A DNA stretch of 64,000 nt from Cinnamomum chago (taxonomy: Eukaryota > Streptophyta > Magnoliopsida > Laurales > Lauraceae): assembly GCA_038049695.1 (NCBI GenBank), contig CP142451.1, positions 70,262,001 through 70,326,000 of the forward strand, in the 5' to 3' direction. A program made the translations under genes and the position numbers. Below the pieces are notes generated by a model that had not been told where the DNA came from, did not search any database, and worked only from the letters and a program-made list of their open reading frames with translations. This document shows positions 1-64,000 of this stretch, in pieces. The first letter of the stretch is position 1, and the number at the start of each line of letters is the position of its first letter.

Positions 1-880
1 AAGAAACTTTTTCAAAGCAGAGAAGATGGAATACCTGCAGTTTCATCCTCCACGGTGGTGGTGGTGGAGAGAGAAGATGCGGTGGAAGCTGAGTTGGGCG
101 AGGATACGGGCGAAGTGGGAAGTCGAAGATGACGCTGATGAGGTAGAGAGAGAGAGAGAGACCATCACAGCTTTAGGCGTGAATTGTGAGAGAGATGAAG
201 CAGAAGTTTGATTAGGGCTTTAGTTTCGCGTCTAAATGAGGAAGAGCCCACTAGCGGGAAATTTAGATCTTTCAATGACAAGTTTGTACTTGTCACCCAA
301 AAATTTGTCTTTTGGTGACAAAATTTTTTGTCACCGAATCTCCCCTTTATTTGGCACCTTGGTTATGTTAGGAATTTTGTATTTGCAATTTGATGGATGC
401 ATTTTCACTTTAGCATCATTTGAATTTTCACACTTGCATTGTTTTAGAAAACCTTGAAATCTGGTTTTATACATGCATTGCTTTTAAGATTTGAAAAATT
501 ATTGTTTTATGCATGTTTTGTTTTTATACTTGGATGCATTGTTTTTAGAATTCAAACTCTTTTGAAATCCTAATTCTTTGTGCATTACTTTTGAGAAATC
601 ATATTGAGGATTTAGGTTTGTGCCTTGGATACATTCATCATTTTCAGAATCACTTTTGTATGCATTTATTTGTGAAAAGAGTTTTTAGAAATCAAGCTAG
701 CCTTTGGTTTTAAAGTTTCGAATCATTTTAGGTTTTTTGTGTTTCATGTTTTTAAACATCTTAGATTGATTTAAAACATGTTACCAAGCTTGATTTAGTG
801 GCCCAAAAATCCCGACAAAGAAATACCTTCAATTATGCAAAATATGGATTTTTTGGTCCCAGGGGGTCAGCTGCCTGTGT

Positions 881-1015
881 GGCCGGTCGACCGGCCCAAA
901 AGTCCCTGTCGACCGGGAACACTACAGGCAGAAATGGCCCTGAAGCACCAACGGTCAAAAATATGACCGTTGTGTGATCCCGGTCGACCGAGACCTGTTT
1001 CCAGGTCGACCGGGG
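881..1015. repeat. Two pairs of GGTCGACC palindromic words inside the Copia LTR
   Basis: Four copies of a self-complementary word built on GGTCGACC are centred at 888/889, 910/911, 985/986 and 1007/1008. They form two pairs, each with a centre-to-centre distance of exactly 22 bp. A separate inverted pair, ACGGTCAAAAATATGACCGT, lies between them at about 951-970. Confidence 0.85.
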
Positions 1016-1671
1016 ACTAGCCGTTGGACTGTTTTCTTGTATAAAGTCCATTCATTTCCCATCCTTTTTTAGGCTTGAACCATGAACTTTTGAGACCATT
1101 TTGGAGCCAAAGAAAGGGGAAGAAGTTGGAAAGGCTAGAGGGCTATTTGGAAATCAAATGCTTGAGTTTTAAAAAGGTACATCTTACTTATCATTTTGAT
1201 TTCCATTAAAATTAGAATCAATGCATGGTTAAATCTTTGTATTTTCTTTTATGCATGATTTCTAGTTTTTAAAGAGTTGTTTTGCAAACTCATTACCATC
1301 TTTGGAATACTAAGAATGGTTTGCAAACTCTCTTGACTAATTCACATGCTCTTAGATTTTAATATTCATACAACTTGTTTAGTTCATTTCTTCAAAGTTG
1401 TTTGAATCTTTTATGTGATTAGTTTTCTCTTCAATCATCATTTTATAAGCTTTGATTTTAAAATGCATCATGCATTCATTTAAGAGCTTCATTGTTGAAA
1501 TTGATTGAAGAAAAGCATTCATACACTTGTGCACAGACTTTAGCTCATTTAGTGTATGTTTGTAATTTGAATTACACTTTCATATTAGCCTATGTAGAGG
1601 CAATTCAACTGTGCTTAAATTGTATCTCTTGAAGTGTTCTTTTGTGAAGACACCTTCTTAGAGAAATCATT

Positions 1672-1848
1672 CTTTTGTAAAGGTTATTGCTTAGCCTAAG
1701 AAAAGCATCTTGTAAAGGTTATTGCTTAGCCTAAGAAAAGCATTTTGTAAAGGTTATTGCTTAGCCTAGAAAAGCACATTGAGAGGTTGTTGTTTAGCCT
1801 AGAAAAACAACATTGTAAGGATTATTGCTTAGCCTAGTAAAAAGCATA
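1672..1848. repeat. Five tandem units of about 33-36 bp in the Copia LTR
   Basis: The unit core GGTTATTGCTTAGCCTA recurs five times with drift; the last two units are the most diverged. It ends just upstream of the conserved LTR stretch near 1885. Confidence 0.85.
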
Positions 1849-2390
1849 AATAGTAGAAATCCGGTGGGGTGATTGGATCACAAACCGGTAGTGGACGTAG
1901 GCATTGAGGCCGAACCACTATAAACCTTTGTGTTGTGGTGTATGCTTGTTGTGATTCATTTTTTAGCTTCCGCATCTTGTTTGATTAATATTATCACATG
2001 TGACTAGTTTATGTTAAGAAATTAAAATTGGTCTAAATTGGTCATAGTTGTAGCACACCCTATTCACCCCCCTCCCCTCTAGGGTTAGGATCCCCAGGAC
2101 TTTCAGGTTAAAGCTTTTCCGTGACAAGCAAAAAAAAATTTTGTCACCTTCGTGTGCATTCCGTGTCAACATTGATTTTTTGTCACCAAAGGGTGTCACC
2201 AATGGTGTTTTTTGTTGTAGTGTCTCCGGAGGTTCAAACTACATGGGCCCATTACCAGGCCTGTCTTCCAATCCTTGAGGAACCTCTTCGGTCTCTTCCT
2301 CTCCCTGCTGGGCCTCCTCAAGTTGGGGAGCTGCACCTTCATCTGTGACACCAAAGATAGTATCTTAAATACAACTATTTAGCAAGTATA

Positions 2391-4572
2391 TGTTAGAAAA
2401 GGGCAGTTGCTAGGAACTATAGATGAATATGATTAAAAATCATACCTACGAGATCTCTTTGATTTGATCTCGGTCTTACAGCAACCCGAAAATCTCAAGA
2501 TATTCTACTGTATTCCTCTATGCTTGAACTCGCACCAGGGTGTGGGCCTCTTCTACGAATTCTTTTTGCTCTCCAAAACGAGATTTCTCTTGTTCTTTTT
2601 ACCTAGAGAGCAATAGCGCATATTTATAGGCTATAATAGGGATCTTAAGAAGGAAATAAGGATAGACTTCTCATGGAAACATGAAACCCTAATTCAACCC
2701 AAATTAGAATCCTAGCTCCATAAATTACAATTTAGTCCACTAAAGAATTATAATTGCACTTATGTCCTTATTCTCAAAATAATATTTCGAGCTTCTTGTT
2801 ATTAAATGCTTATTAATCTCCCCACATTAAGATTTCAGATATCCATCAATTAAATAATTACTGACATCTATATTCAATCGATATCTTTATAATTTCTTGA
2901 GACCTTATACTTAACTTATTTGATATGTCGGACACAAAGTCCACCTGCAGGGTTTGACATAATCAAAACTTAAAAGCTTCATCAAGGGGATATCATCATT
3001 CCCTATTACGGGACGTGGATTCCGTCAATAAACTAATATACACCATACACGTAGTGTAGTCATCCAATTTATTGAGATTATTGACCCATAAAAGATCTCA
3101 CTCATTCATAAATCAAAATGCCAAACACTAAATGTATGTATCTATTATTTATGTCGGGATTAAGAGAACAAGCACTCATAATAACCATTTGGATGTTAAT
3201 CATCTTATATAGTCACTATAATGACAATAAACCCAAAAACGGTCATGTTCAATATACACAAAGCGTACTAGCATAATGAGTCGAAACTATACCATTTCCC
3301 GCAGCCAAGACAAGCCTGCTGAAAATTATGCTACAATCGTACCGATGGTGTGTGCAAATCCATCTAGATTGTGAACAACAACTTATATTCTATAAGAACC
3401 GACAAATAATTCTTTCGTGTATAAGTAGAACTCTACACACCAACTTGTCTACTTTATAGAATAAAAGACACACACATGCATAATAATTAATAATGCAACC
3501 ATTTGCCCATACAAAATCTCAATTAGATGAGAAGACAAAATATACTAATAAGTGAATCAGTCAAAGACAAATACATAAAAATATGTTTTTAGTATAAATT
3601 CCCAACAATCTCCCACTTAGACTCAAAACCATGCTGACATGTATTTCAACCCCATGCCTTCCACGTGACTATCAAAGCTCTTTGTAAAAGGATCTGCCAG
3701 ATTGTCCGCCGATGCAATCTTGGTCACGATTATGTCACCCCTCTGTACGATTTCTCGTATGAGATGATAATTACGCTAGATGTGCTTACCCTTCTTATGC
3801 ATCCTAGGTTCCTTTGCATTAGCAACCGCACTGGTATTATCACAATACATTATTATAGGTAATTTTACCGAATGTACCACTTCTAGATCCATCAAGAAGT
3901 TTCTAAGCCAAACTGCCTCCTTGAAGCAGCCACATATTCGGCTTCCATGGGAGAGTTAGTGATTGCTTGACACTCCTCCAACTTATAGCTCCACCTCCCA
4001 AGGTAAATACAAATCATAAGTTTGACTTTTTGGCATCATTATCGGACTGGAAGTCCGAGTCTGTGTACCCAATGGGTATCAAACTCTCGACTTGGTAAAT
4101 CAGCATATAATTTCTAGTCCTCTTGAGGTACTTAAGTATATGCTTTACCGCAGTCCAATGTTCTCTCCCTGGATTAGACTGGTATCTGCTAACCATGCCA
4201 ACGGCTAAACAAATATTAGGTATAGTACATAGCATTGCATACATGAGGCTTCCACCGCCGAAGCATAAGGTACTTCCTTCATTTTTTCTATCTCATCAGG
4301 TGTCACAACACCAAAAACAGGAAATTGGAACGGAAAAGCGTTCCCAATCCTTGCGTTCCTAATCCGTTAAACCGTTCCAAAAAAAGGAAATTGGAACGCT
4401 TTAACGGATTAGGAACGGTTGGTACCAAATTGGAACGGAAATTGGAACGCTTTTGGAACGGTTTAACGGATTAGGAACGGAAGGATTAGGAACGCTTTTC
4501 CGTTCCAATTTCCTGTTTTTGGTGTTGTGTGTCTTAGGACACTGATCATTGGATAAAGTAATTCCATGCCTG
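2391..4572 (-). mobile_element. Copia-type fragment: one LTR plus the end of pol
   Basis: On the minus strand the LTR spans 3607 to 2391 (starts TGTTGGGAATTTATAC, ends TTTTCTAACA, 1217 bp) and is preceded by the polypurine tract AAGTGGGAGAT. The stretch at 3620-4572 is the tail of a Copia polymerase. The usual reverse transcriptase/RNase H landmark words are recognisable there, including QCPKT, CTIPNICLAVGMVSRY and DSDFQSD. The rest of the element is absent. The fragment is broken and old, and carries a 224-bp foldback element. Confidence 0.85.
4305..4528. mobile_element. 224-bp foldback MITE, TSD GTGTC
   Basis: Both ends begin ACAACACCAAAAACAGG and continue as long near-perfect inverted arms (GAAATTGGAACGGAAAAGCG). 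The interior repeats the words GGAACG, GGATTAGGAACG and TTAACGGAT in both directions. GTGTC flanks it at 4300-4304 and 4529-4533. I cannot place it in a superfamily: a 5-bp duplication is unusual for hAT, Mutator or Harbinger elements. Confidence 0.85.
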
Positions 4573-4705
4573 AAAGATGCCAAAATTAAGTAAAACTAGG
4601 CAATTTGTGCAAATCGAATAATTTATGCTTTACGAATCAAATGGAGAATTAACATACAAATCTGGCAACTACATTGAGCTCATCCTCTCTATAGAGAGCA
4701 AATCC

Positions 4706-5723
4706 ATGGTTTAAAATCACAGTATCGGTTGTGGTATCGGCCGGGACAAAAATCGATATGATATTGGTATCGGTTGCGGTTATCACTCCGTCGCGGTCGT
4801 AGCGGTGTGAATATTTTTTTAATCCAAAAAAATCACAAAAATATCCAAAAAATCCAGAATATTAGAAAATATTGGAAATTTTTTTTTTTTTCATTAGTAA
4901 CAACAATAAATCAAAATATCGGTCACTTTAAGTTATGAGTCATGTCTATGCCGCACTTCGCTGTCTTCTTCAATATTTCATATAATACAACTATTATTTT
5001 GACTCATGGTCAATTTATTAGTGTAAAATATAAGAAAATAAAGATAACATAATAATTATCTATGCACTATTAATAAGCTATTAGTATTTACTATTTAGTA
5101 TGATAAATACTCCATTTTTTTAAAAAAAGGTAGAAGATTTATAATAAAAAAACCATTTTTCTACACCCAAAATCATGTTCATAAGTAGATCTAGCATGAA
5201 AGTGTATAGATTTAAGTGAAGAACACAACACAAACCCAAAAATGACATGCCAATGATCTTTTCATTCATTTCTATACTTTATCTAAAAATAAAAAATAAA
5301 AACACATAATAGTAAAAATAAGGGAGTTAAGTTGATTTTGTCTTACTAAATAAAATGATTTCTTCAAAAAATAGTGTTGGAATTTGGAAATATGTAAGAG
5401 AATGAGCTATGGAGACATGGTTGCTCTAAGGAGATGAGGGGAGAGGAGAAGAAAATGGAAAAATAGGGAAAAAGTTACAAAAAATTAGGGTTTTTTACCA
5501 TTACTCCATCTCGGCCGATATTTTCACTCAGCTGATATTTTTAAAATATCGGTTGAGATATCTGTAATATCGGTCGAAATATCGGTTAAACTAATATTTT
5601 GACCATATTGGCCTAGATTGGCCGATATTTTGGGGATATTTTGCCTGACTCGGTATCGCAGCAAAATATCATCCCGGTATGGGCCGATACCGGTTCATAT
5701 CGGCAGCCGAGATTTTAAACCAT
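4706..5723. mobile_element. Mutator-like nonautonomous element, 1018 bp, 9-bp TSD
   Basis: The ends are the inverted repeat ATGGTTTAAAATC / GATTTTAAACCAT, and the subterminal zones are full of TATCGG and CCGATA words. GAGCAAATC is duplicated at 4696-4704 and 5724-5732. The related LTR at 42815 has only one copy of GAGCAAATC, so the empty site is visible in the window. The 9-bp duplication fits a MULE. The interior is AT-rich and has no transposase. Confidence 0.87.
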
Positions 5724-6529
5724 GAGCAAATCTAATTGGGATGTCACCAGCGTCCCGGCCAAAGGCTGACTGGCTACCCGGGTTTAGAGTTCTAGTACTC
5801 CAAAATGACTTACTGCAGTAGTCTCAATTAATAAACAAAGTATAACCTGGTCGGGTAGCACAGGGTCTAAGCTAAGTAGTGCTGACTCAATCGAATCAAA
5901 TGATAATAGAATGTGAATAAATTCCATATCATATAATTTCATAACATCATCGAATCGAATCAAATAGTAATTGTTCACATTCATATTATTTCAAGCAATC
6001 CACTTCAAATATAGTAATCGAATTAGAAGTACACCAATATATAATGCATTGATAAACCACTTGAAGTCAATGATAATAATCCACTCAATATGAAGTGCAA
6101 GGGGGATTTAAGGAATCAAGGTAATTACTGACCAACTCTAATCTATTCATTTAGAGAATCTCACCGTCCATTTCAAGGTAGTTTTAGAAGGTCAATGTAT
6201 TACTATCATGTATTTGGTGCCACGAATTGTAAGAAAATACTTTGAATTCCTAAACCAACCCCCATAGCATAGTTTAAGACCAATGAGTAAAATCTATGAG
6301 TGTTCTCAGCCTCTATGAACATTCATAGAGTTATAATTTCCATTTAGATAAATGAAGAGGTTAAGTGTTCCATTCTAAAGTTATAAAGGTCCATTTTGAA
6401 TCTTAATCACCTATTGGTTTAGGTTGTGCCACAAAATTCTCTTTAGGGAGGATTATGGAGGGTTAATATAAGTTAGGGTAAGGTAATACACCTTCTATTT
6501 GGGTCAAAAGACCCCAGCCATACATTCCA

Positions 6530-6655
6530 GGTTCGCTCAAGCGAATGCAAGTTCGCTCGAGTGAACGTCTTCCAAAGAGGTGTGGTTGCTCGAGCATACC
6601 CCTTGGTCGCTTGAGTGAGTGCCATCCAGAAAGCGAACCCTTGTTCACTCAAGCG
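6530..6655. repeat. Paired TCGCTCGAGCGA-type palindromes in the chromovirus 3' LTR
   Basis: Word centres are at 6538/6539 and 6558/6559 (20 bp apart) and at 6591/6592 and 6612/6613 (21 bp apart), with a further degenerate word at about 6645. This is the same layout as 43625-43742 in the partner LTR. Confidence 0.85.
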
Positions 6656-7758
6656 CCCACTTCAGAGTTTCAAAATTCAGGAATTTCACCCATTCTTCTC
6701 CCATTACAACTACAGTGCATAAACATGTACAAGAGTGAAGTTCATAGCATTTCTACTCCATCTAATAGTACCCATTCATCACATTCTCCTAATTCCTACT
6801 CTTATTACCATCATTATAGCCATTACCCATATAAACTCACCAAAGACTACAAAATTAGGCTGAAAGTCACTAATTCAGAATATGAATAACAGAATCAATC
6901 TTAAGAAAACAACATGCATTTCATATTAAAGCTTATACTTGCCTCAATCAAAGCTTTTCCAACCTCTAGCTCTATTAATAGCTCAAATGAGCTAAAATCC
7001 CCAATAAAAAACCCTAAGCAAGGAAACCCATAAAAAAGATGCTAATGAATATGCATGCATGATTAATTAGGAGTCGCTTGACCCCTTTTTAACTCAAAAC
7101 ATGAATATCAAGGTTTGGGTTCTTACCTATAATAAGAAATTCGAAAATGGAAGTTGTAGGGAATGATTCCTTGTCAACAATGGTAAGGCAGTGAAGAGGA
7201 AATGATGAAGAGACCCAATCTTGCTTTCAATTTCACATGCAATGAATCCTTTAGCCAAATGGAGAAGAAAGAAGAGATAATGGAAAAGAAAAACAAGAGG
7301 AAGAAATGCTCCTCTCTCTCAGACACATAAATCGTTCGACTGAAATGCATTGGGCTGAGTTTTAAGTGAAAGAGGTGTCCATTTTACAAAATAGTTCCTC
7401 TAATGTTAGATATTTACATAACGAGTCAAATGGTGGCCCACTAATTCAACAGATGATCAAATGAAGTAAAAATCTATATGAAAATCGGCGTGTTCGATGA
7501 GATACACGCGATGACGCCAAGATGATGTGCATTTGAGGTAAAATGAGCAAATCCTAATTTACATAAAAATCCTTGACTCTACTCAATCGAGCCAAATCGA
7601 GGTAAAACTACCTACCCAAGACTCAAGGTCTAACCCAAAGGCTAAAACAAGACTAATTAATCGTAAAATAACTTCATTAGACACCAAGTATAGTTAATTA
7701 AAAAAGCACAATTAATTAGTGTTAAACACCTTTAATTTGGGTTGGGTTGGCCGTAACA

Positions 7759-8206
7759 TTTCACCCCCTCTTAGGAATCATTCGGTCCTCCGAATGAACA
7801 TACATGAGCGAATAGTTCGGGATAGTGTCGTGCAACTTGCTCCTCGAGCTCCCACATGGCTTCCTCTGGTCCATGATGATCCCAAAGTAGTTTAACCCAA
7901 GGAATAGACCTTGTCCGCAACACTTGTTCCTTCTCATCAATGATATGGAGCGGACGCTCAACGTATGTTGAGTCGGGTTTGATCTGAACTTCATCGTATT
8001 GAATGACATGAGATGGATCGCGAGCGTGCTCACAAAGCATCGAAACATGGAAGACATCATGTACACCCACGAATTCTGAAGGAAGCTTGAGTCTGTAAGC
8101 TACATCGCCAATTCGGCTCTTGATTTCAAATGGTCCCACAAATCTAGGTGAAAGCTTTCCCTTTTGCCCGAACCAAATCCTGCCCTTCATCGGAGATGTC
8201 TTCAAG
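7759..8206 (-). mobile_element. Chromovirus integrase C-terminal and chromodomain region plus polypurine tract
   Basis: On the minus strand, about 145 codons (8205 to 7771) read as the end of a chromovirus integrase: a GPF/Y-type patch (RFVGPFEIKSRIGDVAYRL), then VHDVFHVSMLC, then a chromodomain-like tail (WVKLLWDHHGPEEAMWELEE). The purine-rich AAGAGGGGGTGAAA directly precedes the LTR at 7758. It belongs to the same element as 38330-44830. The element is broken. Confidence 0.85.
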
Positions 8207-8211
8207 AATAC

Positions 8212-8380
8212 CCTGTAATTTTTCTATAGACATGAGTATTGGCAATCCGAATATCAGACAGACCAGAAACTTAGTGTAAAGCCCAGGATCTCTAGTTGTT
8301 GAAATAGAATTGCCATATGCATGCACTTTTCTTCTTTCACATTTACACTATATCACACCATATTTTCTTTTCCGTTTACA
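8212..8380 (+). repeat. 5' LTR piece of element C
   Basis: It matches the end of the right-hand LTR, including AACTTAGTGTAAAGCCC/AGCTTAGTGTAAAGCCC and the shared stretch through CACTTTTCTTCTTTCAC to TTTCCGTTTACA. It looks 5'-incomplete compared with the right copy. Confidence 0.75.
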
Positions 8381-8386
8381 TATTTT

Positions 8387-8404
8387 TGGCGACTCCATTA
8401 GGGA
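8387..8404 (+). other. Primer binding site of element C
   Basis: TGGCGACTCCATTAGGGA follows the LTR end after a 6-bp spacer. TGGCGACTCC-type sites occur in Tat/Ogre elements, where I recall tRNA-Arg as the proposed primer. Confidence 0.6.
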
Positions 8405-8479
8405 TCCGGGGCTACAATTGTTAGCTAGCTCTAACACCACAGAGAAATTAGAGAGGATGAGTGTGATGAATCACCCTTT

Positions 8480-10760
8480 TCATAGGCATGATAGATAGTC
8501 GCATACCTTTAACGGCTCCCGATACCAAGCGACGGCTCGACCGATGCCCTTTGGCACCCAGGAAATTACGCCAGCCTCCAAGGGGACGTCGGCCGAGGTA
8601 TCGCAAGGGAAGGGATCAGCCGTCTGCAAAAAAAACTGATCCTAGTCATTCCCACTATCAAATGATACTTCGTCTAAGTGACTCCCTTAGGGTGAGAGCC
8701 TTGGTTGTCAGGGAGACCTCGGCCGAAGTATCACACGAGAAGGGACCACGGAGCAGGCGAGGATGCTTAAAGGCAACTGAAGATCCGTTAACCACAGCTA
8801 GAAAAGCGCCAGCACCGGCTCAAGACGCATTTACCACGACGCAAACCGTGGTGCGTGCAGTTGCAAGCGAGCAAATGCATGAACATGGTCGCGAGTCATA
8901 GGAAGCTGACTCGGACCGTCGGGAAAGCATCGACAAAGAACCTGATAGCCTGGGTTAGGATTGGAAAAGGGTTCCTAGGGTTCAACCTAAACGAAACCCT
9001 GATCGACACGGAATTAATCGGTTCACCTCAAACCTACGGGATAGGTGGGATTCAAGTGGAACCATTACCACAAGAGGTTCCAGAAGGATAACCGGTGGAG
9101 AAAAAGACACAATCACTAAGGAGGGTAGTTTCGTACAAGGACCAGGATGGTTGGACTAACACCGACCTAGAGACAAAACCACCGACGTCGAAGAAACAAA
9201 TGGCGAAGCCCGATTGACCTACAGAGGGAGGAAGTTTCGGGAGAACCACACTACCGAAACAAAATAGTAAAGAAAAAATGTCAAGTCGGGAATTCCTTGC
9301 AAGAAGCCTAGATAAAATCCTTGATATTTTAGACAAGGTGTAGTCATTCAGCATCTGATGGCCGAGGTAGACGGGAAAGACAGTCTCAAAAGCAGCCCAG
9401 GGAGGTACTAACAAGAGAAGCCTCTCCACTACCATCTACAAAGGCAAGATAATTAAATAGATAACTTAATGGCAATGCTAATGGAACTAAAAGAGAAATT
9501 GGAAAATGTTGCGAAGAAAAAGAATCTGGAGAAGGAGTCTGCTGGATCTGACGAAGGCCCCGCCAAGGAAAGGGTTTTAGAGCAAAAGCAGTGGCATCAA
9601 AAGCAGATTTAGCCCTTCTTTACTCAACAATCAAAGAATTTGAAGGCAAAAGCAGTGGCATCAAAAGCAGATTTGCAGGCGGAGGTACATAGGATTATGG
9701 CAGAAGTGGGTGGGTACCACCCCGTAAAGGGAAAACCTTACCCAGAATGGATGGAGAACGTACAGTTCCCCAAAAAGTATAGGAGGCCTGACATACCGAC
9801 CTTTGACGGGTCCGGACCAGCGATACGACATCTCTGGCACTTCTCTATGAGAACCGGAGGGTTGCTCGAAAATGACTCCTAACGGATAATGTTGTTCGCC
9901 AACACGCTAGTGGGTAATGCATTTAGATGGTTTGAAAGCCTCCCCGAGTGATCAATCCAGTCGTTTTAAGACCTCCAGGCAATCTTCACAATTCAATTCC
10001 AGGCTGAAACCCCACCTGTAACATCCAAGGTGCTGCTAGAAACACATAAGGAGAAAGATGAATCAGTCGAGGCATACCTCAACCGATGGACGAACCTTTC
10101 CATGCAGTGCCGAGAAATCAATCATAAGACGGTATTTGACATCTATGTGCGGAACCTGAGAGCCGAGTTCTAGAAATATTTCACAACTGTGAAACCCATC
10201 TCATTCACACAGATATCTGAAGTAGCCGCAAATGCAGAAGTGGTGATCAAAAGGGAGAAACAGGAAGTTGAACCCAGGAGGTTTTCGTTCCGAACCCCAG
10301 TGGCTCCTCCAAGCAAAAGGAAAGACTCCCTGACGATGGTGTCTCCCAGCACGAGAAAAGAAAGAAAGACAACCTTCAACAAGAGAGAGCAACCAGTGGA
10401 AGAAGGGGGACAAGCACCAGCCGATCCCGGAAATACGACTTTGATGATCAAGAGATTGAAGGAATCTATGAAAAGCTTTTGAATGAAGGAAAGATCCAGC
10501 CCCTCACACCTAAAAGACTAGAGGAGGTAGGACGAGTCCATGACCCTAAGTATTACAGATACCAACAGATTGTGGGCCACCCCACCAACGCCTGCGGCAC
10601 CCTGAGGAATTCCATTCAAGATCTGGCTGATAGTCGGGTCCTCACATTCAAAGAAGGAGGATTCCCACATGCTGTAAATGTCGTCTACCTTACCAAAGAC
10701 GTAATCAGTGCTAGGATCGCTCACCACATGGCAGCCATGAACTGAGAAATGCCACAGTCC
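8480..10760 (+). mobile_element. Element C gag region
   Basis: The recognisable gag core is near 9740-10160: PDIPTFDGSGPAIRHLWHF, then a stretch resembling the retrotransposon gag family (aromatic WF and SL words, NRWTNL-like helix). Upstream of it is a long charged leader. The region is broken and only the family can be supported. Confidence 0.65.
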
Positions 10761-11159
10761 CAACAAGTCTCGTGTGCTCGTTGCCATGCCAACAAAACAC
10801 GGGCCGAAGAATCATAAGAGGAGGTGTTCCATACCCGCTCGGGGAAGGACTTCGCAAAATATTATTCCAAGAATTTGAAGAAGCAAACCAGTTGGCCTTA
10901 GGACGGCGAAGAAATGGCTCCCCCACAGGATGAAGGATTCTGATACGACATTATCAACCATCTGTCTCGGGTCCCAGCAAAAGTGTTCCTATTGGACCTG
11001 ATCAAAATGAATAAAGGTGTGTGGATGTCTTCGTGGGAAACCCTATAGGAACAAAAAAGACGGGAATCGAGCCCAACAAGTGTCAACTGCTTCGCAACTC
11101 GTCTGAAAGAAATCGTCCCTATCACCTTTTATCAGAATGACATGTTGTTGGGTGATTGC

Positions 11160-11480
11160 AAGCATGGCAGACCCTTCTAGTACACAACATACATATAGGA
11201 GGCTAAGGTGTCCAGGATACAGATCGACCTAGGCTCGACCGTTAACATAGTCCCGATCCTGACAATGAACCACGTCAGTCTGGTGCCGAGGTCACTAAAG
11301 GAAACCAGCGTGAGCATTTACGAATATGATGGTCAAGGGAGCAAAGCATTGGGAGAAATCAAAATTAAATGCCAAATCAGCGACCTAGTCGCGCATCCAG
11401 ACAGTTACGTGGTCGAGGCTTGCACTACTTACAGCCTATTACTGGGAAGACCCTAGATCCATGAAAATCACGTAGTTCCA
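11160..11480 (+). mobile_element. Element C aspartic protease region
   Basis: An IDLGSTVNIVP active-site-like stretch lies near 11225, followed by the late-protease pattern YSLLLGRP near 11440. This is typical of the gypsy protease that precedes reverse transcriptase. Confidence 0.65.
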
Positions 11481-11999
11481 TCTACGCTACATCAATGCTT
11501 CAAATATGTGGATGATAACCTCACTGTCCGAAGGCAATTCGCTAACCGAAAGCCATTCCAAGGGGAGGGCTTTTACTGCTCGGACGCGATACTATATGAA
11601 GAAGAAGAGCAGACATCAAAAGGCGACCCTCTAAGAGAGCTGGAAGATGATACCGTTGTCGAACCCTGAGAAGGAATCCTATAAATTGTCGAGGGACAGA
11701 TCAAATTTATCTGCGAAACCTGATCATCACCCCTCATAGTAGGAAGCTACGCTAGAAGAAAGAGGGTAAAGGAAAGTTCACCCACGCGACAAGTGGAACC
11801 CAAAAAGAAAAGAAGGAACATAATCTACCTTTGTAATGGTAGAAATAGAAGAAACGACCCCGTCAGAAGAAAGAGAACGGGAACTGCCAACCGAGGACTG
11901 GATGGATGAGGTAAACTTAGGAAACATAGAGAACCCGCATCCAGTCCTGATAAGCAGTTGTTTGAACAATGAGGAAAGGGGTCCTACATAAGACTACTT

Positions 12000-13700
12000 A
12001 ATGAATTCAAGGATGTCTTCGCTTGGAGTTACAAAGAAATGCCTAGACTAGATCCGTCAATAATAGTTCACTACTTAGACATACGGCCTGGATCTCGCCC
12101 CCACAAGCAGCCGCAGAGAAAATGTGCCCCGGACCACATCGAGAAAATAGAAGCAGAGGTCCAAAAGATGCTAAAAGTCGGATTCTTAAGAGAAGAGCAA
12201 CACCCGGAATGGCTGGCCAATGTCGTCCCAATGACCAACAAAAACAACCAGATCCGGGTCTGCATTGACTTTAAGGATTTGAACAAGGCTTGCCCAAAGG
12301 ACAACTTCCCATTACCTCTCACGGAGATAATGGTTGACAATTCTTACGGATTCAAGAGGATGATCGGCTTCTCGAGGTATAACCAGATTAAGATGAACCC
12401 GTCTGATGAAAAGCATACATCGTTCAGGACCCCATTCGGGGTATATTGCTATACCATCATGCCATTTGGTCTCAAAAATGCCGGCGCCACCTATCAGAGA
12501 GCGATGATGAAAATCTTCAAAGATATGCAACGCAAAACAATGGAAAGCTATGTCGATGATTTGGCAGTAAAAGCAGGCTAGGTAGCGATCACCCGGATGA
12601 TCCCAAGGAGGTCTTCTAGCGGCTGAGAAAGTATAATTTAAAAATGAACCCACTCAAGTGCTTCTTCAGGGTGACCTCAAGAAAGTTTTAGGGTTCATAA
12701 TTCGAAAAGATGGAATACAATTGGACCCGGCCAAAGTGGAAGCCATACTAAAAATGCCCAGCCCATCAACAATAAGGAATTGAGAAGCCTACAGGGAAGG
12801 CTAGCCTACATACGTAGGTTCATATCCAATCTCACAGGAAGGTGCGGGCCATTCTCTGAAATCATGAAGAAGGGTATCACATTCGAATGGAACTCAAATG
12901 CGAAGCAACCTTCAGACAGCTGAAGGAGTACCTCACGCGACTCGCAGTCTTAATGGCACCCATCCGAAAGAGGGATCTTATCCTGTACACTGAGGCACTG
13001 GACCATTTTGTGGGCGCACTCCTGGCTCAAAAAAATGATGACGGACAAGACGTAGCCCTCTACTACCTCAATCGAGTCATGATTGGGGCAGAACACAACT
13101 ACCCTCTGGTAGAGAAGGAATTCTTGGCCCTGATGTTCGCTCTAAACAAGTTATGACACTACCTGATGTTACATCGAGCGCAGCTGGTGTCAAGGATAAA
13201 CCCCGCTTAAGGTGTTGATGACCAAGGCGGGCCTGCTTGACCCCAGGATGGCCAAATGGGTGTTGTTACTCTCTCAGTTCAATATTGATTATGTCCCACA
13301 AAAGGTTGTGAAAGGCTAGGCATTGGCCGACTTCTTCGTAGCACACCCGTTGCCCGAGGGATCCCAACTTATGGAACCGTTACAGAACGAGACTCCCCCT
13401 TCTGTATAGGTGTTGATGACTCAGGAGGCATGTTGGCAGCTGTTCTTTGATGGAGCCTCTCATACAACTCGGAATGGGGGCATCAGGCGTGGGCATCCCT
13501 TTTATATCTCCCCATGGCGATTTGATACCCCACGCATTCACTATAACGAAGTATTGCTCTAACAATATCGCGAATATCAAGTCGTGATCATGGGGATGGA
13601 AATCGTGCTAACAATGGGGATCAGGCGTCTAGAAATCTTTGGAGATTCCTAGCTAATAGTAAACCAGATCAATGGGGAATATGAGGTAAGGAAACCTGAC
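12000..13700 (+). mobile_element. Element C reverse transcriptase and two RNase H domains
   Basis: The reverse transcriptase core runs at about 12120-12590 (RVCIDFKDLNKACPKD, FGLKNAGATYQRAM, YVDDLAVK). The first RNase H is near 12870-13330. A second, archaeal-type RNase H is near 13420-13700 (LFFDGASHTTR, then a segment resembling RLEIFGDS). The double RNase H is a hallmark of the Tat lineage. The region is degenerate. Confidence 0.75.
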
Positions 13701-13705
13701 ATAAA

Positions 13706-13994
13706 TGTTAGGAATTTTGTGTATTGCAATTTGATGGATGCATTATCATTCTAGCATCATTTGAATTTACACGCATACATTGATTTAGAAATACTTGAAA
13801 TCTTGATTTATACATGCATTGTTTTTAAGACTGGTAAAAATGTTGATTTATGCATGTTTTGATTTTAAACTTGGATGCAATTCATTTTGAAAACAAATTT
13901 TATCAAATCAAGCTAGCCTTTGTTTGATATCTTTCAAGTCTTTTTAGGCTTTTTATGTTTCATGTTTTTAAACCTCTTAGTTTGATTTAGTGGC
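13706..13994 (+). mobile_element. Copia (SIRE/Maximus-like) LTR piece inside element C
   Basis: It starts TGTTAGGAATTTTGTG and matches the first ~430 bp of the solo LTR at 366, with internal length differences, ending at GATTTAGTGGC. Flanks read ATAAA on the left and GTAAA on the right. These might be an imperfect duplication, but the right edge is not a normal LTR terminus. Confidence 0.7.
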
Positions 13995-14019
13995 GTAAAT
14001 GCCGGATCTGGGAACTTAG

Positions 14020-15594
14020 GAGGCAATTGCAGACTGCGTTGGCGAAAGCCCCACGATCGCCAGAGTCGGGATCCTCCCTGCAAAGGAAGATTGGAGGCAA
14101 CCATTCACAAGCTTCCTGAAATATGGGATCCTCCTGGAAGACATGAAAGAAAATGTTAGCAACAGGAGAAGGGCACCCTATATCTACTTTAATGAAGCAT
14201 CAGGACTCCTGTACTACAGATCATATGATGGGGTATTGCTCAGATGCCTCTCCGAGGAAGAAGGAAAAAAGATGCCGATCGAAATACAAAGCGGCATATA
14301 CGGGGCCCATCAGCCAAGGCTAAAACTGTACGAAAGGGTGCGGCAACAAGGATATTACTGGCCAACTATGGTCCAAGATTCAATGGAACTCGCCAAAAGA
14401 TGCGAAGAATGCCAGAAGCATGCGAACTACATACATCGCGCACCAGAACCATTAAATCCAACCGTCCCCTCTTGGCCTTTTGACATGTGGGGTATCAATG
14501 TAATTGGACCTATCACCCGACCTTCCAGTCAGGGTCACTGGTTTATACTGGCCGCTACCAACTATTTCAGCAAATGGGCCGAGGCTATCCCGCTCAATGT
14601 GGTGGAAGCAATGAGTCTTATGGATTTCGTAAAGAAAAACTTGGTATACAGATTCGGAGTACCCAGAAGAATCATTCAAACAATGGTCCCCAGTTCCAGG
14701 ATTATCGTTTCCAGAGGTTGTGCAGAAAACTCAGAATCGAAAGTCATCGCTCCTCCCCATATAACCTTGCAGCAAATAGCCTAGCAGAGGCATTTAACAA
14801 GACGATATGCAAAATCCTTAAAACGGTGGTATCTAGGAATAGGAGGGAGTGGAGCGAGCGGCTACCAGAAGCACTATGGGCCCAATAGGCTCGACCCCGT
14901 TCTTTTTGGTGTACGGAGCAGAAGCAGTGCTCACTGTTGAAATACAGCTACCAAACCTACATGTAGCCATAAGTGATCGCCTGATCAAGGAAACTAAAGA
15001 CATGCTGAGGATAAGAGAACTCGAGTCTCTAGATAAAACACGATTAGAGGCCAGGCAAAACATTGAGCAGTATCAGGCGAGAATCTCTGCCTCCTTCGAT
15101 AAGATGGTCAAACACAGATACTTCAAAAAGGGCGATCTTGTCCTCACAGTAAAAAAAACCTATGAAAACCACATTCAAATCAACTAGAAAGTTTGAAACT
15201 AGGTGGGAAGGACCCTACGTGATAGATATCGTCTATACGAATGGTGCTTATCACTTAAGGGATGTAAATGGGACCAAGCAAGAATTGCCAATCAACGGCA
15301 AGTTCCTCAAGAAATATTATCAATAAAAGAAATGAACGGGCACTTTCAGAAGCCCCTTTATCCATTAGCTTGATGCTCCCATTTTTTCTTTTTTTATATA
15401 GTTCCTTCAAATAGAGGACACGGGCTGATCAAACTCGATAACGCGCCTAAAAAAGGGCACAGGCTTGAAAAAAGCACAAGCCTAAAAAAGGCACAACACA
15501 AACAGCCTACAAAAAGGCGACTCGGCTGAAAAAGGCGCCCCAACCAATAAGGACAAAGCGGATTACGCAATACTACAAAATGGGCAAAACACAC
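14020..15594 (+). mobile_element. Element C integrase and start of its 3' region
   Basis: The HHCC zinc-binding stretch is near 14300-14430 (QGYYWPTMVQDS, then CEECQKH). The catalytic core follows near 14470-14890 (FDMWGINVIGPI, NYFSKWAEAIPL, PFFLVYGAEAV), and the C-terminal part runs to about 15320. After it comes a low-complexity tail of GCACAGGCTT / AAAAAGGC words to 15594, where solo LTR 1 is inserted. The region is broken. Confidence 0.75.
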
Positions 15595-16914
15595 TGTAAG
15601 ACCCCGACCCGAGAGAACTCGATTAGTACTAATTAAGTCGTGTGTTAGTTCTAAGCTTGATTAGTGATTTTGGCTAAGTTGGGTTTGGAATAGCTTTTGA
15701 AATAGTTTTTAGGGAATTTCGATTGTCTTGTGTTAGTGAGACCCTTTGGGGGTTCCTTTTTATGACCATGCATGCGCTTGAGGATTTATCGGAGATTTTG
15801 CATTCATTGTTTTAATCTCATCTTATTAGTATTGTTAATCCTTACAACTTTTATGTTGATCCCGTCCCCGTTCGAGATCCCGAAACCCGATTTCATAGCC
15901 TTGAGGGCAAAACAGTCATTGTGCACAAAATCTGTACTCAAAACTTGATATTCCCAAAACCCGTGAAACATATACTTTTTGGAAACTAGATATTCCAACG
16001 ATCACTTTTCTCTTCTTCGTCGAATTCATTAGAAGCCCCGAGAGCCATGAATCCAGCCCAATTAGATTTCTAGTGGTGGAGCCCACTCCCCATTTGTGTA
16101 TAAGGAAACCCTTTTCCCTTCCATTTCCTTTTTCCAGCACAAGAGAGTGGATCTAGGGTTTTCCATTGCCTTCTTCTTGCTCTTGCTTTCCATCACCAAA
16201 CTCACCACCAACCTTGCACAAATTGAGAGGAGGAGATCATCACCTTCTTCATCATCACCATAGCTCTCTATTGGTACCATTGCTAGAGAAAACCCTCCAT
16301 TACAAGACTCCTTTTGAGCTCACCTTGTCCATTAGAGGACCTTGCAAGTAAGTAACCCTTCTCTTCTTCTAGAATTGTGTTCTCCTAGCTTAAGGGAATC
16401 TCCATCTTTGTTATTGAAGCTTCTTTCTTCCTATTCTATGTTTTGACTCTTTAGGGTTTTATTTTCGGATTTTCCTTGTAGCTTGGACCTTTGATTTAAA
16501 GGACTTGTTAGAGCTTGATTTGCTTACTAGAGACCAAGGCAAGTGGATGAATGATTTTTCCTAAGCTTTCATTGACTTTGGATATTTTCCATTAATGCAT
16601 AGTTATTGCTTTGTTTTGAAATGAATGCTCATGATAGGGTATTAATGGTACATTTATGGTCCAAGAGATGTGTTGGTTCATAGCATTTAATTCCTCTTGT
16701 TTTGTCTCAAATACATATCTTATGTGAAATGGTTTCCTTCTTTATTTCCTTGTGATTGGATGTGATATGGATGGAGGAGAATGGGATGGATGTGGTGAAA
16801 GATTTGATGTTATTTGAATGGAGTTTTAAACTCCTCATCTGATGTATAAAAGTGGCTAAAAAGGGGTTGTAGAAGGAAGAGATAGAGAGGAGCTGAACTG
16901 GTCCGGAATCAGTT

Positions 16915-17200
16915 TCTGGACAGTTCGCTCGAGCGAACATGACACTTCGCTCCAGCGACCTGTCCAGAGAAGGGTTCGGAGCATTCCAGTAGCTTGGTCG
17001 CACGAGCGTACCCTTTGTCGCTCAAGCGGACATCCCAAAACCTGTTCCAGAGAGTTGTTCGTTCAAACGCACTAAAAACTCCGCTCGACCCAATGAGTTC
17101 GCTTGAGCGACCTCAACTTCGCTCGAGCGAACCCACCCAGGCAACCATTCCAGAGAGCTCCTCGCTCGAGCGAACTCTCCGGTTCTCTCGAGCGATGAGG
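16915..17200. repeat. Five pairs of TCGCTCGAGCGA-type palindromes in solo LTR 1
   Basis: Ten self-complementary words form five pairs. Centres are 16930/16952, 17003/17023, 17064/17086, 17104/17124 and 17167/17189, giving spacings of 22, 20, 22, 20 and 22 bp. A CCAGAGAG-like spacer precedes most pairs. Confidence 0.88.
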
Positions 17201-18051
17201 GTTGTCTGTCATGGGCTATGTTTGGGACCACGTCTAACTATTTCAACGTATTGGGACTATTCTTTGGGAACCCCTCTATGTAAAGGAAATTTTCTAAGCA
17301 ATGTATGAAGCCATTCGTGAAAGAAACCATATCACAAAGATGTCATTTGAGGTTTTGAAAATTCGGAGTGTCACTACAAAAAAAATGTCTTAATGAGTCA
17401 CTTTTAAAGTGTCTTAAAAAGTGGTTTGTATCGCTTTTCTGGTTACTATGCAAGCGTCTTATCTGCCGGCGTCACTAAAAGTTCGCAAAAGCGTCTCAAG
17501 AAATGCATTTGTTGTGTCAGTTTCTGTTACCAAAGTGACACAAAAAAATGGTTACTTGTGTCACTTTAAACCCAAAAGTGACACTGAAATAACTTAGAAG
17601 CGTCACAAGAAAGATAACTTCTGTCATCAGTTGTGACAGTTTCCATTGAAGCGAGATACAATCAACATCTGTAGCAATGATCAATATGTTGTTTTCGGAA
17701 CAAAAGTGACACAAGTAGTCATCTGTTGTGACACTTTCCATAGAAGCGAGATACCATCCTTTTTTTTTTTAAATAAAAATGCAATATATACATTACTAAT
17801 AACATGCTGCAGTATGGATACACTTTCAAATCACTAAACCTGCCTTACAAAAGATGCAAAAAGATATAGATAGCAACATTCAATAAGAACCATTTCATTA
17901 ATTGAAAATTAATCACCATTCACATTAAGGAACGTGCTTGCTCGTCCACGCACTAAATCAAACAAACTATTCAAAACATAGCCAATTTGAATCCATCCAT
18001 AATCCAAACTATTTACATTAACCTTCGAATTCGTAACGAAAGCACGTGGTT

Positions 18052-19328
18052 TAATGTACTGAGTACTAGCATGCACGTCTGCCAAGCTATGCCTCGAAAA
18101 TGAGCTGTTAGCAGGTAATCTTGGCACAACACGAACATTCCGAAGTGCTTCCCACCCAGATGAGAGTGTTGACTGCAAATTTGACAAACGTGTTCGAAGT
18201 GATTCCAACTTCAAAACTGGAGGTTTTAGAGATGCAAAACTGCATCCAGGAGACATTTCAATGGACATCTTCACTCTACGAACTGCACAAGAAAAAGTTT
18301 AAGCCTGAATCCAAATGAATGATTGTATAATACAAGTACATAACCACACACACATACACACACACCAAGAGAGAAAAAAAAAGAAGGAAGCATTACATTA
18401 AAATTCCTCAATCAGGCTTGAGAATAGCCTGATGCATGGACTCTTCGATGTGTTGTGTGAAATGTATGTGTTTCCAACAAAAGTATCAGATTACTACGAT
18501 TGAGAACTTCAGTAGTTAACAACAATGACTCATGGAAACATATAACTACCTTGGACCTTCATTTTGCCAATGGTTTTCTTGGGTTTAGGCATCGTTCCTT
18601 CACTAACAAGCTCTGTTGATCGTTTTGCCAGTAGCTCTTCCTCTGATTGCAACAAGGTCTGCTGCAAACTATATCACCAGTAATAGGGAAGAAATGAAGG
18701 GGATTAGAATGGAAGAAAATCAAGAGTCCATGTCAGTAACTGGCATACTAATTATTTAAAAATCAGATATTAACCTAAAGAATTACATTTAATAAAATCA
18801 GTGCAAACAACACTTGATTCTATTCTGTTACATTTACACATAACCTGAACTTTGGGTTTATTCTATTCTATTTTCAAAAATTGTATCAGATTTAACTAAA
18901 AGAGGAAAAAAGGGAAGATGGAATGGAACTTACCCAAATGCACTTCTCAAGAGTGCACATTCATTTTCCAAAAAGAGAGGAGCTTCTTCTGTACAACCTC
19001 TGGCCCACGAATGAAGGCAAAGACGGACACATGCATCATATGAAACCACAGAATGCCACGTCCCTTGTCCGCTGAAACCAGAAATTAACAAGATACATAA
19101 TTATCAATGAAAAGAAAGTAAGATTGAAACCAACCTACATCTACCACACACTTAGTAACAGTAATCCAAGTCAGTTGGGTTTTTTTATGGAAGCAGATGG
19201 ATGAAATCCAGAACCAAGTTAAATTCCAATTTCCAACAGCCTTGATTACAATATACCTTGCATGAAAAGTGGGAAGACGAACTGGTATCGATCCTGCAGG
19301 TGCAGCTGCTTCCGCACCAGCAGTAGTC
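18052..19328 (-). pseudogene. Captured host-gene fragment (four exons) inside the CACTA element
   Basis: Read on the minus strand, the exons are 19328-19257, 19071-18934, 18668-18550 and 18282 to about 18052. Every boundary has AG/GT splice sites and the phases match, giving one continuous reading frame: AEAAAPAGSIPVRLPTFHAS, then WHSVVSYDACVRLCLHSWAR and PLFLENECALLRSAFG, then LLQSEEELLAKRS and PKPKKTIGKMKVQ, then VRRVKMSIEM and ESLRTRLSNLQSTLSSGWEA. From memory this matches a conserved plant-specific family of unknown function (Arabidopsis At5g65440/At4g24610-like); a database search would settle it. Homology stops after ASTQYIK near 18052, where unrelated sequence continues to 17909, so that point is probably the capture breakpoint. 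It is a fragment and unlikely to do the parent protein's job. Whether a further exon lies near 19925-19978 is unclear: its phase does not fit. Confidence 0.82.
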
Positions 19329-20364
19329 CTGTTAAGTAGCAATAAACTCATCTTTTAAATTTATAATGCACATAACGCAACTTCTTGTACATAGTAGTAA
19401 ACATGTATGTGTTCAATAACATGTATGTGTTAAAACATGAGAATTGGTTCAAAACAGATGTCTAAATGATCCCTTCTCAAGAAAAGCTTTGTATGACAAA
19501 AGGGGCACAAGCCGCACAACCAAAGCATTCATCTCTTATGCATCACCAATTGAACAAGATATTTAACAGGCTCTCATCAAGCAAAGGAATATTAACACCA
19601 GTTGTCATCATAATAAAATTAGAAACAGTGACAGAAGCGGCCATTATCTTATTACCACTAAGGAGTGTTCCAGATTTCTCCTTTCTAACATATGTTAATG
19701 TCTCACTTGATTGCACCAAAGAGAACTATTAAAAACAACAAGAAAAATCCCACACAAACAAAGAGAACTACACTGAGATGCCAAAAGAAAGTAACAGTTG
19801 AAAATGTAATACCATTCACTCTCAAGGATGGTCAAGGCGATATAATTTCCACTTTTAAAGGATCCGAATCTGCTTTGCCTCATCAAAGAAATTGGAAAGC
19901 TCAAAAAAAATATATATACTTACTTCTCCACCAAAGGGCAAGGTTAAACCAGTTGTAGGCAGAACTACATATATCCTGAATACACCAACAGAGAATAAAG
20001 GCGTAATCCTCTTAGACTGGTAAAAATTCAAACAAAAACTAATATAGAAAATTTCAAGAGACATGCATTAGAGGATTAATTGATGTAAATTTAAAAAAAA
20101 AAACTGCTTAAGGTGCAACCCTCAGGCAATGGGGCTGATCAATAGAGCCCTCCATCTACATGGCAAAACAAAAGAAAGAAACTATTAGTCCTTTCAAGAT
20201 TTTAGGCAATGTCATGTATTGATAGATGTACTATAAAATCTGTCTTCAGTTTAAGAATATAACATAACTTAAAAAAAAATGAATCAACTTTAGGTTTATT
20301 TTGAATGATTCACACTAAATCCATGTCAGAAGTATGGGGCTGGGCAAAACCCATTTTAGATTTT

Positions 20365-20582
20365 TTAAAACATGATGTCTAATATCATAGAGAGACTTGA
20401 GAATGCACTTTGGTTGTTAAAAGAAAACCCAAAGCAGAACTTTAAGCGTCCAATGTCATGGACAAACTTGAGATTGCTCTTTGGGTGCTTCAGACAAAAC
20501 CCAAATCAGAATCTCAAGTGTTTAATATAATAGACAGATTGAGATTGTGTTTCAGATAAAACCCAGATCAGAACTTCAAAGA
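20365..20582. repeat. Three diverged tandem units of about 70-75 bp in the CACTA
   Basis: Each unit carries an AGACTTGAGAATG / AAACTTGAGATTG word followed by AAAACCCA(A/G)A(G/T)CAGAA. Divergence is high, so the units are old relative to each other. Confidence 0.65.
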
Positions 20583-21540
20583 CGAGCAAAGTCCAATACA
20601 ATTTTATGCACCTCATCATCTTCTATCTAGCATTACTTCTGTAATTTTAAAATCTACAAACAGTCATGTTCAAAGAGTTCTAGTATTCACTTTGCAAATC
20701 AGAAACCAAACACAAATCTACAAACAGTCATGTTCAAACAACAGCCCCTGATCATCACCAAATAATCATCATCATCTCCCTACCAAACACAAATAGTCCA
20801 TACACCAAAATGACACAGAATTACATTTTCAGATAAGTTAAGAGATCATTGAAAAATAAAATAAATAAAAAAACAGCAAAAAAAAAAAAAAAAAAACAAA
20901 AAACAAAAACTAAGAAGATTACAGTAACATCTCCATTTACAGATAAAAAAAAAAACACAAATACAAATCTTCCATTTTCATTTATAGTGCATCAAATATT
21001 TCAAAAAAGAAAAAAAATAAATAAAACCATTTAGACTAGAGCAGTAGACAGCTATCGTTTGGAGTTGAATAGATGGTTCGGTAAGAAAAGGACAAAGTCA
21101 AGCAGAGAGAGGAAAGCCCAAAATATGCAATCATCTGTAGATTAGAGACATCGATCTATGGGCGCTTTACAAAGTTGTAATCCTTGGTATAGAAAATTCC
21201 CTATAAGGAGTTTCAACAAATATATAGAAGTCTTTGAGGAATTTTTACAAATAGATAGATGTCGAAGGAGCTTGACCCGGAACTTCTGCACTCCATTTTT
21301 CACATTCAATTCTGAATCATTCCATGCAACTAAAAGAAGTTCCAGGAAGTAGCAGTGAATGCCCATTTTCCACCCAAACTGACTTTGACATGAAATTCTC
21401 ACCGCACAACCCTTCAAATCGGATCACCAACCTCACAGTTGAGACAACTCCACCCCCTCCTCCCTCTCCAAAATCCACCACGCATAAAATGCCCAAACCT
21501 CATTCTGCAGCCATGTTTCAAGGAAAAAGAAAAAAACAAG

Positions 21541-21915
21541 AAGAAATGGAAGAAGAGAAGGGGCGGGACCCACATACCTGGCAAGTTCTCCCTCATTCTC
21601 CTCCCTCTTCTTCTCTGTTGACCGCGCTTGGCCTACACCTGAAACGGCAGCAGCAGGGGTAACACAAAAAAAAAAAGAATGGAAGATGGCAGGGAGTGCG
21701 ATCCACATACCTGGGCTAACTGGCGAGCTCCCTTCTTCCTCCTCCCCTCACTCTGTTGTCACTCTCCCTGCTCCCCACTCGGCCTCCACCTAAAAACCAT
21801 GGCAGGGGATGTGCTGCTCGGTTTCCACCTCAAACCATGGCAGAGAAGTTAACAAAAAAAGAAAGAAAATAAGAAATGGAAGAAGAGAAGGGGCGGGACC
21901 CACATACCTGGGCCA
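21541..21915 (-). repeat. Repeated exon-donor-like blocks near the CACTA right end
   Basis: The block GAAATGGAAGAAGAGAAGGG + GCGGGACCCACATACCTGG occurs at 21543-21581 and 21873-21911, with a partial copy near 21678-21714. On the minus strand each reads CCAGGTATGTGG, a plausible AG|GTATGT splice donor. They could be alternative first exons for a transcript running into the captured exons; this is inference. Confidence 0.5.
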
Positions 21916-24900
21916 CCAGCTGGCGAGCTCCCCCTCTCTCTCCTCCCTCTTTCCTCCCTCCTCTCGGGACGAGATGAGATGAGGGATGCGATGAGAGGGC
22001 TGCTGGGCGTGGTGATGAGAGGGATCGTGAGATGGAGACGATGAGAGGGCGCAGAAGGGGTTTGTCGATTGAAAATTAGGGAAAATAGATGGGCGCGGAA
22101 GGGGTTTCGGCTTGAAAACATATTCAGAAAAGCATTGCTAATGCGCAAGCAAAAGAAAATAAAGGCGCTATCGTGTTATAGATTTGTTTTGTGTGTGTCG
22201 CATTATAGAAAAGTGACACAACAAACCTCATTCTTGTTTACTTCTCCTGTAAAGTACACATTAGACCATACTGTGTCACTTTATTGTAAAAGCGACACAA
22301 AAGCTCAATTTAAAAGCGAGACTAAAAGTCCTTTTTCTGTAGTGTGTATAAGGAGTCCGGGATGTCCCCAAACTCAAAGAGTACCAGATTGTTAGTAGAT
22401 TGACATACGGAGTCCCTATTCCCTTCAAATAGATATTTTACCCGAAATGTCAATTGTTTATTGTACTTTATCGATCCCGAGATTTATACTACATGCCTTG
22501 TTTTCCCGAAAGCATTGAATTACACTTGATATAGCTACTTGTCTTGAAGTGCATTGCACCACATGAAATGATAGTGTGCCCTTGAGCACCTCTGTTTTGC
22601 CCGTGTATTTATTGTACTTGATTAATTGCATATGTCTCGATTGTATTTGACCTATGAGTCGGCACCACTAAGCTTGGATAACCTTGTTGGTTTGATCCAC
22701 CAACTTGGAGATCCCCCTCTTGTCCCGCCAGTTGCAGTTTGGATCCCACTACCCGATTATTACCGTGGTCTTGTCCCAATGCCGCAGATTGCTACTGTGG
22801 TCCCCGATACCCGGCTCGCTACCATGGTCATGTATAGTATATGTATATGTATTTATAAGATCCACTGTTTCTCCTCACCTCGAGTAACTGAGATCAGTGC
22901 CTAGTTATTGCTCTATCACTTTAGTGATAGACGACTTAGCTTTGTGTGGTTGCCATCTTGATTGTTTCCCGTTCCCTTGGTTACCTTTACATGTTTTATG
23001 ATGCATACCCGTATTTGAATAAATGTTTTATCTTGTTTAGAGAAATTGTCATTTAAACAGGTTTAAATGTTTTTGGAGGTAAATTCACGTATTTTTCATA
23101 TTGTTATTGTGTTTTATCCATTTGTCAAGCCGTCGTGTTTGACCTACTCTTTGGTACTCAGGTCCCGTTGTTGGTTATCCCGAGGAGGAGCACGAGGAGG
23201 CGGTCGTAGAACCGCAACAGTTAGTTGAGTGGCGTGCTGATGACGTCATGTAGACGTTTAGTGGCTATGAGAGACTTTATATTTTGGGAAACTATTTAAC
23301 CATTCTTTGGATTGGTATTTTGGTTATATTGGCCTTGTGGGCCTCTATTTTTTTGGGGGAAATGTAATTAAATGATAATTGTATAAACTTTAACTTACTT
23401 TGGGTAATATGTTAATGATCATTGCTCATTCTGATACGGTTTACACTCATGCTATTATCTTTATAATTTGAGATGGATTGAATATTTGATTTGCTACACG
23501 CTTCCGCACTTAAAAGAAATATTCATTTATGGTTGTGATATCCTCACCGCGGACACCTATGGGAAATTAAATAAATATATGAAATCATTAAATGGTGTAG
23601 TATCATCATCATTAATAAATGTCCCGATCCCGGATCAGTCACGTGGGGGCCCGGTCCGGGGTCGCGAAACACACCCTGAAGCAGGGACAACTTGATACAG
23701 CCGGAGTAGACAATACCCGATACAAACAATAGGGGGCGTCAAAAGAAACCCTAACCCGATAAGGGTAGCACTTCTAGAATAACAAAAAGGGCTGAACCAT
23801 AAAGGCCTAGCCCATTTAGAAGCAAATGGCCCTGCGTCGCGACATTTCTCAAAAAAAAGAAAAAAAAAGAAGAGAGAGAATAGGATATGAGAAACAGAGA
23901 GGCAACAAAAAAAGGGGGGGTACTTGCTTCATTACAAAAAAAAAAGACACGGAGAAGGGCAACAAGCGCCTGCACAATGAAAAAAAATACAAAGAGGAGC
24001 AGCAGCAAACACGACTGAAGTAGGCGGTGAAGGTCAAAGGATACGACTAGCCCGGTCGAGAAAAGCCCTTAGACTCCTCTCGGAATTCAGCCGAAAATCC
24101 CAACCAAGGGAAGTGTCAACGCCAGATCTGACTAGAGGTCCAAAAGAAACGCCCTGGGATGCGGAATGGCGCATTCCGTCAGCACGAGGAAGTAGCCCAT
24201 CCATCTGGTCGCCATCTCCCGCTCTCGATCCTCTACTGCGGCCAAACGTCCCACGTGCCCGTTTTGACCTTATGGACAGACATGGAGTCTACAAAGCACC
24301 CCTTGGGCCTCGATCAACTGCCACTCTGCAATCAGGAGGGTGCACCACTAACTCAAAATGGGAGTTTAGAGACTCCCATTAGATTATATGGATTGACAAG
24401 AGGTCGTTCGACATCCCTTCTATCATCCCGACCACGCCGACCCAATAGCTTACTAGTCGAAGCAAGTTCTCGGCGTGAAAGGTAGGGTACCCAATTCTCC
24501 TCAAAAGACCAAGATAAGGGACCATGTATTTAGGCGCTAAATGGAGTTCATCCGTGGACCAGTCGACCATATTGCGGAAAAGAACCTACGTATGGTCGAG
24601 CAGAAAGTACCGATGAGTGTAGGGATGAAAGTGGGCCTGGTCGAGCCGAGCTTTGACAGGCCCTAGGCTCAGCCCTAGTATTTTTCAGTAGGCCCTAGCT
24701 TGGCCCGAGCTCAAGAGGGCCACAAAAACCCTGGCTCGGGCTCGACTCTTATTAAGTTATGAGGCCCTAGGGCCGGCCGTTTGAGCCTGGCTCGATTGAG
24801 GCCCTAGGCTCGGGTTGTGAGCCCGGCCCGTTTTATAATGATATAACACTAGCTGAAAGAAAACATTTTCAGGAAAAAAAATCCTGTAGGAATTCAAAGA

Positions 24901-25119
24901 AATATGCATATGCAGACCAGAACAAAAAAGTGGTCAAATGCATGCATTCATCCCATATTCCCATTCCCATAATTTGGATTGCAACAATAAAATTAACTAA
25001 AATAAGAAAGACTCCATAAAAGCAAAGGGAGCCCAGTTCCAACACTCTATAATAGTTCAATGTTAATGTAGATGAGCATTATCAAACTTCAACAATAATG
25101 TTAATAGTTCAATGTTATG

Positions 25120-25290
25120 GATTATTTAGTGTTTAGATTTAGGGTTTAGGGTTCATGGATTATTTAGTGCTAGGGTTTAGGGATTATTTATATTGGATTA
25201 AAATTAGGGTTTAAGGTTTAGTGCTTAGGTTTAGGCTTTATGGATTATTTAGTGCTTAGGGTTTAGTGTTTAGGGTTTAGGGATTATTTA
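25120..25290. repeat. Degenerate telomere-like TTTAGGG stretch
   Basis: About ten TTTAGGG or near-TTTAGGG words are interspersed with GGATTATTTAGTG, which itself recurs about four times. It is not a clean telomere array; it looks like a short local amplification inside the retroelement. Confidence 0.6.
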
Positions 25291-25789
25291 CCAACTCAAG
25301 AGGGGAATTCGACCCACTCTCAGAATAAGTAATGTTCCCTGTACCAGACATCGAAGGAACTAAAAAGAAATTTTCTTTCTTTCTTTTTTCTTCTTCCTTT
25401 CTTTTCTTCTTTCCCTACCAAAGAGAGGTGAGGAGGCGTTGGTTCTTCTTAGGAACACTAAAAAGAACCAAAACCTCCCTTTATATAGAAGATGAGACCA
25501 CTGCGGAGGCAAACTCCCCGAGTAATGCCAATCAACCCCTCAAAAGCACAGCCTCCTCCAACCACACGCATAAAGGCAAACAGAAAAAAAGAAGACAAAA
25601 CAATTTCTCGCCTGTAAACGATCGAGATAATCATGAAGGCAACCCCATCTCAATTATGAGGAAACGGAGCCTCGATTCTCTAACTACGGAAGGCATGGCC
25701 CACAAGCCGCAAGACTTCATGGAGGCAAGACTTGCATGCACGAAGGCTCTAGTCTCACACTCGACCCTGCGGAAGGATGGCCCACCGAG

Positions 25790-26260
25790 CCACAGCACCA
25801 GGGACCCCGCGGAAACAAGGGTCGAACGTCCGACCCTGCGAAGGCATAGCCCACAAGGGCACGCAGTAGTGGAACTCCACGAAGGCAGGGGTCATGAGCC
25901 CGGGGAACTATGCGGAGGCACAGGTCGAATGTTTGACCCTACGAAGGCATGGCCTGGGAAGTACACGGAGGCACGGGTCGAGCGTCCAACCCTACGAAGA
26001 CATGGCCCACAAGGGCATGCAGTAGCGGAACTCCGCGGAGGCAGGGGTCATGAGCCCGGGAACTACACAAAGCCACGGGTTGAGCGTTCGACCCTACAAA
26101 GGCATGGCCCATAAGAGCACGCGGTAGCGGAGCTCCGCGGAGGCAAGGGTCATGCGCTCGACCCTGTGGAGGTATGGCCCACAAAATCACACAGTCACAA
26201 AACTACGCAGAGGTGCGGTCAAAGGAATCTTTGGAGGCAAAGGTCACACGCCTGACCCCG
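25790..26260. repeat. Array with six palindromic GGTCGANCGTNCGACC words in element C
   Basis: Sixteen-base words start at 25820, 25923, 25976, 26078, 26148 and 26242. The early ones are close to perfect palindromes. Between them recur GGCATGGCCCACAAG and ACTCCGCGGAGGCA. The array lies next to the 3' end of the antisense gene, as the 57-bp array does in element D. Confidence 0.75.
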
Positions 26261-26461
26261 TGGGAATATAATTAACAGGACAACCCTTAACACAACTCTA
26301 GCACTCACGAACATCAGTAGCTGTGACAACCGTGGAGGCAGAAAGGGGAGCTACATTGGCAACCAAAACAAGAAACTACGGTTGCATCACACCCACACAA
26401 AACAAAAAAACACAACAAAAATAGAAGGAAAGATACAAAGATGAAACAAATTCTTCCTTTA

Positions 26462-27944
26462 TTACTTCAATTCCCATAAGGAAAACAACACTTCCTCAAT
26501 ACAACCATGAGCCTCAGACTCTACAGAGGAGATATAACTAGCCCTGACTTCATCAACAAAAGCAGGGTCCAAAGATAACTTACGCAAATCAGCATCAGCC
26601 AAACTCAAAGATTGCTCGAGCCCTTTCATCTTAAAAGAATCAAGCTCCAAAGAACACCATCGATCTTTCTCCAACACATCAAGATCGACGGTCTCCTTTT
26701 CCAAAACCACATAGTGAGATCGCAGGCATTCCAACTGAGCCACCAGGTCCCTCTCCAATTTAATAACTTCGGTGAGATGAGACCACTTTTGATCAAGGTC
26801 CTGCGAGGCAGATTCCAATTGTGTGGCACCTGCAGATACCCGTTCATAGACAGTGGCATATTCAGACTCTATGGCCCCCTTCTTAGCGAAAAGGAGGAGC
26901 TCAACTACGGCCAACGTAGGACCCTTTCCAAGGCGTGTGAGTTTAGCACACAAAACTAAGATGCAAGCAACCTTAGAACCAATCGAAGAAAGGGATTCCC
27001 CGGAAGACTGCACCATTTGAAGCGGAGAAGCCACGATCCCTTCATAATAGGCTTAATCCTCTGCTAACTCAAACAAAGGAGACTAGCGGGCCACGTCTAA
27101 AAAGGATCGGAGGACACCAACGGCCACCAACAAATGGCGAACAACAGCAGGAGAACTCCTCCCAAAGGAGGAAAGCGCTAGATCGCAGTAAGGATCACCT
27201 AAAAAAGGAGGAATGGAAGAGACCCGCTCCTCGGCGAAAGGCCTGGCCAGCAGAATCTAGGCGTTGGAAACCTCCATCGAAACACCGTCCTGAGCAATCA
27301 AAGAAACTGGACCGGAAACAGGACAAGGAGTGGGGGTCTGGGAGCCCTGGGAGCACAAAGATTGGGTCTGGACCAGTGGATCTGTTGCCCTTTCACCTAA
27401 TAAAAAAATTCACACCACCATATGAGTAAAGTACATATGTAAAAGAAGAAAGCAAGCTGGGTAAAGCACCAGCCCCCCTTCTACCCTTCTTAAATAAATG
27501 ACATAAAAAGAGGAATGGCCACCGACAAACAAAAGGACAACAAAGGAAGAGGAATAGAGGAAGAGAGCAAAAAAAAAGAAAAGAAAAACAAAGACCTGAA
27601 GACAATCGCGGAATAGTGGAAGGCCATGGGGAAGGAAAACTCCCCCCTTCGCCCTCCAGGTAAGCGTGGTGGTCTTCCAACACAACTCCCCTTGCATCAT
27701 CCACATTGCTTTCTTCACCAGGCAATACACCCTCAAGAGGTAAAGGAGAGCTGCCACCCTCGGAAAGAGTAAAGGCACCGATGACCTCCCCCACGGGATC
27801 CATCAGAGCGCGCAAGTCACTGCTAGTCCATTCGGCTGCGTTAGAAGGATCTGCAAAGTTTCGTGCGAGTGACCCCCTAAAGGAAAGAGGAAGGTTGGCC
27901 GAGCCCCTAGGAGCAGCCATGGAAGACCGGCTCTTCTTCACCAC
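26462..27944 (-). mobile_element. Element C antisense gene: linker and coiled-coil part
   Basis: On the minus strand, 27944 to 27393 encodes a Ser/Pro/Gly-rich linker (MAAPRGSANLPLSF) and 27034 to 26462 a long helical region with coiled-coil spacing (KLERDLVAQLECLRSHYVVL, VDLDVLEKDRW). The matching N-terminal part, a plant mobile domain, lies at 35490-36890, with solo LTRs 2 and 3 between them. Element D has the same order of parts. It is a fossil and may have been spliced when active. Confidence 0.65.
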
Positions 27945-27986
27945 AAGCGTTCCCAGAAAGCTAATGCCTGCGGCCTTCTGACTCCG

Positions 27987-30900
27987 TGTGAGAACCCGAC
28001 CCCTAATCTCTTGGATTAGTGTTGTTTTATTTGTGGATTAGTTCTTTTAGTGGGATTAGTAGTTGTTGGGTTGAGTTTGTGAGCTAGAATGAGTTTTCTT
28101 CTAGTTTTGGGCTTTTTAGTGCTTTGGTAGCTTGTGGGGCCCTTTGGGGGTTCCCTTTTCGGCTTTGCTTTTCTTGTGAGATTTTCCCGATTGGTTTCGT
28201 ATCGTGTTTTTGGCCCGTTGCATTCATCTTGAGGAATCCTACAACTTTCATGTTGATCTCGTATCCATTTGAGAACCCGAAAACCGATTTCTTGGCCTTG
28301 AGGGCAAAACAGTCTTTTCACACCAAATCTGTACCCAAAACTCGATATTCTCGAAATCCGTGAAACATACACTTTTTGGAAACTAGATATTTCGACGATC
28401 GTTTCTTCCTTCTTCGTCGAATCCATCCGAGGTCCCGAATTAGATGATTTCAGCCACCCAAGTTCTTTAAGTTGTGGGACCCATTCTCACTTGTTTATAA
28501 AAGGAACCCATCTCCTTCATTGCTCATTCTTCACCATTGTTCCAGCACAACCATGGAGTCTAGGGTTTTCCTTGCTCCCTCTTCTTCTTCTTGCTTCTTC
28601 ATCTCCAAGCCACACAAATCTTGCACCAAACTAGAAATGGAGATCACCATTCTCTTCTCCACCTTGCAAGCTTTTCATGGATGCCATTAGAAGAGAAATC
28701 CACCAACATTGAGACCTTCCTTGAGCTTGTTCTTCTCATTTGAAAGTCATCCAAGTAAGTTCCCTCCTCAAATCTTCTAGATATGTGTTCTTCTTGCCCT
28801 TGAGAAGCTCCATTTTCATTATTGGGAGTTCTTTCTTCTTCTTCATTGTTTAACCCATTTTAGGGTTGTTTTGGGGGTTTTTGTAGAGATTGTGGATCTT
28901 GAGCTTGAGAGGTGATTAGGAGCTTGATTTGCTTGATTAGAGTCAAAGGCAAGTGGATGGATGGATTGTTTTGCTTATTAACATGTTTTGTGATAAAAAT
29001 CTTGATTTCATTGATGGTTTTGGTAATTGTAATAGTTGTTTTTGATATGATAAATATTGATTATGAGATGTGCTTATTGATGAGTTATTCTTTCTTGTTA
29101 AGCTCTTGAAAGTGCATGCATCCTATTGTCAAGAATTTCAAATGGTTTCACATGAATGAGTTTTCTCCACTTTGAGTTTTATTGTGGATGGAATGGATGG
29201 ATAGGATGGAAATGGAGGAACTTGGAATGAGGAGCTCTTTAGCTCATTTTAATGTCTTGGAAACATGTGATTAAGTCCCCTTGTTTATAGTTTTATGTGA
29301 TTGATTATATGTTGGAAGGAAAGGAAAGAAAAAGAGAAAAATCAGAGTTCCCGGACCTGCACTGCGCCCAGGTCCGATCGATCGGACGTTCAGGCCGATC
29401 GATCGGACTGACTTTTAACAGTAAGCATTTTTCAGCCGATCGATCGACCGATCGATCGGACCCTGTGCAGAAATTTTGGGTGGTGAATTTTGAGATTTTT
29501 AATTTTCTTGGTTTTAGGTGGGACCTTGGCTACCCTTTTTGGACTGATTGGACTATGTGTGAGATGTCTTGAGCCGACACTCCTCAAGGTTGATTCGGTT
29601 GCATCGAAGTCCAATCAATTTCAATCTTGAACGGGATGGAACGACGCGATATCTTCCTAATATCTAAACACAAGTCTTTTTCCTTGGTTATCGCAAATTC
29701 TATCCCTTTCGATGACTGAATAGGTCGGTCGATGTTTCCAAATTAACGTCATGCCTAGGATGGACCGTCTATAGTCTTGATTTTTCTATTATAACATCTA
29801 GTACTACCCATGAGCTCATTTTAAGTGTTGAAAATCGTAAAAGTGCATAAGGAGCCCGGAATGTCCTCAAACTCAAGGAGTACCAAGTAATGATTAAAAT
29901 CGACATACGGGACCCCTATTCACTTAAATAGATCTTGAAACTAATATTCTACCCGGAATTTGTTATAGTTCATTGTCTCACCTCATTTCCCAGATTGCAT
30001 CATATGACTCGTTTTCCCGAAAGCATTGAAGTTACTCTAGTAACAGTTAATTGTCCCGAAAGGTATTGCCCGATATGAAATGATAGTGTGCCCTTGAGCA
30101 CCCCCGTTTTACCCGTTTATGCCCGATATGAATGTTAGTGTGCCCTTGAGCACCCCCGTTTTACCCGTTTATTTACTGTACTTGATTACTTGCATATGTC
30201 TCGATTGGTTTTAACCTATGAGTCGGCATCACTAAGCTTGGATACCTTGTCAGTCTGATCCACTGACTTGGAGATCCCTCTCCCGTCCCGCCAGCTGCAG
30301 TTTGGATCCCGATACCCGGTTATTGCCGTGGTCCCGTCCCGATACCCGGTTCGCTACCGTGGTCCCGTTCCCGTTCCCGTGTATTTATTATTGTATATAT
30401 GATTTACGTTGAGTCTCCTCACCTTGTGTGACTGAGACCAACGTCCCGCTCTTGTCACTTCGGTGATAGAGGACTTAGCTTCTTGTGATTGCCATCTTGC
30501 CAGTTCCCGATTCCTTGGACACCCGATATGGTTTATATTGCTTACTTGTTTTCAGTTAAATGATTCATTGCTTTTATGAAAGTTGTTATTTAGATAAGTG
30601 TTAATGCTCTCTATTGTAAATCCAGTCACTATTATATTGTTTTATGTCCTTTGCACACGTACATGTTTTACAGGAATGCCGGTTGGGCGAATACCCGTGC
30701 TTTTACATATGTTTCAAACGATAAATGATTTTGCTAGACTTATATGATTTCACATGTTTTAAAGGAATACCCGAATTGTTAAATATCCGTACTTTGTTTT
30801 AAATGACATTTGACTTGTGAGATTCCCATGTTTATACATGCTTTAAATGATTACCCGATTTCTAAATATCCATGCTTTGAAATATGTTTCAGATGACATT

Positions 30901-31930
30901 TGTTTGCAAGATCCCTACGTTTATACCTGTTTTTAAATGAATACCCGAATTGTTAAATACCCATGCTTTGAAATAGGTTTCAAATGACACTTGTTTTGCC
31001 AGATTCCTATGTTTATACCTATTTTACATGATAACCGATTTATTAAATATCCGTATTTCTACATAGGTTTCAAATGGACATTGGTTTTGCTAGACTGTTA
31101 TAGATACCTGATTTGTTGTATACTTGTGTTTTACTTAAGTTTCAAATGAACGTTTGTTTTGTCAAACCACTATATTTATACATGTTTTAGACGAATACCC
31201 GATTGTCAAATATCTATGATTATAGATGATGGAAATGAATACATGTTTTATTAGATGTTCATGTTTTACCCGTGCTTGAAATGAATACAAGTTTTCCCCG
31301 AGATTCCCGACTTTGCACCCGTTTAATTATATGCAGTACTTGATCGATTAGCATGATTTATTATATGTTTTACTCTTTAGTATATTTGTGATCTTTTCAT
31401 CCACCTGCCAGACCGTCGTGTCTGACCCACTATTTTTGGTACTCAGGTTCAGATTTCTTCGCCCCGAGTTGAGTGTTTTGTTGGCTTTGGAGCCATGCCT
31501 TGCAGGTTGTTTTGTCGGCTATGTCATGTAGACATTGAGTCTGACATCGGAGCTACGTCACATTTGGGTAGTAGTTTATAGCTTATTGTTGTATGGCTTT
31601 TATTAGCCTTTTTCTTGGGATTCTTAATTAATGTACATTGATAATTGTAACTTGAACATATTCGGGAATGTAATATCCTGTTACTGTCAGCTCTGTGATT
31701 TATTGTGATGTTTACTCCAGTCTGAGATGATACTTGATACACTAGCTATGGGCTAAAGGTTGAGTGCGACGCGGAATCCGATGGCCACGGACTTCGGGTC
31801 GCAGCGCCACAAATGCTTCCGCAAAATATTCAGAATGTGTTGTCTTCACACACGCGGATCTTGGGAGAAAAATACATTTATCCTTAATCCCATTTCGCGC
31901 CCCCGATGTTCTTGTTTTGGGGGCGTGACA
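27987..31930 (+). mobile_element. Solo LTR 2 (long gypsy-type LTR), TSD CTCCG
   Basis: A 3944-bp sequence starts TGTGAGAACCCGACCCC and ends GGGGGCGTGACA, with the perfect duplication CTCCG at 27982-27986 and 31931-31935. Inside are a promoter-like zone with TTTATAAAAGG (about 28493), a palindrome cluster (29371-29462) and many ACCCGAT / CCCGTT words. It has no internal domain or second LTR, so it is a solo LTR. Confidence 0.9.
29371..29462. repeat. CCGATCGATCGG palindrome pairs in solo LTR 2
   Basis: Four copies of CCGATCGATCGG or a close variant are centred at 29379/29380, 29400/29401, 29441/29442 and 29453/29454. The first pair is 21 bp apart centre to centre and the second 12 bp. The cluster lies about 1.38 kb from the LTR start. 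Confidence 0.85.
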
Positions 31931-31935
31931 CTCCG

Positions 31936-32241
31936 TTTGTTAGCCAAAATTTTGGTTCCAAGTATGCAAGGGCAATTAACGCCACTTATAAAGCTCGGGT
32001 CCTCTCCCAATCAATGATACTTCCTCAGCGAAACAATATACCACCGGAGATGGGAAGACATAGTGTCTCCAATATCCCGTCCCACCAGCGAGGGATACAA
32101 CAGTGGCCACGGGTGTGCAGGGCAGAGAAATCCAAGCCCTCCACCCGTCCGAGACAGAACTCTCCCCGTGAAAGAATGTACGAGGCAATCCAACTCTACC
32201 CTGAGTATAACCAAACTGACGAGCAAAGCGACTAGGCCAAT
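31936..32241 (+). mobile_element. Element C segment between solo LTRs 2 and 3
   Basis: This is about 300 bp of element C left between two insertions. It probably belongs to the antisense gene region, but I recognise no domain in it. Confidence 0.45.
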
Positions 32242-35200
32242 TGTTAGGCCCCGACCCAAGTTTAGTATATATTATTATTATTTTAATTGTGATAAGTCTC
32301 TAAGTAGGATTAGGGGACGATTAGCTTAGATTTTTAGTTAGATTAGAATTTTAGATAGCTTTGGGGAATCTTGAGCGCGTTGAGTTTGATTTGACCGGGC
32401 CCGGGGTGGCCCGTGTGACACGTGTTAGTATTGGAATTTGATTTATGAAAATATGGATTTCGACATTTTTTAATTTGTTATTTTGATCCCAATAATTCTC
32501 ACGTTCGTTCCGTTTGCATTTGAAACCCAGAAATCGTGTTTTTTGAGAAAAATGATAAGACAATCTTTTCACACCCAAATCTATGCATAAATTTCGAAAT
32601 TTGAAAATCATGAGAAAAATATACTTTTTAAAAACTAAATTTCTCAACGATTATTTCTCTTTTCTTCGTCAATTTCATTCGGGACCCACAAAAGGGAGTT
32701 TTAAGCCCTTGAAATATTAGAGCCATTGGGGCCCACAACCTACCCATTTTAAAACCCAACTCACGTTTGGGTCATCTTCTTCTCTTCTTCATTTCGTTTC
32801 CTGCTACAACCTGAAGAAAACTGGTTTCTTCCCCCTCCTCTCATCTGCATGTCCATGAAATCAAGCCCAAGGTGAAAATCTGATTTCACCTTCATCTTCC
32901 CCATTCCATGAGCAACCCAAAGGCATTGCGCAAAATTCCAACTGAAACCAACTTCATTTCTCAAGCTTTTGTTGCTGGTTTTTACATCTACAGGTAAGGT
33001 TTTGTTTCTCCTTTTAGATATGGGTTTTTCACACCCTTTGGAAGCTCTTCTTCTTACATGCAAGGAGGCTTTTTGAGAGCTCCTTCCCTTTTCAAAATAA
33101 TGAATTTCTTGAATGGGTTTTTCCATGGATTTTGGTGTAGATTGGGTGCAGCTGTGCTAGAGCTTCTTTTGGAGTGAACTTGAGACCAATTTCAATTGAG
33201 GCAAGTGAATAAATTAGATTTGAATGCATGCGAACAAATGGGTCTTCTTCTCAAAGTTTTGTTGAATTATTTTCTTAGATTTGGAATGGTTGTTCTCTCC
33301 ATGATTTTAGATCAGATTGTATGTGATTTTCATGCAGAAAATGGTGACTATTTTAGTGCATAAAGTCATGATCTGTCACTATTTTACAATGTTGAAAAAT
33401 GGGTTCTCCAAGCTCTGTGTTTTTTTTTAAACACATTTCAGCTTGAATTCTTGTTTGGTGATGGTCATTGGAATGAAATTGATTAATGTGGTTGAATGGA
33501 GTTGACTGGATGTTGATAGAAGTACAGAAGATTGTAGTTAGATGATGGAAATGCAAAGGAATGGAAAGGAGGAGGAGGGAAAGTCAAAAACAAAAACAAG
33601 AGGAAGAAAAAAACAGTGCAGGAACTGGGCGTGCAGAGCCTGGCAGCAGGGCGGGCCTGGCTAGGGCCCAGACCTGCTTTCAGGCCCATCTCTGGGCTGG
33701 TTTCAGGTCCATATCTGGCATGAAATGGCCCAATTTCAGGCCTGTTTTCTAGCCCATATCAGGCCCATTCCAGGGATGTTTTCTGCCCAATTTCTGGGCA
33801 GTTTCCAGGCCAATTTCAGGCCCAATTTCTAGGCAGTTTCCAGGCCTATTTTAGGCCCAATTTCTAGGCAGTTTTCAGGCCATTTCAGGCCCAATTTCTA
33901 GGCTGTTTTGCAGGCCATTTCAGGGCTGTTTTAAGGCCCAATTTCTAGGTTGTTTTGCAGCCCATTTCAGGCCATTTCAGGGCTGTTTTCAGGCTCAATT
34001 TCTGGGCTGTTTTCCAGCCCATTTCAGCCCCTTTTTCCAGCCCATTTCCCCCATTATTGGAAGCCCATTTAAACCCATTGAAGCATAGTAGTATAAGATG
34101 TAAACACTGAATCGAATTACCTTAAATCGTGAAATTTAAATGGAAAAAATGATGGAATTGTTTGATGTCAAAATTACCCGGGAAATTTAATTAAGCCTTA
34201 ATATACACTTTACATCCTTAATTGTCGGAGATCTTCGGTGACACCAAGCTCCGCATATATTATCGACATTAAGGGTTTAAGTGAATGTCAAGACGACCCG
34301 TGATAAGCCATTAGACCACTATACATTAATTCATTCCAAGTTAAGAAAATTTATATATTTTCTACAAATTGTTTTGAAATAGATTTGAGCGGTTTGCAAC
34401 GTTCGGAAACATCGGTAAGGCTGCTCATTTGATTCATTCGAATTTGTCAATATGTATTTGTCTGGAGTAGTTCCTTTTATCGATTTTGGAAATGTATTAC
34501 TATGATTTGATTTGTATCAACTCAGGTTTTGGTTTTGAATGACACAACTAAGCTTAGGTCACCTAGTTTGGCTGATCACCAGGCTTGAGATCTTAAAATT
34601 ATTTGTCAACTGCAGTTTGGATTCTGTCTGCTCCGGCCATGGCAACGGTTCTATATTCCGGTCCCACGAGTAGTGGCAACGGCTTCTGTCTGTCTGTTCC
34701 GGCCATTTTATATGGCAACGGTTATTTGTTTGCGTGCTCTTATTACTTTGGTAATAGGAGAATATAGCTAAATGTGGTTTGCCAATATCTTGGTTATTTG
34801 TCAGTCAATTTGAAATATTTTAATATGAAATTCTTTTATTTGTACAGAAGTGGTTATTTGATTTATTCATTACATATGTTTCGTTTCAATTGCATTTTTA
34901 TGATTTTAAACATGACATTTATAAAATTTGTATACCTTATCTGCTTTATTCACCTGCCAGACCGTCGTGTCTGATACTTTTCTGTTTGGTGTCAGATGTC
35001 GAACCCGCAACCTTTGAGGCGGAGCGCGCGAAGGAGGCAGCAGGGCTTCCGGTGGAGCACTAGTGGCAGCCAAATGTTGTCATGTAGACGCCATGTTGGG
35101 TCTGGAGTTCGATAACATTTTTTGGGAAATTTGCTTATGGCCTCTGTTGGCCTTTTCTCTTGGGTTGTATAAGTTAAATATACTTTTGTGATCCTCACAA

Positions 35201-35481
35201 CTTTAACTAACTTTGGGTTATACCCTTTATATATTTCTCTTTTGATACAGAGTTTGTGCAATTATCTTACATTTCGTTTGGTTTTTATTTTGCTACAAGC
35301 TTCCACATATTAATATTTGTTGTGAATTAGATTAATTGGTTGTGATGAATCGTCTGGAATCCTCACCGCGGAATCCTCTAGGAAAATAATTAGTGTGTGC
35401 GGGCGGAATTTTCTGACCCATCGCGCCGCGTCTCCCTGATTAAGGACTTGATTATCAGTGCCTCGGTCCAGGGGCGTGACA
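32242..35481 (+). mobile_element. Solo LTR 3 (long gypsy-type LTR), near-perfect TSD
   Basis: A 3240-bp sequence starts TGTTAGGCCCCGACCC and ends CCAGGGGCGTGACA. Flanks are CCAAT and CTAAT. It shares blocks with solo LTRs 1 and 2, including CACCTGCCAGACCGTCGTG near 34950, TGTCATGTAGACG near 35080 and CCTCACCGCGG near 35360. A G+C-rich repeat array fills 33640-34060. No internal region is present. Confidence 0.85.
33640..34060. repeat. Diverged short-unit array (GGCCCAATTTCTGGGC type) in solo LTR 3
   Basis: About a dozen irregular 25-40-bp units are made of GGCCCA, TTTC and TGGGC / CAGGCC words, which can pair with one another (GGCCCATCTCTGGGCTGG). It begins about 1.4 kb from the LTR start, where LTRs 1 and 2 have their palindrome pairs. 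Confidence 0.75.
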
Positions 35482-36896
35482 CTAATAAGGCTCGATAAAG
35501 CTAGACCACCAAGAACAGAAGACCAGCATAGAAGGCCGCACACATAGAAGCCATTCCACTTGAGAATCTTGCATCAAAGAATGTCCTGGGGAACATACGC
35601 TCTCGGCATCGCAGAAGTGGGAAGCATCATCAAAGCTGGTAAACCAGGAATGGTCCCGGATTATAAAGGATTCGTTGTTCCAGATAATGGAACGAGAACC
35701 TAAGAACCCTTTGAAAGGCTTCAATTCAGAGGCCAAAAACCGAGTCACCAGCCGACACATGAAAGGCGCATCGGAAGAAGGGGGATCCTTGGATCAAGGG
35801 TGAAGAGCACGACAATGAAACACGAACCAGGCGTATAAGTAGTGCCCCAGGTAGCGACCACTTGGATCAACGCCCCCAATGACGTGCTCAATGTTCTCGT
35901 GAAGGTCGTGGCATAATTTCGCCACCATAGCGTGAGATAGGGCCGTGTGGGATCCCCACGCCAATTTACAAGCAGGAAGAAGTGAAGAAGCACTAACATT
36001 GTCGCCGTCGCTGCTAAGGAAGATTGCCCGATAGAGCCAAACAACGAGAAAGTACACCAGAAAGGAGCGAGAGTCGGGATTCTCATGAAAAAAACATCCC
36101 ATCTCTACAGCATTCCCTGGCCGACGAATGGAATGGTTGTTGTGTAAAGATTGAATGGAGGACGGGATTTCCCGACGCAGCCAATGGGTGTGAAGGATAT
36201 CCCTCTTGGAACGAGACACGGCCTAGTCTATATGATAGTCAAATAAGGCGTCCAAGGTGGCAGCAAATTCAGGAGAATCCCTCCTCATATCGGTAAACTC
36301 GTTTTCAAAAGGGATGTACTCCTCGTATAAGTCCCCCAAAATAGGTAAGACCATAATGGCCTTCATCTCCAGAAGCGAAAGGCCAAGTTTCCCCACCGGG
36401 GTAAGACATGTGTTACTAGCAGGACAATAAGTCCTTAGCATTGTCCTAAAAGAATGGATGGGAATTTAGAAGGGGACGGTTGTGGCCTGAATGGCCCCAA
36501 AAATCCCAATATCCCTCAGCAGGGGTTCAAGAAAGAAGAGCACGAATTGAGACCACCGCTCACAACCCAGCACGAAGTTTAGACACCCCTTTGGCTTCAA
36601 ATCTCCAGAAAAGCCGCCATCGGAAGCCACTAAAAGAGTTCTGATAAGCGGACGGAGTTCTCCTCGATAAGAAGAGGGCAGGTCATCCAAGATGCAAGGA
36701 AAGAGGAAGTGCCTGCGCAGAGAAGCGGAAGAGGGTGAAGGCTTGTCACCACCAACCAACAAACTTCGATCCAATTCGTACAGTTCCACCCAGTCAATAG
36801 AATTCTCCTCTCGAATCAGGGTCTCACCGAAGTAAAAAACGCGAGATGGATGACTTCGGGGGCAAGAGAAGTACTGACCTTCTTTAGAAGATGAAC
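35482..36896 (-). mobile_element. Element C antisense gene: plant mobile domain (PMD) part
   Basis: On the minus strand, successive stretches read SNTCLTPVGKLGLSLLEMKA plus MVLPILGDLYEEYIP (near 36330-36410), then RSFLVYFLVVWLYRAIFLS, SSLLPACKLAWGSHTALSHA and GRYLGHYLYAWFVFH (near 35800-36070). These are the hydrophobic and aromatic landmarks of the plant mobile domain (aminotransferase-like, PF10536-type), known from MAIN/MAIL proteins and from gypsy-associated genes. An unassigned N-terminal part lies near 36470-36890. It runs opposite to gag-pol of element C. It is a fossil with several breaks. Confidence 0.72.
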
Positions 36897-37398
36897 TGTA
36901 ATGTCCCACCCTTCACTCATGCATGATATTGTCCGCTTTGGCCCACGGGCCTCACGGTTTTGCTTCTGATGGGCGTCAACCCATCAAAAGGCCTCATGTA
37001 AGGTAAGGGTGTAAGCTCTACATATAACCCCATTCACTTTCCTCTCTATAGTCGATGTAGGACTCCGGGGCGTCACATTCCACCCCCCCTTAGGGCTGCA
37101 CCTCCCTGTGCAGTAGCCTGCCAGTCCCCGTAACCTGCCAGCCCTCTTGGCCCGCCCACATGGAGACCCGCCCACTTGCACTAGGCCACGGTAGGGGACC
37201 CACACTCAAACTAGTCGAGAGTCGGCTCTGATACCATTTGTAACGCCCCACCCTTCACTCATGCATGATATTGTTAGCTTTGGCCCACGGGCCTCACGGT
37301 TTTGCTTTTGATGGGTTGAGGCCCATCAGAAGCAAAACCATGAGGCCCGTGGGCTAAAGCGGACAATATCATGCATGAGTGAAGGGTGGGGCATTACA
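36897..37398 (-). mobile_element. TRIM-like mini-retroelement with inverted ends, TSD TGAAC
   Basis: TGAAC flanks the element at 36892-36896 and 37399-37403. On the minus strand a primer site (TGGTATCAGAGCCGACTC, tRNA-Met type, about 37221-37238) and a polypurine tract (AAGGGGGGTGGAA, about 37078-37090) bracket a short internal region. The left LTR is 36897-37077. The right side starts as the same LTR at 37240, but after about 90 bp it turns back into an inverted copy of itself ending GGGGCATTACA. The outer ends are therefore inverted repeats of about 75 bp. It is too small to code for anything. Confidence 0.85.
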
Positions 37399-37403
37399 TG
37401 AAC

Positions 37404-38317
37404 TGTAAGGAACCGACTCCCCATGACAAACGGAATCCAAGTGACGATCCCCAAAGATAAAATCGGTACAGGAAGATGAAGCAGGAAACCCCTCCATCAT
37501 CAAAGCATGATAGAATGATAGTGGGCGCGCTTGAGGAGTCTCCTTCATATGATTAGGAGCACTAGAAGAAATATTCCTCAGCTCTGGGAGATTTGGCCCA
37601 ATAATGGGAACTATGGCCTAGGAAGACTAGGGGACCCCGCCTGAAACAGGGGTTGAAGAAGACATCACAGAAGTAAAACCCAGAGCACCACGTACAAAAC
37701 CCCAATCAGTCACAAAATCCTTCACCCAAAGATCGAAACCTTCCCAGACTGATTGAGGGGAGGCAATATGTAGGCACGACAAAAATTATGAGCCAAAAAT
37801 AAATGGCCACGGGCCCACGCCCACGATCCTTTGATGGATTATAGGGAGGGCCGCCACGAAGGAAGGAGATTTACAAAAGAACCTGTCAGCAAAAGCAAAT
37901 GAGCAAAAAAAAGAAGGGAATGAAGAAACCTCCTCAGCAAGCGTGCCCCGCTTATGTTATTTTGCCAAGGCAAGGAGAATAAGGTAGAGGATGCACCCGA
38001 CTCTAGGAATAGACGAAGGCAGGTGAAAAGAAAGGGGGCACGTGCTAAGACCCTATATAAAAAGGGGGCACCGATCCCGAGAGGGGGAGGGGGATGTAGG
38101 AGAAATCTTATCTAGAGGAGAAAAAGGTGCTCCTAGTGGCCTTCTTCCCTTCCAGAAGAAAGCATCCCTGTAATTTCTCTATAAACAGGAGCGGACAGAC
38201 CCGAAGCTTAGTGTAAAGCCCGGGATCTCTGGTTGTTGAAATAGAACTGCCATACGCATGCACTTTTCTTCTTTCACATTTACACTATATCACACCGTAT
38301 TTTCTTTTCCGTTTACA
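37404..38317 (+). mobile_element. Element C tail and 3' LTR
   Basis: The stretch 37404-38080 is the last internal part of element C, without a recognised domain. A purine tract (GAGAGGGGGAGGGGGA, to 38094) precedes TGTAGGAG, so the LTR may span 38095-38317 (223 bp, ending TTTCCGTTTACA). A TATATAA at 38054-38060 lies just outside this proposal, so the true LTR could start further left. Confidence 0.6.
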
Positions 38318-38322
38318 AATAC

Positions 38323-41300
38323 ATCTAGATACATATTTTGAAATTTCTCTCTTCATATTATTCCACCAAAACCTGCCTTGAAGATTTTGATACATTTTGG
38401 TGCTTCTTGGATGCATTGCATATCTTGCATAATGGGCCTATGTTAAAATAGCTAATACCGTATTTCTTATAGTCGGAACACCCAACTTGTCCTTGAAATA
38501 AAGAATCCCCTCTTCCAACCATAAGTCTGGTTTATCTGCAATATTATCTAGAATCTTGGCCAATTTTGGGTCAGTAAACTGTTGTTCCTTGATCTGCTAA
38601 ATCAGGGTTGGTTGAAAAAATGACATTGCTACAAGTGCCACTTTGTCACCAATTAGCTTCATTGTCACATCCAAATCCTTGAACTCTTCAAATACAAACC
38701 ATTTGTCATTTATGGGTGTTAGGTTAAACGATTTTCTGCTCAAAGCATCTGCCACTACATTACCCTTTCCTGGTATGTACTTAATAGGAAAATCATAGTC
38801 CTTGATATATTCTAACCATCTTCGTTGTCTCATGTTAATGTCCTGCTGCGAGAATAAGTATTGAAGACTGCGATGATTTGAATATACTTCAAATTGCTCC
38901 TCATAAAGATAATGTCTCTATAACTTTAGAGCAAAAACAATGGCTGCCAATTCAAGATCATGTGTGGCATAATTTTTCTCGTGTCCTTTCAACTGTCGAG
39001 ACCCATAAGCAATCACCTTGCCATGCTGCATACGTACACACCCCAAACCAACTCTAAATGCATCATAATAAATTACAAAACCTCCACTACCTTCAGGTAA
39101 GGATAATATTGGGGCTGTTGTCAATTTCTTCTTTAGGGTATGAAAACTAGCTTCATATTCATCAGTCCATACGAAAGGAACATTCTTCCGAGTCAACCTT
39201 GCCATTGGAGCTGAGATCTTTGAAAAATCCTTGACAAATATGCGGTAATATCTAGCAAGACCTGGAAAACTTCGAATCTATGCAACTGTTTTAGGGCTTT
39301 TCCAATTGGTGACCAATTCTACCTTCGCATGACCAACTGCCAAACCCTCACTAGTAATAATGTGTCCCAAGAATGCCACTTGTTCCAGCCAAAAGTCACA
39401 TTTCTCAAGTTTGGTATACAACTGATGAATCCTCAAGAGCTGAAGTGACGTCCTTAAATGTTCTGCATGGTCTTCCTTAGACTTTGAATACATCAAGATG
39501 TCATCAATAAAGATCTCAATAAATTGATCCAGATATGGAGCAAAGATCCTATTCATTAATGCCATAAACACGGCTGGTGCATTAGTTAAACCAAATGGCA
39601 TTACAAGGAATTCATAGTGGCCATACCTTGTTCTAAAGGCTGTCTTTTCAATATCTTGCTCACACACTCTCAACTGGTGTTACCCGGATTTGAGATCTAT
39701 CTTCAAAAAGTAAGCTGCCCCTTGGAGTTGATTAAATAACTCATCAATACGAGGCAATGGATACTTATTCTTTATTGTTACCTGATTGATTTGCCTGTAA
39801 TCTATACACATCCGAAGAGTGTCATCTTTCTTTCGCACAAAAAGTACTGGATCTCCCCACAGTGAAATACTAGGATGTATAAATCCTTTATCTAACAAGT
39901 CTTGTAATTGCTCCTTCAATTCTCTGAGTTCTGCAGGAGCCATTCTATATAGTGCTTTGGGTATTGGAGCAATACCCGGCGCTAGGTCAATGGGAAAATC
40001 TACCTCCCTAGATGGGGGTAATCCTGGAACTTCATCCGGAAATACATCTGGATATTTACACACCACCAGAATTTCTCCTAACATCTTGGGTGGTTTCTTC
40101 TTGGTAATAAATGCCAAGTAACTTCCACAGCCCTTCTCAAGAAGCTTCGTAGCGTCCAATGTTGTAACTAGTCCAATGTTGGACTTCTCCCTCCGAACAC
40201 CCTCGAATATCACATTCGATTTGGGTTCCTCTACCTTGAAGTTAATAGTCATGTGGAAACAATCCACACAAGCTCTATACTCTGCAAGCCAATCCATTCC
40301 AAGGATGACGTCAAAGTCATGCATCGCCAGAACTATCAAGCCTGCTAGCATTAGCAATCCTCCGATTGGAACACTACACTTAGGGTAGTAATTCTCGCAA
40401 GCCACTCTTTTGCCACTGGTGTAGTCACCATCAGCATAAAAGGTAGCAACTCAGGTTGTTGCTCAAGTTCACAAGCAAAACGAGGTACCACAAATTAATG
40501 TGTAGATCCCAAATCAAATAAGGTCTTAGCATTTTTAGTACATATCAAAATACTACCTTCCACAACATTCCCAGCTGCGTCTGCTCGCTCATGATCCATT
40601 ACATAGATTCTTCCTGCTTGTTGTGGTCGTTGTTTAGCCTGTTGACGCTACTATCCTTACCTTCCTTGCTGTTGTTGTTGTCTCACAGGTGGTGCTGGTA
40701 GTGCCAAACGCCGTGGTGGAGCCGGTAGTGCTCGTCTACTTTGCCAAGGAAGAGGTTGTTAAGGTGCCCTGTTACCATCTCTATCTCTAGGACATGTAGC
40801 TGCATGATGCTCCATTGATCCACAAAGAACACATGCCCCTGTATTCCTCTAACACCTCTCAATCAGGTGCCCCTTTCCACAAGTGTCACATTTTGGTGCA
40901 CCAATAACCACACCCTTCTGTTTCTTATGTTGTTGCCCTTTTCCAGAGTAAGATGGATTTCTCTTAAAGTTGTTGGCATCTTTCCTCAAGGCTACTTTTT
41001 CTGCGAAGAAGTCTCAATCTATAGCATCATCAAATGTTTCTGGCCTCTTGAAAGCCATTACATGCTCCACATAGGCTGGGTTCATGCCATCAATAAATTT
41101 GTCCACCTTCTTCTCTTCAGTTATCAAGTCTTCAACATACTTAGATAATTGCATAAAGGTGTGTACATAATCCATCATGGTCATTTGATTCTGCTGCAAG
41201 GTCAGGAATTCATTCCGTTTCTTCCTTCGCACATGATCGGTTATGAACTTTCTGCGGAATTGTTTCTTGAATGTCTCCCATATGGTGGCATTAGGCAATA

Positions 41301-41706
41301 ACTTGAAAGAATTCCTCACACTTTTCCACCATGTATTGGTTGTGTCTCGAAACATCGAAGCGGTAAGTACAACCCTGTGTTTATTGTCACATATGACAGT
41401 TTCAAAAACATCACCAATGTGATCTAGCCATTCATCTGCTTTTACAGCACCCTCATTCCCATAAAATTCTGTAGCTCCCCTATTTCGAAACTTGTCATAC
41501 AAAGTGTTAGGATCCTTGTCCTTGGATTGCAAGATTACTTGAGTTCCTGCATTTGGCTGTCCGGGACCTTGTCTTGCCATTAGCATAACTATATTTTTAT
41601 TTGCCTTAGACATTTGCTCCATGAGCATCATCATGCGAGCATCCATGTTAGGAGGATCATTTTCCACCACTACGAATGGATCAGTATTGTGAGAACCGGA
41701 CGCCAT
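38323..41706 (-). mobile_element. Chromovirus gag-pol body (minus strand)
   Basis: From right to left: gag (41706 to about 40790, with EWLDHIGDVFETVICDNKHR and TTNTWWKSVRNSFKLLP, then a CX2C zinc knuckle near 40880), protease (about 40560-40180, [14 protein letters not shown]), reverse transcriptase (about 40050-39300, [20 protein letters not shown] and [15 protein letters not shown]), RNase H (about 39205-38600, [41 protein letters not shown]) and the start of integrase (near 38350-38450, STKMYQ, WWNNMKRE). Element C meets it at about 38318. This order and the chromodomain at 7771-8206 identify a Tekay/Reina-type chromovirus. It is broken in several places. Confidence 0.85.
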
Positions 41707-41712
41707 TTATTT

Positions 41713-42008
41713 GTAAAAGAATTTTCAAGTTGAGTTAGAAGTAACACTCTACTTTAACACCCCCCCCCCCCCCAAATCAATACTAACACTAAACAAAGAC
41801 AATATCTCTATGTTCTTAATCAATTTTTAACGTATCATCACAACGAATCTAATGTATCCTCACAATACTAAACTAAGAATTTTCAAGTTGAGTTAGAAGT
41901 AACACCCTACTCTTAACACCCCCCCCCCCAATCAATACTAATGCTAAACTAAGACAATATCTCTATGTTCTTAATCAGTTTGTAACGTATCCTCACAACG
42001 AATCTAAT
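41713..42008 (-). repeat. Tandem duplication with poly-C tracts in the chromovirus leader
   Basis: About 150 bp is present twice (41713-41876 and 41877-42008). Each copy has GAGTTAGAAGTAACAC, a C run of 9-14, AATCAATACTAA and TCCTCACAACGAATCTAATG or a near match. It lies between the primer site and gag on the minus strand, where the runs read as poly-G. Confidence 0.8.
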
Positions 42009-42034
42009 GGTTTCTAAGTCTTTTAGAAAGACTT

Positions 42035-42050
42035 CCATGCTCTGATACCA
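42035..42050 (-). other. Chromovirus primer binding site
   Basis: On the minus strand it reads TGGTATCAGAGCATGG, the standard initiator tRNA-Met complement, starting 10 bp from the LTR end at 42061. It fixes the direction of the element. Confidence 0.9.
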
Positions 42051-42060
42051 TACTTACATA

Positions 42061-44830
42061 TGTCACATCTCGGTCCCGAATCACCCTGGCCTAGGGTAAT
42101 CCCTGAGGTGTGACACGCATACTCCTGTGATATGACACCCTTCTCGAGTCAAGTACGATATCACGATGGGGAAAGTCAACCTTCCACGTGTGAGTCTAGC
42201 TCACTAACACCTATCAACAACATTTGATAGCGAAAGCATTTTATAATAAAACACAAATAGGTACCATTTCATGAACAGTCCTATCATAAGTTTCATGTTT
42301 ATACAAAAGTTACTTACACATTGGAACCAAAGTGGGGATTATAAAAAATAAAAATAAAAAATCACCCCACCAACCTATATAGAATATAATCCAAAAGTAT
42401 CTATTTAGTGTGACCCACAAAAAAAGAAGTAATTGCACTTCTAATCTAGCTTTCAAAAGTTCCCCCTTCGCTCTTCGGAGGTCCAAACTACATGGGCCCA
42501 TTTCCAAGCCACTCTTCTAGTCCTGAAGGAACCTCTTCGGTCTCCTCCTCTCCCTCCTGGGTATCCTCAGGTTCGGGAGCTGCACCTTCGTCTCTGACAC
42601 CAAAGATAGTATCTTAAATGCAACTATTTAGCAAGTATAAGCATTAATATTGTAACACATGTTATATCAAATTCGAATTTAAAGACAATAGATCAAAGAT
42701 GCCAAAATTAAGTAAAACTAGGCAATTTGTGTAAATCGAATAATTTATGCTTTACGAATCAAATGGGGAATTAACATACAAGTCTGGCTACTACATTGAG
42801 CTCATCCTTTCTATAAAGAGCAAATCTAGTAGGGATGTCACCAGCGTCCCGGCCAAAGGCTGACCGGCTACCTGGGTTTGGAGTTCTGGTACTCCAAAAT
42901 GACTTACTGCAGTAGTCTCAATTAATAAACTAAGTATAACCCCGTTGGGTATCATAGGGTCCAAGCTAAATAGTGTCAACTCAATCGAATCAAATGATAA
43001 TAGAATGTGGATAAATTCCATATCATATAATTTCATAACATCATATCGAATTGAATCAAATAGTAATTGTTCACATTCATATTATTTCAAGGAATCCACT
43101 TTGAATATAGTTATCAAATTAGAAGTACACCAATATATAATGCATTGATAAACCATTTGAAGTCAATGATAATATTCCACTCAATATGAAGTGCAAGGGG
43201 AATTTAAGGAATCAAGGTAATTACTAACCAACTCTAATCCATTTATTCATAGTCTCTCACCGTCCATTTCAAGGTAGTTTTAGAAGGTCAATGTATTACT
43301 ATCATCTATTTGGTGCCATGAATTATAAGAAAATATATTGAATTCCCAAACCAACCCCCATGGCATAGTTTAAGACCAATGAGTAAAATCTACAAGTGTT
43401 CTCAGCCTCAATGAACATTCATAGATTTATAATTTCCATTTAGACAAATGAAGAGGTTAAGGGTTCAATTCTAAAGTCATAAAGGTCCATTTTGAATCTT
43501 AATCACCTACTGGTTTAGGGTGTGCCACAAAATTCTCTTTAGGGAGGATTATAGAGGGTTAATATAAGTTAGGGAAAGGTAAAAAACATTCTATTTGGGT
43601 CAAAAGACCCCAGCCATACATTTAAGGTCGCTTGAGCGGATGCAAGTTCGCTCGAGCTAACGTCTTCTAGAGAGGGGGTTGCTCGAGCAGACCCCTTGGT
43701 CGCTCGAGCGAGTGCCATCTAGAGAGGGGCTCGCTCAAGCGCCCACTCCAAAATTCCGGAATTTTCAGCTGTTCTTCTCCCATTACAACTACAGTGCATA
43801 AACATGTACAAGAGTGAAGTTCATAGCACTTCTACTCCATCATTAATAGTACCCATTCATCACATTCTCCTAATTCCAACTCTTATTACCATCATTATAG
43901 CCATTACCCATTCAACACCAAAGACTACAAAATTAGGCTGAAAATCACTAATTCAGAATATGAATAATGGAATCAATATTAAGAAAACAACATGCATTTC
44001 ATATTAAAGCTTATACTTGCATCAATCAAAGCTTTTCAACCTCTAGTTCTATTAATAGCTCTAATGAGCTAAACCCCCCAATAACAAACCCTAAGAAAGG
44101 AAAACCATGAAAAGATGCTAATGAATATGCATGCATGATTAATTAGGAGTCCCTTGACCCCTTTTTAACTCAAAACATGAATATCAAGGTTTGGGTTCTA
44201 ACCTATAACAAGAAATCTGAAAATATGGAAGTTGTAGGGAACTATTCATGTTAACAAAGGTATGGCAGTGAAGAGGAAGTGATGAAGAGACCCATTCTTG
44301 CTTTCAAGTTCACATGCAAAGAATCCCTAAGCCAAATGGAGAAGAAAGAAGAGAGAATGGAAAGGAAAACAAGAGGAAGAAATGCTCCTCTCTCTCAGAT
44401 ACAAAAATGGTTCGACTAAAATGAATTGGGTTGAGTTTTAAGTGAAAGAGGTGTCCATTTTATAAAAACAACCTCTAGTTTTAGATATTTTCATAATGAG
44501 TCAAATGGTGGCCCACTAATTCAATAGATGATCAAATGAAGGAAAGTTCTATATGAAAATCGACGTGTTCGATGAGATACACGCGATGATGTCAAGATGA
44601 CGTGCATATGAGGTAAAATGAGAAAATCCTAATTTACGTAAAAATCCTTGACTCTACTCAATCTAGCCAAATTGAGGTCAAACTACCTACCCAAGACTCA
44701 AGGTCTAACCCAAAGGCTAAAACAAGACTAATTAATCATAAAATAACTTAATTAGCCACTAAGTATACTTAATTAAATAAAACATGATTAATTAGTATGA
44801 AACACCATTAATTTGGGTTGGGGTGTAACA
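42061..44830 (-). mobile_element. 5' LTR of the chromovirus, 2770 bp
   Basis: On the minus strand it starts TGTTACACCCCAACCC (44830) and ends GGGACCGAGATGTGACA (42061). It aligns with the interrupted LTR at 2223-7758 and shows the empty sites for the CACTA, the Copia fragment and the Mutator-like MITE. The flank at 44831 reads ACTTG; the partner flank is outside the window. Confidence 0.9.
43625..43742. repeat. Paired TCGCTCGAGCGA-type palindromes in the chromovirus 5' LTR
   Basis: Word centres are 43633/43653 (20 bp) and 43684/43705 (21 bp), plus a single word at 43736. TCTAGAGAGGGG spacers separate the pairs, much like the CCAGAGAG spacers of solo LTR 1. Confidence 0.87.
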
Positions 44831-46085
44831 ACTTGTAAAATAATTTTGTAAAATAATTGGGCTTTTAAACTAAAAAATCAAATGGTAGAATGCCGTAACC
44901 AAATGATATTTGGTCTCACTGGAAAATAAAAGGGAAAGATATTTGGTCAATCCCTAATCTGATAGATTCTTATTCAGTAATAATGCTTATATCAGTACAA
45001 AGCCTTTGTCAAAGCAACAACTCCTCTATGCAAATCATAGCTACATGACCACCACCAAAACCCTATGAATATAACTTCCAGCAGTACAGGCCACCATAAC
45101 CAAAACCCAGGAGCAGCATCTCCAGGGAAAAAGCACCTTTGGAAAAGTCATGCCTGGATAGCTGTAGAAAAGTTCTGGTTTCTCAAAACTACTAATTTAA
45201 GTACCATGATCATCATCATCTTCCATTTCAAAGAAAGGGAAAACAAAACAATGCAAAGGAGGGCTCCAGAAGATGGTAAAAAGAGCTACCATATGTCTCT
45301 AAAGCTTTTTGCATCTCAATCATATGATTACTGGCCTTCTAGGGAGCGATTCCTCCAAATCTATCATTTCACAACCAACAATGTACTTCACTGTATGATA
45401 GAAATCAACATGTTAAAATCTGAAACCCCAAACCAAACTTAATCACACAAGAGTGTGAAAATACAGCTATCAAAATCCCTAGTTTTTTTATTTAAGGTTT
45501 GCCAAAAAGGGATTTTATATTGGTGAAAATCTCAGTAAAAATAAAATACATCCATAAAAAACCCCCAATTTCTTTGAATAAAATCCATAGACTGTTGCCA
45601 TGCCTGTTGTGGCATAAAAATTAAAAATCTCTATAGGAGGGAGCAATGGATTCGGTTTACAGATTTAGTTTCCTTGATGGAAGTAGAGGAGATTGAGGGA
45701 TAGGGTGGCAGAGGAGATGAGAGAGTGAGAAACATTCACAAGTGAAGGATTCTACTTCTACTTATTTATTTGAAAATCTGGATCAAGATAAAATGAAATG
45801 AAAAAATATAATTTATGTAGCCAATCTTAATATAGATTGGACAAGGCCGCGGCAGCAGTCAATAAGAAAGTAACAGAGCAATGGTTTGGCTAATGGAATC
45901 CAGAGAGGAGGGATTGATGAGAGCGGATTAGAAAGGGAAGGAGATATGGGTAGAAATGGGTGTGCTAATGGTGAAATTTAGCCCGTGGTATTGGACCTTG
46001 CTAACATTGATTATGAGCAGTTTTGCACGAAACGGTGGACCCCGCTTGATACAATGATTGAGCGGCTAAGATCATCCAATTCATC
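44831..46085. other. Low-copy stretch between two retroelements
   Basis: This 1255-bp stretch shows no similarity to the repeats in the window. A 125-codon plus-strand open frame at 45065-45442 has no recognisable features. On the minus strand, 45760-45600 is pyrimidine-rich (CTCACTCTCTCATCTCC), as in plant 5' UTRs. It is the DNA that adjoined the NUDT19 promoter before element D arrived. I cannot support a gene. Confidence 0.4.
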
Positions 46086-46740
46086 TGTGTGGGGACCATT
46101 CCGGGAACCAAATCCCATTTCGACTTCGGCAACGCGTCGTCCTTGGTCTCGGCCTCGGATAAAGATTCTCCACTTCGGCACATCCTGCTGATGTCGGATT
46201 AGGGTAACCAGTTCGGCCGCGCCACCTCATTCAATCTCGGCTATACAGAAGCTGTACGATTTCATCCCGTGGCCAAGGCCCAAGAAAGGGGTTCGATGGG
46301 ACCTCAGCCGCCAACAGATCAGGGGAAGATCAGGCCCAATGTGACTGGCATTAAATGCAGTATGGGCTGATCGGACCCTCATTAAATGCGATGAGGGCTG
46401 TGATGGACCCTCATTAATGATTATATGGGCTGATAAGATCTAGTCACATCATAAGGCCCACTGGCACAGGTGCCAAAGTTATTCCCCATATAAGGCACGG
46501 AACAGGCCAAGAGGAAGGTATGCATTCCTCTACATGCAACGACACTCTGCTCTTTTCTTCTCCGATCAGCTACTTGCACTAACTTAAGCATCGGAGAGCC
46601 CTGCGCTGCCCACAGCCAGGGTCTTCTGACTGCTTTCTTCTCCCCTTACAGGTTCACCAGGCACGCAGCTCCTCCTCCGGTACTTTGAGTAAGTCCTTGA
46701 AGGCATCTTAATCTTGTGAGTATATTTTTCTGCACTTACA
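46086..46740 (+). repeat. 5' LTR of element D
   Basis: It starts TGTGTGGGGACCATTCC and ends TTCTGCACTTACA. A TATAAGGCACGG stretch near 46491 is a likely TATA region. Confidence 0.93.
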
Positions 46741-46742
46741 AT

Positions 46743-46760
46743 TGGCGCCGTCTGTGGGAA
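46743..46760 (+). other. Primer binding site of element D
   Basis: TGGCGCCGTCTGTGGGAA starts two bases after the LTR. The TGGCGCC core is shared with tRNA-Asp-type sites, but the rest does not fit perfectly, so the primer is uncertain. Confidence 0.65.
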
Positions 46761-46787
46761 ACGATTGACATAATCTTCCCTATTACC

Positions 46788-48700
46788 ATGACGAGGAGAG
46801 TTGCTAAAGGCGGAGAAACTTCCAAGACAAAGCGTACAGGACCGTCTTCTAACTTCCTTCCTGCCAAGAAGAGGTCTGGGAAGCAACCAGTTGCAGAGGA
46901 CGACGCCGAGCGTGATCTCATCCGGATCAACGTTGAGGAGCGTGACCTTCGCTCGGAGTCTGCTCCCCGTAGGGGAGATACCCAGCAGCAGCCTGCAGGT
47001 CTCTTGGTGGGTCGAGACCATCGGTGTAAGTCTCCAGTGGTCGATGGACCACGTCCCTCTGATCAGGTGGAGGATGTTGAGGATACTGAGGATGAAGAAT
47101 ATAACCTTAGTGATGACTTCGACTCCACCCTTGAAGAGATTAGGGCACAGAATGAGGCCATCAAGGAAAGGGACGCTCTGATCCTCCAGCTCCAGCAGCA
47201 GCTGGAAAGAGCTACGAGTTCAGCAGGGCTCCAGCAGCACTCTCATCAGCAGCAGTCCCAGCAGCGGTCTCGACAGCGACAATCTCAGCAGCAGCGGTCG
47301 CAGCGACAGCATGAGAGGAAGGTTTCTCGTGTCAAGCGCACTTCTTCCCCCAAGGAAGATTTGAGGGACCTTCTGAATAAGAAAAGGCGTGACCGAACTC
47401 AGGATGAGGGCTCAAGCACCAGCCATAGCTACCCGAGGAAGGCATCGAAAACCATTCCGGAGAGCAAGTATCATGATCAGGAGTGGTTGGACGCGCGCAT
47501 AAGGGAAACGGTCCAGCGTAATCTGGAGGTAGCTGGTCTCGGCCGAGACCAAAAAGATGTTTGTTGCGACTCCATTGATCTCAGCGCGTCTCCTTTCTCT
47601 CGCAATGTCAGGAAGTATCCCCTGCCAAAGAAGTTCACCGTCCCAAGATTCATCACTTATGATGGGACCTCGGACCCAGCTACACATCTCAGGCACTTCT
47701 CCCAGAGGATGTCTGTCTGGGGAAATGAGGGTCATCTGAACTGTCGAGTCTTCTCCTCCAGTTTGGGTGACCTTCCCCTGAAGTGGTTCTGTGCACTCCC
47801 GGAGGGGTCCATTTCGAGTTGGCAGCAGCTCCAACAGTCCTTCATGAAGAAGTTTCAGGCCTATAGAATACTGCCGAAGACAGATGCAGATATCATAGCC
47901 CTGAAGATGAAGCAGGGAGAGAACGTCACCCAGTTCGCGAAGCGATTCTGGACGGTCTACAGCCAGATCGAAAACTCCAAGGACGAAGTGGCCATCTTCG
48001 CGTTTCGGAATGCCCTACTGCCGGATAGTGACCTTCGCAAAGATCTAGCCAGAAACCCGGTGTCCTCCATAGCGGCGCTCATGTCTATCGTCAACTGCTA
48101 CATCGCCCAAGAGGACGACCAGGTCCGGGCTCGGGAAAACCACGGGGCCGCACAGAAGGACCGAGGTGAGAGGCCCTCAAAGAGGGATAGGGGGCCGTCC
48201 CGAAGAGATGAGTCAGACAGAAGCAAGGCGCCAGCCGGCTCGGCAAGGGCTCAGGCATTCACCTCGGTGAGAAGCAAGAAGCCCAGACTGTCCGAAGATG
48301 CATATTGGGCAGTCAACACGGTCTTTAGGGAGCCCATCCAAAGAATCATGTATAAGATCAAGTCGAGGCCATACTTCAGCTGGCCAGAGCCCATGAGGGA
48401 CGATTCTTCTTTCCGGGATCAGACCAGGTTTTGTGCGTACCACAAGGAGAGCGGCCATAAAACTGAGGAATGCAGGGTACTGCGGTCGCATCTGGAGAAG
48501 CTTGTCCAGGAAGGACATCTCCAGGAGTTCGTTAAGGCGGACACCAGGGCCGACACCCGAGCCCCGCGCCGAGATGAAAGAGGCCGCGACAGCGACGGGT
48601 CGGAGAAGATCATTAATGTCATCCATTTGGCTCCCCCGCCCAAGGGGAGTAACCGAGCTCGTGCCGAGGCCAGGCAGGCCTCCCACAGAAAGCAAGTCAT
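46788..48700 (+). mobile_element. Element D gag region
   Basis: A basic, Gln-rich leader (QQ/SQQR runs near 47190-47330) comes first. The retrotransposon gag core follows (near 47640-48130: TYDGTSDPATHLRHF, SLGDLPLKWFCALPEGSISS, GENVTQFAKRFWTVYSQIE), then a CX2HX5HX4C zinc-knuckle-like patch (FCAYHKESGHKTEEC, near 48430). Its reading frame runs directly into the polymerase. Confidence 0.88.
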
Positions 48701-48779
48701 GGCAGCCGAACTCGGCTCAGCACCGAAAAGGGCTCGGAGGGAGCGGCCCGAAATCAGGTTCACAGATGCAGACTTGGGA

Positions 48780-51300
48780 GGGGTACAGCTTCCCCACAAT
48801 GACCCGCTGATCGTCACCCTAAAGTTTGACTGCTCTCGGCAAGGCGTGAAGGATTGCACCGTGAAGAAGGTTCTCGTCGACCCCGGAAGTTCATCCGAGA
48901 TCCTCTATTTCGATAGTTTCCGAAGGATGGGACTGGTGGAGAAGGATCTGCAGGAGGCCCGAATTCCTCTCATCGGCTTCAGCGCCAAGCCAGTTTACCC
49001 CAAGGGGAAGGTGACGTTCAAGGTCGAGGCCGGTGGCGCGTCTGTCGCGACAACCTTCATGGTGGTTGACGCACCCTCGCCTTACAATGCTATAGTGGGC
49101 AGGACTTGGCTCCACAGTCTGGAGGCAGTCCCTTCCACTCTCCACCAGAAGCTGAAATTTCCTTGGGAAGGGAAGAATGACAGAGTCGAAATCGTCACAG
49201 TCAGAGGAGACCAGCAAGCGGCCAAGTACTGCCTGACAGCTGTGGTGTCTGGAGAGCGAGAGCCCAAAGAGGTTAATATGGCCGAGAAAGAGAAGAAGCT
49301 GGAAGAGAAGCTAGATGAGGTCGGCCAGGACCCGGGGAAAAGGAGCGTGGAGGACCTTACCGAGGTCAGGATCGACTCAAAAGTTCCGGAACGGTTCTTC
49401 CTGCTCGGCAGTCAGCTCGGGGAGCCAGAGAAGTCCGAGTTGACCAAGTTCCTAGTGCAGAACAAGGACGCTTTCGCTTGGACGCCTCAAGAGATGCCTG
49501 GCATCGACCCCGAGGTAATATGCCATAAATTGAATGTAGACCCTAATCATAAACCTGTGATGCAGAAAGCTCGCAGGACTGGGGTACCACAAACCGAAGT
49601 CGTGGTCGAGGAGGTGGACAAACTGCTCGAAGCCGGCGCCATCAGAGAAGTTCAATACCCGACCTGGCTAGCCAATACTGTGGTCGTCAGGAAGAAGACT
49701 GGCAAGTGGAGGGTGTGCGTCGACTTTACCGACCTCAACAAGGCTTGTCCCAAGGACAGCTTTCCCCTACCCAAGATCGACCAGATGATTGACGCCACGG
49801 CCGGGCACGACAGAATGAGCTTCCTCGACGCACCGCGGCTATCACCAGATTCTGTTGTATGGGCAGACGAAGAGAAGACAGCTTTCATCACACCTCGGGG
49901 CACCTACTGTTACAAGGTGATGTCGTTTGGGCTGAAGAATGCAGGAGCCACTTATCAGAGACTTGTCACCAAGATGTTTCACGATCAGCTCGGCAAAACT
50001 GCTGAAGTTTACATCGACGATATGGTGGTTAAGTCCAAGCAAGCCCATAACCATTTGGCAGACCTAGCTGGAGTTTTCGCCACTTTGAAGAGGTTCAAGC
50101 TCAAGCTCAATGCCTCCAAGTGCGCCTTTGGTGTCGGCTCTGGCAAATTCCTGGGAAGCTTGGTCACACGCAGGGGAATTGAGGCAAATCCAGATCAGAT
50201 CTCGGCTATCCTCAGAGTGCAGAGTCCCACCTCGGCTAAGGAAGTCCAAAAGCTAACCGGAATGGCAGCCGCACTGAATCGGTTCATCAGCAGATCCTCA
50301 GATAAGTGCCGGCCTTTCTTTCAGCTTCTTAGGAAGAATTTTAAATTTCAATGGACTCCAGAATGCGACCAGGCGTTGCAGGAGCTTAAGGCTTACCTTT
50401 CTTCACCCCCTCTACTGTCAACTCCGGTCCACGGGGAGTTTTTGTATTTATACCTCGCGGTCTCGGATCATGTGGTGAGCTTGGTCCTCCTCCGAGAAGA
50501 GGATAAGGTCCAGAAACCAATCTATTACACGAGCAAGGCCTTGATTGATGCCGAGACCAGGTACTTTCCACTAGAGAAGCTCGCGCTGGCACTCGTTAGT
50601 GCCTCACGGAAACTCTCTCATTACTTTCAAACACATACCATAGTAGTTGCTACGGAACACCCACTTAAGTCCGTTTTCAGAAAAGCTGACTTTTCAGGAA
50701 GGATTTCAAGGTGGGCCGTCGAACTGGGGCAGTATGAAATTCAATATCAGCCCAGTACAGCGATCAAAGCCCAGGTTCTGGCAGATTTCCTTGCCGAGTT
50801 CGACTCAAGTTCGGCACCAACTCAGCTCGGCACCGAACTGGGGGGCAGGGAACATGAGGCGCCCACGGGCTCTGCACAATCACAATGCCAAGCCCTCACC
50901 CCAGTTTGGAAAGTCTTCGTCGATGGGTCTTCCACCTCGAGAAGAGCCGGAGCAGGAGTTGTTCTCCAATCGCCAGAAGGACTGGTCATCGAGCAGGCTC
51001 TGACCCTGGATTTCAAGGCGTCGAACAATGAAGCTGAGTACGAAGCCCTTTTAGCCGGACTGAACAGCGCCAAATCCTCGGAGCTTAACAGCTGGTGGTC
51101 TTCAGTGATTCACAGTTGGTGGCAAACCAGCTGACTGGGGACTATCAAGCTCGCGATGACCGGATGGCTGCGTATTTGGCCCTGGCAAAGAAGCTGCTCT
51201 CACAGTTTCAGTCAGCCGAAATCAAAAAAATAGGCAGAGAATCAAACTCCCATGCAGATGCTCTTGCAAATTTGGCCAGCGCTGTCGAAGCAGGAAGAAA
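48780..51300 (+). mobile_element. Element D protease, reverse transcriptase and two RNase H domains
   Basis: The protease active-site patch is VLVDPGSSSEILYFDSF (near 48870), followed by YNAIVGRTWLHSLEA (near 49085). The reverse transcriptase spans about 49600-50150 (WRVCVDFTDLNKACPKDSFP, FGLKNAGATYQRLV, YIDDMVVKSK). The gypsy RNase H is near 50350-50790. The extra archaeal-type RNase H is near 50905-51290 (WKVFVDGSSTSRRAGAGVVL, NNEAEYEALLAGL, then a VFSDSQLVANQL stretch). The second RNase H marks the Tat lineage. Confidence 0.9.
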
Positions 51301-51399
51301 AAGAACCATCGAAGTGGAGTCCTTGGCCGCACCCAGCATTGAGCTCCATCCACCTCGGGAAGTGTCGTGTATTGACCTAGGCCCGAGTTGGATGGACCC

Positions 51400-52627
51400 C
51401 ATCATCGCCTACCTCAAGGACGACAAGCTGCCCGAAGACAGCAGCAAGGCCCATCGAATCAGACTGAAAGCAGCACGGTTCTGGCTGTCTCCCGAAGTCA
51501 AGCTCTACAGGAAGTCGTTCTCGGGACCGTACCTCCAGTGTGTGCACCCAAGCAAAGTCGAAGACCTTCTCTTTGAGATGCATGAAGGAATCTGCGGAAG
51601 CCACATTGGTGGGAGATCCCTGGCCTACCGAGCCATCAGCCAAGGGTACTGGTGGCCATACATGCAGAAGGATGCGCAGGTGTATGCTAAAAAGTGCAAA
51701 AAGTGCCAGAAATTCTCCCACTCTCTCCATCAACCGGCGCAGGACCTCAGTTCGCTCTCCAGCCCGTGGTCGTTCGCCCAGTGGGGGCTCGACATTGTGG
51801 GGCCACTTCACCGAACTCCAGGGAATAGAAGGTGGCTGATAGTTGCCACCGACTACTTCACGAAGTGGATTGAAGCAGAGCCCCTATCTTCCATCACAGA
51901 GCAGGACTCCAAAAACTTCGTGTGGAAAAACATCATCATGAGGTTCGGCATCCCTAGGACTTTGATCTCAGACAACAGGACTCAGTTCGACTCCAACCTC
52001 TTCAGGACCTTCTGCCAGGAGCTCGGAATCCGAAACTGCTACTCCACCCCAGCTTATCCACAGAGTAACGGCCAAGCAGAGATTTCCAACAAGGTGGTGC
52101 TCGACGGACTGAAAAAGCGACTCGACAAAGCCAAGGGAAGGTGGGTAGAAGAGCTCCCGAGCGTTCTTTGGGCCTACCGAACGACGCCGAGGCGGTCCAC
52201 TTCGGCAACCCCATTTTCCCTGGCCTATGGTATGGAGGCTGTCATCCCCTTAGAAATTGGCCTCCCTACTCTAAGGTCCGAACTCTTTGACCAGGGCCGA
52301 AATGAGTCGCATCTAGCATTGGAGCTGGATTTGGCCGATGAGCGAAGGGAAGCTGCTGCAATCCGGTTGGCCGCATATCAGCAACAGTTGGCCAGAGGAT
52401 ACAACCAGAATGTCAGGGAGCGGAGATTCTCGGTGGGAGAGCTGGTTCTCAAGAAAGCACTCCCAGGGGATAAGGATCCAAATCAAGGCAAGCTGGCACC
52501 AAATTGGCACGGACCGTTTAAAGTAACCTCCATCGCTGGACGATCAGCTTACAGACTCGAAGATATGGAGGGCCGGCAGTTACCGAGACCATGGAACGCG
52601 TCTCACCTAAAGAAATTCCATTTCTGA
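51400..52627 (+). mobile_element. Element D integrase
   Basis: The HHCC motif is at about 51580-51710 (HEGICGSHIGGRSLAYR, CKKCQKF). The catalytic core has LDIVGPL, VATDYFTKWIEAEPL, SDNRTQFDS and a YPQSNGQAE patch (51790-52090). The C-terminal part follows, with WAYRTTPRRSTSATPFSLAY and the GPF-like NWHGPFKVTSI (52150-52540), ending RPWNASHLKKFHF at the stop. Confidence 0.9.
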
Positions 52628-52704
52628 AACCTGTACCCTGTGTTTCTGAAAGTTCAATGAAAGAGAATTTCCTATTAGAAGGACCAGCAGTTCAGCTACG
52701 AATA

Positions 52705-52932
52705 ATGATGAGATCGTCTCGGGTCGGCAACGTGCCACCCAGGCGTGAAGCCTCCGGGCCAACGATGAGATCGTCTCAGGTCGGCAACGTGCCACCCAGG
52801 CGTGAAGCCTCCGGGCCAACGATGAGATCGTCTCGGGTCGGCAACGTGCCACCCAGGCGTGAAGCCTCCGGGCCAACGATGAGATCGTCTCGGGTCGGCA
52901 ACGTGCCACCCAGGCGTGAAGCCTCCAGGCCG
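52705..52932. repeat. Four tandem units of exactly 57 bp in element D
   Basis: Units start at 52705, 52762, 52819 and 52876 and are almost identical (GATCGTCTCGGGTCGGCAAC, CACCCAGGCGTGAAGCCTCC). At 57 bp (3 x 19) the units keep frames open on both strands. They lie between integrase and the 3' end of the antisense gene. Confidence 0.95.
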
Positions 52933-53509
52933 TTTCGGCTAGCGGGTCGACCCTGAACTTAAGGCCAACTTATTGTAAGAACTGTTGTGTCGGCCTCATA
53001 GTTCCACCGAAAACTCTTGGATCGGCACAGCCTTCCCTCTATGGGATGCACTGAGCCGAGCCTCGACACTTAGAAAAATAACTGAAAAGAAGGCGAAGAG
53101 GCAAACAACAACACGTTGTGATCATTCTGCCACACATAAAGATAGTCTGAAATGGAAAGCCTCATTTCATTCATTCATTCAAAAAACAACTGTTGCTAAT
53201 CGGATTCATTGCAAATACAAGCGGGAAACCTTACAAATGCAAACGGGAAGGAAAAAGTGCAACAAGGAAAAGAAGCTGGTGTGTCAGAAGCTTATGCAGC
53301 GCCGGCCTCGGTGTTGGCTCCTTCGTCCTGAGGGGTTTCCACCGTTGCGGGGACGAAATCAGGGGTGGCAGCAACGACCTCGGTGGAGTCAGTGGAAGCA
53401 TCAGCAGAACCGGGGGCTCTGGCGGGATCCCGACCCGGGAACTTATCCGGACTTCGGTAGTTCGGGTCGTCCTCGGGGACTCCTATCTTTGCCAGAGCGG
53501 CCTGCCACC

Positions 53510-55448
53510 CTAGTTCCTAGGCCTTGTCCGAACGGTCACGACCTGAGCTTCGTACAAATTGGTCGCATCCGCAACCCCTTCGTCATAGGCCGCTTTGACC
53601 TCAGCCTCGAGCCTGACACCAGCCGCTTCATTCTGCTCGGCCATCTTCTTTTTATATATCTCTATTTCGGCCTTCGCAGCTTCCACCTCGGCCATGAGGT
53701 TCTGAGCGGACATCTCGTATTCGGATGCCCTTTTTCCCATCTCGTCCACCGCGGCCTCCAGCGTTTTCCTCTGCGCCTCCGCCTCGGCCCTCTCAGTGGC
53801 CTTTTCGGCGTTGCTTTGCCGTGCCCTCTCCAGCTGGACGAGGGACCTCTGCACCAGCTGCAAAACAAACGAGGCATGTTTATGAAGACTGTGCAGGGAA
53901 AGCAGTACTTAAAGTTTACAAGTGCAGAGTAGATCGAACTTACCAGCAGGCCGGCCTGCATCGACGCCCCAGCCAGTCCAACGTCGTCTTGCTCCCGATG
54001 TCGGGCCATGTCCCGGGGGAGGGAGCAAGCCGCAGCCAAAGCCGCCATCACCGAGGCATTCCCCGGAACCTGGTCCTCCACCGACACGGGCTTCCCGGGG
54101 CCAACCAGTAATGAAGGTCTCCAGGGAGCCGGCCCGGGTGGAGGGACCATGACGGGTCCAGGGGCAACCTCTACCACGGGGTCAGTTCGAGCCCTTTTTC
54201 TTGGCTCGGCCTCCTCCTCTCCCTCAGCCCCTTCGGGTTGTTGATTGCTTTCCTGGCATGGGGGTGGTACGAGGGCCCTATCAGTACGTGGAGGGGAAGT
54301 GCGCCGCGGGACCGTCCTGGCACTTCCGGAGCCGCCGAAAGCCAGGAGGGTCAGATCTTTCACCACGGGCTGACGTCGGGGGGCCATCTCTCCCTCTGTT
54401 TCTTCCTCGGTCGCGATCGGGCGGCGGGGTAGTCTGATGAGCGGGCTCTCGCTCGACTCGGACTCCGAAGTCGAGGTTTCGACGCCGGATGCTCGTCTGC
54501 TCGCCTCGGGTGCGGCCTCAGGCTGAACCTCGGCCTCCCTTCTCTCCGGGCTTCTCCTCCGCGGATCGGGCATGACCCCGGCTCCCTCTGGACCGGCTTC
54601 CGACCTCTTGATGTACCCGCGGTACTTGGACTCGTATTTCAATAGCGCCCACGCAGCCCGATTGGAGAAGTTGGTGCACTTGGTAACTCGGTTGTGCCAG
54701 GAGTCGTTCTTTACCCAACCTCCAAGCCCAGCCTTTCTCTGACGAGCACCTGCAAATCGTAGAAGCATCAGTTCAAGGATATGGGAAAAGCGGTGAGATG
54801 GAGCTAGGATTAAAGAACAAAAGATTTCGTACTTGGGGCAACCCCGGGTCGGCGGGGGATGCTGTACGCCCTAACACCCTCCTCGGGGCCGAACTCCCAA
54901 TTCCCCGAAACGGAGATGAGCTCGTCCCCTGCGTACTTGCTGGAATCTTCCAGTGCCGTGACGAAGGCTCTTCGTTTCGGCTTGACGCGGAGGTAATAGG
55001 TGTCCTCCTTGGTTTTACAAAGGTCGTACACGTCCTCTATGTCACGGACGTCCAGACCGATGTGGAGATGCTTGTTCAATGCCGCTGTGCCCATGATGAC
55101 CTTGAAAGCGCTTGGCATCAGTTGGCAAGGAGTGAGGTTCCAGGAACAAAGACAGGCCCGAAGCAGTGGGTGCAACGGAAACCTGACCCCCCCTTCGACC
55201 ACCGCTATGAGCGGGAAGGGCATCCAGCCCTCAACACAACTGCGGCGGATGTGGTCCGCGGCATCACCTTTCCGGACGAGGACGTCACCCGGAATATCAT
55301 AGACAGCCCTAAAGGTCTCTAAAGACTGAGGGGAGTCAACCCAGTGACTGTAAATCCCCATGACTGGCAGGAGAGGCAGTGTGGAGAAAAAGGGAAAAGG
55401 ACTGACGAAAGCAAAGGAAAATGAAGGACGCAAGAGACTTACTAGCAA
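53510..55448 (-). mobile_element. Element D antisense gene: Transposase_28-like domain plus coiled coil
   Basis: On the minus strand there are three parts. The N-terminal part (55448 to about 54830) reads MGIYSHWVDSPQSLETFRAV, FPLHPLLRACLCSWNLTPCQ and LMPSAFKVIMGTAALNKHL, like the plant putative gypsy-type transposon domain (Transposase_28, PF04195). A Pro/Ser/Arg/Glu-rich linker spans 54770-53960. A long Ala/Glu/Arg-rich coiled coil follows (53863 to 53510, LVQLERARQSNAEKATERAE, MAEVEAAKAEIEIYKKK). It is probably spliced, since the parts lie in different frames with AG/GT-like junctions between them. Antisense genes in this position are known in Tat/Retand elements; their role is unknown. 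Confidence 0.75.
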
Positions 55449-55904
55449 AAGATCCTAAGACAAGGGCGGGCAGGAAAACACCGAGGGAAGGCAAAGTCTC
55501 TGCAAAAACGCTCAGCTCTGGTTCTTAGAGTTCTCAATGGCGTCCGTTCGAAAGAGAAGAGTAAGAAAGGGAGAAAAGATGGAGGCGCGCTTACTTATAG
55601 GGCAGGGACACCTCCCTGTTGGCGCCATTCTCGAAAGTTTAAACAACGTCTCTTCGGAGACCGCGCGCGTGCCTTGCTCAGCGACAAGGCCAATCGGTTG
55701 ACAACGCGTGTCATCGGCGACTCGCCTTCCGTAATAATTAGGGCATGGCATTTATTGCGCTTTACTACGTCTGAACTGACCCTGGCGTGCAAGGGAAGAT
55801 AAATGGGCGCCACGCGTCAATTAATCGACGTCAACGTAGATGCCCGCTGCGGTTCTTCGCACGAATTTGTAGCTCCCGACCCCGGGAGATCTGGAATCTC
55901 AGGG

Positions 55905-55925
55905 AGTCGAAAGCTAGGGGGCTAT
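55905..55925 (+). other. Polypurine tract of element D
   Basis: CGAAAGCTAGGGGGCTAT lies immediately before the 3' LTR start at 55926. Confidence 0.8.
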
Positions 55926-56581
55926 TGTGTGGGGACCATTCCGGGAACCAAATCCCATTTCGACTTCGGCAACGCGTCGTCCTTGGTCTCGGCCTCGGAT
56001 AAAGATTCTCGACTTCGGCACATCCTGCTGATGTCGGATTAGGGTAACCAGTTCGGCCGCGCCACCTCATTCAATCTCGGCTATACAGAAGATGTACGAC
56101 TTCATCCCGTGGCCAAGGCCCAAGAAAGGGGTTCGATGGGACCTCAGCCGCCAACAGATCAGGGGAAGATCAGGCCCAATGTGACTGGCATTAAATGCAG
56201 TATGGGCTGATCGGACCCTCATTAAATGCGATGAGGGCTGTGATGGACCCTCATTAATGATTATATGGGCTGATAAGACTCTAGTCACATCATAAGGCCC
56301 ACTAGCACAGGCGCCAAAGTTATTCCCCATATAAGGCATGGAACAGGCCAAGAGGAAGGTATGCATTCCTCTACATGCAACGACACTCTGCTATTTTCTT
56401 CTCCGATCAGCTACTTGCACTAATTTAAACATCGGATAGCCCTACGCTGCCCACAGCCAGGGTCTTCTCACTGCTTTCTTCTCCCCTTACAGGTTCACCA
56501 GGCACGCAGCTCCTCCTCCGGTACTTTGAGTAAGTCCTTGAAGGCATCTTAATTTTGTGAGTATATTTTTCTGCACTTACA
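55926..56581 (+). repeat. 3' LTR of element D
   Basis: This 656-bp copy of the 5' LTR ends TTCTGCACTTACA and is followed by the duplicated TCATC. Being a plus-strand LTR with its own TATA region, it points toward NUDT19. Confidence 0.93.
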
Positions 56582-56586
56582 TCATC

Positions 56587-56780
56587 ATTGTTTGCAATGG
56601 ACCACAATAAAGTGGGGCCCACTTAGTGTTCGGGGGGAGTGACTTCTATGGGTCCCATAGATGTATACGTTTCATCTACCAATCCTCCAAGCTGTTCCTT
56701 TGGTCGTCAGTTTCACACACTCAACCTACTTCCCTTCATTTTCGTACTTCTCAACCAACCACAACCATGGAAGCTGACAA
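56587..56780 (+). promoter_or_regulatory. Remaining NUDT19 proximal promoter and 5' leader
   Basis: About 200 bp lies between the LTR and the first in-frame ATG. It is pyrimidine-rich near the gene (CTTCCCTTCATTTTCG, TTCTCAACCAACC), as in plant leaders. I see no clear TATA box, so transcription could start here or in the LTR. Confidence 0.5.
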
Positions 56781-56844
56781 ATGCTCATCTCGCTCTCTTC
56801 TCGTTCCCCTTCCTTTCTTCTTCTATTTTCTTCTCAAACCCTAA
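56767..56844 (+). CDS. Upstream ORF overlapping the NUDT19 transit-peptide start
   Basis: This is a 25-codon frame starting MEADKCSSRS and ending YFLLKP. Its ATG context (ACAACCATGG: A at -3, G at +4) is strong, while the next ATG, at 56781 in the NUDT19 frame, has a weak context (ACAAATGC). The uORF ends 47 bp before a third ATG at 56892, also in the NUDT19 frame, with A at -3. If the mRNA includes 56767, ribosomes would tend to miss 56781 and restart at 56892. Whether the uORF is translated is unknown. Confidence 0.45.
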   Translation: MEADKCSSRSLLVPLPFFFYFLLKP

Positions 56845-57404
56845 CCCTAGCAAACAGAAAATCCCTCTTTCACCACACTTCCCCATCAACCATGCCCATC
56901 AATATCCAAACCCATGCCTTTGCAGGAAACCCCTTCAAGACAAAAGATCCTGATCAAAACAACCCAATTTCTCCAATCTCTGCCGTTCAATCCCTTAAAA
57001 ATCTCATCTTGGGAAACACCCATGAAGGCTCTCCCCCAAATTTCAAGGTTTTGCCTTTCAGGAAAGGCAGGCCTATGGCTTCTTCTTCTTCTTCTGCTTC
57101 TATTGCCGATTCCACGCCCAATTGGCATCTGGGCTGGATAAGTATTGATGATTGCAAGGACCTTTTATCGAAATCTGGACAGGAATTGGTTGAGAATTTG
57201 CTGATTTTTCTCGGGTCGTCGTCGGATTCGGAAGAGGACGAGGGGGGAGTTGTTTATTGGGCGATTGACATTTCGGGTGCAGCACGCGATTCGGGTATTG
57301 AAGTGGGTGGGAGGAGGTTCTGCTTCGTAGAGCTGAGGACGCTGATGGTAGCTACCAATTGGGGTGATGCCTCTGCAATGGGAGATTTGGCGATTGCGGG
57401 TCAT
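56781..57404 (+). CDS. NUDT19: NUDT19-like Nudix hydrolase, exon 1
   Basis: This exon encodes 208 residues and ends at GGGTCAT|GTAAGT (phase 0). Residues 1-37 are Ser/Leu/Arg-rich with few acids, like a plastid transit peptide. From residue 38 (MPINIQTHAFAGNPFK) the sequence matches my memory of Arabidopsis NUDT19 (At5g20070). It has the N-terminal NADH-pyrophosphatase domain: FKVLPFRKGRP, WHLGWISIDDC, VVYWAIDIS and FVELRTLMVATNWGDASAMG. The family hydrolyses NADH/NADPH to NMNH plus AMP (or its 2'-phosphate); the Arabidopsis protein is linked to plastids and peroxisomes. I chose 56781 as the start for the transit peptide, but 56892 is a real alternative. Element D ends 199 bp upstream. Confidence 0.9.
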
Positions 57405-60400
57405 GTAAGTGATGATGTTCTGCTTATCTAATATCTGGTGACTGCGTGATTTTCTGGTTATAGGGTTTGATTGATGGTGGATTTTGAGCTCAGTTTGCAT
57501 TTTACTGTGGTGGGTGGTATTGTATTGTAAGATGCTTGAAGGAGATATTAAGCAATTAGTGGCTGGCCTCTGGGGCCCACTTGGTTGAATTCCAAACATG
57601 AGGAAGGGGGATGGAAAGGTTAATGCAGAAAATTAGACAGCTTTCAGCCCTTAGATGGACTGTTTCATGACCAATCTAATAAGGAATCTGTAAGTGTGTG
57701 TTTGTCATGATCTATCTAATGGTAAATCTAGATCGGATGAGTTCATTTGGGGTGAGTCCCAATGCTTGGGAGACAAGGAGAATGGATGGTTAGTGGATCC
57801 CACAGGCAAGACTAATGGCGAATCTAAGTCGGGTGAGTGTTACCTTGCGCGGTAATTGCCAATTCAGGGGGGATATTGAGCACGGAGGGTTAGGTTGATC
57901 TCACAGGCCAGGCTATTAGTTTATAACTATTGGCCTGCCTGCATCTATAGTTTTAATAGAGAGAAATGGTATATTTTCCATTGAACCAGCAATGGTATAG
58001 GCACGACCCAGCTTAATCTAATCATAATTCATAGACCAAATTCTTTCTGCTCGATTTGTGAGTAAAATGGATAATAATCACCCAACACACCCAAAAGTTT
58101 TAAGTATCACTAACCAGTATCCCAACCAAAGAAAAGAAAGGAATAACATTCATTGTCCGAATAAGGTAAACTTTTGATGGTTGGTTCATCTGGTCTAAGG
58201 TATGTTTGGAATTATTTGATGATGGGCCCGCTGTATCAAAATTCTTAGTCATCAGAATTTGGGCCACATTTATAGTTTGTAGGGTGGAAGAAATAGATGA
58301 GTGTTTTACATTTTCTCTTTAGAATGAGGAATCATAGACGGGGTGCAACTTGGGTTAGCCAAACTGGACCTATTATATGGCCCAACCACACCAACATTGA
58401 AAAATGGTTGGGCTTTTTCGGGTTTCGGAAAGGCTCGAGAGTTTAGAAACCTGCACTAAATTTGGTCGGTTTTGGTTTTTAGTGGCCCAACTCATCTATG
58501 AACGTATGTATTGTTAGGGTGGAAAAATCTGACCCGACCCACTTAACCCTACCAGAGCTCTACTCACATCTGACTTGCATAACCCAACTTGCAATATATA
58601 TGGGTTGTTCAAAGGTCAGGATTGGAAAACTTGATCTGCATTTAAACAGTTCGCGTTAGGGTCAATGTGTTCAATTAGCATTACCTGCCTAACCTATTTA
58701 AATGAGATGGATTAGGGTTGACCTGCATACCTAAACTCATTGAAATATTTGATGGTTTAATATTTTGGTGCTTAGAAGTTTGAATCGTCTATTTTACATG
58801 GAATGATCCGATCTTGTGTTGGGCTTTCTTTTTGGCCTACACCTTGATTGTTGACTCAAACATAGCCTTAATTTTTGAAATAGATTGGGTTTGGGGCAAG
58901 ATTCTACAGGTTGGGTTGAATGCGGGTAATGCAGGTCGGGTTGTGTTGACCCACATCAGGTGTGGGTTGAAGTTACTTGACCCATATAAAAACCGGGTTG
59001 GACTTTAACGTGTAGATACTCCTTGTCAACCTAACCTGTTTTGACTAGACCCGACCCATATACCACCCCTAGGTATTATATAGTACCTACATGTTATATA
59101 TGGTTTAATCATGAATTCTACATCCAGCGAAAAATTATGTCACAACCAAAACCCAAACATGTTTATTGTTTAATGGTATTCCCTCTGCCAAGCAATATGG
59201 TGAGCACCGCGTGCCAAAACATCTGGTGGGGCCTAGCTTATGATCCATCTAAGTGGATCATAAAACAGGGACAACCCCACCCCCCACGGATATTACTGAT
59301 CTTGGGTTTGGCACCAATCTAAATGGACTAGACCATGGATCAACTTTTAACTAATTTGGGACGGTGAAAACTTGTCGGTTGTTGATCAAGTGGTTAGGAT
59401 GATGATTCGAGCTTCCATCACCATACACGGTTGTTGCCCATCCCATCCCCAAGTGGGCCCTTTTTAATACAATATACTATGTATGTTTGGTCGGGTTCAG
59501 GTTTAGGTTTGGGTTGTGTGTACTTGAGCACCCTATTCAACTGTAAACCTTTTTATTTATTTATTTTTTACTTTTAATAATAAGGGACTCAAGACTTGAA
59601 CTCACACTCATGCACATTGCGCATTTTGACTACTCGAGGAACAACTTGGGACCAAGGAGAAAAAAACTCGGACTCGGGACCCGACTTGATCCGGTCGAGT
59701 CCCAATTCACTGAATAGAAAAATTAAAAAAAGAAAGTTGGTTGAGTCCTATAGGACCCTACTCGTTTATTACCGAGGCTAAGTTGACTCGGACTCGGCTG
59801 ATTTTTTAAACCATGCTTGGGATGCAAACATATTTATTTGTTTAAAAGCGCAAACATATTTATTTATAGAATCATCATCATCAAAGCCTTATCCCAACTA
59901 TGTTGGGGTCGGCTACACAAATTATGCTTCTCCATTCCGATCTATCTTGAGCCAAATTCTAAGATAAATCTCACTTCTTGGATCTATTTTTATTGCCTCT
60001 ATCCACGTCCTCTTTGGCCTATCCTTTCCCTAGTGGACCATCGGCCTTCATAGCCAAACTTTTCCTTACCGGCACCGTTGCCGGTCTGCGTTGGACATGT
60101 CCAAACCATCTCAAACAGGTTTATTTAATTTTATATCCCATTGATGCTACCATAAATGCTCTTGAAAGCGCTTGTTTCTAGTTTTATCCTTCCTAGTTTT
60201 ACCACACATCCACCTTAACATTCTCATCTCTATTACATCCATTTTGTGCATATGTTGCTTCTTGATTTACCAACATTCTGCTCCATAGGTCATAGCTGGT
60301 CTAATTGTTTTCCTATAAAAATTTTCATTCAATCTTATTGGCATTCATCTGTCACAAAGCACTCTACTTCAACCATCCCGCTTTTATCCTATGTTTAACA

Positions 60401-61583
60401 TTTATGTTATAACATATGCATATTATACAGTACAATACACTTTGGTACCCATACTGACCAAAGAAACCTGTCTCAACCTGAATTGCACTTGGCTAGGGAT
60501 TTTACTTATTGTCTGTTCTGGTTTCATTCTGTTTTGGTTTGGGTTTACCGATGCATGATTCGTCTCGGTTGGGTTGAGCCAATACCTGAGCCTACCTGCC
60601 CAAGTTGCATCCCTATTCATTTGGGTTGTATTATTTGCTCGCATTCTGGCCACACACGCACACAAAATAGTAGGGGCCCGTGAGATGAAGGGTTTGATAC
60701 TTAAAATTTGGTTTGCCTAATTGAATCCTGACTTTTGACTTAGTGTTGAATATTTGCCCTTTTCTTATGTAAGCTATTCTTATGTTCAAATCATGCAGAA
60801 TGTTGAATTGAATGTGTTTTAGAATGTGAATTTTTTTTTTCTTTTGATCCTAATCTTAATCTACCCTATTTTAAGGCACTAGTGGCTGATATCTCCCTGT
60901 TCAGACCTGGGGTCAAACCTGGATACCCTGCCTCCCCTGAGAACTTTTCATGTCCCTTTACCAGCTAGCTACAGCACAGGCTGGATTTGGATTGTTCTTA
61001 ATGATGTAGCTGTGAATGTACTGTATTTTTAATCTGAAGTGTTCAGACTTCAGAATTAATGTTATTGGCTACGGAACAAATTTTAAGCCATTTGAGCTCA
61101 AAGAAATATAAATATCTAGTTCGTGAGAAACCATTGACTGGTATTAGAAGCTAACATGCCCATTTACTGAAGCTAAGAACTAGGTAGACAAATTGCGCTC
61201 TTCAGATGGATCTGAAAACTTTGGAAAAATCCCCTTTAGTGTGTACCGATATTAGTAGTGTTGTTAGGTTGGAATTGTAGTCTTGCTGTCATGTACTTCC
61301 TTCTTCTGGGTCCATTATGCTTTTGTATGATTTATTATGCTTGTTAAAACCAATCATAGAGAAACTTACAGTTGTTCTTTTACAAGCTTCAAAAAATGAG
61401 TCATGAACTCACAATGCAACAACCTGGAGAAAATAAAAGAAAAAGAAAAAGATCCCTGTCAGGATACAATGAAATAAATACCAAAGCATTTTTGTATCCT
61501 CTAATTGCTACTGATGTTTATGGAACATAGTCCACATTTCTCTTTGTTAATATTGTAAATGTTCTCTTTTGGCATTAGATCAG
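57405..61583 (+). other. NUDT19 intron 1 (4.2 kb)
   Basis: It is bounded by GTAAGT and a TTAGATCAG acceptor. It contains a zone of GACCCGACCC / GGTTGGGTT words at about 58340-59060 (possibly a worn hAT-type element), an antisense LINE fragment (59868-60405), another zone of GGTTGGGTT words at about 60480-60620, and otherwise AT-rich unique sequence. I see no further exon. Confidence 0.8.
59868..60405 (-). mobile_element. RTE-type LINE, 3' end fragment
   Basis: On the minus strand it ends with the TGATGATGATGATT tail typical of RTE LINEs. Before it come words of the RTE C-terminus (NLAQDRSEWRS, then VADPNIVG; further in, FGYEGRWS). The copy is 5'-truncated and decayed with many stops and frame changes; no intact domain remains. 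Confidence 0.75.
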
Positions 61584-61724
61584 GCCAAGGCATTGCTAGA
61601 ATGGCACACTACATCACGTTTTTGCGGGCACTGTGGGTCAGTAACAGTAGCTATTGATGCAGGGAGGCGGAAGCAATGCATGAATGAAATATGCCAGAAA
61701 AGAATCTATCCTCGTGTTGATCCA
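61584..61724 (+). CDS. NUDT19: NUDT19-like Nudix hydrolase, exon 2 (zinc ribbon)
   Basis: This exon encodes 47 residues (AKALLEWHTTSRFCGHCGS... to ...KRIYPRVDP), phase 0 at both ends, with a GATCAG acceptor and a GTATGT donor. It holds the zinc ribbon between the N-terminal and catalytic domains: CGHC and CMNEIC, four cysteines at residues 222, 225, 240 and 245 if translation begins at 56781. It joins exon 1 in frame (IAGH|AKALLEWH). A T-run begins about 15 bp past the donor. Confidence 0.92.
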
Positions 61725-62273
61725 GTATGTACTGGTACTTTTTTTTTTTTTTTTTAAATTTAGTCTATATTCAGAGTTCCCAAGGAATTGTGTGACATTA
61801 GTGCCTAGGCCCTTTTAATTTTGATCTAGAGTACACAAGGGATTGTGTGACCTTTGTACTTAGACCTTGGGTTTGTGCATGGGAGGCCACGGTTTGGTGA
61901 GTGATTCGAAATATTGATCTGATGCGCTAAACTGCTGATAGAACATACCTTGAGCATAAATCAGAATGGATATTCTAACCCTTTTGAGTGACGTGTGCAA
62001 GGAGACAGTTAAAGCTGAATACAACAATTATCTACATTCAATGCATAAAATCCAAATAATGAATATCTTCCGATCAGGATTTTGGAATTTTATTTAGACA
62101 TGTTATATCCAGAGTAAGAACCATTGGAACAATAGGTATCACTGAACTTGGGCCTTGCATGTGCAAACTCAAGGTTTGAGTAATGTTCATGTCCTGGGTT
62201 AAGAATCTTATAATTCTTTGCAAAGCATTGTGGCTTAATATTAATCTTCTCCATTTGTGATGACTTCAATCAG

Positions 62274-62378
62274 GTTGCCATTATGTTAGTGATTGACAAG
62301 ACCAATGATAGGGTACTCTTGAGCCGTCCATCAAGATTTATACCCCGTATGTGGACTTGTCTTTCTGGTTTCATAGAG
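62274..62378 (+). CDS. NUDT19: NUDT19-like Nudix hydrolase, exon 3 (start of Nudix fold)
   Basis: This exon encodes 35 residues (VAIMLVIDKTNDRVLLSRPS to CLSGFIE), phase 0 at both ends, with acceptor TTCAATCAG and donor GTATTG. It is the first strand and loop of the Nudix fold and ends exactly at GFIE, just before the Nudix box (GX5EX7REUXEEXGU). The catalytic glutamates must therefore lie in the next exon, beyond the window. With exons 1 and 2, 290 codons are present of roughly 440 expected. Confidence 0.9.
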
Positions 62379-62577
62379 GTATTGTACTTCCTCATTAATT
62401 TGTTGAGCTTTCACATTTGGTATCATGTTCAATATTTGAAAAGGATATTTAACAACACCAAACATTGCAGTTTATCATCTATCTACATAGAAGTACTATA
62501 TTTCTTGATATCATATTGCCATTAGGTAATTTAAATTTGAGGAATTTGGGGAGTACCCAAATATGTGAGGTAGGTTT

Positions 62578-64000
62578 CATCATCATCATCATCAAAGCAT
62601 TGTCTCAACTATGTTGAGATTGGCTACATGAATTCTACTCCTTCATTCTGGTCTAGTCCAAGTCAAATCCTTAGATAGGTTGCACCTTTTCAAAGTTAAC
62701 CTTACTACTTAATCCATGTCCTTTTTAGCCTACCTCTTTTCCTTAGTGGGCCATCAATTTGCATAGAAAAACTTTTCCTCACTAGCATTGGACATGTCCA
62801 GAGTATCTCAATTTATTATCAATCCTAAATGCTTCTAAATGTGCTCATCCATTTGAATATTCTCATCTCTACTACACTCATTTTGTGCATGTGTTGCTTC
62901 TTGAGTGGCCAACATTTTGCTCCATATGTCATAGCCGGTCTAATATGGTATGCACCAATGAGAAAGCACTTTAGAAGCAAGTCTCCACTTCAACCATCAT
63001 GCTCTTATCTTATGTTCGACATCTTTTTCAATCTCTCCACCCTTATTGATGCAAATAATATGTTAGGATTTGGATCGTATGATAGGTTTCCACATAAACA
63101 ATCTCACAATGAAGACACTTTCCAACAATTAAACTCCAAAGGGAAAATTATATTAAACTCTCTCTTCTAGTACAATGCTCATATAAATAGGGAAAATAAA
63201 CCTTAGGGGCTAAGAATCCTAAACAAACTAGGAAACCAAACAAAGTGGAAACTATCCTAATTACAACTCATCAATTAAAATTAGAAACTAATAACAATTA
63301 ATTAAATAAAATAATAATATCTTTAAACTTCCTTGGGTCCCACATTTGGTCCACAAGTCTTCTTGCAATGATTTATTGTCACTGTTGCATCACTTACTAA
63401 TTATTAAGCCAAAGTATTGAAATGAATATCTTCATTGCATCTCTTGAGTTTCAATTCTCATGTGCATTTCAGCTTTATACACATCCTTACTAAAGTTGCA
63501 ATTCATACGGTCTGTCTTTGTATGACTTATTTTAATGCCCTTGGATTCTAAAGTAACCTGTTTTCTCACAAGTTTCACATTCACATCATTTCTTGATTCA
63601 TTCACCAATACTATATCATTGCAAACAACATACACCATGGTACCCCCTTTTAAATGCGAGCAATTAATTTATACATAATCAATGCAAAGAGATAAGGGCT
63701 TAAAGCTAACCCCTAATGTAAACTAATGGTTACTGGAAATTCACCTAGTTCTTCATAGGTAATTCTCACACTTGTTTGCTCCCTCATACATGTCTTTAAT
63801 GATGTTAATATAACTTCTTGGGATACTTCTTTTATCTAAAATCTACCAAATTAAATCTCCAGGTACCATGTGGTAGGCTTTCTCTAGATCGATGAAGACC
63901 ATATGAAGATCTTTCCTCTTCTATTAGTATTTTTTCATGAATTGCCTAATTAAAACATAGCTTTCCATAGTTGAACTCTCCAATATGAAATCAAATTGAG
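62578..64000 (-). mobile_element. RTE-type LINE fragment reaching into reverse transcriptase, with an insertion
   Basis: On the minus strand, from right to left, it shows worn RTE reverse transcriptase stretches (FMLERSTMEA, then a segment resembling MVFIDLEKAYHMVPGDLIW), VYVVCNDIVLVNESRNDVN, KGIKISHTKTDRMNC, then the 3' part, ending in a TGATGATGATGATG tail at 62578. Numerous stops and frame changes are visible. An AT-rich segment of about 350 bp (63057-63405) interrupts it and is not LINE-like. The 5' part extends beyond the window. Confidence 0.78.
63057..63405. other. AT-rich insertion inside the LINE
   Basis: It starts near TATGTTAGGATTTGGATCG and breaks the LINE between its KYFGLIIS-like and EIEKDVEHKI-like words. 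TATAAATAGGG lies near 63183. It may be an LTR remnant beginning TGTTAGGA, but I cannot define its right end or a TSD. Confidence 0.45.

Follow-up and report, generated by a model that had tools for sequence, protein, structure and literature searches.

The clusters of short palindromic words that recur in LTRs of Cinnamomum chago are best read as promoter-proximal regulatory arrays of dimer sites phased on B-DNA, a reading to which we assign a probability of about 55%. The clusters are not confined to the 64,000-nucleotide stretch that was analysed (hereafter, the window); the phenomenon is far larger and reaches the scale of the genome. Across the 1.06-Gb genome, TCGCTCGAGCGA occurred 20,150 times (reversed control, 5), CCGATCGATCGG 15,936 times (24) and CCGGTTAACCGG 2,589 times (98). 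Pairs of TCGA-centred half-words numbered 40,850 genome-wide at spacings of 20-22 bp, against 371 for the reversed-pattern control, which was not CpG-matched. At other spacings, the same comparison gave 1,316 against 178 (15-17 bp), 998 against 83 (25-27 bp), 1,579 against 128 (30-32 bp), 171 against 141 (35-37 bp), 6,603 against 305 (41-43 bp) and 651 against 123 (46-48 bp), with non-independent family copies, and hence a limited number of families, behind all of these counts. The counts peak at 20-22 bp and rise again in phase at 30-32 and 41-43 bp. Among the 50 pairs listed for the 24-54 bp range, 10 fell at 29-31 bp, 9 at 41-43 and 22 at 49-53, with none at 26-28, 32-36 or 46-48, and the peaks lay at 31, 41-42 and 50-51 bp. 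By eye, TCGA slips were common in the 25-27 bp listing, and a single 17-bp arrangement dominated that for 15-17 bp.

The spacing was also evaluated in an unbiased sample, comprising the window and 18 places picked by coordinate regardless of words (244 kb). This sample held 20 pairs at 19-23 bp, of which three are doubtful (two in L013 that probably do not belong to an LTR, and one in L010 that joins two different words), compared with a mean of 0.25 and a maximum of 1 in 20 local dinucleotide shuffles, so that the paired spacing described in the original prediction is indeed above chance. The arrangement at L013:9515-9557 (CGGTTAACCG), which looks like a different kind of repeat, was kept in the 19-23 bp spacing statistics and left out of the family table. 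For the phase test, 20 clusters of 2-9 near-words each were picked by hand (12 labelled Ty3, two of unknown superfamily), with a subset of 12 representatives; the test covered gaps of up to 75 bp, which leaves aside those of 77-83 bp. The longer gaps alone also tend toward the B-DNA phase: at 10.4 bp, 27 of them gave R=0.53, which 0.0003 of jittered sets reached, and the phase value of the 15 longer gaps from the 12 representatives was reached by 0.0055 of jittered sets. The distance of 20-22 bp originally given between centres holds for the pairs, but it is not the only one, as gaps of about 31, 41-43 and 50-52 bp recur too, and others are off the ruler (11-12, 17-19, 23-25, 33, 35, 45 and 63-75 bp). 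The helical phase is imperfect; for example, L017 has off-phase gaps of 25/19/25 in its Copia LTR and 25/19/24 in its Ty3-type LTR, and 18/33 is found in L020 and L012.

Within the window, a sequence scan found the palindromic words that were named originally. The Copia features are the following:

366..2105, plus strand: Ty1/Copia LTR, starting with TGTTAGGAATTTTG; right end approximate
881..1013, plus strand: Copia word cluster, CCGGTCGACCGG-type near-words centred at 888, 910, 985 and 1007; gaps 22/75/22
1040..1045, plus strand: TATAAA, 33 bp past the centre of the last Copia word

Exact words in this cluster are GGCCGGTCGACCGGCC (centred at 888), CGGTCGACCG (985) and GGTCGACC (1007); gaps here and below are those between successive near-words with up to 3 mismatches. 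The LTR aligns at 76-86% to LTR-type stretches in L017, L013, L008 and L012, and through short segments (71-76%) it is related to the LTR of L006, after which come a primer-binding-site match and copia gag, integrase and RVT_2 ORFs. No Sirevirus-type PPT adjoins the window copy, which may be a solo LTR.

The remaining clusters lie in Ty3-type LTRs:

2223..7758, minus strand: LTR1 (solo LTR 1 of the original prediction), LTR2 family; interrupted at about 2391-4572 and 4705-5723
6532..6657, minus strand: decayed LTR1 word cluster (CGCTCAAGCG, CGCTCGAGTG, TGCTCGAGCA and similar); limits by eye
7774..8223, minus strand: integrase C-terminal (SH3_Tf2-1) ORF just before LTR1; PF24626, 1.2e-22
15595..17400, plus strand: left part of a Ty3-type LTR, TCGCTCGAGCGA family; right end not fixed
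16845..16850, plus strand: TATA-like site, about 85 bp upstream of the first word
16923..17195, plus strand: Ty3-type cluster, 9 near-words of TCGCTCGAGCGA; gaps 22/51/20/63/18/20/43/22
27987..30670, plus strand: Ty3-type LTR of a related family (CCGATCGATCGG); ends approximate
29372..29459, plus strand: Ty3-type cluster, CCGATCGATCGG centred at 29379, 29400, 29441 (one mismatch) and 29453; gaps 21/41/12
39680..40450, minus strand: Ty3 protease and RT start after LTR2; PF08284, 1.6e-15; RVT_1, 1.5e-05, below the curated cut-off
41014..41706, minus strand: Ty3 gag ORF after LTR2; PF03732, 2e-17; PF19259, 4.6e-11
42039..42050, minus strand: primer-binding-site match TGGTATCAGAGC, read from the sequence
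42061..44830, minus strand: Ty3 5' LTR (LTR2, formerly solo LTR 2), TGTTAC...GTGACA; boundaries by inspection
43628..43742, minus strand: LTR2 word cluster, 5 near-words of TCGCTCGAGCGA; gaps 20/31/21/31

The words include GTTCGCTCGAGCGAAC (centred at 16930), TTCGCTCGAGCGAA (17124) and TCGCTCGAGCGA (17167) at 16.9 kb, GTCCGATCGATCGGAC (29379) and CCGATCGATCGG (29400 and 29453) at 29.4 kb, and TGCTCGAGCA (43684) and TCGCTCGAGCGA (43705) in LTR2. The LTR at 15595..17400 aligns to L018 (77.5%, 1600 bp), L001 and L017, and its probable Ty3 assignment is indirect, through a gag ORF beyond the related L017 LTR; in that at 27987..30670, both flanks of the word cluster align to L007, L012, L017 and L001 at about 75-96%. 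The boundaries of LTR2 are supported by the start motif and by the primer-binding-site match, which starts 10 bases past the assumed end and was identified by a pattern that we take to be typical of such sites.

These assignments alter several parts of the original prediction. It had counted four unrelated families, whereas LTR1 and LTR2 are 90.7% identical and form one. Both had been called solo, but LTR2 is flanked by the primer-binding-site match and the Ty3 gag and protease ORFs, and a purine-rich tract and the integrase ORF stand before LTR1; with Ty3 parts beside them, their solo status is therefore not established, and they may be the opposite ends of a single element that insertions have split. 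The words of LTR2, placed originally 1.3-1.4 kb from its start, lie about 1.09-1.2 kb from the minus-strand start. The LTRs described as a chromovirus pair are only 72% identical over the 750 bp aligned in self-comparison and carry different words, and are thus read as two related families. When 38 ORFs from partial elements, some of them lying outside these elements, were scanned with Pfam, they yielded gag, protease, RT/RNase H, integrase, related pol domains, one hAT fragment or nothing, and no chromodomain.

The word is exchanged while its place is retained, as different words occupy the same interval in related LTRs. A single Ty3-type scaffold carries CCGATCGATCGG (window, L007, L012), YCGGTCGACCGG (L017), TCGCTCGAGCGA (L001) and GCGGCTAACCGC (L010), and a single Copia scaffold carries CCGGTCGACCGG, CAGGTCGACCGG, CCGGTTAACCGG and TCGGTCGACCGA. 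The words of a single LTR vary among themselves, and the L001 LTR mixes TCGCTCGAGCGA with one CCGATCGATCGG. Some of the words are also shared by Copia and Ty3 LTRs; the LTR of L024, for example, has a Sirevirus PPT and attachment site, with words of the CCGATCGATCGG type lying 165 and 241 bp into it. The original idea that fixed geometry with changing sequence reflects a constraint on form is backed by these exchanges together with the genome-wide spacings.

Position relative to the promoter, predicted from motif alone throughout, differs between the superfamilies. A predicted TATA box lies 32-35 bp (about three turns) downstream of the words in 4 of the 6 Copia LTRs examined, with no TATA match at the corresponding place in L008 and L013. 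Of eight Ty3-type segments, five have a TATA-like site before the words, and no TATA[AT]A was found upstream in the other three (window 29.4 kb, L007 and L012). In L007, L012 and L018, a TATATA site is found downstream, and their words could sit before the promoter; the Ty3 label of the L018 GCGCTCGAGCGC cluster, which sits between a primer-binding-site match and the scaffold-aligning part, is assumed. Because position relative to TATA differs in this way, a role tied to one RNA position common to both superfamilies is unlikely. Kissing loops for RNA dimerisation, one of the candidates proposed originally, would belong in the 5' leader. They are disfavoured, since in 4 of 6 Copia LTRs the words precede the predicted TATA box and would thus fall outside the leader; a placement within it is possible in Ty3.

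Of the candidates put forward at the outset, paired sites for a dimeric protein on B-DNA are favoured, both by the phase of the longer gaps and by the different placement of the same words relative to TATA in Copia and Ty3. The unit of the array would be a dyad-symmetric, CpG-rich 12-bp site, mostly YCGN-TCGA-NCGR, with CCGG-TTAA-CCGG and the near-palindromic GCGGCTAACCGC as further types. Each site is presumably bound by a protein homodimer, and centres mostly two, but also about three, four or five, whole B-DNA turns apart would place neighbouring dimers on the same side, where cooperative binding and an effect on the nearby promoter would be possible. The word would change, largely in concert within an LTR, as the element switches partner or escapes recognition, while the ruler would persist as a property of the protein-DNA complex. 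LOB-domain proteins were considered as binders, on the assumption that they favour CGG...CCG sites; we claim no candidate protein. A spacing of 21 bp would be workable for a hairpin of two words as well, which counts against the dimer-site reading. In its favour, the observed/expected CpG ratio was 0.89-1.71 in seven clusters and at most 0.30 in 9 of their 14 500-bp flanks. Among TCGCTCGAGCGA near-words, 16 of 39 mismatches were CpG transitions and 26 of 39 affected the CpG bases, which make up 6 of the 10 positions scored, a spectrum too weak for a claim of methylation decay.

An alternative that we consider unlikely is that neighbouring palindromes pair, in RNA or single-stranded DNA, into hairpins whose 12-bp stems supply small-RNA production, an idea put forward for maize Sirevirus LTRs, the words being kept for some other reason or as a cost. 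The 20-22 bp spacing leaves a suitable loop of 8-10 nt, and the accessible part of PMC10760457 describes an excess of small RNAs on palindromic Sirevirus LTR clusters. Compared with 100 dinucleotide shuffles each, the predicted folds of eight clusters were much more stable (z -5.6 to -9.05), but palindromes fold well anyway, so these scores do not discriminate. Hairpins require an inverted repeat, not arms that are individually palindromic, and pairing past the 12-mer extended no further between words than within a word (at offset 7, 24/52 and 29/52; 26 distinct pairs, no clear difference). Neither do they predict a preference of 30-32 and 41-43 bp over 35-37 and 46-48 bp. A-form RNA has 11 bp per turn, and the peaks at 31, 41-42 and 50-51 bp fit B-DNA better.

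Quite improbable, in our estimate, is that the words are targets of silencing or anti-silencing factors, with a logic like that of VANC but acting in trans across element families, and diverge fast as recognition changes. According to the portions consulted of PMC5735166 and PMC10398659, VANC recognises short motifs in the non-coding parts of TEs, often in tandem repeats and differing between related TEs, and an unrelated TE carries VANC6 motifs as well (PMC5735166); similarly, the words here differ between related LTRs and are common to unrelated ones. However, VANDAL DNA transposons encode their own binding protein, whereas these are LTR elements, and no such domain appeared in the 38 ORFs, which gave ordinary element domains in a scan that held no VANC model. 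Moreover, the motifs printed in the accessible part of PMC5735166, YAGTATTAY and AGTTGTCC, are unlike the words here in not being palindromes, and come with no reported helical ruler.

It is very doubtful that the arrays are a neutral by-product of slippage or reverse-transcription template switching that repeatedly duplicates a short palindrome. Near-word number does vary between copies, from 2 to 9 per cluster, and a 23/11 motif occurs three times over in L010, both in favour of this reading; replication slippage, as originally suggested, may well help arrays expand. Alone it is insufficient: it accounts neither for the palindromic unit, nor for the same CpG-rich palindromes in both superfamilies, nor for words so far above their reversed controls, and the depletion of half-turn spacings in the genome counts already strains it. 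Finally, a single ancestral module recombined between LTRs, with geometry reflecting shared ancestry, is scarcely credible, since 37 of 40 word-masked Copia-Ty3 cluster comparisons showed no spacer similarity above the shuffle maximum and the spacing is the same though words differ, even if three comparisons (L017a-L017b, L012c-L017b and L017a-win_B) exceeded all 60 spacer shuffles and L001 mixes two words.

The closest known relative is the repeated-motif (RM) box of Sirevirus LTRs (Bousios et al. 2010, PMC2829016). In the parts of that paper available, RM boxes are described as Sirevirus-specific, with a CGG-CCG core, a cluster shortly upstream of TATA, extra copies before the envelope-like gene and at least 8 copies per element in LTR and linker together; Sireviruses are marked by the PPT AGGGGGAG and an AT/TG attachment. 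As in RM boxes, a palindromic word is repeated within one LTR, although several clusters here have fewer than 8 copies; the Vitis RM word CGGTCGACCG is the core of the window Copia word. In 4 of 6 Copia LTRs, a predicted TATA box follows the last word by 32-35 bp. The CGG-CCG core is present in CCGGTCGACCGG, CCGGTTAACCGG, TCGGTCGACCGA and GCGGCTAACCGC, absent from TCGCTCGAGCGA, GCGCTCGAGCGC and CAGGTCGACCGG, and reversed in order in CCGATCGATCGG. Unlike RM boxes, the words also fill Ty3-type LTRs, often downstream of the TATA-like site, and lie mostly on a whole-turn ruler, whereas the accessible part of PMC2829016 reports no helical spacing. The Sirevirus PPT and attachment mark L024 but not the Ty3 LTRs, such as that of L020, where Ty3 gag is present and RT precedes integrase. 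Similarly, 2016 work on maize Sirevirus LTRs, as cited in the part of PMC10760457 consulted, described palindromic clusters with strong predicted folding, whereas 12 of the 20 phase-test clusters here are labelled Ty3. We found no report of helical phasing of such words, or of their occurrence in Ty3 LTRs, in the open-access literature searched, and when the words were searched there as literal text, the titles among the matches listed were unconnected with LTRs.

How plant proteins find LTR retrotransposons to read or silence them is mostly an open question, and paired sites that number in the tens of thousands, keep a ruler and can switch their word offer baits for direct testing. Since one LTR backbone comes with at least four words, and shared words are found in Copia and Ty3, the word can be separated from the family and the spacing from the sequence without any designed change. 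More tentatively, one family of dimeric host proteins might bind LTRs of unrelated superfamilies on a common ruler of two or three turns, its members preferring different CpG palindromes, with lineages exchanging the word at its site so as to acquire or evade a paralogue. If true, the words would preserve, like fossils, the history of an arms race in which plant DNA-binding proteins and LTRs oppose each other, with a logic comparable to that of animal zinc-finger proteins against endogenous retroviruses.

All the words named in the original prediction, short CpG-rich palindromes clustered in LTRs, were found in the window sequence. We searched for them in the genome (G000; 1,061,006,199 bases), in which the window occupies C1:70,262,001-70,326,000. 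Exact copies numbered 20,150 for TCGCTCGAGCGA, 15,936 for CCGATCGATCGG and 2,589 for CCGGTTAACCGG, compared with 5, 24 and 98 for reversed-word controls that keep base composition and not CpG content. Beside its 12 large contigs, the assembly has C13 and C14 (707,525 and 152,753 bases), which resemble a mitochondrial and a plastid genome.

To describe word spacing, we counted half-words genome-wide at chosen centre-to-centre distances; because copies within a family are related, these counts measure abundance and not independent origins.

Genome-wide pairs of half-words TCGANCG...CGNTCGA by centre-to-centre distance (control in brackets)
15-17 bp: 1,316 (178)
20-22 bp: 40,850 (371)
25-27 bp: 998 (83)
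30-32 bp: 1,579 (128)
35-37 bp: 171 (141)
41-43 bp: 6,603 (305)
46-48 bp: 651 (123)
Full range 10-40 bp: 53,536 (2,386)
Full range 24-54 bp: 29,980 (2,677)

Individual matches were listed from their first places on C1 (C1 to C3 for 35-37 bp). With 10-40 bp permitted, 41/50 of those listed were spaced at 20-22 bp. With 24-54 bp permitted, the 50 listed fell at 29-31 bp (n=10), 41-43 bp (n=9), 49-53 bp (n=22) and elsewhere (n=9, at 24-25, 37, 39 and 44-45 bp), and none at 26-28, 32-36 or 46-48 bp. Adjacent gaps of at most 40 bp among 50 listed copies of CCGGTTAACCGG were 20 (n=2), 22 (n=12), 31 (n=1) and 32 bp (n=5). Among those listed for 46-48 bp, one match occurs nine times across C1:58647089-58696215, once every 6.13 kb or so, which resembles a head-to-tail repeat.

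The same geometry emerged, without selection by word, from a sample made up of the window and 18 10-kb stretches picked by coordinate alone, in which any 12-mer with 2 or more CpG and at least 5/6 dyad pairs was taken as a word. It held 130 words, whereas 20 local dinucleotide shuffles averaged 47.3 and reached 59 at most. Pairs spaced at 19-23 bp numbered 20, versus a shuffle mean of 0.25 (maximum 1); three of the 20 are doubtful: one, in L010, joins two different words, and the two in stretch L013 are at a site that is probably no LTR. Helical phase was assessed on gaps of 26-75 bp from 20 hand-chosen clusters, kept apart from the short gaps. The 27 longer gaps gave R=0.53 at 10.4 bp; of 20,000 jittered sets, a fraction of 0.0003 did as well. 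When the best period was sought within 9-12, the fraction was 0.009 of 3,000 sets. Restricting the analysis to 12 representative clusters (15 longer gaps) gave a jittered fraction of 0.0055. The gaps of LTR2 of the window, 20/31/21/31, correspond to 2, 3, 2 and 3 turns. Gaps that depart from whole turns also occur.

The LTRs concerned, in the window and in other stretches of the genome (L numbers), include:

Window 366-2105: Copia LTR
Window 2223-7758, minus strand: LTR1, Ty3
Window 42061-44830, minus strand: LTR2, Ty3
Window 28.0-30.6 kb, L007, L012:1306-5419, L017:2962-6005, L001, L010: scaffold B, a shared Ty3-type LTR backbone

L006, whose word is TCGGTCGACCGA, holds a Copia element: a primer-binding-site (PBS) match at 6287 is followed by gag (PF14223), integrase and RVT_2 ORFs. 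By alignment, the window Copia LTR is assignable to the same broad group, because it aligns to L017, L013, L008 and L012, and in weaker segments to L006. L024 carries a Sirevirus PPT and attachment site; its CCGATCGATCGG-type words follow, 165 bp and 241 bp into the LTR. L020 is Ty3: an LTR at about 307-3143 and a PBS match at 3144 precede, in this order, gag, protease, RT-RNase H and integrase zinc finger, and a second LTR begins at 9760 (97.9%). Scaffold B appears to be Ty3 as well, since L017 has a Ty3 gag ORF past the LTR in matching orientation; this assignment is weaker than that of L020 because the PBS pattern was not found beside the L017 LTR.

These identities revise the four families originally counted in the window to three lineages, two being Ty3 or Ty3-type. 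The supposed chromovirus LTR pair is better taken as two families, and LTR1 and LTR2, described as separate solo elements, belong to one Ty3 family with Ty3 parts adjoining on the minus strand. LTR1 and LTR2 are 90.7% identical and lie 37 kb apart (window 7758 to 44830), both on the minus strand; one is preceded by a purine tract and integrase end, and the other is followed by a PBS match and gag. They could be opposite termini of one Ty3 element, pushed apart by nested insertions totalling tens of kb. The scaffold-B LTR at L012:1298-5427, about 4.1 kb long, is nested in that of another Ty3 family, of the L020 type, and both LTRs carry word clusters. Another Ty3 element, at window 46086-56581, has long gag-pol ORFs (46701-51134 and 51089-52627), a 57-bp tandem array (52704-52988) and 97.9% identical repeats (46086-46740 and 55926-56581), inside which no CpG palindrome pairs at 19-23 bp were listed.

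The words change on a kept backbone. Both word flanks of L012, L007, L017, L001, L010 and L018 align to the window copy of scaffold B at 70-93%, and win_C5 by a single flank. The words differ: CCGATCGATCGG, YCGGTCGACCGG, TCGCTCGAGCGA or GCGGCTAACCGC, L001 having TCGCTCGAGCGA and one CCGATCGATCGG. Their constant position is exact only to the unaligned word-bearing interval, which on the window copy measures about 0.18 kb for L017 and 0.8-0.9 kb for L001, L010 and L018. The Copia LTRs of the window and L008 are 83% and 75% identical outside the words, which are CCGGTCGACCGG versus CCGGTTAACCGG; a short stretch spanning the second word pair aligns at 72%. Within L017, a Copia cluster (165-335) and a Ty3-type cluster (4570-4800) share near-identical words with unusual gaps (25/19/24-25) and spacer similarity exceeding shuffles; local exchange is possible.

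By eye only, several distinct spacers of paired words, among CCGATCGATCGG and CCGGTCGACCGG words alike, show TGCAG/CTGCAGG midway, which would place a possible third site one turn away from either word. In Copia LTRs a second inverted repeat separates the two word pairs (AACGGTC...GACCGTT, with AACGGCT in L008), and GCCGTTGG or similar stands ahead of TATA:

Window about 948-974: second inverted repeat
L012 about 9305-9332: second inverted repeat
L008 about 8820-8848: second inverted repeat

A predicted TATA lies 32-35 bp after the last word in 4/6 Copia LTRs (window, L006, L012, L017), with no match at that place in L008 and L013. In 5/8 segments of the Ty3-type scaffold, the first word follows a TATA-like site at a distance of 85-220 bp, and such a site was absent upstream in the window 29.4 kb, L007 and L012 segments; TATATA downstream of the words in L007, L012 and L018 tells against a words-after-promoter placement in Ty3. 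If the predicted sites are right, common words serve both upstream and downstream of the promoter, and no role tied to one RNA position can fit both placements. The GCGCTCGAGCGC cluster at L018:1645-1760 (gaps 20/52/20) has a place unlike the others, flanked by a PBS match (938) on one side and the scaffold-aligning part on the other.

We favour, at a probability of roughly 0.55, the reading that the words are dyad sites for a putative homodimer, phased on B-DNA. That the clusters act through hairpins and small RNAs is improbable: predicted folding is strong here and a maize study offers backing (PMC10760457), but this reading predicts neither palindromic arms nor half-turn depletion. Among the systems we met, the best precedent for arrays of fast-changing motifs is the logic of VANC, the VANDAL transposon motif-binding system (PMC5735166, PMC10398659).

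The window Copia cluster and the repeated-motif boxes of Sirevirus LTRs (PMC2829016) are features of one kind. In that paper such boxes are said to be Sirevirus-specific; its Vitis word CGGTCGACCG equals the core of the window Copia word. As far as literature searches in an open-access library show, the helical ruler, the large numbers in Ty3 LTRs, the word change on a conserved LTR backbone and the words common to both superfamilies are new.
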